Positions 1-64,000 of a stretch of DNA of 64,000 nt are shown here, one piece after another. Every line of letters starts with the position of its first letter. The stretch's first letter is position 1. This stretch comes from Apostichopus japonicus (taxonomy: Eukaryota > Echinodermata > Holothuroidea > Aspidochirotida > Stichopodidae). A program made the translations under genes and the position numbers. The notes below the pieces were generated by a model. That model did not search any database and was not told the origin of the DNA. It saw nothing but the letters and a program-made list of their open reading frames with translations. Location of the stretch: NCBI RefSeq assembly GCF_037975245.1, contig NC_092562.1, forward strand, positions 22,275,054-22,339,053, given 5' to 3'.

Positions 1-114
1 TATCAAAAGATTAGTTTACATTATGTTATTCTAGGTTTTACTCAAAATAAAATAAAACTGTTAGCAAACTGCTTATCCTCTGAAGAGCCTGTGTAAGAGC
101 ATGTGTAAAAGTAA

Positions 115-311
115 GTTGGCCTGACGTTTGATCCTAGCAGGATCTTCTTCAGAGGCTAAATGTCTACTAATCCCATTACATCTACCTCTTTGTGCTCACC
201 TTGCTCGTTAACCTATCTGTTTTATGTGCATGTTTGTGTCCATTCTGTTACGGTTTCTTGTCATTTTAGCCTCTGAAGAAGATCCTGCTAGAATCGAAAC
301 GTCAGGCCAAC
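115..311. mobile_element. Fold-back MITE-like element
   Basis: Two 46-47 bp arms (115-160 and 265-311) are near-perfect reverse complements around about 104 bp. The arms read GTTGGCCTGACGTTT...TCTTCTTCAGAGGCTAAA. Related single arms occur at 11368-11418 and 28513-28560 (both intron 5 of the two paralogues, so older than the duplication) and weakly near 4087. It lies in an intron of the left gene. Confidence 0.7.
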
Positions 312-978
312 TAGGTTTTACTAGCCAGATACCTGGGGATGGATGCACTGGCCCCTTATATCGCTTTATCTGCTCACCAATAAACACCGTGAAAATAGCT
401 TTGCTAGATTTGAAATAATGCAAGATGATGTTGTTTCTACAATTCTGTGACAATCGCAAACAGATGTTGTTACCCGCAAGAAAATTGTTTAAATAAAGAA
501 AGATTTGCTTTAGATGACTTGCTTAAATATATTGTTTTTCATAGCTGCAGAAAATTCCTCTTGCATTAATTTCTGCTGGAAATGAAGAATGCTATTAGTT
601 TAAAAGAACTCCATCGATAATAATGAAGGAGAATATGGATGCTAACAAGAACTATGTACAAATTCTAATGTTAATGAAAGCAACACTTGGCTCATATGAG
701 CTATGTATAAAGGTATTACTCGATTAGTAAATGAACTACAAAAAAGTTTGAACAGAGATAAGAGTTAGTTCTCTGTTCAGGACCCATTGTCAACTATGAA
801 ACTTAAATGGTTAATAGAAACATCTTGACCATGCTGGTATTAGTAATACATAAATTAGTCATAGAAAGCTCTATAAAACCAGATCGTCTTTAAAAACTAT
901 AAATATATGGTTTTTTAAAAAGGTATTATTAGCACTGTCACTCCCAAAGTGTTTATCATCAAATATAGATTTTTTTAC

Positions 979-1727
979 CATAACAAAACTAGCATTGTAG
1001 TAGTCGGAATGTTTGATAGAATCAAACACAAGTCTAACCCTAGAAGAATCATCTGCAAAGTAATATTTATTGACAATGAATGTAAAGACTTTGAATTAAC
1101 ATAGGAAGCACATCAAAGCTAGAAACAGAACACTCTGAAACAAAGTATAGCTTAACAACAGTAAGGCTACACTATTACATATGCAAGTGTGCATTTACCT
1201 GCAAGAGTGGGTGAAGGGAGGGAAGACAGAAGGACGATAAAGTAGTTTGGAGAAGTGATATGGGTGAGGGAGGGAGGGAGGGAGACAGAGAATGGGATGG
1301 AAGGGGGAAACCCTGCAACAAGAGCAAAGTTGAAAGTAAATATGGAGATGATGAATGTACAACACAGTTTTTGTTAGATTTGTGGGACATTCCTTGATCT
1401 AGACATCACACCACAAAAGCTACAATCTTCTCAGTCACTATAAAAACAATTAGTAAATAATGAATGGTCAACTGTCAATAAACTTCTTTACATCAATTTT
1501 ATTGAAAAGTTAGTTCATAAAGAATGGGAGAACAAACCTTAGAATGGTTTAGTTTCAGGTACGTCAAGTGCTGAACAAAGCAGATAAATTTATTGCTACT
1601 ACTGACAACGAGAAGATGTGATAACAATATTAAACTTACAAGGTAGAACATCTGGGTTACGTCCTTTATAAACATTTTGCTTCTTCACAGCTTCTGTCCA
1701 GGGTTCAAGCTGACCCTGTGGTAAAGT
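979..1727 (-). CDS. Exons 16-17, left gene: start of phosphatase domain D1
   Basis: Exon 16 (1727-1640, 88 nt as in the right gene) encodes [20 protein letters not shown] and GRNPDVLP. Exon 17 (1052-979) encodes [20 protein letters not shown] then ASFVM. Together they give the N-terminal part of a phosphatase domain with LPYDSSRV and YYNAS. The phosphotyrosine loop usually reading KNRY reads KGRN, without the aromatic residue. No later D1 exon was found between 1 and 978, so the catalytic signature must lie outside the window. Confidence 0.82.
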
Positions 1728-3895
1728 CTGAATGTTGAAATAAAATGTTAAAATGCAGACACATAGACTGTTCTAATAAAAAGAAAAATCCTCATGCTAC
1801 AGTAGGTTAGTAACAAATTAACAATCTACCTTATGATGATATTGCAAACCGCCCTGTTCCTTACTTAATTTATTTTAATAGAACTTACTCGTATTGGTCG
1901 TAACGCATTATTCTTTACATGTAAAGTTGGTATCACCCAAGTGACCTTCAGCAGACTATTGGGATACATCTTTGTAGATATTTTAAGAAACATGATTTGG
2001 TATATTGTTGCTATGATGCTGAAGTGTAGGAATGAAGGTGCATAAGGTGCAAAAATGGGGGCAATTGAGACAATTTTATAACATGTTTTGTGCAGCAATA
2101 GAATATCTGATTTAAGAGGCTTGGATTCCAGTGACAGACACTTTGGCAGCCTTTTCGTAAAAGTCTATCTGGTCTTTGTATGAAAAATTAAAGGTTAAAT
2201 GACTGGCCAAAATCAAACAGAAATACATGTTTGTGCATACAGTATATGAATTATGTTTACCCCTCATTTTGTGCATGGTTAATGGTATCAAAAATGAAAT
2301 GTAAACAAACTGCAGCCTATTTAGAGTAATTCTACAGTATTAAATAAATGAACTAATTGTACCAAGGAAAGATGTTCTGGCTTTCACATTTTCTATTATC
2401 ATTACTGTCAATTGCGAAGTTATATGTAATAGTACTACAATCTCCTACCATGAATTCCATTTCCAGTGCATTCCTTCCACCAAGTCTCCTTTGATGAATG
2501 TATTCTGGGAGCTCTGAGACCTTGAAAGGAACTGGAGCCTTTTCCTGGTTATACAAAGCGTGACTGTAATTTAACTCGTCTGGCATATCCTCATAGATCA
2601 CTTTGTCAAGATCCTGAGAGACAGGAGGCTCAGGTAGAGCAGTATTTTGTTTAGGTAATCCAGTTACTTCATAGTCATAACTGCTTTCAACCTTTGAATC
2701 CGGCAGGGTCCGAGGGAGCTGGTCTAACTGTATCCCACTAGAAGCTTGGTTCTGTACTGGTTCATATGACAAAGCATCTGCATTAGATGTTTGTTGTTCA
2801 TTGACATATACAGTGCTTCTTGAAAGACCTACAGAAAGAGAATCAAGTGTTGTAATCAGTCCTAACCATAGTCACTAAATTTCAAGTTTCTCAACATTTG
2901 CCTCAGTAGAAAAAGTACACTGACTCGATTCGACCGTAATTTGAACTGGTCTGTTAAAAAACTGCCGTGCATACATTGCACAGAACATGAAATTAATGGA
3001 TTAGAAGCAATCTACCCAATTACCACTATGAAAGATGAAAATATTTATTTAAAGACATTTACAGAGGTTGACAAATAATTGTTTGAAGTAATGGTAGCAA
3101 CAGTCACAGTTATGTCCATATACATAGTTCTATATAATGCACTGAAAGCTTAAAACTAAGTGTTAGACATACCTTCATTTTCGTAGTTCACGTCTGCTTT
3201 GTTACTTTGTCTCTTTTCACTGTCCGTTTGAGTTGATTTCCTGCAAGTTAGGAAACAAAAATGTGTAACGCTGTTCACCTCTCAAGTGACAGATCACAAC
3301 CAGACTTTCACCCTAAACTAGTTACATATAAACCACTTTTCGAATGTTGTTTAATAACTGATAGACATGCATAAAACATGGTCTAAGTTACTAAAAGCTG
3401 AGTTTCTCTGCAACTTGTTAGTATCTTAAAAACTAAACATGGTATCAAAAGTTCTGTTCTCAGTAACTCTAAGTATCTCTGGTGAAATCTGGCTTTCATG
3501 CCTTGTTTACCTGATCTCCTGGTTGGAAATAATACTTGAATGAATTGGTACACATTTATGCACTATGTGCAACTACAACCAATCAACCACCAAACCAACT
3601 GTCACTCAAACAAGTAAAGACGAAAAGGTAAGACAAGAACATGAAGACCTTCAGAAATACATTCAGACAAACTGTTTTACTGACCATAGGAATTTCTGCA
3701 GTGTTGCCTAAACATGTCAAGTTTTACAAGGTCTATCATGAGCTAAGAATAATTTAAACTCACCTTCTGAATATTACAACTACTGCAAGGGACACTGCTA
3801 GGATGATGATAAACAAAATGACAGTTAGTGCAACCACCAGACCTGTTGAAAACAAACATTTTCAACAAAGTATGTATCAGTCATACGAGTGGTTT

Positions 3896-3943
<48 letters not shown>

Positions 3944-6900
3944 TTCTTGTAAATCAACAAATTCTCTTATCTCTTTACCTTTCAAATTTCTCTCATTATG
4001 TTTTAATATTGAGAAAGAAGTATCAAAATATAAAAAGGTCATAGATTATTACTGAAGAACAGATATATTTTTAACATATATTTGTCTGACGTTTCAAGTC
4101 AAACTAAATTTGTGCTTTCAGAAGCATTTGTTTCTTTTTTTGTGTGTGCAAAACTAAACAAGTAGAACCTTGGGTTAGTCGCTCAGTCTGAATGTGTACA
4201 TGCTAATTAAGTTCATATGGTATGGCAGTATAACGAAACATTGTCAACACTCATTGCTCAGACTGATATCAAATTTATAAGTGATATTGTACTGTAAATA
4301 TGTCACTCAAAGGACAATACACTTGAAATTAGTCAAAGTAGGTAAGACAAATCGGTCTATATATAGCAGTATGAAGTTTAAGAAATTGAACATTTTTGAG
4401 ATGGGAAATGCTAATCCAACCACACAATATCCTCTCCATATGTAAAATAAAACTGAATAGTGTCCAAGCAACATTGAACATTGTCTCAACAGATTATATT
4501 GCTTGACTTCTCCACGTCAACTTGCTTGTTTGTTTTGGGGTGGGAGATTCTATCCACCCGCCTCCCTGTAAAGAGGCAAGAGAAGAGGGAGGGTGTGAGG
4601 GCAGGAATTATCAATTGAAAGTAAGATCATATTTGTTATCAACTGCTCTTGCTTTGTTGGTCTCAAAATGTTTTCTTCCTTCTCATACTAATGTTGTTTT
4701 TTGTGTGTTGTTTTGGTGCAGCTAAAAAAACTAAATAGTTAGCAATGCAGAGTGGCAGACAGATGTACTGTATGTTAACATGTGAAATAACAGCCTTTGT
4801 TATTGAAATAACTTTTCATACTCAAAAAGAAATACCTAACAACAGCTATTGCTCTTTTGTTTTGTCCGTAAGAAATATATATGAAATAGCAATGACTATC
4901 AATGTCTTTATCTGATAATGAATCATGTAATTATGTACGATGTAGATGTTACAAACTGATGCGCAAAGATATGAAATATGGCTACAAAAGGTGTCACCAT
5001 TTCACTTACTTGAACTGTACTCTAACACAATAGTCTATAAAATATCCATGATAATCAGGAAATGCAAAGAACTGTAAATGCAGTCATAGAAATAGACAGC
5101 ACAACATTTTACTGAAGAAGGAATCTAAACATTCCACTTGTGCAAAAATGCCAAGGTAATGTGACCCGTCTAGAGTTAGAACAGATTTTCTGTTGAAGAA
5201 CAGATTTTCTGTTGTAAATCTGTTGAAGAGAGCTTTTCTGATACTCACACATACTGTACCACAAGTTTGTATGGAAAGAGACTTACAGTACTATTCAAAG
5301 AAGAATGAAACATCTGTTGAATTGCTTCCTCTATTGTCTATGTCACTGACAAACCTAACTGTACTAACTGTACCAGTAGTACTACTGTAAAACATGCTAC
5401 AGTTTCCTGGAGGTAAGGCACACTACCTTATCCAAGACTGTATTGTTTGCTTAAAAGTATCTAAGGGAAGCAGTGTTTATTCATAACTTTTTTGATCTAA
5501 GCAAAAGGTTAGAAACTTGACATTAGCTATACTAACGTGTATGTGTGTGTTTGCATTGAATTCATTGCATTCACCCTTTTCTGAAAAGAGATTCTTTGAC
5601 TAATCAAAGCCTGAATGTAAGCTTTGCTAACCATCTTATTTCATGCTGTTGTCATGCAGCTAAAAAGCACACTGTAACAATACTAAACCATTGCTCTCAA
5701 ATACATTTATAAAATACTGCAAAATCTCTTTTTAGACCTCTAAAGAATAACTGTTTCATTAAATTTAGAGAAAAAGTGATGTTATAAAATTAATTTCCAA
5801 ATGGGTAGACTAAACTTTCTCAACTTTTGTTTTCACCTCTTTAATTAATAAACAATAATATGAAATTAACGTCATGGGCAACAGAGTATCAAACTTGGAT
5901 TTGTTACGGTTTAGGCAACAGTTAACAAATACTAGGAAAGATAGAAGGTAAAGAAAGGATTATACCCAAACAAGGCGCAGCTTTCAAAAGTTTCTAAGCA
6001 ACTTTGTAACTTTTATTCACTGGTTTTTGACAATTGACATTCGTTTCATAATCTGTAAACTGTTTGAGTTTTAGAAGTTGTTCATTATCTACCAATTGCA
6101 ACAAAATCATCTTCAAGTTTCAAATTGATCATCATATACTTGTTTAGACACCATTTTGAAGAAGAAGAAGCATGACCATGAGATACCTGTAGTGCCTTAC
6201 ATACCTTTTGCATCTGGTGTTCCTGCCAAGTCCTCCACAATTGATATTACCTCACTAGTCTCACTGAAATCACTCTCGGTGTCTATTGTGAAGGTAACCA
6301 AGAAAGTGTAATTGCCTTTCTTCAGGTTTTCGAGGATAGCCCAGCGAATATCACCTTCTATTGTTTTGTGAAGTTGAGGATTCCCATCAATGCCAACTTC
6401 CTCCACATAGATGTTGAAGAATGAAATACCAGTGGTGCAAACGATATCCTCAGGAATCTATCGAAATCCAAACCATCACGAAGAACAATCGTAGTATTAA
6501 GTGTCAGTGAAGCGATTAAGGACAAATCTACTATCAATACATCACACATTTTCGGAAGTTGTAATAAATTGATGTTGAGCACTGTCTACTTATAGTAAAA
6601 CTTACCACATCATGATAACATTCGCTAAGCATTCGTTCAACCCACATCCTACCATTCACATTAGGATTATAAACAGACATTTTTCTAAATCACAGTTTTA
6701 CGACAATTGATGTACGTTTCACAATCTGTAAATGGTTTAGTTTTAAAAATTGTTCTTTATCTACAAATTGTGACTGCAAATTTCAAATTGATTATCAATA
6801 GACAACATTTTGTAAAATGAAATATGTCAATGATATACCTGTAGTGGCTGCATACCCACATCCACAAACTTTATATATATCAAAATACAGAGTTTTCATA

Positions 6901-9900
6901 TTTGTTGATATTTTCGTGAATGCATCCTACAACTGCATGAAATCCAGACAATTGAGCTTAAATGTAGTTGCTCTTCTTTACACTATTTCCATCATTTATA
7001 CATAGAGGAAATAAGCATGTTTATCAAAACAAAATTACATTTTGAAGAAATTCTTAATGCAGAGAACACTGACAGCCAAGCAGATACACTTCAAATGTTC
7101 ACATTTGACTTATACATCAAATTGAAGATCGTAAACTTATAAAAACAGCATTTTAACGTTAACTAGCTGGATGACATCACATACTACCAAATGTGATTCA
7201 CTTAATAGAGTAAGGGAAGGTTTGAGTATGCCAAAATAGGTTAACATTTATGATCAAACAACCTCCAGCCTGGCAAAACATCTTTTGATGTGGTTTTCAA
7301 TGAACATTGTGCAACGTTTTGCTCTTCATTATACATAGTTACGTTGTCTGCCACAAGAAAAGACTTGGAATTGAAACTAAAATAATTTATTCATCACATT
7401 TTGACATACTCACTTGCTGCATAATTAGTCCCAATAATAATTCAGATAGTGACATGAAACTGCAATAAATGTTAATTTTGCACTGCGGGAAAACCCATCT
7501 AGCTGAGGTCTTTATAGGAATATGCAAAGGGTGTACTGATATATTTAAAACAAATTTACAAACCTGCCAAGAAACATTGACAGCATTGCTTATGACATCA
7601 AGATAAGCAACAACATCAACTGGGCTGATTTCTGCAACTAAAAATTATATATCAAAGAGTGTTATACACCATCAACTCCATGCTGGAGACTGACTCACTT
7701 TTCATTAACTCTATATATCACATATTTATACCATCTCATGGATCATCTTTACCCTTTTGATTATATATTCATATTGATTTTTTTTAACACCAGGCATCCA
7801 GTTCCATTTTTATAACTCATATATTTGTACTTCTTTGTGGTCAAAGTTCTAATGGAAATTGATTAATTTCATTTTCTACGACATTATATTGCATTAAAAT
7901 ATTTGATTTTTATTCTTCATCACAACCACCAATAAGTACCCTCACATTTTTTTGCCATAGCTTTATAAATATCAGAGACTGCCTAGCTTACACGATAGCA
8001 CATGTTTAATGAGACATACGTGGAGCCTAATCAATATGTAAAACAACAGTTGTCATATCACCACAGATATTCAAATTTGCAATGCATGTATTAGGAGGTT
8101 AGTACTTACCATCACAATGAGTTCTGAAGCTGACCTCTGGACTTCTGGGGCCTTCACCATTCTCACCCTCCCTGACAGCAGCTACACTAAACACATACAG
8201 TGTATCACTGTCAAGATTCACAGCAGTAAATGTTAAAGAGGTGTCATTGATAGGTCCTGCTATCCATTCCTTGGTTGACATTTTCCTATGTAAGCCACTA
8301 TGGGAGGCTCACCCATATCTTTGACTGCATCCCAGGCGCTCCACTGGATTGCAATAAGAGACACATTAGCATGAAGAAGACTGGGTGGAGAAGTCAAAAC
8401 AGGAAGTACTGGGGAAGACAATAGATAAATAAGTAGGGCTCCAAAGCTGTTCAGATAATACTGTTAACAATGGATTGTACAATAAGAGGGAATAATTGAA
8501 CAAGCCGAGAAATCATGGAAAATGAGAGGGCTGGGCAGTTTATAGTCTAACTTGTAGGCAATAGCCATACTTGAAAAAAAAAATATTTGTGATAAGGAAT
8601 ATAACAGACCTAGGTGTCTCATCTTGCCAATCGATAGAACAAACAAAACAATTGTCAGTCTGTGCATGTTTATACAGATGCATTTAGTTGCAATATACTT
8701 TACCAAAAAAAAATGCAATTTTGATATCCACTGACTCAATGGAGATGAACTTTGCTCTCCTCTGAAAACAATAAGCTTTTCATATTCACTCAATATAAGG
8801 TTGTATCCTGATAATCAGTGTAAGATCCACCCAAGTATCCTTCTTTGAGATACCAAGTTAGATGCCAGTGTCACACTCTCATATATGCATAATTTCCACT
8901 TCTCTGTCAAATTTCTAGCGATGGAATTTTAGTGTGTCTTTGTTTGAACTTTGCTTTGTAAATTCAAATTTATTCATGGATAACTGAATTGTAAAGCATA
9001 ATTGTCCTCAAGATCAGTTTATTAAAGCAGATCAGCAGTTTGCAGTGATTACAATTCTATCTTACAGCAGCAGAAATTGATCAAAAGAGAATAAATTATA
9101 TCATAACATTCATTGGATTTGTAACAGTTTTATATTCTCAAATTGGGGCAGATAGTTCATGATGAGCATTACTACTTACCATACTCATTCACTGTAGTAC
9201 CCAGGACAGCTACAATTTCATCTTCATGATCAACGATCAGACAGAAGACTTTGTCTCTATCAGTTACATTATCTGTTCTAAACTGTCCTGTATACACATC
9301 TCCAACGGAAAAGACAGTTAGTTCTTGAATACCATTGCTCACTAGGTGGGCTTCCTCTCTCGATAAATGTAATGACAAACCAGCACGAAGACGTCCAGAA
9401 CCCCGAAGAACACAACTCACATCAGTACTTGCTCCGGGATTAATCTTAGATGAAGTGGCTTCCTCAAAGCCTTGAAAGAAGAAAAAAAGACATGGAAAGT
9501 AAAGTTAGCTTTATCTCATCGATCAAAACCTGACTGGGAGAGCTTGAATGATTTGTAGGTCATAAAAGACAATTTCTGTCAATAGTTGTTTCCAACTGAT
9601 ACTCCAAGTGTTTCATAGTCTCTTGCCTGCCACTGCACGGCTAAATTATCACTTGAGAAGTACAATGTATACTAACTTGCACATGTACAGATCTGCTCAT
9701 AAAATAACATGATGCATAATTTTCTACATCCTGACTTGCTTTTACAACATCGCTACATACATAAAACACAAGTATTGCTAAAACTTGAGCACTTTATACA
9801 CAGGAAGGAAAACTCCAGCTGATCAACTGACCTACTAGACACTGGGATGCATCCACCCACTGAGGCTTACACTGACCACAGCATTGACCATTCAGCTTGT

Positions 9901-12900
9901 TACAGGCTTCCTCAGCACAATGACACTCCTCCTGACACAACTGACCAAAGTAGTCTCCCTGGCATTCTGCATAAATTAACAAAATAATGAGAAATATGTG
10001 GCTTACCTTTACTTGACTTACTAGAAACAATAGTAATCTCCATAGAATGTTATATGAAGTAGATCCTTCACATATTGCCTGTAACACACCTTGACAAGTC
10101 ACACTCGCGGGGAGCACGATATATCCTGGACCACAATGCTGGTTAGGGCATTCTCCTGTCAGATGATCACATTGGACACCATTTCTACAGTTACAAATTG
10201 ATGTACAGTTAGGACCATAGTACCCAACTGGACAAACATCTGGAACTGTTAGGTAAAGGAAAGAAAGATCTTCATCAGGTTAACTGGCACATGATTTTGC
10301 TTTACAATTTATATTTCTCTTGGTAGGCCGAAGTGAAAGTGGGCATATGCATGATTATATGATTGAAAATAATCACAGACAAAAGTTAGAATCTCTGATT
10401 TTATGTTGTGAAGATGTAACAGCTAGAAAGCCGTAATAATGGACATAAATACGGTTAACCAAGGAACTTTTCATATGGAATGATCATGTTAATTGCGAAG
10501 GCCATTTGGATCTACAACAGACTGAGGTCCTTGTAACCAACATTAAACTACCCGTTAATTTGGGTATGACGAGATACCCAGACGTCGAAAACTGCTTTAG
10601 TGAGGTATAAGCTACATACATTTGTTGTGCGAGTTAAAACGTGATACAGGTGGACCAGTTTTGAGGTATGCATTAATATTTATAGTGATTTGACACCTGG
10701 TAGACTATAATGATGCAATTAAAACAAATGCCAATGCAGATACAACTAAACATGGTCCATAATCGACAAGCGTTATTATTTTTTCATTGTCAAGTGTAAT
10801 TTGCTACTTTGTGAGAGAAGTGATATTATGACACCTTTCCGTCCATGTATATCAAATCTACAACAGGAAATTGCCACGCTCTGTCCTACTTGATAGAATC
10901 ATTATTCAATACCAAATAAATGTTACAAAAAAAGCAATGACTGAAACATCAATGAGATTTTTTTCTGATAATATTTATGATTACAAACTTATGATACCTT
11001 TGGTAACTTACTTTGGCAGTTGAAGCCTCCCCAGCCTGACTCACAGCTTCCACTGCATGAACCAGTAAATCTATCACATGCACCATCACAATTACATTCT
11101 TGAAGACAGCTGGCACCAAATTTGGAAGGATCACAAGCTGTATTTTTGAGCAGATAAGATCAGAATGAGAACTTATATGGAAGCACATATTTTCAAACTC
11201 AACATGGAACAAAGTGAGCTGGGAAGAAACTTCGTTAAAACCCTTCATCTTTAGCAGCGTATTTCGTCCTATCATCTCATATCAACTGTTCTGTCATTTT
11301 TCGCTCCTTTCATTAGTCATTATTCCACTTTAGTTTGTATCATATTTGTCTATATGATCTGTTTTGCCTTTGAATAAATCTTGCTAGGGTTGAAACGTTC
11401 AGGCTTTCTAACTTTTATCTGAGAACAGAAGTGTAAGAACAGATGCCTGAAGATATACATCAGTAGTTCAAGATTTTCCAAGCCAGGGCAAGGTACCACA
11501 TGATAGACCCTACTGTAAACTGGATATCAACATTTATAAATGTGACAGCTTGGCATGGATTAATACTTAAAGCCAACCACTGTATGTTCAGTAATCAAGC
11601 TAGATAAAACAGTTGAGCGATTATAACCGAATGACACGCTTTATAAAGATATGAACTAGTTACTTCAGCACGAATCAACACAATACTTGCCTATAGCATT
11701 GTTCAGAATTCATTGCAGAATGTTATTATCATGTAAAGAATGTCACTGTCACAACTTATTCAGGGGCGTACATTAACCATTTTTCAAAAGGAATATGTAT
11801 AAATTAGGGACCGCATAAATTTAATGCGAAGCGACTGGAGTGGCTGTTCGAACAACGTTGAAAAATGCTTTTTCAAAAAGAGGAATTTTCCGCAAAGTTC
11901 TGTTTAGTGTATTTGAAGCCCTAGAGGTCCAAGGGCACCCCACTCCTATATTTATAACCTGAGCCTACCTGTAAGACAGTCAAGGCCTTTCCATCCAGCA
12001 CCACAGCTGCAGCCATATGGATCCAAGAGACAAAACTGTAGACCTTCACAATCTTCAGAGGTACACCGAAACTCACAGCTCAGACCAAACTGATGATCAC
12101 TACATGCTGTGCAAAACAATAGGTGATGACACAACAAAGGAAAGTTCAGTTTTGCGAAAAGTTCCGTTTATTTGTGTAACTTATAAAGTAAGAGATAACT
12201 ACGATCAAACTAATTACTCAATTGATGTTAAGTACATACAGTACCGAATAGAATATCAAACCTACAAGCTTGGTGTAATGTTGTAACCTTCACATTCTTA
12301 GCACAGCGAATACACAAATTATTGGTAACACGTTTAAGACAGATAACATAATACACCGAGGATGAACTGAACAAAATATTATCTACAACATGACATGATA
12401 AGTGGTAAAAAAAATATGATTTAAACAATGTATTCTTTAACACTTCCATAGGAAACACATTTCACAATAATATTATTGCAAAGTACAAAGAAACCTAGGT
12501 CAATTCCCACCATGGCTGCACCTTGTACATTTCACTACCATGATAGCCTACCTCAACAATGAGATTAGTTATCAGGGCATTTCAGTTTATCACAACATAG
12601 GTTACAAGCACGTCAGAACAAAAGCTAAATACAACAGACTAATACCATTACTGATCATATAATTAACGAGGAAAGATTACTTGTCAATCAAAGAATACAA
12701 GTAAACAAGACATAGTCATAAACAAACCTGTCAGACAGTTTGCTCCCATGAATCCCGGAGGACAGATACATCTCCCTGTCTCATCATCACAAACTCCTCC
12801 ATTGTAACAATTGTCGCAGACACCATAGCATGTAGGAGGGGCCCAGTGATTGGATGGACAGCCTAAGGAAGATGTATTGTATCAAGCATTTACTTAAGAC

Positions 12901-15316
12901 AGTAAAATATAATTTAATCATCTAGAACATGGTCATATGTTACACACCAGCGATATAGTTTCTTTTATATCTAATTGTACTCGCATCGACTATTTTATAC
13001 ATTTTAACTACAGTGTATGAGAGACGTCCAATTTCTAATAGACAAAGGGAGCGATTTCCAATGAACAAAGGTCAATTTGCAGAGAGAACGATCGCCGTAG
13101 GATTGCAGTCGAGTATTTGGTATAACCAAAAGATTTTGGTGAGAACTATGGACACGTCTAGATGGTTTATATAAGATAGAGCTCGTAGCAAGGACACAAA
13201 AATAAGAAGTGCCTGAAAAATAACTCTGCTCTATGGACAACCAGTGAAGTTGGTTATGGGGGGTTATGTTTATATCTTTGGGCATCCATAGTTATTAGTC
13301 CAGTAGCTGAATTCGCTGTAGCTTCATTAATAAGGTATGTGGTAACCCACAAAGCAAGGAATTACAATATATATCTGTCAGAGATTACGTTTTACAGGTC
13401 TACCCATAACAATGAACACACATCAAACAGTGATCAGCTATTGTGTACTTTGAGCTTCTATTGATCAATGAGAAGAAATTTAGTAAAATCAGAATTGGAA
13501 TGTAGGAAACATCATGAAAGATACCCAGTGACTCTGACTTGTTGAGAACTAAATGGTGGTTTGCAATTATTGTTATTAATATGAAAATACTATAAAGCCT
13601 AAATATTTATAACTTTACCGCGATTCCAATAAGCTTATATGTATTTTTTAATCAACCATGGCAACGTTTTTCAACAATAACTGACACCAAACAAGCTAGA
13701 GAGGTTTTTGACCTGAAATGTTGACAATGTATGCAACTGTAATAGGGGTTTCTTTTTCACCGCTTTTTTACTTCTGCAACGAAACGATCCAACCTATTTG
13801 ACATGTCTTTCGCAAATTGCATTTTCTTCCATAACTTTGACTCAGCTTTCGATGATCTCAAAAATTAATACTACTGTATTCAAGGTACACACCAATATTG
13901 ATAATAATATGCATTTCTCGACTGCAGGATGCCCCAAACCCACAAGTTATTGTACTTACTTCTGACAATCAATCTCTTCAGACCGTGACGTGAGTCTCGT
14001 CTTTGTAAACCACCGCTGAGGGTTTGGTAGAGTCCTTCATCCTTACTCTTACTGATGTTTAATTTGAAGTTGAGAATCAGGTTCATTCCAGTGAAATCAT
14101 AGTTGGGATTTGCAAGTATATTAATCAGATTATTTCTCTGCCATCTGTCTACATCTTGCATTCCAGCCATTCTAATTTGTACACCTCTGTCATCCATGTT
14201 TACAGTCTGCGTGACTAAACCATCCTCTGGGTAAGTATAAGCTGTATAAACAGAAGATCATTAGTACACAGTAGAACTGTGATGACAAAGGTGTTATAAC
14301 ATTTCTTAATGGTGGTTGATTTGGAGGGCACCGATCTTAAGAGACGGTCATTGGGGATGCTACCAGTTCTAAGGCAAATGCAGATGTACGATGTACTGTA
14401 CGTACGTAATGTGTAGGTGACAGGTAATGAGAGGAAAGAAGCAAAATATGATATAGTTTAATTTTAATTTAATTTGAATTTTAGATTATTGATAGTAGAA
14501 GAAAATGTCTCATTTGGACCTACATATACAGACATAAAACTTGGTACCAAAGGAGAAATATTTTGATCGCTGTGTCATATTCCTTGGATAAATGCTACAT
14601 ACCGTTTTATGCACCTCATAAGTGAATTTGAGGAGGAAGATTAACAAGTAATTATATAATGATTGACAAGAGAAACAAATTATAGCCACTGAGCAACAAT
14701 TTATGGAACATTTACTTTCTAAATAACTTGATGCAACATGATATGAGGTGGCAATCTTCGCCCACACCCTCCCTTTTATTGTGTCATTTCTGGTTTCTGT
14801 ACACTGAAGCCATACTAATTTGTAACCAAAAATATTCACAACCCCCCAAAATGCTACAAAGAATTGGTTGACTACATTATTCCCTGCTGCATAAACCAAT
14901 GTGTACCAAGAGTTATACTCACAATCTGAGTTCATGAGAATGTTGGACACAGTGCTGTCTGCTCTTCCAGATCTGGTAGCATCACACGAAAATGTTCCGT
15001 AGGCCAAAGCATCTGTAGTGCTACCACCAAAATTAAGGGTCACCTTGTACACAGCGCTGCCAGGTGGATACATAGCACCCTGTTGCGTGACAGGCATGGG
15101 TGGGGCTGGATTATTATTAACACCGTTCCTATTAGTTCTTGTCTCTAACACTCTTCTGGAAGAAACCACAGCGTCTCTATCCAGGGAACTCAGGTAGCAA
15201 TAATACTGAGGAGAAGGATTCCTCGATTCAGCTTGAAAAGGATGCGTGGTCACCATGGTGATGGGAATTCTTTCTGAAATTATACAAACACAAAAGAAAG
15301 CTAAAGTAATTTGGAG

Positions 15317-15384
<68 letters not shown>

Positions 15385-15397
15385 ATATATATATATC

Positions 15398-15473
<76 letters not shown>

Positions 15474-15711
15474 ATGTAAATATTTATATTTAACATTAGT
15501 TTTAGTTTGTTAATTTGTTATGCATTTATTCATTTTAATACTACTGTGTAGTAACTACACAATGTAACTATGCACCAACCCTTTGGTTCATTTACCACCA
15601 CAGTACTTAACTGCCTGGCCCTGCCAGCACCCAGCATTTAAATTCAAACTTACCCAATGCATTTGCAACAAAGATGGAAATCAATATCTGTAGTAACTTG
15701 ATGCAAATCAT
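979..15711 (-). CDS. Paralogous Tie-like receptor phosphatase, 3'-partial, with a frameshift in exon 10
   Basis: Exons on the minus strand: 15711-15654, 15273-14923, 14241-13960, 12862-12728, 12106-11969, 11137-11012, 10245-10090, 9966-9832, 9470-9180, 8408-8110, 7637-7564, 6448-6205, 3842-3764, 3240-3173, 2828-2449, 1727-1640, 1052-979. The gene continues past the window's left end, where the rest of D1 must lie. Exons 3 to 9 and 11 have exactly the lengths of their right-gene counterparts. Exon 10 is 299 nt instead of 309: a 10-bp deletion near 8289 shifts the frame and creates a TAG at 8262-8260, so the direct product would be about 606 residues, secreted and without membrane helix or phosphatase. 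The downstream exons still look intact. It could be a young pseudogene, a soluble receptor, a gene that skips exon 10 (phase 1-1), or a single-allele or assembly artefact. Confidence 0.82.
2449..3240 (-). CDS. Exons 14-15, left gene: tyrosine-rich juxtamembrane segment
   Basis: Exon 14 (3240-3173) encodes [12 protein letters not shown] and ends NYENE. Exon 15 (2828-2449, 127 codons) is rich in tyrosines in acidic or small-residue contexts: [41 protein letters not shown]. It ends with [17 protein letters not shown] and EMEFM, the pre-D1 helix of receptor phosphatases. The tyrosine contexts look like SH2-binding or self-substrate sites, whereas the right paralogue has an acidic, tyrosine-poor segment here. 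Signalling use is inferred. Confidence 0.82.
3764..3842 (-). CDS. Exon 13, left gene: transmembrane helix
   Basis: Reading on the minus strand, CAACAG precedes the exon and GTGAGT follows it. It encodes [20 protein letters not shown] then VVVIFRR, a clear membrane helix with a basic end. Phases (1 in, 2 out) equal those of the right gene but the residues share no obvious identity. A (TA)20 tract at 3902-3941 lies just upstream in transcription order. Confidence 0.86.
3900..3942. repeat. (TA)n microsatellite
   Basis: About twenty TA units in the intron immediately before the left transmembrane exon. Confidence 0.95.
6205..9470 (-). CDS. Exons 9-12, left gene: Ig-like and FNIII-like modules, exon 10 frameshifted
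   Basis: Exon 9 (9470-9180) is intact. Exon 10 (8408-8110) lacks 10 bp after GEPPIVAY and reads through IGKCQPRNG to a stop; beyond the deletion the original frame is well preserved (STKEWIAGP...[14 protein letters not shown]). Exon 11 is 7637-7564. Exon 12 (6448-6205) ends at a GTATGT donor 21 bp before the place equivalent to the right gene's donor, giving TPDAKG instead of [12 protein letters not shown]. Using the right-hand site would put an in-frame TAA in the left copy, so the shift is needed for the gene to work. Confidence 0.82.
9832..12862 (-). CDS. Exons 4-8, left gene: five EGF-like modules
   Basis: Five phase 1-1 exons mirror those of the right gene in order and length. They include the module with [10 protein letters not shown] and GAGWKGLDC, the Tie-like signature. 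Scattered substitutions relative to the right copy leave every cysteine I checked in place. No internal stop is seen in these exons. Confidence 0.86.
13004..13285 (-). mobile_element. LINE remnant in intron 3 of the left gene
   Basis: The minus strand encodes [10 protein letters not shown], later [17 protein letters not shown] and [10 protein letters not shown], the C-terminal pattern of L2/CR1-like reverse transcriptases. The right arm keeps only the last part (near 26745-26790, NSLPLSIRN), followed by a GGCGCTGTATAAATTA tail. The insertion thus predates the duplication and each copy has lost a different portion. Confidence 0.6.
13960..15711 (-). CDS. Exons 1-3, left gene: signal peptide and N-terminal region
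   Basis: Exon 1 (15711-15654) gives a signal peptide almost identical to that of the right gene, [19 protein letters not shown], with one extra codon before the donor. Exon 2 (15273-14923) encodes [18 protein letters not shown] and keeps the two cysteines of the right copy; its Asn-rich loop is two residues shorter. Exon 3 (14241-13960) is the same length as in the paralogue. A long (TA)n tract lies in intron 1 at about 15320-15470 and is missing from the right copy. Confidence 0.82.
15320..15470. repeat. (TA)n microsatellite
   Basis: About 150 bp of almost pure TA interrupted by TCTA and a GTGTGTGTG block. It sits in intron 1 of the left gene and is absent from the right copy. Confidence 0.95.
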
Positions 15712-18620
15712 TTTTTTGAGGCATTCCTTGCACGATACAATTAAAAAATGAACAACTCAATGATTTCTACAAATTAGCCAGCACATAAGGAAGTTCCTGT
15801 GTCACAGTCATCGAACTTGACAGCTAACACCTCGAAATCAGTGGACCTCTTGCTTCAGTACCCTTGAATACAGTTGAACTGCCTAACATAACAGTTGCAG
15901 GTGTTGATTATCACGAGGCATTGAAATATCAAAGAAAGAAACATAAAAGCACCACGCTGAGGGGAAAACACTCTGAAGACTGAAATCGGTACCTTTTGTC
16001 ATTTCTTTTTTCTTTTTTTTTATGACAAACAGGTTACCATATGCGAAATATCAAAAAAGCAACCTACTTAAGGTTAACTATGTATAGACGTTAATGGACA
16101 AGAAAATACAAGCCACCCTCATTGGTTAAACATAAGTCTGCTCTCAAAGTTATAATATATGCTCTCCTTTCCACGTAGCAACAGTTATATACCTTCCCAA
16201 CACATTGAACAAGTATAATGTAAGAACAAAATTTGCCCGCTAGCTAAGACAAACACATACATATATAGGCAAATTGGTAAAAAAAAAACCTACTATGTAA
16301 ACTCGTGCTTAAGAATTATCAAAGATATTTGTACATAGACCAAACCCTGCTGTCTTAAAATTCAACCATGTTGGAACGTTTGCAGCAGTCCAGTCGTGAC
16401 GTTACAGAAATTACATGACCTTGGTGAAACTGTCCTTTTGATGTAGCTTTTTCTAAAATCCAATTGCAATGCTTTGAAAGAGTCTTCTTCATTTCCTTTA
16501 TTCTTCTCATTATCATTTAGTAAGCACCATATATTAAGATTTGACCTTACAATACAGGGTGATATAAAACAGTTAGGTTTCTTCTTCTGTTCTAAAAAAT
16601 CAGTACCACAGAACCTCAATATTTGTTCCCTATCCAAACCTTCAAATGACGAAATTTGTCAAAATGACGTGATGTAGACTGATCTACGATAGCTCGGTAC
16701 TGTCATGTATGGATTATACTTGTAATCTGACATACCGCCCTCTACTAATATTGTTCTTACAGCCTGGAGAGGGGGTGACTAACAACAGTCTGATCTTAAG
16801 AGTCTTGTTAACCTTTTGTGACATATTTTGGTAATTGTTTGTTTTCCATAGCAATTAAATCTTAACTCAACTTGAAGTAGGGTAGCGTGATTTCAAATGT
16901 ACTGTAGTTCTAACAACTGAAAAGTCATAATAATGTTACATTGCAGAGCTCGGTCGGACCCATTACTATCTGGTAACACTTTTCATTAAGCTTTATCACC
17001 TCAACTGTTTTTGTTCTTCAATGTATAAAAGTACATAATATACCCAGATTAAACTTTCAAGATCTTTCTTTTCGCTAATTTTACAGTTGCATTTATACAC
17101 AGGTTAATATTTGTAACCCATTTAAGGTCCGACAAATAAACTTAATTTTATGTAGGCTGTATCATAACAGGCATAGAACGGTACCAATATTTGCAAACAT
17201 ACCTCTACAATGTGTTAGTTCAACGTCTTAAATGTACCATAAGAGAACCCAAAATGCTACACATGCAATGTAATGGGTCATTATAACAGCCAATCAATGA
17301 AAGTAACGTTTTGATCATTAACTGGCCGGGTTTTCGATCGTTTTAATGTGACCTTTTGACATTGACCTGTAAAAATCGAGCTACACAAAATGTATGGTCA
17401 ACAATTCAATTTTACCCTGATTGAAGTAGATGCACAAAAGAAAAGTATTTTCACCGCTTCATATCATACGGTAATTTTCCCCTCACTTTAAGCTATATAT
17501 TTACTTCCCAACGTAATACAATACATGGTCATATAGCATTCGTCAAGAGACACGTAGTAGATGCACAATTTGAGACGCTTCTTTCAAAAACCTATTCTCC
17601 AAATTTGTAGTTCCACAATTGTTTCTTTGCTGTTTTAATTAAGTTAATCACCAAGCTCATACAGTAAGATGATAGAAGTCATGGGGAGCTACCACTGTGG
17701 ACTAAACTACATAGACAAAATGTGCTAACCAAGATCCAAGACGTAAACAATACGTCACGGATATAGTAAAAAAAAACTGAAAATCTGAATATGCGTTCAC
17801 AAGTGCACAACAGTTCCGAGATATGCGCAAGTTTCGTGTTCGCCTAACACTGATAGCACAGTGACACTGCACTCAGCTTGTAGAAACAACTCAAGAAAAA
17901 CACAACTGCAAACGGTGGTAGTGTATGCTCTATACTGATCTATAACTCTCATTTTCTCATCTGTCACAGAGACATATGACATTCCTTAGTGTACAGATTA
18001 CATATAGAATACAATCTATACTTAGTATTACTTAGGATTACATAGGCTTAGTATTCTTAGGATTACTTACATAGTGACTTTCTATTTACCCAGTATCATA
18101 GGTATAGTAAATATTAACTATAGGCTACCCTGGATAAGGCTTTGGCTAATATGATTCACATCCATATACCCTACATCCCGTCCCTTGAAGGATGCACCTA
18201 CCATATTACCATCAGTTTCAAGTGATAAAGCACAAGTGTCTCATTCCTGATTTTGTACAGTTGCACCTGGCTAATATCATTCTCCGATAGGATAGATCAG
18301 GTATCTACAATCAATACATATGGAGATCGTTGTCCTTTAAATAAACTAGTGATTCAACAGTACTCTCTAGATACCATGATACCATATACATACGCGATAA
18401 TGCAAAATAACCTGTAGCATAATATTATTGTGATATGCGTATGATTATTGTTCTCTGAAACAACAATCAAGGTATAGTGGATACTTATATCAAATTACCA
18501 GTATACCCCCCCCCCCAAAAGAAAACACATATATACTAATAAATACAACATCCAGCCCAATCCCTGGTGGTCTGTGTATACAGTGATATCTGAGCCGTAT
18601 GTATGTATCTTATGTATCTT

Positions 18621-18840
18621 AGATCCTCATGCAAGCAGGAACTCGCGAAGAAACCTCATTGGCTGATCAAAGCCGCAAGCTGACCGAAGTCAGTCTTTTA
18701 CATTCATGTTTAACGTCCATGGTTATGAATTGTCAATTGTCAACAACTCTGTAATTGGACGACATACATTAATCTTGGAATGACTCGAACTGGGAACCTT
18801 ATGATTGAAAGGCACCGGCGTTAACCACTGAGCTAACAGT
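18621..18840 (-). mobile_element. tRNA-derived SINE, family 1, copy 1
   Basis: On the minus strand it begins GTTAGCTCAGTGGTTAACGC, an RNA polymerase III A-box like a tRNA 5' half, followed by a B-box-like AGTTCGAGTCA. A unique body and a TATGTATC-type tail at the left end follow. It shares the whole length with copies at 35226, 36060 and 62789. It lies in the spacer between the two genes. Confidence 0.8.
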
Positions 18841-21550
18841 CCGCAGGTGATAATTCTTGGTAATAGTTGGTAATAAATAGTTCTTCACCCAACACTCAAT
18901 GTTCCCTCATACCCATCAAGAGTTTCCATCATGATATATTCTTGGAATATATTGAACAATGTTGGTGATAACAGATATCCTTGCCGGACCACAACTCGGG
19001 TGTGGAACCAATCGCTGATTTCATCTCCCATTAAGACAGCACTAATTGTACTTTTCCTAACCGAGGTAATTTAGTCGATTTTTGCGGAGATTTTGTTGCT
19101 CGATAGGAGGAAAATGCAAGGACTTTTTTGAAAAAGAAGTTATTCATGTTTTGTTTGATGTCTTTTGTACCAATTTGTGATTTTTCACCTAACTCCCAAT
19201 ATTAACTTTCTTGTAACAGACTGTTGAGAAAGGTATTGTTTTCGCTAGATTGACATTTCTCCATACCCAATACACAGCGCAGAACAGTAACATGTTTGCT
19301 GTCTTCTGCGTTTCCCCCGTGACGTCACGAAAACTATTATGTAATAGTACTTGTTAACAATTTCTACCCCTTTGGAGATGGGAAATGGACGCGGTGTAGG
19401 GTTTTTCTTAACATTCGAATTGTTCAATTTTGCATTAATGAAAGTCATATCTATATCCATTGACCTTTTTGCGCCAGATGGAGACTCTTCCTGAAAACGA
19501 AGATGTCATTGTAATTTCCCTTCCCGCGAAAATATATGATCAATTGCTCAACCCCCAATCCACGCTATTAATCGCTATTAAACAAGTTGTTATAATTCCA
19601 GGGAGAGAGGTAGGTATACAATGTAAAATGGTGAAAAAGATTACAGATTCACAGGCTTGCGAACATTTTTGCGCGATGAACCGATTTTTTTTTTCTAGGG
19701 AGTTCAGGCCCATTGGCCGTCACATTTTGTGCGTACATGTATACAATTTGTGTCTAGCAAGGAATCTGCAGTTTCTGTTAGCGATGCATTGCGATCTAAG
19801 AGAAACCCGAGCTGGAAAAACGTGCTTGGAGCAGGTCTAATTAGACACGCGAGTAAAATACAGACATAGTTGCACGCCCAGCTTTCTGTACCTACTGTCA
19901 GAGAGATCTCAACGTATTATTTAAGTTTTAAAACAATCCATACTAAACTAATTGATGGGATAATTTAGTCTCTATTCTCACTACTTTCACAATGCCACAG
20001 AGCTATTGCGGTTCGAAGATGTCACTCGCTTTACATTTCAGGATACCATTTCATAGAAAGGAATCCCATACAGTTGTTTTGTACGGAGAGCTACTAGCTA
20101 AATTAAAGTTTTTCCTCATTCACGTTGTATAATAATTCCTACACTTTGCTACGTTAAAACTTCAGCAAAGTTCTGCCGTACTCGCAAGTACAGTGTCCCG
20201 CCAAATGGTTCTCACGAGTTCCATTTCCCTTACGAATTCTGTCAAATGCTCTAACAAGTTATTTGGGAAGAAACCGATTCGGCGCAATACGTTTATTCAT
20301 ACCTTTCCTGATACCGATTCTACGCATTACTATCCAAATACTCAATTACTTGGTAATTCCTTTACCGATTATACTTCTGTAATTTTTGTGGTTTGACTGG
20401 TCCCAGTAGTGAACTGAACTATGCGTTGAAATGAAAGACACGTAAACAACACTGATTTTAGTACTTTATTTTCTTTTAAATCAAATCTTTGAATAAGTTG
20501 CTGCAGAAGAAAAAACAGAGGTGGGAAAGTCGTACTAAAATTCAAATACATTTGTAGGCTAGTGTCCATAGGTTCATATTAGTGTGTGATAGTACAGTTA
20601 ACACTAATTATAGTAGCAGTTTCGCTAAAATTCCCGGTATTCCCGGTGATACCGGTATTCGTCAACGGGATGGCAGTATCTGTTTTGGCTTATACCAACA
20701 CACCCTAGGGCTAGTGGTCTTCCCAACAAACAAACAAACGAATTACATAAATGTAAAATTGTGCGTTCTTACTTTATGAGGCATATTCAGGTTACAGATT
20801 AGTTTTATAATTAGGTCTGACATGAAAATTTGGGCTTATCACTGCTTAAAAATTGTTGCGTGTAAGTGGGGGGGGGGGTAAAAAGGGAAGGGTTGTGTAC
20901 ACGCCACCCCCTGGATATGAGCCCGGTACCGTGCTCATTATCTCCCGACTGTCGGCTAAATAAACGTTCCATTAGGCATATTTAACCGACGATCAGGTAT
21001 AATAAGCACCCTTCAATCGACAATTGGGTAAATAAGCATCTCTATTGAACCGACGATCAGGTGACTAAGCCCCATATCATAAGGGCTTTATCTACGCCAT
21101 TCTAGGCCTATCAAGGAACGACAATAATAAGATGGAAGGAACCATCCATGAGACCTTCTTTGTTCTGTGGTTGAAGGGACGACAGAAAAACAAGTGGCAT
21201 TGAGGGTTAGATTACTACAAAATATTTTTTTTTTAATAAATGGCTCATTTGTTAAATACATTTCTTTAATTTCTAAACATATAGCTTTACAATATATAAG
21301 TTACCAAAATCATAAGCATGCACATTTACATTTTTTGTTCTTTGACGAAACTCTGGGCACTTTTCGGGGCAATACCTTTATGAAAAGAAGAAAGGACATT
21401 ACAGTGATTGAGTATTGTCCATGTAAGACTATAGTGGTCCAAACTTTGTTCAATTTCTAAACTAGTTTTGTTTTGAGATCAGAACGTGAGCCGAGGGAAG
21501 GAAGCCATGATGAAAACAGTCAATAAAGTTCAGCATGCAGGTCCTCCAAA

Positions 21551-22458
21551 CAGGGACGTAGCTGAGGCCTGACGATTGAGGGGGGGGGGGGTGCAGTGGC
21601 CGAAAATCCAACTGCATGGGTTTGAAGCCAGAAAATTCCGACTGCTGTGTATTGAACCCCCGCCCCCACCCCAGCCCCGCGCTGCTCGTTAACGATACGG
21701 TCAGTGGCAGTCAGAGACCCCATCTTTCGCGACTGTACTTTTGTTCCGAACGTTTCCGAACATTTGTACCCACTGGCACTCACTTCACAAACTTATTAGC
21801 CACCCCCCCACCACCCCAACCAAATATTTGTGTGAAAATTCGGGCAATATGCTGATAACGTTTCGGGCACCTACTGAAAGAAAGAAAGATAATTTGCAAT
21901 GTGTTTTTCAATGGTTAAACTTATACTATTATTACTATTAACATTGTCACGACTTGCCCAATAATTATAACCAATATGGAAGGGTAATAACATGGAAATG
22001 ATTGTATGTTTTTGGCAGGCGATGTAAAAACCGATGCACGCCTATATGATATGCAAATTGACATGTGTAACGCGAGAAAAATTTTGGTTATATTTTTCGG
22101 GCAAGTCGTTAGGGGGGCCAAATCAAATTGGGCTCCTACGCATATGACGGTAGTTCTATTAGGCATTTTTGGAGTATTCAAATTATACGAAGTTTTGCAT
22201 GGTGGAGTATAAGAATCGCGAGATACAATTTCTCAAAGTGGCAAGAAAACGTGGAAAATATGACTGATTAAAGGTCAATTTTGACCGAAATTGTTAGGTC
22301 ATTCACAATCACAGGAATATATATAGAATAAACCTAGATAACTAGAGTGCGACAGTCGGAAACCCCGACTGTCGCAATCCAATTTTCCAAGTATCGTCAG
22401 TTTTACCAAGTTTGAGACACCCCCCCCCCCTCCATACACCCCTCTAGCGACGTCCCTG
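21551..22458. mobile_element. Nonautonomous hAT-like element in the spacer
   Basis: Terminal inverted repeats CAGGGACGTAGCTGAGG (left) and, in reverse, CAGGGACGTCGCTAGAGG (right). The flanks CCTCCAAA and TCTCCAAA match at 7 of 8 positions, as expected for an aged 8-bp target duplication. A poly-G run lies near the left end and a poly-C run near the right end. It has no convincing transposase; its short open frames are probably chance. Confidence 0.72.
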
Positions 22459-24691
22459 TCTCCAAACTTAGAGAGCATTAAACTTTATGAAAACTTTTAA
22501 TTTGGCATGAAAGAAACTCACCGTTTACATCGCATATCATCACCTTCAGAGGAAAATGTGTTATTTTGGGAAACAATTGTACGCTAATGCTAAAGATTGT
22601 GTTCTACTACAGTGTGCAAACAGCTATGCTTGTCAATAACTTTACTCGAAGTACTAACACACATAAAATGACGTCTGCTACCTTTCATATTGTTATCTTG
22701 TTTGAGTTGAATTTCACCCAATTTTCTCTATAATTCACTAACACTTAAGTCACGACTTTCATACATCTTATTTGAATCTCTCCATGTTTGTAAAACACAG
22801 GGTGGCTGGTCTCATTGTCTTCTCGGTGCATGCAAATACTCCTTGTGACTAGTTTGAACATGACTAGCTTGCTATTGATACCTGTTCGGCAATCACACGG
22901 AATTGGGACCAATCAGTATACAAACTGTGTGTTGTGTTTGTGAAGTTGGTATAAGGCATGGACTGCACAAGGAATATATTCGTAACATATTATGCAAACT
23001 GATTATACAGACATCAAAATGAAGGAAGCTGTACAAATTTTAGCGATAGAGAAGTTCATTGCAGTACTTTCATTGATTGGATCATGTTTGGCTCTTAAAG
23101 ACCCATTAAATAACTCTTATGGAGCATGTAAGACGCTGAACTAACACATTGTAGTGGTATGTTTGCCAATATTGGTACTGTTCTATGCCTATTATGATGC
23201 AGTCTACATAAAATGAAGTTTACTTGTCGGACCTTAAACGGGTAACAAATATGATCCTGTGATTTACTACAAAGTTGAAATTCTAATCTGGGTAATCTAT
23301 GTACCACATTGAAGAAGCTAAATAAAAAAATGAGTCTATATAGCTTAATGTAAAATGTTGCTGGATGGTAATGAGTACCACGTAGCTGTGAATTGTAACA
23401 TCATGATACATCTTTTCAGTTGTTAAAAAGAGACTGGAACACAAGCTAGCCTACTTCATGTTGAGTTTAGATTCCGTTACTATGGAAAACATATAATTTA
23501 CAAAAAATTGTAATGAAAGTTACCTGTTACAATAGAATAGATGCCGGTATGCCAGATTACAATTAAGCTTAATCCACATATATGTATGACAGTACCGAGC
23601 CATCATAGATCCCTCGCCTATGGCGTCATTTTGACTATTTTAAAAGTGATTGGGAAGGTTTGGATAGTGAACAAATATTGGGGTTTTGTAGTACAGACTT
23701 TTCAGAAAAAAAGAAAAAAATGTTGATTAAGTTTTTGATGGTGATTGTTTTTGATTTTTACTTGTGAGGCGTGTTGTTATAGGGAGTAGATAGAGTTTGT
23801 ACAAAATTTTTGAAGGCCCTTTTTATGCCCTTTCCACTGTTTTATATCACCCTGTATATTATAAGGTCAAATCTTAATAAATTGTGCCTACTCAATGATA
23901 CTGAGAAGAAAGAAGGAAATGATGAAGACTCTTTCAAAGCATTGAAAATAGATGTTAGAAAGAGCTACATCACAAGGACAGTTTAAACAAGGTCATGTAA
24001 TATCTGTAACCTCACGAGTGGACTGCTTCAATCGTTCCATGGTTTAATCTTTAGACATCAGGGTTTGGTCTATGTACAAATATCTTTGAAAATTCTTGAA
24101 CACGAGTTTAAATAGTAGGTTTTTTTACCAATTTGCCTATATAGTGTGTTTGTCGTAGCTTTCGGGCAAATTTTTCCATACATTATACTTGTTCCACGTG
24201 TGGGAAGGTATGTAACTCTTGCTATGTTGAACGGAGGGCATATTGTTACTTTCAGAGTAGACTAATATTTTGCTAACGAGGGTGACCTGTACTTTCTTGT
24301 CTATTAACGTATAGGCTATATATATATATAGTGAACGTGAAGTAGGTTGCTTTTTGATATTTCGCATATTGTAACAGGTATGTCAAGAGAAAGAAAAAAA
24401 TGACAAAAGGGACCGATTCCGTCTTCAGAGTGTTTTCCCCTCAGCGTCTTCATGCTTTTATGTTTCTTTCTTTGGTATTTCAATGCCTCGTTATAATCAA
24501 CACCTGCAACTGTTTTGTTAGGCAGTTCAACTGTATTCAAGGGTACTGAAGCGAGAGGTCAATTGACTTTCGAGGAGTTAGCTATCAAGTTATATGGCTG
24601 CGACACAGAAACTTCCTTGTGTGCTGGCTAATTTGTAGAAATCATTAAGTTCATTTTTGAATTGTATCGTGCAAGGAATGCCAAAGAAAAA

Positions 24692-26287
24692 ATGATTTGC
24701 ATCAAGTTGCTACAGATATTGATTTGCATCTTTATTGCAAATGCAGGTAAGTTTGAATTTAAATGCTGGGTGCTGGCAGGGCCAGGCAGTTAATTATGGG
24801 GTGGTCAATAAACCAAAGGGTTGGTGCATAGTTATTGTGTGGTTAGTCGTATTACACAGTAGTATTAAAAATGATTAAATGCATAAAAAATAAAAAATAA
24901 TGTTAAATATATTTATATAAAAGGATCACATTTATTTTAGTTTTCATTTGTTGTTTTGTATAATTTCAGAACGAATTCCCATCACCATGGTGACAACGCA
25001 TCCGTTTCAAGCTGAATCCAGGAATCCTTTTCCTGAGTATTATTGCTACTTGAGTTCCATGGATAAAGATGCTGTGGTTTCTTCCACAAGGGTGTTAGAG
25101 ACAAGAGCTAATAATGATAATAAAAATGTTAATAATAATCCAGCCCCACCCATGCCTGTCGTGCAACAGGGTGCTATGTATCCACCTGATAGCGCTGTGT
25201 ACAAGGTGACTCTTAATTTTGGGGGTACTTCTGCAAATGCTTTTGCCTACGGAACATTTTCCTGTGATGCTTCCAGATCTGGAAGAGCAGACAGCACTGT
25301 GTCCAACATTCTCATGAACTCAGAGTGTGAGTATTACTCTTGGTACACATGGTTTATGCAGCAGGGAATGATGTAGTCAACCAATTCTTTGTAGCATTTT
25401 GAAGGTTGTGCATTTTGTTTGTTCCAAATTAGTATGGCTTCAATGTACAGAAACCGGAAATGACAAAAAAGAGGGGCGAAGATTACCACCTAATATCATT
25501 TTGCATAAAGTTATTTAGAACGTACATGTTTCGATCAATTGTTGCTTAGTGGTTATAATTTTCCCTCTTGTCAATCATTATATAATTACTTGTTCATTTT
25601 CCTACTCAAATTTACTTCTCCAGTGCATAAAATGGTATGTAGTATTTTGTCTAAGGAATTTGACACAGTGATCAAAATATTTCTCCTTTGATAATTAGTT
25701 TTATGTCTGTATTTCTAGATCAATAAGAGACATTTTCAACTACTAGGCTGTCTGTAGATAATCCAAAATTCAAATTAAATTCAAATTAAACTGTAGTCTA
25801 TTTCCTTTCATTCCTCTCATTACCTGTCTCCTATTCATTTTGTACGTACACCGTACAGTACATCTAACTTTGCCTTAGAACTGGTAGCATCCCCAATGAC
25901 CGTCTCTTAAGGTCGGTGCCCTCCGAATCTACCACCATTCAGAAATGTCATAACACGTTTGTCCTCACAGTTCTACTGTGTACTAATGATCTTCTGTTTA
26001 TACAGCTTATACTTACCCAGAGGATGGTTTAGTTACGCAGACTGTAAACATGGATGACAGAGGTGTACAGATTAGAATGGATGGAGCACAAGATGTAAAC
26101 AGATGGCACAGAAATAATCTGATTGATATACTTGGAAATCGCAACTTCGATTTCACTGGAATGAACCTGATTCTCAACTTCAAGTTAAACATCAGTAAGA
26201 GCAAGGATGAAGGATTCTACCAAACCCTCAGTGGTTCTTTAAATAGACAAGACTCACGTCACGGTCTGAAGAGATTGATTGTCAGAA
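24692..26287 (+). CDS. Exons 1-3, right gene: signal peptide and N-terminal ligand-binding-type region
   Basis: Exon 1 encodes [18 protein letters not shown], a classic hydrophobic secretion signal of 18 residues, ending in phase 1. Exons 2 and 3 encode residues 19-231. Two cysteines stand out in exon 2 (YYCYLSS and GTFSCDA), spaced like the disulphide pair of an Ig-like domain, and exon 2 also has an Asn- and Pro-rich loop (NNNPAPP). Exon 3 is a well-formed beta-rich stretch with GVQIRM and GMNLILNF but no obvious cysteine pair. In Tie receptors the region before the EGF repeats is made of Ig-like domains, so two Ig-like folds are the likeliest reading. This is inferred from position and pattern, not from a clear family signature. 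Confidence 0.75.
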
Positions 26288-29200
26288 GTAAGTACAATAA
26301 CGTGTTGGTTTTGGACATTCTACAGTTGAGTAATGCATATTATTATCAGTTTATTGGTGTGAATTTTGAATAGTAGTAATTTTTATAATAATATCATCCA
26401 AAGCTGAGTCACAATTATGGGAGATAATGCATTTTGAGAAAAACTTGTCAAAAGGGTTGGACCCTTTCATTTCAGAAGTGATTGAGAAAATTTTTTTCAC
26501 AGAATTACAAAATATAATATTTAGTAAGGTACATTCTGAACATTTCTTTTCGAAAACCTCTGTAGCTCTTTTGGTGTCAGTTTATTTCACAAAAAGTTGC
26601 TATAGTTGATTAAAAAATACATGGTAGCTTAGTTGTGCCCAGTGAAGTTAAAAATATTTATAGGCTTGATAGTATTTTCATATTAATATTAATAATAATA
26701 ATTGCAAAGGGATCACCATTTAGTTCTCAATTAGCCAGATTCCCTGTGAACTCGCTCCCTCTGTCTATTAGAAATTCGATTTCTGTAGTTTAAGGTCCAA
26801 GTTATTATGTTTCTTTTTAATCAGGTTTTCTTAATATGTTATAGTGTAATCTTAGCTGTTTTGTAAGAAAAGGTTAAGATCGTTGCTCTTACAGAGTTGT
26901 ATTTGGCGCTGTATAAATTATGTATTCTTATTATTTGTTCTTAGTAGACTGTACCAGGGTAGAACTTAATAGCTGGTTTGTAACAAGTGACCATTTTCTA
27001 GATGTTTTCATTATATTTTACTGTTCTGTATAAAGTAAATGGTTTGTTACAATACATCTTTCTTAGGCTGTCCATCCAATCACTGGGCCCCTCCTACATG
27101 CTATGGTGTCTGTGACAATTGTTACAATGGAGGAATTTGTGATGATGAGACAGGGAGATGTATCTGTCCTCCGGGATTCATGGGAGCAAACTGTCTGACA
27201 GGTTTGTTTATGACTATGTCATGTTTACTTGTATTCTTTGATTGACAAGTTATCTTTCCTCGTTAATGATATGATCTGTAATGTCATGAGTCTGTTGTAT
27301 TTAGCTTTGGTTCTGATGTGCTTACGTTGCCTATGATGTGATGAAATGAAATTTCCTGATACCTAATCTCATTGTTGAGGCAGGCTATACCTGTCCCTCA
27401 TGGTAGTGAAATGTACAAGGTGTAGCCATGGTGCGAATTGACCTACTGTAGCTATCTTTGTACTTTGCAATAATATTATTGTGAAATGTCTTTCTATGGA
27501 AGTGTTAAAGATTACTTTCTGTTTAGATAATACTTTTTTTTTACCACTTATCATGTCATGTTGTAGATAATATTTTGTTCTGTTCATCCTCGGTGTATAA
27601 TGTTATCTGTCTTAAACGTGTTACCAATAATTTGTATATTCGCTGTGCTAAAAATGTGAAGGTTACACCATTACACCAAGCTTGTGGGTTTGATATTCTA
27701 TTCGGTACTGTATGTGCTTTGCATCAATACGGTAGTTAGTTTGATCGTAGTTAGCCTTTACTTTTTAAGTTACACAAATAAACGGAACTTTTGGCAAAAC
27801 TGAACTTTCCTTTGTTGTGTCATCACCTCTTCTTTTGCACAGCATGTAGTGATGATCAGTTTGGTCTGAGCTGTGAATTTCGATGTACCTCTGATGATTG
27901 TAAAGGTCTGCAATTTTGTCTCTTGGATCCATATGGCTGCAGGTGTGGTGCTGGATGGAAAGGCCTTGACTGTCTTACAGGTAGTCTCAGGGTTATACAT
28001 ATAGGAGTGGGGTGCCCCTTGGACCTCTAGGGCTTGAAATACACTAAACAGAACTTTACGAAAAAGTCCTCTTTTTGAAAAAGCATTCTGCAACGTTGTT
28101 CGAACAGCCACTCCAGTCGGTCCGCATTAAAATGAGGCGGTCCCATTCCATATTCTTTTTGAAAAAATGGTTAATGTACGCCCCTAAATAAGTTGTGACA
28201 GTGACATTCTTTACATGATAATAACATTCTGCAATGAATTCCGAACAATGCCATATAGGCAAGTATTGTGTTGAATCGTGCTGAAGTAACTAGTTCATAT
28301 TTTTATTAGGCGTGTCATTCGGTTATAACCGCTCAACTGTTTTATCTAGCTTGATTACTGACCATGCCAGGCTGTCACATTTATAAATGTTGATGTCCAG
28401 TTTACAGTAGGGTCTATCCTGTGGTACCTTGCCCTGGCTTGGAAAATCTTGAACTACTGATGTATATCTCCAGGAATCTGTTCTAACACTTCTGTTCTCA
28501 GATAAAAGTTAGAAAGCCTGAACGTTCCAATCCTAGCAAGATTTTCTTCAAAGGCAAAACAGATATAGACAAAAAGGATAGACGCTAAAGTGGAATAATG
28601 ACTAATGAAAGGAGTAGAAAATGACAGGACAGTGGATACGAGATAAAAGGTCAAAAAACGGTTCTCAAGATGAAAGGTTTAAGAAAATTTCTACCCAGCT
28701 CACTTTGTACCATGTTAAATTTGAAAAAAAAATAGGCTTCCAAATGACTCAATGATAAGTTCTTAAGTACATTCTGGTCTTATCTGCTCAAAAATACAGC
28801 CTGTGGATCTTCCAAATTTGGTGCCAGCTGTCTTCAAGAATGTAATTGTGATGGTACATGTGATAGGTTTACTGGTTCTTGCAGTGGAAGCTGTGAGTCA
28901 GGATGGGGAGGCTTCAACTGCCAAAGTAAGTTACGTAAGGTATCATATGTTTGTAAACATAAATATTATTGGAAAAACAAATTCTCATAGATGTTTCAGT
29001 CATTTCGTAACATTTATTTGGTATTGAATAATCATTCCATCAAGGAGGATAAAGCCTAGCAATTTCTTGTTGTAAATTTGATATACATGGGCGAAAAAGT
29101 GTCATAATATCACTTCTCTCCAAAGCAGGCGCGGCGGAACGGAAAAATTATTGGGAGGGGGGGGGGGGCTAATATGTGGAGACTATCTAAGCGGAGCGCC

Positions 29201-32200
29201 ACCATCGGTTGGCGCGGAGCGTACAAAATTTTTTTGGGTTTTTCAAACCCCCCAGATGACCGGAAACGGCACTTCCCGAATGTTTTATGCTGCGAATACC
29301 TAGCCCTAAAACATGGGCCTCAAGTCTGCAATTTCTCAGATTGCACGTAAAAATCTGTAAAAACATTGTAATTTTTATATTCGATGGTGTTTTAAGAGAG
29401 TAGCTATTACTCGACGTGTACTCGCAAAGACGTTTTTGAGTGTAGTAAATTACTACTTGCAATTAAATGCAATAATTACAAGGGCGTCGGAAGCTATTTT
29501 TGATTGGTACGGCGATTCAGAGTGTGGCCAACTATCTTAATTATCGGGGGACGTTTGGTAGGTTAAACTAATGGAGAAAATTTTGAAAATATGCCTCCCA
29601 GATTGCAGGAAATGGCACTTCCCGAGCTTGAAAACAAGACCCCTGCCATGCCAGAGTAGTCACATTTAGCCTATAGTTGCCGTCATTATTATTGAAAATT
29701 ATTGAAACATATACCTCCGAGATTTTTTTCCCCATTTTTTAGTCCTACTTTTTTTTTTGCGTCGTGAATATTGGTCCGGCGTTCGCCGGACCTGCCCGTA
29801 CCGGCTCCGACGCCCCTGAATTAAATAAATGTCATAAGAAAAAACAGAAAGCATTTCTTAATGTCAACAAATGGGTAATTCCAAAACCATGTGCAGTTGC
29901 CAACAAATTTCTATGACCTAGCACTGTCATCATGTCATGAATGCATGTACCCTATACAGTACAGGTGAAATGCTAATATTGTGTTTTTGTTCGTTTAATA
30001 ATTGATTGCGTTTAAACATAAAGCCATGTTCCACGCCTTGCGTAGTGTAAACGCAAATGTTGATGAGTGTAGCGTTTAGCTTATTACCCTCTTATTTAAA
30101 ACACTAATATTCGATAAGGCATGATACAGACAATCAATTATCATATTTAATTATTACACCTATATAGTATACGTGTGCATCGGACAGATCGACAAGTATG
30201 CATTAAAAAATGGGCAGATGCACGTTTCGGAGCCTTGGTAAATATTGGGGGGGGGGGGGCTTATCATGCATTTGCCCCCTCAACTTTTTCATTGGGGGGC
30301 TCAGCCCCCCCCCCCCCCCCCCCAAGCCCCCCCCCCCCCGGTTCCGCCGCCACTGCTCCAAAGTAGCCTAATAACACTTGACAATGAAAACTTAATAGCG
30401 CTTGTCGACTATGGATCATGTCCAGTTGTATCTGCAGTGATTTTTATTGTTTAATTGCATTATCAGAGTCCACCGGGTGTCAAATCACTAAAATTATTAA
30501 TGCATTCCTCATGACTGGTCCATCTGTATAACTCCAGATGGCCTTCTCAATTAACAGGATCATTCCATATGAATTGTTCATTGGTTAACCGTAATTATGT
30601 TCATTAATACGGCTTGTTAGCTGTTACATCTTCACAACATAAAATCAGAGATTTTAACCTTTGTCCGTGATTATATTCTGTTTCATCATGCATATGTCCT
30701 CTTTCACTTCAACCTACCCAGAGAAATATAAATTGTGCAGCAAAACCATATTCCAGTTAAGGTGATGTAGATCTTTCTTTTCTTCACTTAACAGTTCCAG
30801 ATGTTTGTCCAGTTGGGTACTATGGGCCTAACTGTACATCAATTTGTAACTGTAGAAATGGTGTCCAATGTGATACTCTGACAGGAGAATGTCCTAACCA
30901 GCAGTGTGGTCCAGGGTATGTGGTGCCCCCCGCGAGTGTGACTTGTCAAGGTGTGTTTCATGCAATATGTAAAGGATCTACTTCATATAACATTCTGTGG
31001 AGATTATTATTAATGTTTACAGCAAGTCAAGTAAAGGTTAGCCACATAAGTCTCATTTTTTTGTTAATTTATACAGAATGCCAGGGAGCCTACTTTGGTC
31101 AGTTGTGTCAGGAGGAGTGTCATTGTGCTGAGGAAGCTTGTAACAAGCTGAATGGTCAATGCTGTGGTCAGTGTAAGCCTCAGTGGGTGGATGCATCCCA
31201 GTGTCTAGTAGGTCAGTTGATCAGCTGGAGTTTTCATTCCTGTGTATAAAGTGCTCAAGTTTTTGCAATTCTTGTGTTTTATGCATGCAGTGATGTTGTA
31301 AAAGCAAGTCAGACGTGGAAAATTATGCATCATGTTATTTTATGAGCAGATCTTTACATATGCAAGTTAGTATATATTGTAGTTCTCAAGTGATAATTTA
31401 GCCATGCAGTGGAAGGCAAGAGACTATGAAACACTTGGAGTAGCAGTTGGAAACAACTATTGACAGAAATTGTCTTTAATGACCTACCAATCCTTCAAGC
31501 TTTCGAAGTCAGGTTTTGGTCGATGAGATGAATCTAACTTTACTTTGCATGTCTTTTTTTTTCTTTCAAGGCTTTGAAGAAGCCACTTCATCTAAGATAA
31601 ATCCTGGAACAAGTACTGATGTTATTTGTGTTCTTCAGGGTTCTAGTCTTCTGCGTGCTGGTTTATCGTTACATTTATCAAGAGAGGAAGCCCAACTAGT
31701 GAGCAATGGTATTCAAGAACTAACTGCCTTTTCCGTTGGAGATGTGTATACAGGAGAGTTTAGAGCAGATAATGTAACTGATAGAGACAAAGTCTTCTGT
31801 CTGGTCGTTGATCAAGAAGATGAAATTGTAGCTGTCCTGGGTACTACAGTGAATGAGTATGGTAAGTAGTAATGCACATCATGAACTATCTGCCCCAATT
31901 TAAAAATATAAAACTGTAACAAATCCAATGAATGTTATGATATAATTTATTCGCTTTTGATCAATTTCTGCTGCTGTATGATAGAATTGTAATCACCGCA
32001 AACTGTTGATCTGCTTTAATAAACTGATCTTGAGGACAAGCAAAGTTATCAAGTTATAAGTTATCAAGCAAAGTTCACACAAAGACACACTAAAATTCCA
32101 TAGCTAGAAATTTGACAAAGAAGTGGAAATTATGCATATATGAGAGTGTCACACTGGCATCTAACTTGGTATCTCAAAGAAGAATACTTGGGTGGATCTA

Positions 32201-35200
32201 CACTGATTATCAGGACACAATCTTATTGTTTTCAGAGGAGAGCAAAGTTCATCTCCATTTAGTCAGTAGATATCAAAATTGCATTTTTTGTAAAGTATAT
32301 TGTAACTAAATGCATCTGTATAAGCATGCACAGATTGAAAATTGTTTTGTTTGTTCTATCGATTGGCAAGATGAGACACCTAGTTCAGTTATATTCCTTG
32401 TCACAAATAATTTCTCCCAAGTATGACTATTGCCTACACATTGGACTACTTTAAACTGCCCATCTTTCTCATTTTCTATGATTTTTCGGCTTGTTCAATC
32501 ATTCCTCCATATTGTTACCATCCATTGTTAACCGTATTCATCTGAACAGTTTTTGAGCCCTTCTTATTTATCTATTGTCTTCCCCAGTTCTTCCTGTTTT
32601 GACTTCTCCACCCAGTCTTCTTCATGCTAATGTGTCTCTTATTGCAATCGAGTGGAGCGCCTGGGATGCAGTCAAAGATATGGGTGAGCCTCCCATAGTG
32701 GCTTACATCCCTTACTATAGGAAAATATCAACCAAGGAATGGATAGCAGGACCTATCAATAACACCTCTTTAACATTTACTGTTGTGAATCTTGACAGTG
32801 ATACACTGTATGTGTTTAGTGTAGCTGCTGTCAGGGAGGGTGAGAATGGTGAAGGCCCCAGAAGTCCAGAGGTCAGCTTCAGAACTCATTGTGATGGTAA
32901 GTACTAACCTCCTAATACTTGCATTGCAAATTTGAATATCTGTGGTGATATGACAACTGTTGTTTTACATATTGATTAGGCTCCAGGTATGTCTCATTAA
33001 ACATGTGCTATCGTGTAAGCTAGGCAGTCTCTGATATTTATAAAGCTATGGCAAAAAAATGTGAGGGTACTTATTGGTGGTTGTGATGAAGAATAAAAAT
33101 CATATATTTTAATGCAATATGATGTCGTAGAAAATGAAATTAATCAATTTCCATTAGAACTTTGACCACAAAGAAGTACAAATATATGAGTTATAAAAAT
33201 GGAACTGGATGCCTGGTGTTAAAAAAATCAATATGAATATATAATCAAAAGGGTAAAGATGATCCATGAGATGGTATAAATATGTGATATACAGAGTTAA
33301 TGAAAAGTGAGTCAGTCTCCAGCAGGGAGTTGATGGTGTATAACACTCTTTGATATTTAATTTTTAGTTGCAGAAATCAGCCCAGTTGATGTTGTTGCTT
33401 ATCTTGATGTCATAAGCAATGCTGTCAATGTTTCTTGGCAGGTTTGTAAATTTGTTTTAAATATATCAGTACACCGTTTTGCATATTTCTACAAAGACCT
33501 CAGCTAGATGGTTTGGCCCTCGGTGCAAAATTAACATTTTTGCAGTTTCATGTCACTTTCTGGATTAATATTAGGTTTAGTTACGCAGCAAGTGAGTATG
33601 TCAAAAAGTGATGAATAAATTATTTTAGTTTCAATTCCAAGTCGTTTTGTTGTGGCAGACAATGTACTATGTATAATGAATTTACCAGGCTGGAGGTTGT
33701 TTGATCATAAATTTAACATATTTTGGCATACTCAAACCTTCCCTTACTCCATGAAGTGAATCACAATTGGCACTCTGTGATGTCACACAGCTAGTTAATG
33801 TTAAAATGTTGTTTTTATAAGTTTATTATCTTCAATTTGATGGATTAGTCAAATGTGAACATTTGAAGTATCTGCTTGGCTGTCAGTGTTCTCTGTATTA
33901 AGAATTTCTTCAAAATGTAACACTTCTACTAACATATTATTTTCCTCTGTATATTAATCATGAAAATATTGTAAAGAAAAACAACTAAATTTTAGCTCAA
34001 TTGTCTGGATTTCATGCACTTGTAGGATGCATTCACGAAAATATCAACAAATTTGAAAACTCTGTATTTTTAAGTAAATAAAGTTTGTGGATGTGGGTAT
34101 GCAGCCAATACAGGTATATCATTGGCAAATTTCGTTTTAAAAAATGGTGTCTATTGATAATCAATTTGAAATTTGCAGTCACAATTTGTAGATAAAGAAC
34201 AATTTCTAAAACTAAACGATTTACATATTGTGAAACGTACATCAATTGTTGTAAAACTATGAATTAGAAAAATGTCTGTTAACTATCCTACTGTGAATGG
34301 TAGGATGTGGATTGAACGAATGCTTAGCAAATGTTATCATGATGTGATAAGTTTTACTATAAGTAGACAGTGCTCAACATCAATTTATTTCAACTTCCAA
34401 AAGTGTGTGATGTATTAATAGTTTTGTCCTTCATAGCTTCACTGACACTTAATACTGCGATTGTTCTTCGTGATGGTTTGGATTTCGATAGATTCCTGAG
34501 GATATCGTTTGCACCACTGGTATTTTATTCTTCAACATCTATGTGGAGGAAGTTGGCATTGCTGGGAATCCTAAACTACACAAAAGAATAGGTGATATTC
34601 GCTGGGCTATCCTCAAAAACCTGAAGAAAGGAAATTACACTTTCCTGGTTACCTTCACAATAGACACCGAGAGTGATTTCAGTGAGACTAGTGAGGTAAT
34701 ATCAATTGTGGAGGACTTGACAGGAACACCGGATGCAACCACTATTCCAGGCACTACAGGTATCTCATGGACATGCTTCTTCTTTTTTTCATAATGGTGT
34801 ATAGTATATAATGGGGGGCGTTGTGGTCAAGGTAGTGGACTGGTGATCTAAGGATTACAGGTTCAAGCCCTGACCAGATCATTGTGTTGTGTCCTTGGGC
34901 AAGGCACTTTATCTCCATTGCCTCTCTTCACCCAGGTGTATAAATGGGGACTTGCGAGGTAACTTGTAAATATAGTTGCGACGTGCGCCGGTTTGTGGCT
35001 GCACGCTATGGGAAGTCCCCTGTGGAACACGTGGTTGTGGTGCCCCAGGAGAGATTGATTGAATTGCTCACACTTTCGTGTGTAGGAGTGACAAGTTACC
35101 AATGACCATGGCTAAGTTGTCAAAGCGCTATGATCTCGATGTAGCAACGCTATATAAGTGTCTAATATGTATGTATGTATGATCAATTTGAAATTTAGAT

Positions 35201-38200
35201 AATGTCAAGATAATGTATGTGTTTTAGATCCTCCTGCAAGCAGGAACTTGCGAAGAAGCCATCATTGGCTTTATCAAAGCCGCAAGCTGACCAAAGTCAG
35301 TCTCTTAGATTCATATTTAACGTCCGTGATTATGAATTGTCAATAACTCTGTAACTGGACGTAATACGTTAATCTTGGAGTGAATCGAACTGGGGACATT
35401 ATTATGGAAAGGCACCGTCGTTAACCACTGACCTAAGGCTCCACTAATGAATAATGAACAACTTCTAAAACTCAAACAATTTACAGATTATGAAACGAAT
35501 GTCAATTGTCAGAAAAACTGTGAATGAAAGTCACAAACTTGCTTAGAATCTTTTGAAAGCTACAGCTTTGTTGTTTGAGTATGATCCTCTTCTCTACCCT
35601 TCTAGCTCTCCTAATATTTGTTAACTATTTGGTCATCCATTAATAATGAATGACTGTCTAATTTGGGGGCATTTTGTATAGTATGCTCATGTTTTGACAT
35701 TATCACTCTTTGGGAGGTACAGTAGTTGTCATGTTTGGTACAACAACTGATTCAATAAACAAATCAATTGGTGCATTGGAATAGACTTGATTGTGGGGTA
35801 AGACAACCAGTAACCAACATGAATGCGATTGCAGTGTAGTTCTGATGGTCCAAAAATATTACCAAATATATACTGTCATAAATTGCCCTTTTATATAGAT
35901 CACCAGCTTATCAAACCAAAGTTTTAAGTTTTCACAGTTAAATCAGAATGAAATTGAGTTAAACAGGATTTGTATTTCGTCATTCTCTAAGTTAAAGTAA
36001 TGTCACAAATTACTGTTGTGTTTGTATGTATGTATGTGTGCGTGTATGTATGTATTTTACATCCTCCTGCAAGCAGGAACTTGTGAAGAAGCCATCATTG
36101 GCTTATCAAAGTCGCAAGCTGACCAAAGTCAGTCTCTTACATTCATATTTAACGTCCATGATGATGAATTGTCAACAACTCTGTAACTGGATGACATACA
36201 TTAATCTTGGAGTGACTCGAACTCGGGACCTTATGATTGAAAGGCACCAGCATTAACCACTGAGCTAACATTCCTTATTTGACTTCAGATAATAATATTT
36301 GTGGAGAAAAAAAATGTAGGTAACCATGACGGTTTGTTTTTCTTGGTAGTCATAATTACATACAATACATTAAATAGCATTTTATTGGTACATTTCTTCA
36401 GGTTTTCTCACAACAGCAGGTGGTACAGACACAGGCGTTGTGATTCTCGTAGTAATTCTGATAGTAATCCTTGTCCTCGTGTCTGGAGTGGCAGTTTTCA
36501 TTATTATGAGGTAACTTTTACCAATAAAATATGCCCTATATATTCCTGCAAAGTTGATATTGTTGCCTTCTTTCTTAGTCAAGTACATTTTGTTCATTTC
36601 CAATAGTCAAGAACTTTTCTTTCTCCTGTCCGATATTCAACTTTATTTATGCTCAAGATATTTTTATCTGTATATATACATGATGACCTTTCATAACCAT
36701 ATTTCACTTATGTACTCTACAAGGCCCCTTGAAGTTCTCTTGTTATACTGTAAATAAATGAACAATTGAAATCTAACAGGGAAATTGTAAACAATGGAAA
36801 AAGAGCTTGCAAGAAAAGTGGGACTTGAACCAGTTTAGTGAAATCAGGATACAAGGCTTGAGTTTGCTCAAATGGACATGAAGCCACACCAGTCAGTGTC
36901 AAAAATGGTAACAGCCCTGATTCTTATATGCAAAGCAAGCTAGACTAGTTAGCAATAGTATGAGAGGTGTGGTAGGTCTTTGGTTTTCACTGATTCAGTT
37001 TGTTTCATCCATTCATTTCTGTCCTGCCAATAACATTTTACAGAATTATCTTACACCAAGCACACTGTGTATGCTACTGTTATATTTACTTGTTGTACCT
37101 TTTGTTGCATGGAAAATAGAAAGCGCAATACTTATTAAATAATTTTCCCTGAAGTTCTCAAGGTTTTTTCAATATAGAACTATACACACGTAAGAATGTG
37201 TACATTGGTAAAGAACATTAATTTAGACTTTGGGAAGAATAAAGAATTAAAGACATACGACTCTAGGCAATAGTAGTACTATACTGTTGAACCAATTGCA
37301 TTCAGCTGCTACAATGGAGGATCTAATTATTTAGCAGTATGTTGATGTTCTTATGTTTAGGTCAGTATCTAGTTTTCTCTTCAAAATTCTGTTGGTTTTC
37401 TTGCATGTTCTGTATCTTCAGAACAAAAAAATCACTTGTAGGAAGAATCAATGAAATATCCTTTCAAAACTTTGTTTTCAGAAAGAGAAAGTTAACTAGA
37501 GACAAGGAACAAAATTGCCATGCAAATGTGGGATACAACCAGAATGAAGGTGAGTCTTCAAAGTGATACTTTTCTGTTAATCATGGACAAAAGAGTATGA
37601 TTAACAAATAAATTAAATCGGAATAGTACCATTTTATTTTTTTGAACGGCATAAAATAATTCATTCATTAAATTGGCGTGGCAAACAATCGTCCATATTG
37701 GAGTAAACAGTGTGTAACTAGCAGTAAATAGTTTATTTAAAAGCTGCATGGAACAATTTATTCATTAAATTTGTGAGACACGAAATTGTCTCTTTATAGA
37801 ATAAACAGTGTGTAACCTGCTTATATAAGTAGCAGCCAATGGTTTTATTCATATAGATCTCTTAGTTAATAGGTAGTTAAAGGGAGTATGCAGTACAACT
37901 TTTGAGTATATTTGCATAATGTGACTTGAGGTGGCACAAAGGTATGCTACTGCCCAATCAAGGGAGGATAAAAATGATAAACAAACTTCTACTAAGCAAG
38001 CAGGAGTAAATAAATTGTAAAACTTCTAGATGGCCTGACCTGTTTTACTTCAGCAGAATATTATCCAAATTGAGGTACAATCAAGATATTAGAAATGATA
38101 TATTTTACAGGCATATTGACCGGTAACAATAAAGCATGGATGATAACATTTTAAAATTTTATCATAAAAGTAATGTGTTCTTGTTGTATTCCTGACTATA

Positions 38201-41200
38201 CCGCTATTTCGTGTAGGAGATCTCTGCATGGCCATCCTTGTAAATTTAAGAAGTATGTTGTTTTGTTTTTGTCCAAAGTAAACAAATAACTAACTATGTT
38301 GATGTATTTAAAGCTAACTTTTCAATGGTTAAATATTGTTAAGGTCAATAGGGCAGGATAGCCTTTGGCCAGCAGTACAAATAACACTAAATCAATTACA
38401 AGCCCTTAATTGGATCTACTTGTGTAAGTAAGGAATCCTGCTTCAGTGCTTTCAAATGTTTTGAGGTGATTCTTCTGCTGCCACAGTACCATCCATATCA
38501 TTTTATATCATAGTAAGCAATTGTTCATCCCTGCCAAATGCAACCCCCTCAACCTCCTAACTACCACTATAAAGACCCACACTTATCACTGTTGAAGGAA
38601 CTGGCTACCAAATATAGCCTTAAAACTCATTAACTTCTTCAATAGAGCTATGAAAAACACACTTAATGACATGCATCACCTCTTACTAATTCAACCAGAA
38701 ACGAATAATATGGGAACTGAATGAAATGGAGATAAAGCACATATCTTTCCCATAGTGAGTCTGCTAGTGTTCTGCTTAACTACAGGAGTTGTTTACAGGA
38801 AACTTGACAAACTCAAAAACCGCAGATTTTTCTCCAACCATTTCCTAAAATTTCTGTAAGGTATACATATGGATTTAGTAATGATGTAATTATATCTATC
38901 AAGAAGAAACCGATAATCATGAACATGACATTTTACATATATAAAAACAGCAGTTACAGAAGTTCATGAGAAAGGTGTCAGACAGGTAGCTCTAGGCAAG
39001 CACTCAAGTGTGATGACAAGCAAAGTTTCCTGCTCTTTACTTACCACCGAACGAATTGTTCATGGTGTTGTTCAAACCTTTGACAAAGCCTGTATGAGGA
39101 ATCTGTTGTACACAGCTGAATTTGTCATCACAAAAGCCATTGTGTATTGTCATGTTTATAGATAAGTACTATACATATCAGTATAAACAGATTGGTAAAC
39201 ACTTCCTTCAAGAAGTAACTTATAAACCATTCATGTGTAGAGGTAACCTTTGGTATATATTGCTGTTTCTTAGATTCCTGCACAGGAAGGTGTTATTTCC
39301 TTGTGATCAATTGTTAAGTCCGTCCTTGCAACATACCTGTAGTATGACTGTGATATAAATTTGATATCAAAAATGTCCTCATTACTATACTAATTGATTT
39401 CTTAAAAGCTTTCCCTATAAATACAAATTCTTGATTTTATTGCCAAACTTTGGTCATTATCAAAACAGAATTTTGAATAGCTTTCATTTCAAAGAAATTA
39501 AATTCTTTACTAGACTGGAGTAGATAAAATATAATTAAAATCACTGGATTACAGGGAGTGAGAGGATGTGGAGTTTTGGGGTGTGGGGTAGTAAAGACTG
39601 GAAAAGCAAAACAATGATCGAATTAATACCAATGTGAGATGGGGAAGTGATGGGATTTGGAGTTGGAGGTTGAAAGATGAGAAGAGGGAATATATGTTTC
39701 AACATACCTGACAACTTAACATTCATATAGGTGTTAGAGTGTATTGCACTTTATTTGTACAAAAAAATAAGAGCTACTGTACTGAGCTGAATCCTCTTCT
39801 TCTACTTTTTTGTTTTGTTCATAGTTACTCTTGAGTTAGAAAATGCTTACCAAGCAGTAGGAAGCAATGTAGTGAAACCAAACCAGGAAAAAGATCAGTT
39901 TCCGGTCAAAACTCTGGGAGATGAAACTGAATCAGAAGATGAGATTAAGGAGGGAGAAAAAACTCAAGAAAGTGATTCTGAAGATAAAGATCATGATAAT
40001 CTGCAGAAGCCTGATGCGGTCAGGGTGGATAGCCTGCAGCAGTATTTTAATCATAATCTTCAAGAGGGCAGGCTTGAACAGGAGTTCTCAGTGAGTGAAC
40101 ATGTTACAATCTAATTGCTAATGCTGCATAAAATTTAAATGATCTATCTATTGCATGACATATGAGGGCTTTAACTTTCATTAATGGATTTATCATAAGT
40201 AATGACTACAGTACATCACTCCTATGGACAATCCTGTCAGTTCAATGATGGGTAAGTATTTTTACTCATAATGAAAGTTACTATCTTCCAAAACCATTAT
40301 TATTGTTTTAATATATAAGTGTCCTACCTGGACATTCTCACACAATATGTCCTTCAAAATGGAGACTTTGCGACATTCCCTCAATGAAAATTCATTTGTC
40401 AATAAAAAATGTTGGAAGGGGGAATAAAAGCATTCTACATGGTCACCGCAGTTTTCTTATGTACATACATAAAAGTTTGTTAATTCAATAGATCCATGTT
40501 ACTACTCTCTATATTTTATTCATTTATCAGCTGCTCAAATCCAGTAAGCAGTATCCCTGGACTGTTGGTGAGAAGAAGGAAAACAGACAGAAAAATAGAT
40601 TCAGAAACATGTACACATGTAAGGCATGCATTATTTCCTCCCTTTACCAAAAAAAGTAAATAAATAAATTAAAAATAGATAATATTTATTATTGAGAGTT
40701 TAATTTAATAATTCATTATTATTAAAAGTCTACAAATACCAATTGCAAACCTTTTAGTACAAACATGATATTGTTTATATTATAGTTGGAATAAGAAAAA
40801 CCATACATAGTCCAGGACTGCAACTGATACTAAAATGGACTTGAAAATGTACAGTAAAAAAAAGAAAAATATTAAACCAGAGTTTAGGGTAAAATGGTTT
40901 ATTAAAATATTCTACCATAATTTCTCCCTACCCTTTAGATGATCATAGTCGAGTCATTTTGAAAACAATTGCTGAAGACGACCACTCGGACTACTACAAT
41001 GCTTCCCACATAATGGTAAGGAGGGGCATGACATTTCATGTATGGTATTATTTTGACTTTTCAGGATTGGCTCCTTTTTTTTCTTGATATGATACATAAC
41101 ATTATGAAATAGAAGACAGACAAAAAGGATTTGTCATATACTAGCAAGTATGTGCAAAATGTGCCAGATCTATATTTGATACTTATCTGTAGTTGAAATT

Positions 41201-44200
41201 TCAAATTGCATTTTGTAGAATCATTCAGGAGTGGATTTATCATTGGGAGACAAGGATCCAGGGCCCAGACATGTATGCAGCAATCCAAAGCATCAAACGC
41301 TGTAAGGAATGAATAGATAGTTGTGTATATTTATAACATGTTGAAGACTTTACTAGTGTGGGGTATGTTTTACTTGCCACAGCAAGTAACATAGTAGGAG
41401 ATCCCTAGAATCTGGTAGAAGGCATGCTGAAAATGTAATTTGTGGTAGTAGTTCAAATAGCTTATGAATACATAACTCATCTTATATCTACCCATGGATA
41501 GATAGTACTTTTAATTCTTTAGATAAATTTGTACATAGCATATGTGCCCATATAAAAATTGTATTACTTCGTACACAGCACAGTACTTGATTTGTAGCAG
41601 CTGTGCAAAAAAATTCATTAAGTGTTTGTAAAATCATGAAAATTTAAATAGTCATAGTGTGCTTCTATTTTCTTATAATAATATGTAGTCAACATGAACT
41701 TGTAAAGAGTTGTACTGATTTCATAGTCAGCACTGTGAAATAAAATTGAAACCAATATGGATATGTTGATGGAGAATCATCTACAATTTAAAGAAAGTTA
41801 GTAACCAAATGGTAATGTAAATTAAGAGATGACCTCAGCTGTTCACTTTAACATCTGGGACTGATCTTTCACATTGTGCATTTCTTTGCACCTTATCACG
41901 AGTCTTTTGCTAGTTTTTGTAGAGTTTAATTTTAGTATTTGGTCTTCTGTTTTGTCCCCTTAGACTCCTGATGAGAAGAAGCTATTTATCGCTGCTCAAG
42001 GTAAGACATGAGGATTACAGCTGAGTGAATCAAAAATACACTAGAACTACTTGACATGCAAATCATCTTTGTTGCACCGGCTAAAAATTTACATAACCCA
42101 GCAATCCTTCCTTAATATATAAGCTATGATGCATTTGACATTTTAGCTTCAAAGTTTATTTCTCAAGTCCTCTAAGTAGTATCCCGGCATGTTTATAGAA
42201 TTACATTGTGCTCATCTACTGTCTTGGTAGTGGGATCTTATTAAATCTGTTGTCTTTACATATAATATGGCATTGCCTGGATAATATTGCATCATATCAA
42301 ACTGTTCTTTCTAAGTAAAAAGAATGTCCTAGAAGGTTGGAGGAAGGATCTTTGCACTCTGTACAGATATGAATCTGCTGTGTACGAAATTTATGATGGC
42401 AGTCACCAACTATTGACACATTTATATTGTCCTCTTACACCTTACAGGTCCAAATACAGCTTCATTAAATGATTTTTGGAGAATGGTGTGGTCTAAAAAT
42501 GTCTCCACAATTGTTATGGTAACAAACCTGATTGAGAAAGGAAAGGTAACTTATATTTTTTTTTTCTCGTACCTTTATAGCATTACAAGCCATCACAACT
42601 TTGCCACTTAGGAAGAAAATATTTACTTTGTTGGGGAATTCTACTATGAAAACGATTTCTAAAGAAGCAATCAGGATCTGTTGCATTGTCAGCAACTTAC
42701 AATAGAGATTTAGGGTGTGAAGTATTTAATTGTTGTGGTGTTGACACTTACTAACAATACAAAGAAGTGACACTTCGATGAACTAGGAACTAAAATCTGG
42801 TCTGGTTTGTGACCTTTATATACTCAAATTAGGACACGGATCATGTGTTATTTATAAAACTCACACGTTTAAGTTTAAAAAGGGTAGTTTTAGTTGTGAA
42901 ATACTCCTTAAATATGACTTTTGCCAGTGTTTGGCACACACTACTACTTCATAAGTGCATTTAGTGGTGACTGTTAAATATGATGTAATGGTTTTTCACA
43001 CAGCTAATGGCATTAATCTGCCTATGCATAACATCTTCATCGTAATACAATTGAAAACAATCATATGTCAAGTAGAGAAAAAAATTATAGTATTATGGAA
43101 ACTCATTTGAAGTCCCTGAATTACATTTAAATCTAGTTTTCATTGGTAGCCAGGCAGACAGACTATGGTGACAATGTCTTCTAACATATTTTCATTTGCA
43201 GATGAATATTTTTCTGATTTTAGAATTAAAAAATATTATATTGGTGTTATAATTGAGTAGAACAAATATCATTTTTATGCAAAAGTTTCAAAGAAATTGT
43301 TACTGCTATGTGCAGTAGAGTACTTTTCTTTCACCAAAATAAACATAGTTTAGAATTTCATACCAATTGTTTCAGAATGAGAATATGTGCTTAGAATATC
43401 CCAATGTTTCTTCTGTTATGTGACATATCTTCTAGCTTTCTTGCCAGATTATGTTTATATACTACTATGATGTTTTTTTTTCTAACCATAGGATCGATGC
43501 TTGCAATACTGGCCCAACAAAGTTGGATCCAGTCAGAAATTTGGACATGTCCAAGTAACCTGGCAAGAAAGTACTGAATTTGCAGATTATGTGATCAGAA
43601 AACTGTTTGTTGTACAAGTGAGTAACCGTGCTCTTCATCTTCTATTAATGATTCTTACTGTATGCATATGGAGACAAAAACGGCTAAGAAATGGAACACT
43701 TTAGATATCACCTAGGAATTGAAATTTGATATTTTAAATTGAAGTAATGTACATAATACTGATTATCTTATCGCCCATCAAGTTTATTTGATTTCAGAGT
43801 GAAAGAAACAACCATTGTTGTATGAAACAAACTTTTACATCTAGCCTCCAGAGCTAATAATTCAATGAAGGTTTGCAACTGTTCACCTCATGGTAAATGG
43901 TGGTTTTACAATCTCATTATTTGTATGGTAAAATACACTCAAACTGTATTCTGGTATAAAAGGAATGTGATGATTAGAAGAAATGTGAGATGACCAGTTT
44001 GGAATTGTCCTCTTCAGGGTCAGATAAGCCCTCATATTAGGCTTCTCAGGTGAGATGGCAGATTGTAGTATTATTACATGTAACTATTCTTCTTTGTGCC
44101 AACAAGAAATGGATATTTTAGAAGTACCCTAACTGAAGCCAGCTAGGTTTCAATTATTGGATTAACTTTGCTTTTCCTTCTTCATACATGACGCTGCTAT

Positions 44201-47200
44201 TTGCACAGTTTGCATTACTCATATGTAATTGTCCAACTTGACCCCAATATTTGCAACTGGCAAAGCTGACAAAGCTGTTATGAATGGTGTAGCTCTGTTG
44301 TTTATTGGCTGATGAATATGTTGAAATATTTGATATTATTTTGCTCAAGTATTTATTCCCTTTGCAGACTATTGTTGTAATTGTGTGACTACCTAGTAGA
44401 GTGTGCGGTACTGTGGCACTACTATTATGTTATCTTTAATAACAGGTTCACTTTACTTCACTTCACCGTACTTTCGATCCAGCTAGAGTTCTACTGTGTA
44501 ATGTGACAGGAAACTGTCAGTACACTGCATTTTTTCTTAATTATTACAGATGAACATATGAGTTGATCAACTTGTGTCACATTTGTGTACCTCTCAGTAG
44601 TTTACTAATCGTCTTCAAAAGTTCCCCTGTGTAATGTGACATGTCAAGTACTATACCACATACACATATATAGCTTCAATGGCAATCTCTGTAGTTCAAA
44701 TCTATAGTAATATACCACATAGCTTCAATGACAATTTCTATAGTTCAAATCTATAGTAATATACCACATAGCTTCAAAGACAATCTGTGTAGTTCAAATC
44801 TATAGTACTATACCACATAGCTTCAATGACAATCTCTGTAGTTCATATCTATAGTAATATACCACATAGCTTCAATGACAATTTCTATAGTTCAAATCTA
44901 TAGTAATATACCACATAGCTTCAAAGACAATCTGTGTAGTTCAAATATATAGTACTATACCACATAGCTTCTATGACAATTTCTATAGTTCAAATCTATA
45001 GTAATATACCACATAGCTTCAATGACAGTATCTGAAGTAAATAGATCTATAGTACTATACCACATAGCTTCAATGACAATTTCTATAGTTCAAATCTATA
45101 GTACTATACCACATAGCTTCTATGACAATCTGTGTAGTTCAAATATATAGTACTATATCACATAGCTTCAATGACAATCTCTGTAGTTCAAATGCAGTGT
45201 CTCTAGTTAGTATTTGGTAATTAGGTGAACTGATATAGAAGAGTGTTTTTATTCATCAAAGTTTCTTTTATTGGTCTGCTATGACTTGTACCAATTATTG
45301 TCAAGATGCATTAAATTCTGCCTTCCTATGAGTCTAAGAGTTTAAATCATCTAGGAGCTATCTGTAGTAGCACAACGGTTCTATGAAAATTACATATCAA
45401 ACCGATCCACAAGCAACTTTAAGGTGTGCATACCTCGGTTGATGGAGCACTGCTGGGAAATGTAAACAGGAGGTTGCAGGTTCAAATCTGATTCTACTGT
45501 TGCCAATAATTTCTATGCTCTTCCAGCTTATGTTAGTTGGTATTTTACATGTCACTTTTGAAGAAACTTATTTCTTCTTGCATTTCCTTGCAGTTTGAAG
45601 AGTCTCGTGTGGTTCATCAATTTCACTTCATCTCCTGGCCTGACATGGGAACCCCTAAGCAACCAACCCCTTTAATTACATTCGCCCAACATGTCAAACA
45701 GATGCATGGTACTGAAGAGACAACACCAATGGTAGTCCACTGCAGGTGAGAAAAAAACCATGTTAAAGACATATATCTTTTAAAATAATAACTAATGAGC
45801 AAAATATTTAATTAGCATTTTGGTGTTGACTGTATCAATGGATGATGCTAATATCCATTATAAAAATCCTGAAACTACTGTTAAAGTTTTGCTTGCAATA
45901 TGGAGGAAAGGAGATTCTGTCTGAAAGTTACTGGGTCTTTCTTGAAACTTCTTACATACTTGGTTATCCCTCAGTCCCACTAAGAGGCACATATATTCAC
46001 ACCAGATAATAGGAAATCAGCAAGAAAAAAAAAACCCAGCTTAAATGAACTGCTTTAGCAATCAAGGTAAACAATTTGTTCCAAGATATTGACAAAATAA
46101 ATATTAGAGATTTCTCTTTGAACAAGGCAAATATTTAAAAAGTTCATACTGTACATCCATATTAATATAAAAAAAAATTGGAAATCATCTGGAAGGGATC
46201 TTACACACCTGTTATAGAGTCTTTACAATATCAAAAGAATAGGGTTGCCTTAGTAAGTTAAAGATAAATTTTGCACCAAATAGCATCTATATTACAATAC
46301 ACTATCCACCAAGGTTCCAACTTACAGGTTTGTAAGTTAGTACATTTATGGCATTGAAAGCTAAAGAGCACTAACTAGCTATGTACATCTTATAATGTAT
46401 GATAATAATTTCAATTTTCCTCTTTATTGTTGCTTTTTCTGGATATATTTTAATCATTTTGCATTGAATATGTAGGTCAGCTTGTTTGAAGATAATGTTA
46501 TTGGCATCAACTTCAAATTTATTTATGATTGTCGCTGCTCTTACAATAACTTCAAATGTCATGGAAGCAACTTTGTGAGATAGACACATATGAAAGGTTA
46601 TTATACCAAAATTTGACTGATGTTTTATTCTGTGGGATAAAATACCATTTCTTGTGTAAGCTCAAGTTAAATCACCATTATATAATAGTCCAACCTTAAC
46701 AACTTCTGAATGTTGGCATTTCACATGTTTTTTGTAATTCTTGATATATCACCTACATTTCTTTTCCATTATCCAAGCTATCTACATACTTGCATTAAAG
46801 TTAACATTTAAAGCATTCATTTTCCATGTGTTTCTCTTCCATTCAATTCTAGTGCTGGTGTTGGCAGAACAGGTACATTCATTGCCCTTTACAGTCTACT
46901 GGATGTTATTTTTACAGAGGAATATCTAAACGTCTTTAACTTTGTGGAGACGTTGAGAGAAAGCCGTATCAACATGGTACAGACATGGGTGAGCTGCAGT
47001 AAATATTGTTTTCAAATACCACTGAAGTAAAATACTCTCATAGATTTAAATAAATGTTAGGTTACGAATTGATAGGCTTCAAACAATATAGCATAAACTT
47101 TTACAAAACCATTTCACAAATTCAGGTCGCTATAGTGGTCAGATATTTACCTTGTAGGTATGTTTCAGTTGACGAAATTAGGATCAGAAACTTAAACACA

Positions 47201-50200
47201 TAAAGTATAAACAATGAATGAAAAAAGGAATAAACTAACTGTCCATTTACTTATTCATTTATTTATGGTTGTTTGCATACTGAGTTATACCTACAGTGTG
47301 TCATGGAATTTCTGTAATTCTATCTTTATCTTTTTGATGTACTGAAGGAAATGTTCAAGTCACATTTTTCTTTTTATTAATCTTAACCTCATTTAGATTA
47401 GTTTTGATAAATCATTGATTGATTTGCTATTCATTTATTTTATGATGTTGCTTTGACTACAGTATATTATTCTGTTTATTACTCTGTATCTTATATTTGT
47501 AATTCTTACTATAGTCCTGTGTAAAGTGTTTTGAGATATTCTTTTCTGTGAAGTGCTATATAAATTTATATATATATGATTAAAATATTATGATACCAAG
47601 ATATCAGATTTACCCAAATCTCTTCCCCCACCCCTTATAGAAGCAGTATGTATACCTCTACAAATGCCTGGTGGAAGCCTACCTTACCAATCAAACAGTA
47701 ACGACTAAACAGAAGATGACGCACCTCGCAGAAGACCTCAATCAGGAGGCGCCGAAGAAGGAATATGAGGTACGTAGGAAAAAGGAAAGGATCAACTGTT
47801 CCTTTTCAAGGGGATATAAAGTACGCATGTCAAGATGTTCCTTCGAGCACAATATTGAATCTGATTTTTCACCATTTATTCTTTAAATATGCCTTACAAA
47901 GTATACAAAGAGACTATAGTGGCACAACACTTGTTGTGTATCCCAAATTGGCAGCTTTTTGTTTTTTAATTTAGTTTTATTTACACACATTTAACTATCA
48001 AGTTGATGGCTTTTAGAATATCGTATCTGCATGATAGTGATAACTTGATATCAATCTCCTTATTCGCAATTTTGCAGGGACACATACATTGATACTTTAT
48101 GAAGAGATGCATCTTTTTTATTTCCCCTTTTTAATTCTTTATAAATAATTAATGTCACCTGCAGCTTTTGCAAGTCTTGGAGAAAGAAGATATGGTATAC
48201 ATTGATTACCTGAAGAAACAAGGTAAGCAGTACTATAAACCTTTCTGCATCTTGAAGTGATCTTTGCGCCAATCAATTTGGGAATAATTCTCTCTGAAAA
48301 TTAGTTAAATTTTTACATGTATTTGACTAATATTGCTATATATTTGTATCACTTTGTATTTTGTTTTTTGTTATGACAGCCAATGGAAGGAGACCCTTCT
48401 CTATCAGTGAAACAAGCTACAACCTAACGTTCTGCCTGGATGGCACTTTGCTGAAGGTATGCATACACTGAATGTCTATAGGACATTCTTCACTATGAGG
48501 AAATGTCCTGGTAAGATGGTACACTGGTATACTTAAAACGGGCCAGGAAAAGTTATCACAGTTTCAGACTGTCGAATACTGCAAGAATGATCAGGCTTGT
48601 TTTTAGGGTTTAGTAGTAATTTTTATCCTGCCCTATCTCTTCATCAGTTACAGCAAAGAACAGCATATGTACACAACTTGGTAGAACTACTGAACTAATA
48701 GATATGGTATTTCATGATGAAGATGTTTCTTAATTGCAACAATACTGCCATTCATAGAGGCTTGTGTGAGCTGGGAATATTTACTGTAGCACTTATACAT
48801 ACAAAGACTAGTATGGGATATATACTTTGGCTACTGGTAATTAGCATAGCAACAACTCACCCTTGTACATTTTGTCTCTTATAAGATAAACATTACCTAA
48901 CTGAGTGTGAGGTAGTGCCCATTAGGCTACCGATTATTTACGTAATGTGCATGTACTCTCTAGTATACTTTTGTTCTACTTGGCGTCCCATGTTCAGCGC
49001 TTGCGGTTTCGCTAAGTAAGCCCTGTTCGTTCTCTCCATATTCTATTCATTACGAAATCACCTTGCTTTACGTTCAACGGCAGCCATATTGTATATTACT
49101 ATTTTGTTCTCATTACCGTCATTTATTGAGAGATGTAGTTCATCAGTCAACATGTTAGAGTAGTTTACTCTTCTCTGGGACTAGATATTATCCACCGCCC
49201 TCTTACCATGCTTAAACATAACCCCCAATAAAGTTGCCACCACGTACAGAGAAGTACGGAATCTATTTGATTTGATTTGTTTTGTTTGTTCTTCCTTACT
49301 CTCTGTCATTACATGAGTAACCTTCAAGAATCTCAATAACTGTATATGATCTCCATTCGAAAAAAAAACAAAAAACTTTCAGAGTACTGTAATACTGCCA
49401 TTTATTTTCTGCAGTCTAACATGTATAACAAACTCCAATTTTACTTTGAACTAGCTGGTCGAATGCAAAGAGATGTGTTAAGTTTCATACATTTAGAACA
49501 ATTTATAGTTCAGTAAATGCTGTTATGTCATGCCAACTTCAATAAAGAAAAAATCTCATCTGCTTCCAATTTATTAATCATTTATCAAATCCTCCTTGAG
49601 CAGTGTCGGGGGAATTAAAAAAAAAAATAAAACTTTCAGGGTACTGAACTACTGCCATCTATTTTCTGCAGTCTTACATGTATAACAAACTCCAATTTTA
49701 CTTTGAACTAGCTGGTCGAATGCAAAGAGATGTGTTAAGTTTCATACATTTAGAACACTTTATATGATCAATAAATGCTGTTATGTCATGCCAACTTCAA
49801 TAAAGCAAAAATCTCATCTGCTTCCAATTTATTAATCATTTATCAAATCCTCCTTAAGCAGTGTCTGGGGAATTACTCACATAGGGTTAAGTAAACATAC
49901 ATGAATATTAAGTTAAACACAACAAACAGCAATGCTTTGGATGCAGGATAGGACACTAGACATTAATTACTGTACTATATAATGTATAAAACTGTTTCAT
50001 TTTCAATTCAACATTAGTTATATAATGTACAAAACTGTTACATTTTCTGTTACCTGTTAATTTCATGACCAGAGCTACAAAAAGAAGGATGCCTATGTAG
50101 CTACTAACTACCCACAAAATGGAGAAGTTGCAGGCTTTTGGAAACTTATCTATACCTGGAAGTGCCCTCTGATTGTTTCTTTGGACCAGCCAGATGACAA

Positions 50201-52704
50201 GGTTTGTGAATTTACATCTTTTTAAATAAGTTTCCCTGATTTGGCATATTTAGATTTGAGTTTTGATATGAAAAATCATAGCTACATTATCTGTTATTTA
50301 GATATCAAGTTCATTGGTACAATTTTAGCAGTAATAATAACATATTTTGTATCGATTATTAGAGTTTTAATTATTGTTATTAAATATAATTTTGTTTCTT
50401 CTCAGCCATGCTATTGGCCAGATAGTGGATCTGTGAAGTATTCTGTCTTTTCAATTGACTGTAAAGACACAGAAATCACACCAGATTTCACTATTCGTCG
50501 TTTCGAAGTCACACAGGGAAATGGAAAGGTTGGCATCTACTGCTTTTACAATTAATTTTGAGAGGAGTAGAGATAGGGTGTGAGTAGGGGGGGGGAGGGG
50601 GTTACCACATAAGAATAGGAAGCAGTATTAATAAGGAGTAGCTTGATACCACAACAACTCTTAATTAAGGTCAATTGAGAAAGTGACTCCATGACTTCTC
50701 CTGGACCTTGCTTCTAAGGTGATTATCTGCAAGGGTAAATCTGCAAGCCCCGCCCAACAGATCATGAGCCAATCAAATCACCCTCTTTTGTTTACGACCT
50801 TTACGACTAGGCTCACTTTCACTTTCACAGCTAGCCTGTCATAGGTCCCTGATCATCTTTCTATCATTCTTACTGCTGTAGCTTGTGAAATTGTGTCATT
50901 TCCTTCCATTGCAATGAATAAACAGGTGTTTTCAGACGTTTCCTCCATGGAATTGTAAAAAGTTGATGATAAGATTATAGGACTGCGTAAAATCTTGATC
51001 GAGCTGCATAAATGTGTAGACTATTTTCTTTACATTTGTGTAATGAACATGCTGACATGAACGTTCTCAGTGATTTTACGGTAAACAGTTTGCGTCATAA
51101 GGGCTACAGAAAATAAATTTCAGAACTTTCGATTGCGACAGCTTTCTCCATTAAACCCACTTGGTCAGAGTGCATTTAGAATGAGAAACATTGAATCTAC
51201 TTTGGAAGTTTGTTTTCCGAAATTCATCAGCAAACACATATTGAGACTTTAAAATCAATATGAAAATAAGTTACTTCAACATTTGAAAGTCGGGTTTAAT
51301 TGAGAATATTGTTTCAATTGAGCATGCAATGTAGTGACAAGTACGGTAGTACCATAATATTACTTGTTATTTAACTTAATTGAATTGCTATGATTATTTT
51401 GAACTTTTTTCCCTCCAGAATGCTGTCACTGTTCATCATTTACAATTGACATCTGGTCCGGCGAGAGGTGATTTTGATGCCTTCATGAAACTGATTAAGA
51501 GAGTTCAAAATCTTCAGATCATGGCTACCCTGGATGGACCCACTGTTGTACACTGTCTGTAAGTCAACAACTCTTGGTCTTCCTTGTAACCCTCCCTATT
51601 CAAAACCTTCACGTTTGCATTTCAAATTAGTCTACCACTGAATTATCTACAGTCTTGTATTAAGGCCTACATAGTTTTACATAGAGCTCTAGTATCAGTA
51701 TACTGGTGTTAATTACAGGTGGGCAAATCAAATTAAACAACATAGCTAGTATCAGTAAACTGGTGTTTATTACAGGTGGGCAGAACAAATTAACCTACCG
51801 AATCTTAAATAACTACACTCATTTCACATTCTTTACAAACATACCAGAATTGTATGCCCAGCAGAACAGTCGTTATAACATTGCCCATAGGTGAAAATTC
51901 AACATAGATTGAATAATTGTTTGATTCTGTATGTTTATGGGCTTTTTTTTTAAGTGTACTACAGATGATTTTAGGTGGCTTATTGATGCCTTAATTTGCA
52001 CAAGTTTGCTGAATTACATTCTATGTACATATATGAATAATGACCATCTAACTTTTTTCCTCCACTTTTGAAACATAATTTTGCTAAGCTCAACGACATG
52101 TTAGTGATCAGACCTTACACTACTTTATAGTCTTACCAAAGATGGATGTCAGAGGTACAAAAGTTCAGAGTTAAATGAAAGTTGATGCATTTGATTATAA
52201 CTTGTTATTTTTCAGGGACGACAGTGGGTTATGTGGGGTCTTTGTAGCCGTTCTGTTGGAGATTGAAAGATTCGAAGACACTGGAAATTTTGATGTTTTC
52301 AAAACAGTACGACAACTCAAAGAAACAAATGAAAGCATGCTCGACTCAGAGGTAGGGAATTTAGTTTTTATCTCTCAAGTTTGCCAACTGTTAATAATGT
52401 CCAAAAAATATGCAAACTTACAGTTTATGAAATATACAATATATCAACATGGTGTCATATACACAGCCCACTTAAGACAGTTTTGATCAAATTATCTGTC
52501 ACATTTAAGTCATGTTATATCCCCCAAACAGGGTGTCTAGCACTATCATGTTAACCCTATACCTTGAAACAATTTCATCTTAAGCTGTATGCATTGGGCA
52601 ATCGACAGTATTTTTATGTTTTTTCTTTTCAGATGGATTATGTTCTCTGTTACAAGATGCTTTATACTTACTTGCAGGGAAACAGCACTTACCAAAATAT
52701 TTGA
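24692..52704 (+). CDS. Receptor-type tyrosine phosphatase with Tie-like ectodomain (complete, 30 exons)
   Basis: A single-pass membrane receptor that should dephosphorylate phosphotyrosine at the cytoplasmic face of the plasma membrane. Exons: 24692-24746, 24970-25326, 26006-26287, 27067-27201, 27843-27980, 28800-28925, 30795-30950, 31077-31211, 31571-31861, 32588-32896, 33368-33441, 34501-34759, 36402-36510, 37482-37549, 39825-40090, 40531-40618, 40939-41015, 41964-42000, 42448-42545, 43492-43617, 45594-45745, 46853-46988, 47641-47769, 48165-48222, 48380-48456, 50073-50201, 50406-50528, 51419-51558, 52216-52351, 52633-52704. They sum to 4338 nt, giving 1445 residues plus TGA, with all phases consistent and GT/AG at every junction. 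The start is the ATG of a signal peptide with A at -3. The architecture is signal peptide, probable Ig-like N-terminus, EGF x5, Ig-like, FNIII x2, TM, D1 (active motifs), D2 (degenerate). The EGF modules match the Tie receptor pattern. A 5' untranslated exon cannot be excluded. Confidence 0.9.
26740..26940 (+). mobile_element. LINE 3' remnant in intron 3 of the right gene
   Basis: Counterpart of the 13004-13285 remnant: a short SLPLSIRN coding vestige and then a typical 3' tail containing GGCGCTGTATAAATTA. No intact frame remains. Confidence 0.5.
27067..31211 (+). CDS. Exons 4-8, right gene: five EGF-like modules of Tie type
   Basis: Each exon is phase 1-1 and encodes one cysteine-rich EGF-like module, residues about 232-461. 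Module 1 has [10 protein letters not shown]. Module 2 has FCLLDPYGC followed by GAGWKGLDC, a pattern I recognise from the second EGF repeat of vertebrate Tie1/Tie2. Module 3 ends in SGWGGFNC. Modules 4 and 5 ([10 protein letters not shown] and [10 protein letters not shown]) are additional to the three EGF repeats usual in Tie. Such modules form a stiff rod in the ectodomain. The symmetric phases mean single modules could be skipped without breaking frame. The intron between modules 3 and 4 carries a hAT-like insertion absent from the paralogue. Confidence 0.88.
29126..30355. mobile_element. Nonautonomous hAT-like DNA transposon with perfect 8-bp target duplication
   Basis: The ends are terminal inverted repeats: CAGGCGCGGCGGAACGG at the left and, read in reverse, CAGTGGCGGCGGAACCG at the right. 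The element is flanked on both sides by CTCCAAAG (29118-29125 and 30356-30363). An 8-bp target duplication and CAG...GGCGG ends are typical of hAT elements. The left paralogue has an empty site in the matching intron (near 10800). Inside are G and C homopolymer runs and a second CAAGGGCGTCGG...CCGACGCCCCTG inverted pair at 29479-29818, probably a nested related element. No transposase is encoded. Confidence 0.85.
31571..34759 (+). CDS. Exons 9-12, right gene: Ig-like module and two FNIII-like modules
   Basis: Exon 9 (residues about 462-558) reads as a beta-sandwich with a cysteine pair (DVICVLQ and KVFCLVV) and sits where Tie receptors have their third Ig domain. Exon 10 (559-661) is a fibronectin type III module: it begins [10 protein letters not shown], has the core tryptophan in IEWSAWD, and ends with [14 protein letters not shown], the tyrosine corner region. 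Exons 11 and 12 (662-772) form a second, more divergent FNIII-like module with VNVSWQ and a KKGNYTFLV strand. Exon 10 is phase 1-1, so it can be skipped in frame. The acceptor of exon 12 has a weak pyrimidine tract, so its start is somewhat less certain. Confidence 0.85.
34814..35180 (+). mobile_element. tRNA-derived SINE, family 2
   Basis: On the plus strand it has an A-box-like TGGTCAAGGTAGTGGACTGG and a B-box GGTTCAAGCCCTG about 35 nt later. The body includes CCTTGGGCAAGGCACTTTAT, a motif common in metazoan SINE bodies, and it ends with a CGCTATATAAG tail and (TATG)n. It sits in intron 12 of the right gene and is absent from the left arm. Confidence 0.78.
35226..35440 (-). mobile_element. 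tRNA-derived SINE, family 1, copy 2
   Basis: Same family as the copy at 18621, in the same orientation, inside intron 12 of the right gene. It interrupts sequence that is continuous in the left arm (near 6085), so it arrived after the duplication. The A-box has mutated (read on the plus strand as CACTGACCTAAGG). Confidence 0.78.
36060..36270 (-). mobile_element. tRNA-derived SINE, family 1, copy 3
   Basis: Third copy of the family, still within intron 12 and just upstream of the transmembrane exon. Its tail end abuts a TATG/TGTG microsatellite at 36022-36058. A-box and B-box are both recognisable on the minus strand. Confidence 0.8.
36402..36510 (+). CDS. Exon 13, right gene: transmembrane helix
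   Basis: The exon encodes [12 protein letters not shown] followed by an uninterrupted run of Val, Ile and Leu ([20 protein letters not shown]) and then FIIMR. This makes one membrane-spanning helix at about residues 785-807 with a basic stop-transfer residue on the cytoplasmic side, continued by RKRK from the next exon. The sequence is unrelated to the helix in the left paralogue, although exon order and splice phases (1 in, 2 out) are the same. Two tRNA-derived SINEs lie in the preceding intron and a third ends just upstream of this exon. Confidence 0.9.
37482..40090 (+). CDS. Exons 14-15, right gene: acidic juxtamembrane segment
   Basis: Exon 14 supplies the basic stop-transfer stretch [10 protein letters not shown]. 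Exon 15 encodes a long Glu/Asp/Lys-rich stretch (for example [12 protein letters not shown] and SDSEDKDHD), likely disordered. It ends with [14 protein letters not shown] and LEQEFS, the amphipathic helix and EF motif that precede D1 in most receptor tyrosine phosphatases. The left paralogue has a tyrosine-rich segment at the same position, so the two receptors should couple to different cytoplasmic partners. That coupling is an inference. Confidence 0.82.
40531..47769 (+). CDS. Exons 16-23, right gene: catalytic phosphatase domain D1
   Basis: Residues about 921-1201 form a full class I tyrosine phosphatase domain. Visible motifs in order: [16 protein letters not shown], the phosphotyrosine-recognition loop with Phe944 replacing the usual Tyr; [26 protein letters not shown]; the WPD loop WPDMGTP with general acid Asp1079; the signature [10 protein letters not shown] with nucleophile Cys1112 and Arg1118, split across exons 21 and 22; and the Q-loop QTWKQY. 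All residues essential for catalysis are present, so D1 is predicted to be active. The stretch after NAS reads HIMTPDEKK where most family members have YIDGYK; the alignment has no gap, so no exon is missing. Confidence 0.93.
44650..45195. repeat. Tandem repeat, 49-bp unit
   Basis: The motif CCACATAGCTTC recurs at 44715, 44764, 44813 and 44862 with exact 49-bp spacing, and continues to about 45190. There are about 11 units with a few substitutions, and one has a small insertion near 45030. It lies in intron 20 of the right gene, between exons of the catalytic domain. Confidence 0.9.
45424..45500 (+). mobile_element. tRNA-like SINE head fragment
   Basis: The sequence CCTCGGTTGATGGAGCACTG followed by GGTTGCAGGTTCAAATCTG has the spacing of the A- and B-boxes of a tRNA. 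It lies in intron 20 of the right gene with no clear body, so it is probably a fragment of a third SINE. It does not look like a functional tRNA gene, since the acceptor stem does not pair. Confidence 0.5.
47380..47580 (+). mobile_element. LINE/SINE-type 3' tail
   Basis: The stretch ends GTAAAGTGTTTTGAGATATT followed by GAAGTGCTATATAAATT and (TA)n. This is the usual 3' end of L2-like LINEs and the SINEs they mobilise. No head or coding part is evident. It lies in intron 22, shortly before exon 23 of the right gene. Confidence 0.45.
48165..52704 (+). CDS. Exons 24-30, right gene: degenerate phosphatase domain D2
   Basis: Residues about 1202-1445 follow the D2 layout of receptor phosphatases ([14 protein letters not shown], then [17 protein letters not shown], then CYWPDSG) but the catalytic elements are lost. 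The WPD loop is replaced by [11 protein letters not shown]. The signature reads HCLDDSGLCG, keeping Cys1376 but with Leu in place of the phosphate-binding Arg and Cys in place of Thr. In this family an inactive D2 commonly regulates D1 or binds partners, and that is the likely role here. The C-terminus is a short ...NSTYQNI tail ending at TGA 52702-52704. Confidence 0.9.
49376..49875. repeat. Direct tandem duplication, about 255-bp unit, two copies
   Basis: The stretch starting CTTTCAGAGTACTGTAATAC (49376) is repeated as CTTTCAGGGTACTGAACTAC (near 49633) and the following about 240 bp are nearly identical. The second copy differs by a handful of substitutions. It lies in intron 25 of the right gene and has no coding content. 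Confidence 0.85.
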
Positions 52705-53160
52705 GAAGAATATGACCTGTGGGATCAGATCCTGCATGAGAAATAGTTAAAATGCTGCAGAAAACTTAAATTTCACTGATTTTTATCTCAATCTGCATTA
52801 TCAATTGTTCTTTCATGTTCTTGTCTAGATTCTAGTGATTGACACATACACAGTATTATATTGTATTGCTGTCATTTTTTATTCGAGTTCTTGTGGATTT
52901 TATACTTTTTGTGTTGGTTTTTCTATACACTTGTGCTTTGTTTTTATTTTGAGATGTTCCTTATAGTCAGATGTCAGATATATAGTTGTGACATTGTGGG
53001 GTCTTTAGCTAGTATAATCAGAGCTCTGTGTTTTGATTCCCAACAACTGGTCATGAAGTAGCCAGTTTTTTTAACATTGCAGTACAGCTACTGTAACAGG
53101 AAGTTGCCTTAAGTTTTATATATATACTACATATTTTCTGTAAATAAAAAACTTGGAATT
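52705..53160 (+). other. 3' untranslated region with polyadenylation signal
   Basis: After the stop codon there is AT-rich sequence without coding signal. A canonical AATAAA hexamer lies at about 53143-53148, a plausible 3' end for the right gene. The exact cleavage site cannot be read from sequence. Confidence 0.6.
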
Positions 53161-53287
53161 TCAACCATTCAGATGAGAATTAAGTAATGTGGGATTAATT
53201 GGTTATAAATGTACCCATTATGACTGCACTCATTAGTATAAAAATCTTGGCTAAATATAAAAATGTTATATCCATTATTAGTGACGT

Positions 53288-55797
53288 ACAGTATACATAT
53301 AGCAAAAAACATGCAACAGGAAATTAGCCTACGGTATGGCATGTTGCCCGTCATTCTGTATCAGTTATTAGTTTTGTAATATAATTAAATAATTCATCTT
53401 TGTCCTATAAATCAGCTACATTGTTAGTATGTTTTAATGTTTGTGATCACTACTGTAGCTTGACATCAGAAATGCATGCCACTGGCAATAAATTCAGGCC
53501 TACTGATTCAACTACTTACTAAGTTTGGCAGCTGCAATAAGCTAAATTTATCCTATAGCCTATTACAAGCCTACAGTTGGCCACTGCGTAATAAAATACA
53601 TATTGCCTACCTAACCGCACTGGATGGAATATCACGAACCGTTTGCACAACAATGTCGACAACGTTCGTTCTCATCCTTTCTATGGTTCGTCCTAAGTTG
53701 TTGCACGAACAGCATGTTATGAAGCTAAGCTAGCAATCGTACGTGATACGCATATAAAAAATTATTACACTGCTAATACACTGCGATAATGATATTTGTT
53801 TATAGGCCACTGCACATCTGGCTGTCTTACAAAATATGAAAGTTTATATTGTCCATTAGCTAAGTTCGTCAAATGTATTTAAGTCCAGACATTGGACAAT
53901 AAACAAGAATCATCCCACTGGAAAAATTGTAAAAGTGCACTATGTTTGTCTTTCTGATATATCATGCAAAAGAATATGTAAAAGAATTCAAACAGGAAAC
54001 AAAATCTGCTGATGATATGATATTATATGATGATGAAACTGGCAAAACATTGCACTAGATCGCATCTAAGGACCTTCATTTGTTCAAAATATCTCAAAGG
54101 GGAGCCAGGACCCTCCCCTTAAACCCCTCCCCCATATCAATCGCAAAAAGTGCTCCTCCCCTTTCAAATTTCTGTGCATCACATTTCTTTAGATTAAAAC
54201 ATACTTCAAATCTCTAAAGTTGCCCTCTATGTAAAACATAGGCTAGGAAAATAGCATATATGCCTGACCTTAAAATGTTAGGCACTAATGTTAGGTTTGC
54301 AACACACAGCAACAAAGATTGCAGTTATATACTTAGGTCTAGTACTAGTAGTACGTACAGGTACAGTAGTACTCTCACTCAGTAATACTAAAGAGGCCTA
54401 CTGTAGCTACAGTATATATGGAAAGCTATACATAGGCCTACCTGGCATACTTTATTTTTCAGATGACACATGTTTTGGTTACATTTGTGGTGATGGTCTC
54501 TTTGCTAAGGAATGCTTCATTTGCCATTGTTCCTTCACTTCTGTTTTGATATCGTCATAATATTTGATATTTTTTGATATCGTCATGTCAGTTTAGAAAC
54601 ATTTTGCATTCTGCTGTGAGACGGCTGCAAGGTTCTACAATATGCTTTGTACATACAGTATACAGGGTAATTGCTGGTCGTGTACGATGACAGGTGATCG
54701 TTGGTTGTGTGGAGTTTTGCAAGTTTGGCATTAGGTTTAATTCCAGTCGTTCTTTATAATCCATAGAGATCTGTTAGACAGAACAACAGGAATATCAATC
54801 TTGTTATGTGAAACGACTGGTAACATGAGACTATTGAACTCGGTTTTAAAAGTTAGTTTCTCTAATATACTGGTTTATTTTGTCTGAAAGAAAGGTTTCC
54901 AAATTTATTGATGAAAGTAAAAAAAAAGTGGCATTAGAATAGGGTAAATAAATAGGTTTACCAGGTACGAAAAAAGAAAAAAAGCAACGGTGAAAATGGG
55001 AAAAAGTGCCATGTCTGTGACAGGGAGGCGTTACGAAGGCCCAGAAGGTGCTGGCAGATCTACTGTAGCAACTTCCTTACAGCATTATCATAGTGTCCCC
55101 TATTACCAAACTGAGCAATGACAGTTTATTTACCATTTAAGAAATACACGATTTCAAAGCGAGTATATATGATTGAGAAATGAAGTCAAATTACACTTAT
55201 GATTGCAAGTAGAAGCCAAGTATCATAAATTACACAATTAAACAAATATCTTAAAAAGAGTCCGAGTATGATTTTAATTTAATGTGATTGATTACATTTT
55301 GTTGCATGGTTAGGTTTTCCTTATAAGTTGTTTGTGACCATCCCAGCTGGTATTGTATTATTGCACCCGTCTCCATTGGCTTCCAATCAGGACTCATATT
55401 AAATTCAAAATCCTTGTTTATGTGTACAAATGGTAACACTCACTGGTTCCATATTATCTCTCAGAACTCATTTTTCTGGCAACTTCAAACTTACTCAGAT
55501 TTTCGATCCTCATACGACAACCAGGCTACCTAATCTATATTCAAAGACACGGATAGTAACTAGTGATTGAGCTTTCCAGATACCTGCACCACGCTACGGA
55601 ATGATTTCTCATGAAACATCAGGGAGCCAAATCCATTCCAATCTTCAAGTCTCATCTTAAAATTAAGTTTCTTGGTTGATCATTTGTATTTTTTTTTCAT
55701 ATTTGGTGTGTAGTTTTTTCTCCATGTCTAGTGTATTCATGTTCTTTCTTATTTGTATTGCATTTTTTTATTTGGTTTTCAGCGCTGTGTTCACTGG
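53288..55797. repeat. 2.5-kb direct duplication, copy 1
   Basis: Begins ACAGTATACATATAGC and ends GCGCTGTGTTCACTGG. It is nearly identical to 58209-60714: by eye I found two substitutions, one 5-bp indel and one homopolymer length change, which together explain the 4-bp length difference. Contents are AT-rich sequence and a LINE remnant. The short open frames it contains appear in both copies but have no recognisable domain. Confidence 0.92.
55350..55690 (+). mobile_element. LINE reverse-transcriptase C-terminal remnant, copy 1
   Basis: One frame reads RLHWLPIRTHIKFKILVYVY, the conserved motif at the end of ORF2 in L2/CR1-type non-LTR retrotransposons, then YYLSELI in a broken continuation with several stops. 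It is dead. It lies near the right end of the 2.5-kb duplicated block. Confidence 0.65.
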
Positions 55798-56904
55798 AAA
55801 TGTATGATCCCTACTGTTTTGGGTCATATGAATATTTACAAAATACAGTATGCCTTAATCTTGATATGCCAATATCTTTGCAAGTGTAAATGTACACTTT
55901 AATTAATATGAACTTTGTTTGTATGTGAGTTATGTGAAGTAGATATTCCCTACTGTATTTGCCCTGGGAGAAGTTCCCAGAAATTGATGAGCTGCATGTG
56001 CTGTAAAAATCTTGAAAAGCTAGTGTTTGTCTTATAGGTACCTGCTAGAAAGTTTTCTACTCTGTTCTTAATTTGCTATTTGGCTCCACAAATTACCAAG
56101 CCTATAGGAATAGAAGTCAGCAATGGACCAAGTTAGTAATTTGTTTTATGTTTTACACCAAATTTAATGCTTTTAGAATGTTCACATAATTTTGATGTAG
56201 CTTAACTATATTAATGTTGCTCATGTTTTGTTTTTGCCTTAATTTTATGATAAATATATATTCTATATATGTGCCTTATAGCATACAGAGTGGCCATTCT
56301 GTGATGCAACATTCTGTAAGCTTCCAATCCATTCTTTAATTGGATAAACATTGCCAAATTTTATGACTTGATCAGTGTTTTGGGTATCCAGATCTTATCT
56401 TTCAACATGATTCATTCATTACTACCTTTACAACAGTATACTATACTATAGTACTATAACACTACACACCTATAGTGAGGAAAATGTAGTCACAATTAAG
56501 GGTGCCCCATGGGCATATGTAATGTTTTGATATACCATTTTTATTACACTTGTATAATTGCATTTAAGGTGCTTTCTTTCTTAGCTTATCAGCTATATAC
56601 CAGTTCATAATTATATCTACCGTTCATTATCTACATGTGACCAATTCTTTATTTTTCAGATTTGCATATACTTTTTTTAGCTTGCCAGGATAACTCTAAT
56701 TTGCCTTTCTCACTACACTTGTTAGTATATGTTTTCAACATAAATAAAACTGATTTTCCATGTTCGGTGCTTTCAGTCCAGATTTTGCATTTCATCAATT
56801 GTTTCTTAAGAAGTCTATTCTTCACATTTCTTGTAAGTAGTCTATTCTTAACCAGTATTTTATTTAATGTTACCTTATTTCTAAGCATTGCCTCATTTGC
56901 GAAT

Positions 56905-57315
56905 ACTTTCATGCATGTATTTCCATGGAATACATGCATGTATATATCCTTTGCATTGGTGCATGCAATGGATTTAAAAACATGCATCAAGCATGAATTG
57001 TTTCAAATCCGACACAAAAAACATGCTTTAAGCATGAACATGTATGAAACATTTCAAATACATGCTTCACACATGCCACAGTGCATGTGCACATATATTG
57101 TTTCAAACCCCACGCAAAAACATGCTTCAAGCATGTACATGTATAAAACATTGAGTAATACCTGCTTTAAGCACGTATTTGCTGGAGCATGTAATGTAGC
57201 TCATTAACATGCATGTATTTTTTTCAAATACATGCTTCACGCATGCCATAGTGCATGTAAGGAGGGCATTTACATACATGTATTTTTTCAAACCCTGCGC
57301 AAAAAACATGCATGT
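56905..57315. repeat. Cluster of CATG-centred palindromes
   Basis: A run of short inverted repeats built on ACATGC: a near-perfect 31-bp palindrome at about 56910-56940 (centre TTCCATGGAA, arms CATGCATGTAT), then many CATGCTT...AAGCATG hairpins separated by TTTCAAA-type linkers. The repeated unit alternates ATACATGCTTCAxxCATG and TTTCAAACCC. It is non-coding and lies between the two 2.5-kb duplicates. Confidence 0.75.
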
Positions 57316-57749
57316 AAAGGGTACTATAAATTTGTGTAAGGGACGTCATATACTGATAAACTCTTTGGTTTCAAATTTCATTCACAATTGTTTCTCAATA
57401 ACGATGATTAATATTTGTTGAATTAAAGTGTTCTTCTTTTAGAAATAATATAAATCGTTTCTTCATCATTATATGTGTGGGGTGAAGAGGCATTCATGAA
57501 TGCATGGGACGGATAGGTTCCTAGTAAAGTCATTCAACCGATTGCTAGGGGTGGGGAGGGGGGCCGGAGCATTGGAAAGGACCTATACAAAACAGCTGTC
57601 AAACCAAATAATGTGAGGTGCATACAACTAATTTGCTTCATGATATAATTAAGGTAAAGAAGGTAATATTTAATCGCAAGGTTTGACCCTACGGTGTTGG
57701 GTGTACGGTCAAGTCAATTATGAGGAAAACTGAAATGCCTTCACTATAA

Positions 57750-58200
57750 ATCTTCAAAACAATTTCATCAATTTAAGGCTTCACAGTAAATACCAATATG
57801 CAAATTTAAGCCATCAAAGCCTGTGCTATTTTTTTTGGCTAGATCTGATGCAGCCATACACCGAAGCCTTAGCGAAGCCATAGTGAAGGCATTCTTGGGG
57901 CAAATATAAGCCATCATTTATAAGCATTCGAAGCTTTAATGAAGCCTTAATGAAGCCTTCATTTTAGGCTTCAGGGCAAATTTATGCTAGCATTAAGGCT
58001 GCAGAGCGAATGCCTATTTAAAGCTTCAAAGTGAATACTTATATGCAAATTTAAGCCATCGAAGCCTTAGCTAATTTAAATTTTTCGGCTCTGGTGCAGC
58101 CTTAGCGAAGCCTTAGCGAAGGCATTCTTGGGGCAAATATAAGCCATCATTTATAAGCATTCGAAGCTTTAATGAAGCCTTAATGAATGCATTCATGTTT
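57750..58200. repeat. Tandem repeat rich in GAAGCC, about 246-bp higher-order unit
   Basis: GCAAATTTAAGCCATC occurs near 57798 and again near 58044, each followed by a similar order of GAAGCCTTAGCGAAGCC, GGCATTCTTGGGGCAAATAT and GCATTCGAAGCTTTAATG. This gives two long units, themselves made of short GAAGCCTTA-like repeats. Confidence 0.75.
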
Positions 58201-58208
58201 GGTAAGGG

Positions 58209-60714
58209 ACAGTATACATATAGCAAAAAACATGCAACAGGAAATTAGCCTACGGTATGGCATGTTGCCCGTCATTCTGTATCAGTTATTAGTTTTGTAA
58301 TTAAATAATTCATCTTTGTCCTATAAATCAGCTACATTGTTAGTATGTTTTAATGTTTGTGATCACTAATGTAGCTTGACATCAGAAATGCATGCCACTG
58401 GCAATAAATTCAGGCCTACTGATTCAACTACTTACTAAGTTTGGCAGCTGCAATAAGCTAAATTTATCCTATAGCCTATTACAAGCCTACAGTTGGCCAC
58501 TGCGTAATAAAATACATATTGCCTACCTAACCGCACTGGATGGAATATCACGAACCGTTTGCACAACAATGTCGACAACGTTCGTTCTCATCCTTTCTAT
58601 GGTTCGTCCTAAGTTGTTGCACGAACAGCATGTTATGAAGCTAAGCTAGCAATCGTACGTGATACGCATATAAAAAATTATTACACTGCTAATACACTGC
58701 GATAATGATATTTGTTTATAGGCCACTGCACATCTGGCTGTCTTACAAAATATGAAAGTTTATATTGTCCATTAGCTAAGTTCGTCAAATGTATTTAAGT
58801 CCAGACATTGGACAATAAACAAGAATCATCCCACTGGAAAAATTGTAAAAGTGCACTATGTTTGTCTTTCTGATATATCATGCAAAAGAATATGTAAAAG
58901 AATTCAAACAGGAAACAAAATCTGCTGATGATATGATATTATATGATGATGAAACTGGCAAAACATTGCACTAGATCGCATCTAAGGACCTTCATTTGTT
59001 CAAAATATCTCAAAGGGGAGCCAGGACCCTCCCCTTAGACCCCTCCCCCATATCAATCGCAAAAAGTGCTCCTCCCCTTTCAAATTTCTGTGCATCACAT
59101 TTCTTTAGATTAAAACATACTTCAAATCTCTAAAGTTGCCCTCTATGTAAAACATAGGCTAGGAAAATAGCATATATGCCTGACCTTAAAATGTTAGGCA
59201 CTAATGTTAGGTTTGCAACACACAGCAACAAAGATTGCAGTTATATACTTAGGTCTAGTACTAGTAGTACGTACAGGTACAGTAGTACTCTCACTCAGTA
59301 ATACTAAAGAGGCCTACTGTAGCTACAGTATATATGGAAAGCTATACATAGGCCTACCTGGCATACTTTATTTTTCAGATGACACATGTTTTGGTTACAT
59401 TTGTGGTGATGGTCTCTTTGCTAAGGAATGCTTCATTTGCCATTGTTCCTTCACTTCTGTTTTGATATCGTCATAATATTTGATATTTTTTGATATCGTC
59501 ATGTCAGTTTAGAAACATTTTGCATTCTGCTGTGAGACGGCTGCAAGGTTCTACAATATGCTTTGTACATACAGTATACAGGGTAATTGCTGGTCGTGTA
59601 CGATGACAGGTGATCGTTGGTTGTGTGGAGTTTTGCAAGTTTGGCATTAGGTTTAATTCCAGTCGTTCTTTATAATCCATAGAGATCTGTTAGACAGAAC
59701 AACAGGAATATCAATCTTGTTATGTGAAACGACTGGTAACATGAGACTATTGAACTCGGTTTTAAAAGTTAGTTTCTCTAATATACTGGTTTATTTTGTC
59801 TGAAAGAAAGGTTTCCAAATTTATTGATGAAAGTAAAAAAAAAGTGGCATTAGAATAGGGTAAATAAATAGGTTTACCAGGTACGAAAAAAGAAAAAAAG
59901 CAACGGTGAAAATGGGAAAAAGTGCCATGTCTGTGACAGGGAGGCGTTACGAAGGCCCAGAAGGTGCTGGCAGATCTACTGTAGCAACTTCCTTACAGCA
60001 TTATCATAGTGTCCCCTATTACCAAACTGAGCAATGACAGTTTATTTACCATTTAAGAAATACACGATTTCAAAGCGAGTATATATGATTGAGAAATGAA
60101 GTCAAATTACACTTATGATTGCAAGTAGAAGCCAAGTATCATAAATTACACAATTAAACAAATATCTTAAAAAGAGTCCGAGTATGATTTTAATTTAATG
60201 TGATTGATTACATTTTGTTGCATGGTTAGGTTTTCCTTATAAGTTGTTTGTGACCATCCCAGCTGGTATTGTATTATTGCACCCGTCTCCATTGGCTTCC
60301 AATCAGGACTCATATTAAATTCAAAATCCTTGTTTATGTGTACAAATGGTAACACTCACTGGTTCCATATTATCTCTCAGAACTCATTTTTCTGGCAACT
60401 TCAAACTTACTCAGATTTTCGATCCTCATACGACAACCAGGCTACCTAATCTATATTCAAAGACACGGATAGTAACTAGTGATTGAGCTTTCCAGATACC
60501 TGCACCACGCTACGGAATGATTTCTCATGAAACATCAGGGAGCCAAATCCATTCCAATCTTCAAGTCTCATCTTAAAATTAAGTTTCTTGGTTGATCATT
60601 TGTATTTTTTTTTCATATTTGGTGTGTAGTTTTTTCTCCATGTCTAGTGTATTCATGTTCTTTCTTATTTGTATTGCATTTTTTTTATTTGGTTTTCAGC
60701 GCTGTGTTCACTGG
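58209..60714. repeat. 2.5-kb direct duplication, copy 2
   Basis: Second copy of the 53288-55797 block, in the same orientation and separated from it by 2.4 kb. The ends do not show TG...CA or a target duplication, which argues against long terminal repeats. The near identity means a very recent duplication, or two haplotypes joined in the assembly. Confidence 0.92.
60267..60607 (+). mobile_element. LINE reverse-transcriptase C-terminal remnant, copy 2
   Basis: Identical by eye to the remnant at 55350-55690, carried along by the 2.5-kb duplication and not by independent insertion. Confidence 0.65.
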
Positions 60715-61450
60715 TGGGCGCTTTTGACATACATTTTGGTATTTTCCTGCAATTCATCAAAGTTGCAAAGTTGTGTAGTCTTCACAACTCTTGTCAAGCG
60801 CAGAAGTTATGTTTTTAATAAATTGTACCTTAAGGTAAGAAAAACAAAAGAAACAAAGCATAATTTTCATGTTTGTCTTTATTGCTTTAGACAATGACAT
60901 TTCCCAGGTAAAAATAATCTTGTATGGGTGAAAACATGCATATTAAAAACCACTGAAGACAAAAAGCCTATAAATAAATTTACAAAAGAGCACCATAACA
61001 GAAACAAAAAGATGATCAATAAAATGTTGAGCAAAGATCAAAGAGTTAAATTTGAAAATATTACAGTTCAAACATCGAACTTGATGTCAAGGGGATGTCA
61101 TGCACCCATATGCAGGGGAGAAAGTCATCTTGACTGTATTTTGTAAGAAGTTTTATAAGAGAAGCCCTAAGAATACAATTGCAAAACACTGAGTGGTTAC
61201 CCACTAAACTGACCTGTTTGACATAAGAATTATCTTCATTTTAAGCTGTATAATATAACATTGGCTTGTTTCTCAATAATACATATATATATCATATATG
61301 GATATCCTTTCTTCTGTACTTCATGTTACTACTCTTTTGCTTTTTAATCCATGAAAACCTACAAAGTTTGTGCCTAATTCCATGACGATTGGTGCAATTT
61401 TGCTTCATTAATGTAAAAGCTTGTTTCCAAGTACATTTTCTGTCCTACAA
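60715..61450. other. Intergenic stretch without recognisable gene
   Basis: AT-rich sequence with short open frames that show no domain or splice context. I see nothing identifiable. Confidence 0.5.
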
Positions 61451-61454
61451 CCAC

Positions 61455-61740
61455 TTTGCAAGGTACCACCAGAGTGGTGAAGCCATGGTGTCACTGCATG
61501 GTACCACTAGAGTGGTGAAGTCATAGTGTCACTATGCATGGTACAATGTACCACTAGAGTGGTGAAGCCATAGTGTCACTTTGCATGGTACAATGGTACC
61601 ACTAGAGTGGTGAAGCCATGTGTCACTTTGCATGTACCACTAGAGTGGTGAAGTCATATTGCCACTTTGCATGGTACAATGGTACCACCAGAGTGGTGAA
61701 GCCATAGTGTCACTTTGCATGGGACCCATCAGAGTGAAGA
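61455..61740. repeat. Minisatellite, about 38-50 bp unit, seven copies
   Basis: The core TACCACTAGAGTGGTGAAGC recurs about seven times, with variable linkers such as ATAGTGTCACTTTGCATGG. The core contains the palindrome CCACTAGAGTGG. Unit length varies through gain or loss of a GTACAATG block. No coding potential is apparent. Confidence 0.85.
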
Positions 61741-62630
61741 GGTCATCTCAAACTGGAGCTTTAAGTCATGATGTTAATAGCTGTATAGACATTAAGTTTG
61801 GAAATGAATAATTAAGTTAAAAGTCAAGGCACACTCGATAAGACAATTTCCTTATCAATAAATGTGTTCTTTTAATATACAAGTGAAAATCTCATTAAGC
61901 CCTAAAGTTAAAATTTTAGACAAATTTCAAGCATTATTACCATGGTTACAGACAATTATCTCAAACCACTAAGTAAAACAAGTAAAACCTAAACAGTTAG
62001 TATCCCTATTCAACTCCTGGTCGATACAGTTTTATTTTTTTAACCAAAATTTGAATGTTTTGCAACTTATTCTTGAATTATATTAAATATCATTGAGGCA
62101 AGTGATGTTTTCCTAAAGAACCTTGTAGCATTTCATTACTATGATCTAAACAATTCCAAATTGTTATGACAACCACTCAGTTTACTAGTACAACACTCCT
62201 CACCACCAGTATAAAGTATTTCTTCTAGTGCAATTAGGAGTCCTATATAAACGAGTCATCTATCCTGAGCGTGAGTCACCCATTCTCAAAGTGAAGAGAC
62301 TAGAGTGGATATTTGTGACCGTTCTTCAATGTATACACAGCAAAGTGACTCAACTCACTACAACTCCTGCAAGTAGTCCTCTTACCATTTAAAATCAACA
62401 ACTTCAGCCCAAATTCTTATGTGCAAAGAAAGTCAAGGGTCACAACCCCTGCTTTTAAAGCATTCTAGGCATAACTTAACATTTACACTATGCATTGATA
62501 TATCCTTTGAAGAGTAACAAGACCTTCTTGGGCTTTCATACATTGTCTCCATATAAATCACACTTCCCCATAGGTGCATGGCGGGAGTTGAAATGTTCAA
62601 ACACAACCACCCACATATTTGAATGGCAGG
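61741..62630. other. Intergenic stretch, nothing recognised
   Basis: AT-rich unique sequence between two minisatellites. No exon, RNA gene or transposon end was recognised. Confidence 0.5.
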
Positions 62631-62634
62631 TGTT

Positions 62635-62745
62635 ATGTGCCACAGACACCCTGCCATCAATATGTGCCACAGACACCCTGCCATCAATATATGCCACAGA
62701 CACCCTGCCATCTATATGTGCCACAGACACCCTGCCATCTGTAGT
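62635..62745. repeat. Minisatellite, 27-bp unit, four copies
   Basis: Four nearly identical 27-bp units with core GCCACAGACACCCTGCCATC. The unit length is divisible by three, so it stays open in several frames, but there is no surrounding gene and I regard the frames as chance. Confidence 0.85.
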
Positions 62746-62788
62746 ATTCTTCCCATCCATTAGCTGTGTATGTATTATTATTTTTTTA

Positions 62789-62994
62789 CATCCTCCCGCA
62801 AGCAGGAACTTGCAAGGAAGCCTCATTGGCTTATCAAAGCTGCAAGCTGACCGAAGTCAGTCTCTTAGATTCATATTTAACGTCCATGATTATGAATTGT
62901 CCATTGTCAACAACTCTGTAACTGGACGACATACATTAATCTTGGAGTGACTCGAACCGGGGACCTTATGATTGGAAGGCACCGGCTTTAACCA
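62789..62994 (-). mobile_element. tRNA-derived SINE, family 1, copy 4
   Basis: Fourth copy, in the gene-poor right end of the window. The B-box is well kept (GGTCCCCGGTTCGAGTCACT on the minus strand) but the A-box end is cut off at AACCATCAAAATA, so it is 5'-truncated. Confidence 0.78.
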
Positions 62995-64000
62995 TCAAAA
63001 TATAGCTGTCATATATAACTGTCAGCTGTCATATATAGATACATGATTTTCATCTAAAAAGGCTTACAAGAATTTAAAGTGTTGTGGTTCTTCAGGGATA
63101 AAACCATCCCAAACCTTTGTACTTAAAACAGAAAAAGAACAAAGAGAAACTAAAGGAAACAAAATTAATTGCACCATGAATTGCTCGTTAAGTGCCATAC
63201 AATGCCATCGACAGACGTTGCAAGGTAATTAACAAGCAATAATTTAACCATTTCATCAAAATGACATCTTCATACATCTTCAAAGCTTATAAAATATTTA
63301 CACCTCTTAGCTATCTAAATAGTTAATTTAAATTCTCTACTTTTCATCTTATTTCAAACTTCACAGCCTCTATTAAGTAAATCTACAAATGGTCTTTGAC
63401 CGACAGAAAGAAAAGAATGTTGCATCATGGGTATTAGCAAAGGGACTTGATATTTTCTACATTTTAAACTGAAATTGGAGGAAGAAAGGGACTGTTAGGT
63501 TGGAAGGGGAGGGTGAAATGTTCCTTTTCATCACAAAAATGTTCTTGAAGTCTGGGAATGGTTCAAGTTTCCATAATATGAAAGCTTGAGGAATTAAACA
63601 TTGAGACTTCTTTCTTTTTATAACAGGCTCACCCATCTTGTGCTAAGATGATGAAATGTTCAGACAATAATTAAAAATTAAATTAAAATTTAAACTTAGT
63701 ACAAATGAATATGTAATATATTAATTTTTAAACAATTTGCAAGAATTTTCTTACAAACTGAGTTTATAAAATGTGCTTGCTGAGTGAACCATTGAAAAGC
63801 CTATAAATCTACTTATTTCATCAACCCTAGTACTTATTTCAATGTTCCCAAAATGATTGTTTCGTATTTTTTTTTTTTTTTTGTATTCCCAAAATGATTG
63901 TTTGTGCTTGCTTAGTGTATAGGTTACATACATATAGCCAGAATACAACATCAAAAAAAAAGTCCAGGTGACAGGTGAATACAACTAACGGCTGTCATAT
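62995..64000. other. Intergenic stretch, nothing recognised
   Basis: AT-rich sequence with homopolymer runs near 63870 and 63952. A short duplicated phrase (CCCAAAATGATTGTTT near 63847 and 63889) is the only internal structure seen. Confidence 0.5.

Follow-up and report, generated by a model that had tools for sequence, protein, structure and literature searches.

The gene that occupies positions 24692-52704 of the window (the whole stretch of 64,000 nucleotides analysed here, C2:22275054-22339053) probably encodes a receptor of mixed ancestry. In the reading that we favour, with some reserve, a head derived from a Tie receptor has been placed on the FN3 modules, transmembrane segment and tandem PTP domains of a receptor phosphatase, and the product has been amplified into a family whose active and dead tails share a ligand. 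The window gene appears, from searches of the genome, to be one member of a family of dozens.

Architecture of the predicted gene

The gene model consists of 30 exons with AG/GT borders, all joined in phase, and predicts a protein of 1446 residues. Splice borders were picked by hand around reading-frame anchors, and the exon count of the earlier note was known beforehand, so that the reconstruction was not fully blind; the rebuilt model keeps phase throughout 24692-52704, as the note had stated. The order of modules is signal peptide, two N-terminal modules, EGF1-5, a module that is Ig-like by position, two FN3 modules, transmembrane segment, juxtamembrane region, and the phosphatase domains D1 and D2. 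Pfam recognizes fn3 (2.9e-6), EGF_2 (5.1e-5) and Y_phosphatase (5.3e-109, in two stretches) in the predicted protein. It calls one EGF and one fn3 module, and the remaining EGF and FN3 modules were assigned by eye, from cysteine spacing, and by comparison with the PDB. The parts of the gene are as follows.

24692..24746 (+): exon 1, start codon and hydrophobic signal peptide; 16 of 18 residues are the same as in exon 1 of the partner gene described below
24970..25326 (+): exon 2, N-terminal module at the position of Tie Ig1, assigned by position only (model pLDDT 63.7)
26006..26287 (+): exon 3, module at the position of Tie Ig2, with an RLIVR end like that of Tie2 Ig2 (PDB alignment)
27067..27201 (+): exon 4, EGF1, Tie type (Pfam, PDB and own-genome searches)
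27843..27980 (+): exon 5, EGF2, Tie type, DPYGC...GWKGLDC (PDB alignment)
28800..28925 (+): exon 6, EGF3, Tie type (PDB alignment)
30795..31211 (+): exons 7 (30795-30950) and 8 (31077-31211), EGF4 and EGF5, additional to the three of Tie (by eye)
31571..31861 (+): exon 9, module that takes the place of Tie Ig3; its Ig-like assignment is purely positional
32588..34759 (+): exons 10 (32588-32896), 11 (33374-33441) and 12 (34492-34759, weak acceptor), two FN3 modules (Pfam, searches)
36402..36510 (+): exon 13, transmembrane segment (from the sequence, by eye)
37482..40090 (+): exons 14 (37482-37549; alternative acceptor 37422) and 15 (39825-40090), juxtamembrane region (splice borders)
40531..47769 (+): exons 16-23, PTP domain D1, with intact WPD, HCxxGxxR and Q motifs (Pfam, searches)
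48165..52704 (+): exons 24-30, PTP domain D2, with the degenerate P-loop HCLDDSGLCG; last exon 52633-52704 (Pfam, searches)

The window also contains a tandem repeat (44627-45193) within the intron between exons 20 and 21, and a direct repeat of 2.5 kb (53270-55797 and 58191-60714, 99.4% identical) that points to a recent duplication or a mobile element. A search of the window against Rfam gave no match at the gathering score.

Tie-type head and FN3 modules

When the EGF block was compared with the PDB (phmmer), the Tie2 entries 2gy5, 9lv4 and 4k0v matched at 4e-36 to 8e-36, in an alignment that runs from the last Ig2 residues (RLIVR) to EGF3. The next entry, 6u11, was found at 5.4e-6, and SCARF1 at 0.025 and 0.06. 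The earlier note had named a better score for MEGF/SREC-type proteins as a reason to give up the Tie assignment; in the PDB, which contains few MEGF-type proteins, the comparison falls out for Tie (4e-36 for Tie2 versus 0.025 for SCARF1), and the DPYGC...GWKGLDC pattern that the note assigned to Tie EGF2 is present in exon 5.

Apart from the last Ig2 residues, exons 2 and 3 have no detectable similarity to Tie Ig1 and Ig2. The predicted fold of exon 2 (pLDDT 63.7) has no PDB match at E<=0.001, and the fold model of exon 3 has a pLDDT of 49.5. At a paralogue at C2:2.66 Mb the Tie2 match begins about 30 residues earlier, inside Ig2. In Tie2, the counterpart of exons 2 and 3 is the ligand-binding part. 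Given the little likeness to Tie in these exons, the ligand may therefore differ from that of Tie. Judged by sequence comparison, the demonstrably Tie-like part of the ectodomain is the end of Ig2 and EGF1-3 only.

The membrane-proximal part points elsewhere. Exons 9-12 match titin, DCC, PTPRM, Dscam, PTPRF and neogenin chains at 8e-10 to 4e-4, and none of their 15 PDB matches is a Tie entry. Within the genome, the FN3 module of exon 10 is 44-48% identical to those at eight FN3-PTP loci of C2, matched up by eye, for which no Tie EGF1 was scored, and 23-31% identical at both Tie kinase loci discussed below. The origin of the module is made less clear-cut by the places at C2 28.5-31.3 Mb, since their 31-36% identity is near the values for the Tie kinase loci. 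On balance, the FN3 modules look closer to those of receptor phosphatases and guidance receptors than to those of Tie, and the term Tie ectodomain is therefore valid for the distal part only. The idea that the whole ectodomain is that of Tie was dropped, because the FN3 modules match other receptors. Of the Tie module order proposed earlier, the succession of Ig2 end and EGF1-3 stands, whereas the gene has five EGFs and two FN3s, the FN3s are not Tie-like, and the Ig modules are placed by position.

Phosphatase tail

The D1-D2 region matches PTPRA (2.6e-122), LAR (4e-111) and also PTPRE. The PF00102 domain lies behind a transmembrane segment recognized by eye, which is the arrangement of a receptor PTP. 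The description of the cytoplasmic half as a tandem phosphatase with intact D1 holds: there are two Y_phosphatase stretches, the WPD, HCxxGxxR and Q motifs of D1 are all present, and D2 is degenerate. By its motifs, D1 is catalytically plausible as a phosphatase, and D2 is expected to be inactive in view of its HCLDDSGLCG P-loop. A MAM domain, the mark of the R2B phosphatases PTPRM/K/T/U, had no Pfam match at 0.1.

A head-to-head partner with a dead tail

The window contains a second gene of the same kind on the minus strand, arranged head to head with the first. Its parts, and the region of the window gene that is most similar to it, are listed here.

6145..16573 (-): head half of the partner and upstream DNA, with exon 1 at 15711-15654 to exon 12 at 6457-6205 (genomic alignment)
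1..3862 (-): start of the partner's tail, read by eye as transmembrane segment, juxtamembrane region and the beginning of D1; its remainder lies to the left of the window
32650..33399 (+): conversion-like tract in the window gene, with about 11 differences to the partner in 740 aligned bases (98.5% identical)

The head DNA of the partner is 83-90% identical to 23836-34803, introns included, except for about 1.2 kb of intron 6. Further out, to 23114, the identity is 69%; there is an extra patch at 35451-35629, and the alignment ends before the transmembrane exon. In an exon-by-exon comparison of 749 codons, the heads have 91.1% identity (dS 0.098, dN 0.045, dN/dS 0.46), whereas the tails are 36% identical in the portion that could be stitched together (114 of 316 residues). 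The dN/dS value and the Tie2 match of the head (4e-36) indicate that the gene model is more than a chance finding. In D1 of the partner all three catalytic motifs are lost (WPY, HCSDGAGATG and no Q), D2 has RDGVGHSG, and PF00102 is still matched at 1.2e-51. A 10-bp deletion in exon 10, near 8290, breaks the frame, and the partner may be a pseudogene in this haplotype.

Outside the conversion-like tract, window gene and partner differ at about 712 of 7951 bases (about 9%). The binomial tail for the tract is 6.5e-5 against a background of 4%, for windows chosen after inspection. The near-identity of the tract suggests a recent gene conversion between the two genes. Near-identical heads on differing tails are found in this pair, of which the dead partner is frameshifted, and in the neighbours at C2:23.39 and 23.45 Mb. 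Besides the partner, none of the compared loci shares more than about 100 bp of the EGF1 exon with the window gene.

Recurrence of the arrangement in the genome

The genome searched comprises 671.6 Mb in 35 contigs. One of these, C29 (31219 bases), contains pieces of a second mitochondrial COX1 besides that of C35 and is probably an assembly product. In COX1 of C35, AAA stands at seven positions that the invertebrate code would translate as Lys and that are otherwise conserved as Asn, which fits the echinoderm code; if C35 is circular, the large rRNA immediately precedes COX1 on the same strand, which is the order of echinoids and holothuroids. The search with EGF1-3 returned 899 candidates, of which 150 were scored. 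We used those 99 rows outside C4 in which EGF1 is covered; the 51 rows left out are EGF2 or EGF3 rows and the C4 rows. Among the matches listed, the 99 places are distributed over C2 (76), C16 (15), C19 (5), and C6, C12 and C18 (one each).

A tail was assigned to an EGF1 place if it lay within 60 kb downstream and before the next EGF1, using the PTP profile places and eight pattern places. By this rule, a PTP is next downstream on the same strand at no fewer than 60 of the 99 places, compared with 2 of 99 in the opposite-strand control over the downstream 60 kb. With a single PTP list the count is 48 of 99, compared with 8 for opposite-strand places up to 60 kb away in both directions. A tyrosine-kinase place follows at 3 of 99 (from a chosen list of 11 places, nine from the search with the Tie2 kinase and two on C19), and 36 of 99 have neither a PTP nor a kinase among the matches listed. 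The latter could therefore be head-only genes or pseudogenes.

From 130 FN3 rows, 29 active and 28 dead places and the PTP profile places, FN3 follows EGF1 at a minimum of 64 of the 99 places, and the full order EGF1, FN3, PTP is found at 50 or more, with an opposite-strand control of 0 of 99. When part of the rows was used (20 of 29 active, 18 of 28 dead), the numbers were 63 and 49 of 99. The recurrence of this order argues strongly against a chimera of neighbouring genes, as the earlier note had argued from exon phase.

Active and dead members

The loops were typed by DNA patterns. For the active loop (AGxGRTGTF), 29 exact matches were found across the genome and none in the reversed control. 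The pattern for the dead loop (GxG[A/S]TGTF, with the catalytic Arg lost) has 98 matches and 6 in the reversed control. Of the 98, we dropped 70 that lie in a repeat array and kept 28. The array (C7:255589-433026), in which the matches are mostly about 2 kb apart, is apparently unrelated to the family.

The loop that follows the 99 EGF1 places is active in 16 cases and dead in 18, where dead loops are those recognized by one DNA pattern. Another 25 places have an untyped PTP (14 of them on C16), and 40 have none in those lists. As a control, active or dead places on the opposite strand within 60 kb were found for 7 of the 99. Conversely, 13 of the 29 active and 6 of the 28 dead loops have no scored EGF1 before them. 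The two kinds are intermingled: from 23.30 to 23.79 Mb on C2 they follow one another as active, dead, active, active, dead, active, and the active locus at 23.45 Mb is 82% identical to the dead one at 23.39 Mb over 1.8 kb around EGF1.

With so many members carrying dead loops, the family is not simply an off-switch. The proposal that a Tie-type sensor is wired to a phosphatase thus needs to be qualified. The EGF block is joined to a PTP, and the junction recurs, but many family members would not be able to dephosphorylate.

Putative Tie-type kinases

Pfam finds no kinase domain in the translated gene, which hence lacks the cytoplasmic kinase of a Tie receptor, and none of the matches listed in the genome search for kinases lies inside the window. 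The earlier statement that there are no kinase exons agrees with these searches for gene and window. The best-scoring tyrosine-kinase match listed, C2:22340603-22341424 (-), is located 1.5 kb past the right end of the window, on the strand opposite to the gene. It is full length in a single open frame of 384 residues, and there is a similar one at C2:2320878.

The absence of a Tie kinase from the genome as a whole, which we considered, could not be upheld, since two loci of C2 pair Tie EGF1-3 with stretches like the Tie2 kinase. In the first, EGF1-3 are at C2:2463166-2466493 (+) and the kinase-like stretches at 2484227-2487504 (+); in the second, EGF1-3 are at C2:2561848-2555587 (-) and the kinase-like stretches at 2541397-2537857 (-). 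The stretches are on the same strand as EGF1, about 20 kb after it, and have 43-74% identity to a hand-typed Tie2 kinase query; some of them span a stop. We infer that head and kinase form one gene at each of the two loci. Tie-type kinase loci thus appear to coexist with Tie-headed phosphatases, one of which (EGF1 at C2:2658978, PTP at 2643649, (-)) is about 100 kb away.

A Tie-type block on C12 (6994001-7024000) is matched best by the EGF heads of these two loci (2.463 Mb (+) and 2.561 Mb (-)). It comprises three Tie-type EGFs, which match Tie2 at 1.3e-35, together with one Ig-like and numerous FN3 exons, and is surrounded by frames that resemble retroelements. Its 30 kb showed no kinase motif, and no kinase is nearby among the matches listed.

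A kinase on C19 (9.13 Mb) was rejected as a Tie kinase: with a query stitched from exons, an EGFR entry leads in the PDB, followed by RET and FGFR chains. It has HGDLAARN in place of the usual HRDLAARN (9.135 Mb). FN3-like and transmembrane frames precede it, and at roughly 20 kb upstream there is a Tie-type EGF1 that may be unconnected with it. Arrays of tyrosine-kinase exons are present on C17 (13.17-13.61 Mb), C18 (8.69-8.85 and 13.97-14.26 Mb), C19 (8.83-9.14 Mb) and C21 (13.30-13.48 Mb).

Proposed origin and mode of action

According to the reading favoured here, the product would be a single-pass receptor-type tyrosine phosphatase. Its distal head (Ig2 end and EGF1-3) would descend from a Tie receptor, and its FN3 modules, its transmembrane segment and both of its PTP domains from a receptor phosphatase. 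The homology of head and tail is seen in the comparisons above, from which the direction of descent is a further step. The presence of a Tie-headed PTP some 100 kb from the C2 Tie kinase loci suggests that a Tie head was probably copied locally onto a receptor phosphatase near these loci, and that the product was then amplified.

The expected task of D1 is the dephosphorylation of tyrosines on neighbouring receptors or adaptors; D2 would have a regulatory function and no catalytic one. A ligand bound to the head would shift or cluster D1 relative to its substrates. Dead-tailed receptors with near-identical heads would take up the same ligand but not dephosphorylate, and could act as decoys, traps or docking platforms. 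Since the dead members would compete for the same ligand, the balance of active and dead receptors would then set the response. Gene conversion, for which there is one probable tract, may keep the heads alike, while the tails differ.

As for the class of ligand, secreted proteins with a fibrinogen domain, as for vertebrate Tie2, are a guess that is based here on the size of the family. A genome search for Fibrinogen_C (PF00147) gave 2731 first-look candidates, of which 150 were scored; all of those listed are over the cut-off, and most listed rows fall into clusters on C9.

A wider and decidedly tentative proposal would place one Tie-type head on kinase, active-phosphatase and dead-phosphatase tails alike. 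The genes would then form a clustered germline repertoire in which conversion moves heads, with fibrinogen-domain proteins as possible ligands. Such a system would provide paired recognition by dephosphorylation, possibly with several heads per tail in a number of the clusters. An immune role is suggested by the copy number, together with reports of Tie in echinoderm coelomocytes. SpTie1/2 of the sea urchin has been reported from the axial organ and from coelomocytes (PMC6494969). On starfish coelomocytes, PMC13409769 reports a receptor phosphatase as well as a receptor like Tie-2, where both names come from annotation. The occurrence of Tie and phosphatase in such reports makes a role in immune cells directly testable.

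Alternative explanations

An unlikely alternative is that the gene encodes a developmental phosphatase with no immune or paired role, a Tie antagonist that acts on Tie kinases or junction proteins through contacts between heads, and that the dead copies are decaying. VE-PTP is described as opposing Tie2 in vertebrates, Tie-type kinase loci are on the same contig as the window gene, and the dead partner in the window is frameshifted. However, dozens of copies with alternating active and dead tails would be unusual for such an antagonist, and the P-loop exons are open at three other dead loci (C18, C19:8.13 Mb and C2:16.3 Mb).

A cassette cluster, in which heads and tails are separate units and several alternative heads are spliced to one shared phosphatase tail, is quite improbable. 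Clustered protocadherins are organized in this manner, with alternative heads spliced to a shared tail. Among the matches listed, groups of two to four EGF1 places, 10-41 kb apart, repeatedly come before one PTP place in parts of the region 29.7-31.3 Mb of C2. The active loop at C2:23.015 Mb has five EGF1 places ahead of it, every one of them with a separate FN3 exon. Such groups could represent alternative heads, repeated domains in one gene, or heads with unscored tails. The window locus, in contrast, has one head and then one tail, joined in phase, and among the matches listed heads and tails alternate one to one at C2 23.3-23.8 Mb, at 26.3-26.6 Mb and at five places within 29.7-31.3 Mb. 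The regions C2:23.05-23.22 and 27.6-27.7 Mb likewise have several heads, and across all such regions there are two to five EGF1 places, 10-55 kb apart, per listed PTP.

It is very improbable that the EGF block is of MEGF/SREC type and its likeness to Tie convergent. All of these are short cysteine-rich modules, a PEAR1-like EGF model of Pfam matches the partner gene weakly (0.042), and a multi-EGF frame on C4 scored higher in the own-genome search (56 bits) than the one EGF1 row (51 bits) of the Tie-type locus on C12, which is split by exon. On the other side, Tie2 reaches 127.8 bits and any other protein at most 28.3 bits in the PDB, which is poor in MEGF-type proteins. That two adjacent genes were joined by an error of assembly or prediction is scarcely credible, even though the model was predicted from DNA alone and is uncertain at two splice acceptors (exons 12 and 14), given that the same order occurs at 50 or more of the 99 places, on several contigs, and that phase is kept over 30 exons. 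A Tie-derived head on a receptor phosphatase, amplified with active and dead tails, remains our preferred explanation.

Comparison with known systems

Receptor phosphatases, Tie receptors and pseudophosphatases are already known. New, as far as the literature was searched, is that a receptor phosphatase carries a Tie-type head and belongs to a large family with both active and dead members. No description of such a combination was found among titles and the beginnings of abstracts, in a coverage that leaves subscription papers mostly outside, and a term search of PMC11310086 found no mention of a tyrosine phosphatase.

The sign of a receptor signal is usually set by the tail that the receptor carries. 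One head family on kinase, phosphatase and dead-phosphatase tails would be a natural experiment on the evolution of this sign. It bears on the question of whether, in an animal that lacks lymphocytes, phosphatases can provide the inhibitory side of paired receptors. The paired immune receptors KIR, PIR and SIRP have near-identical clustered heads, tails of differing signalling power, and gene conversion. The likeness to them is drawn from the genes alone, and the tails here are active or dead phosphatases instead of ITIM or charged transmembrane tails.

VE-PTP (PTPRB) is similar in being a receptor phosphatase, and consists of FN3 repeats and one PTP domain, without a Tie head. PTPRM is among the nearest chains for the FN3 modules, and differs by its MAM domain, which was not found in the window gene. 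With the tandem receptor PTPs (PTPRA/PTPRE and the LAR group), the window gene shares the transmembrane segment, intact D1 and degenerate D2; it is set apart from them by the Tie-type head, and its family by the good share of copies with a dead D1. Tie1 and Tie2 (TEK; SpTie1/2 in the sea urchin) provide the closest counterpart of the head, in the Ig2 end and EGF1-3 and, by position, in the succession of modules as far as the Ig-like one that follows the EGFs. Compared to Tie1 and Tie2, the window gene has five EGFs instead of three, two FN3s instead of three, a phosphatase in the place of the kinase, and many copies in the genome.
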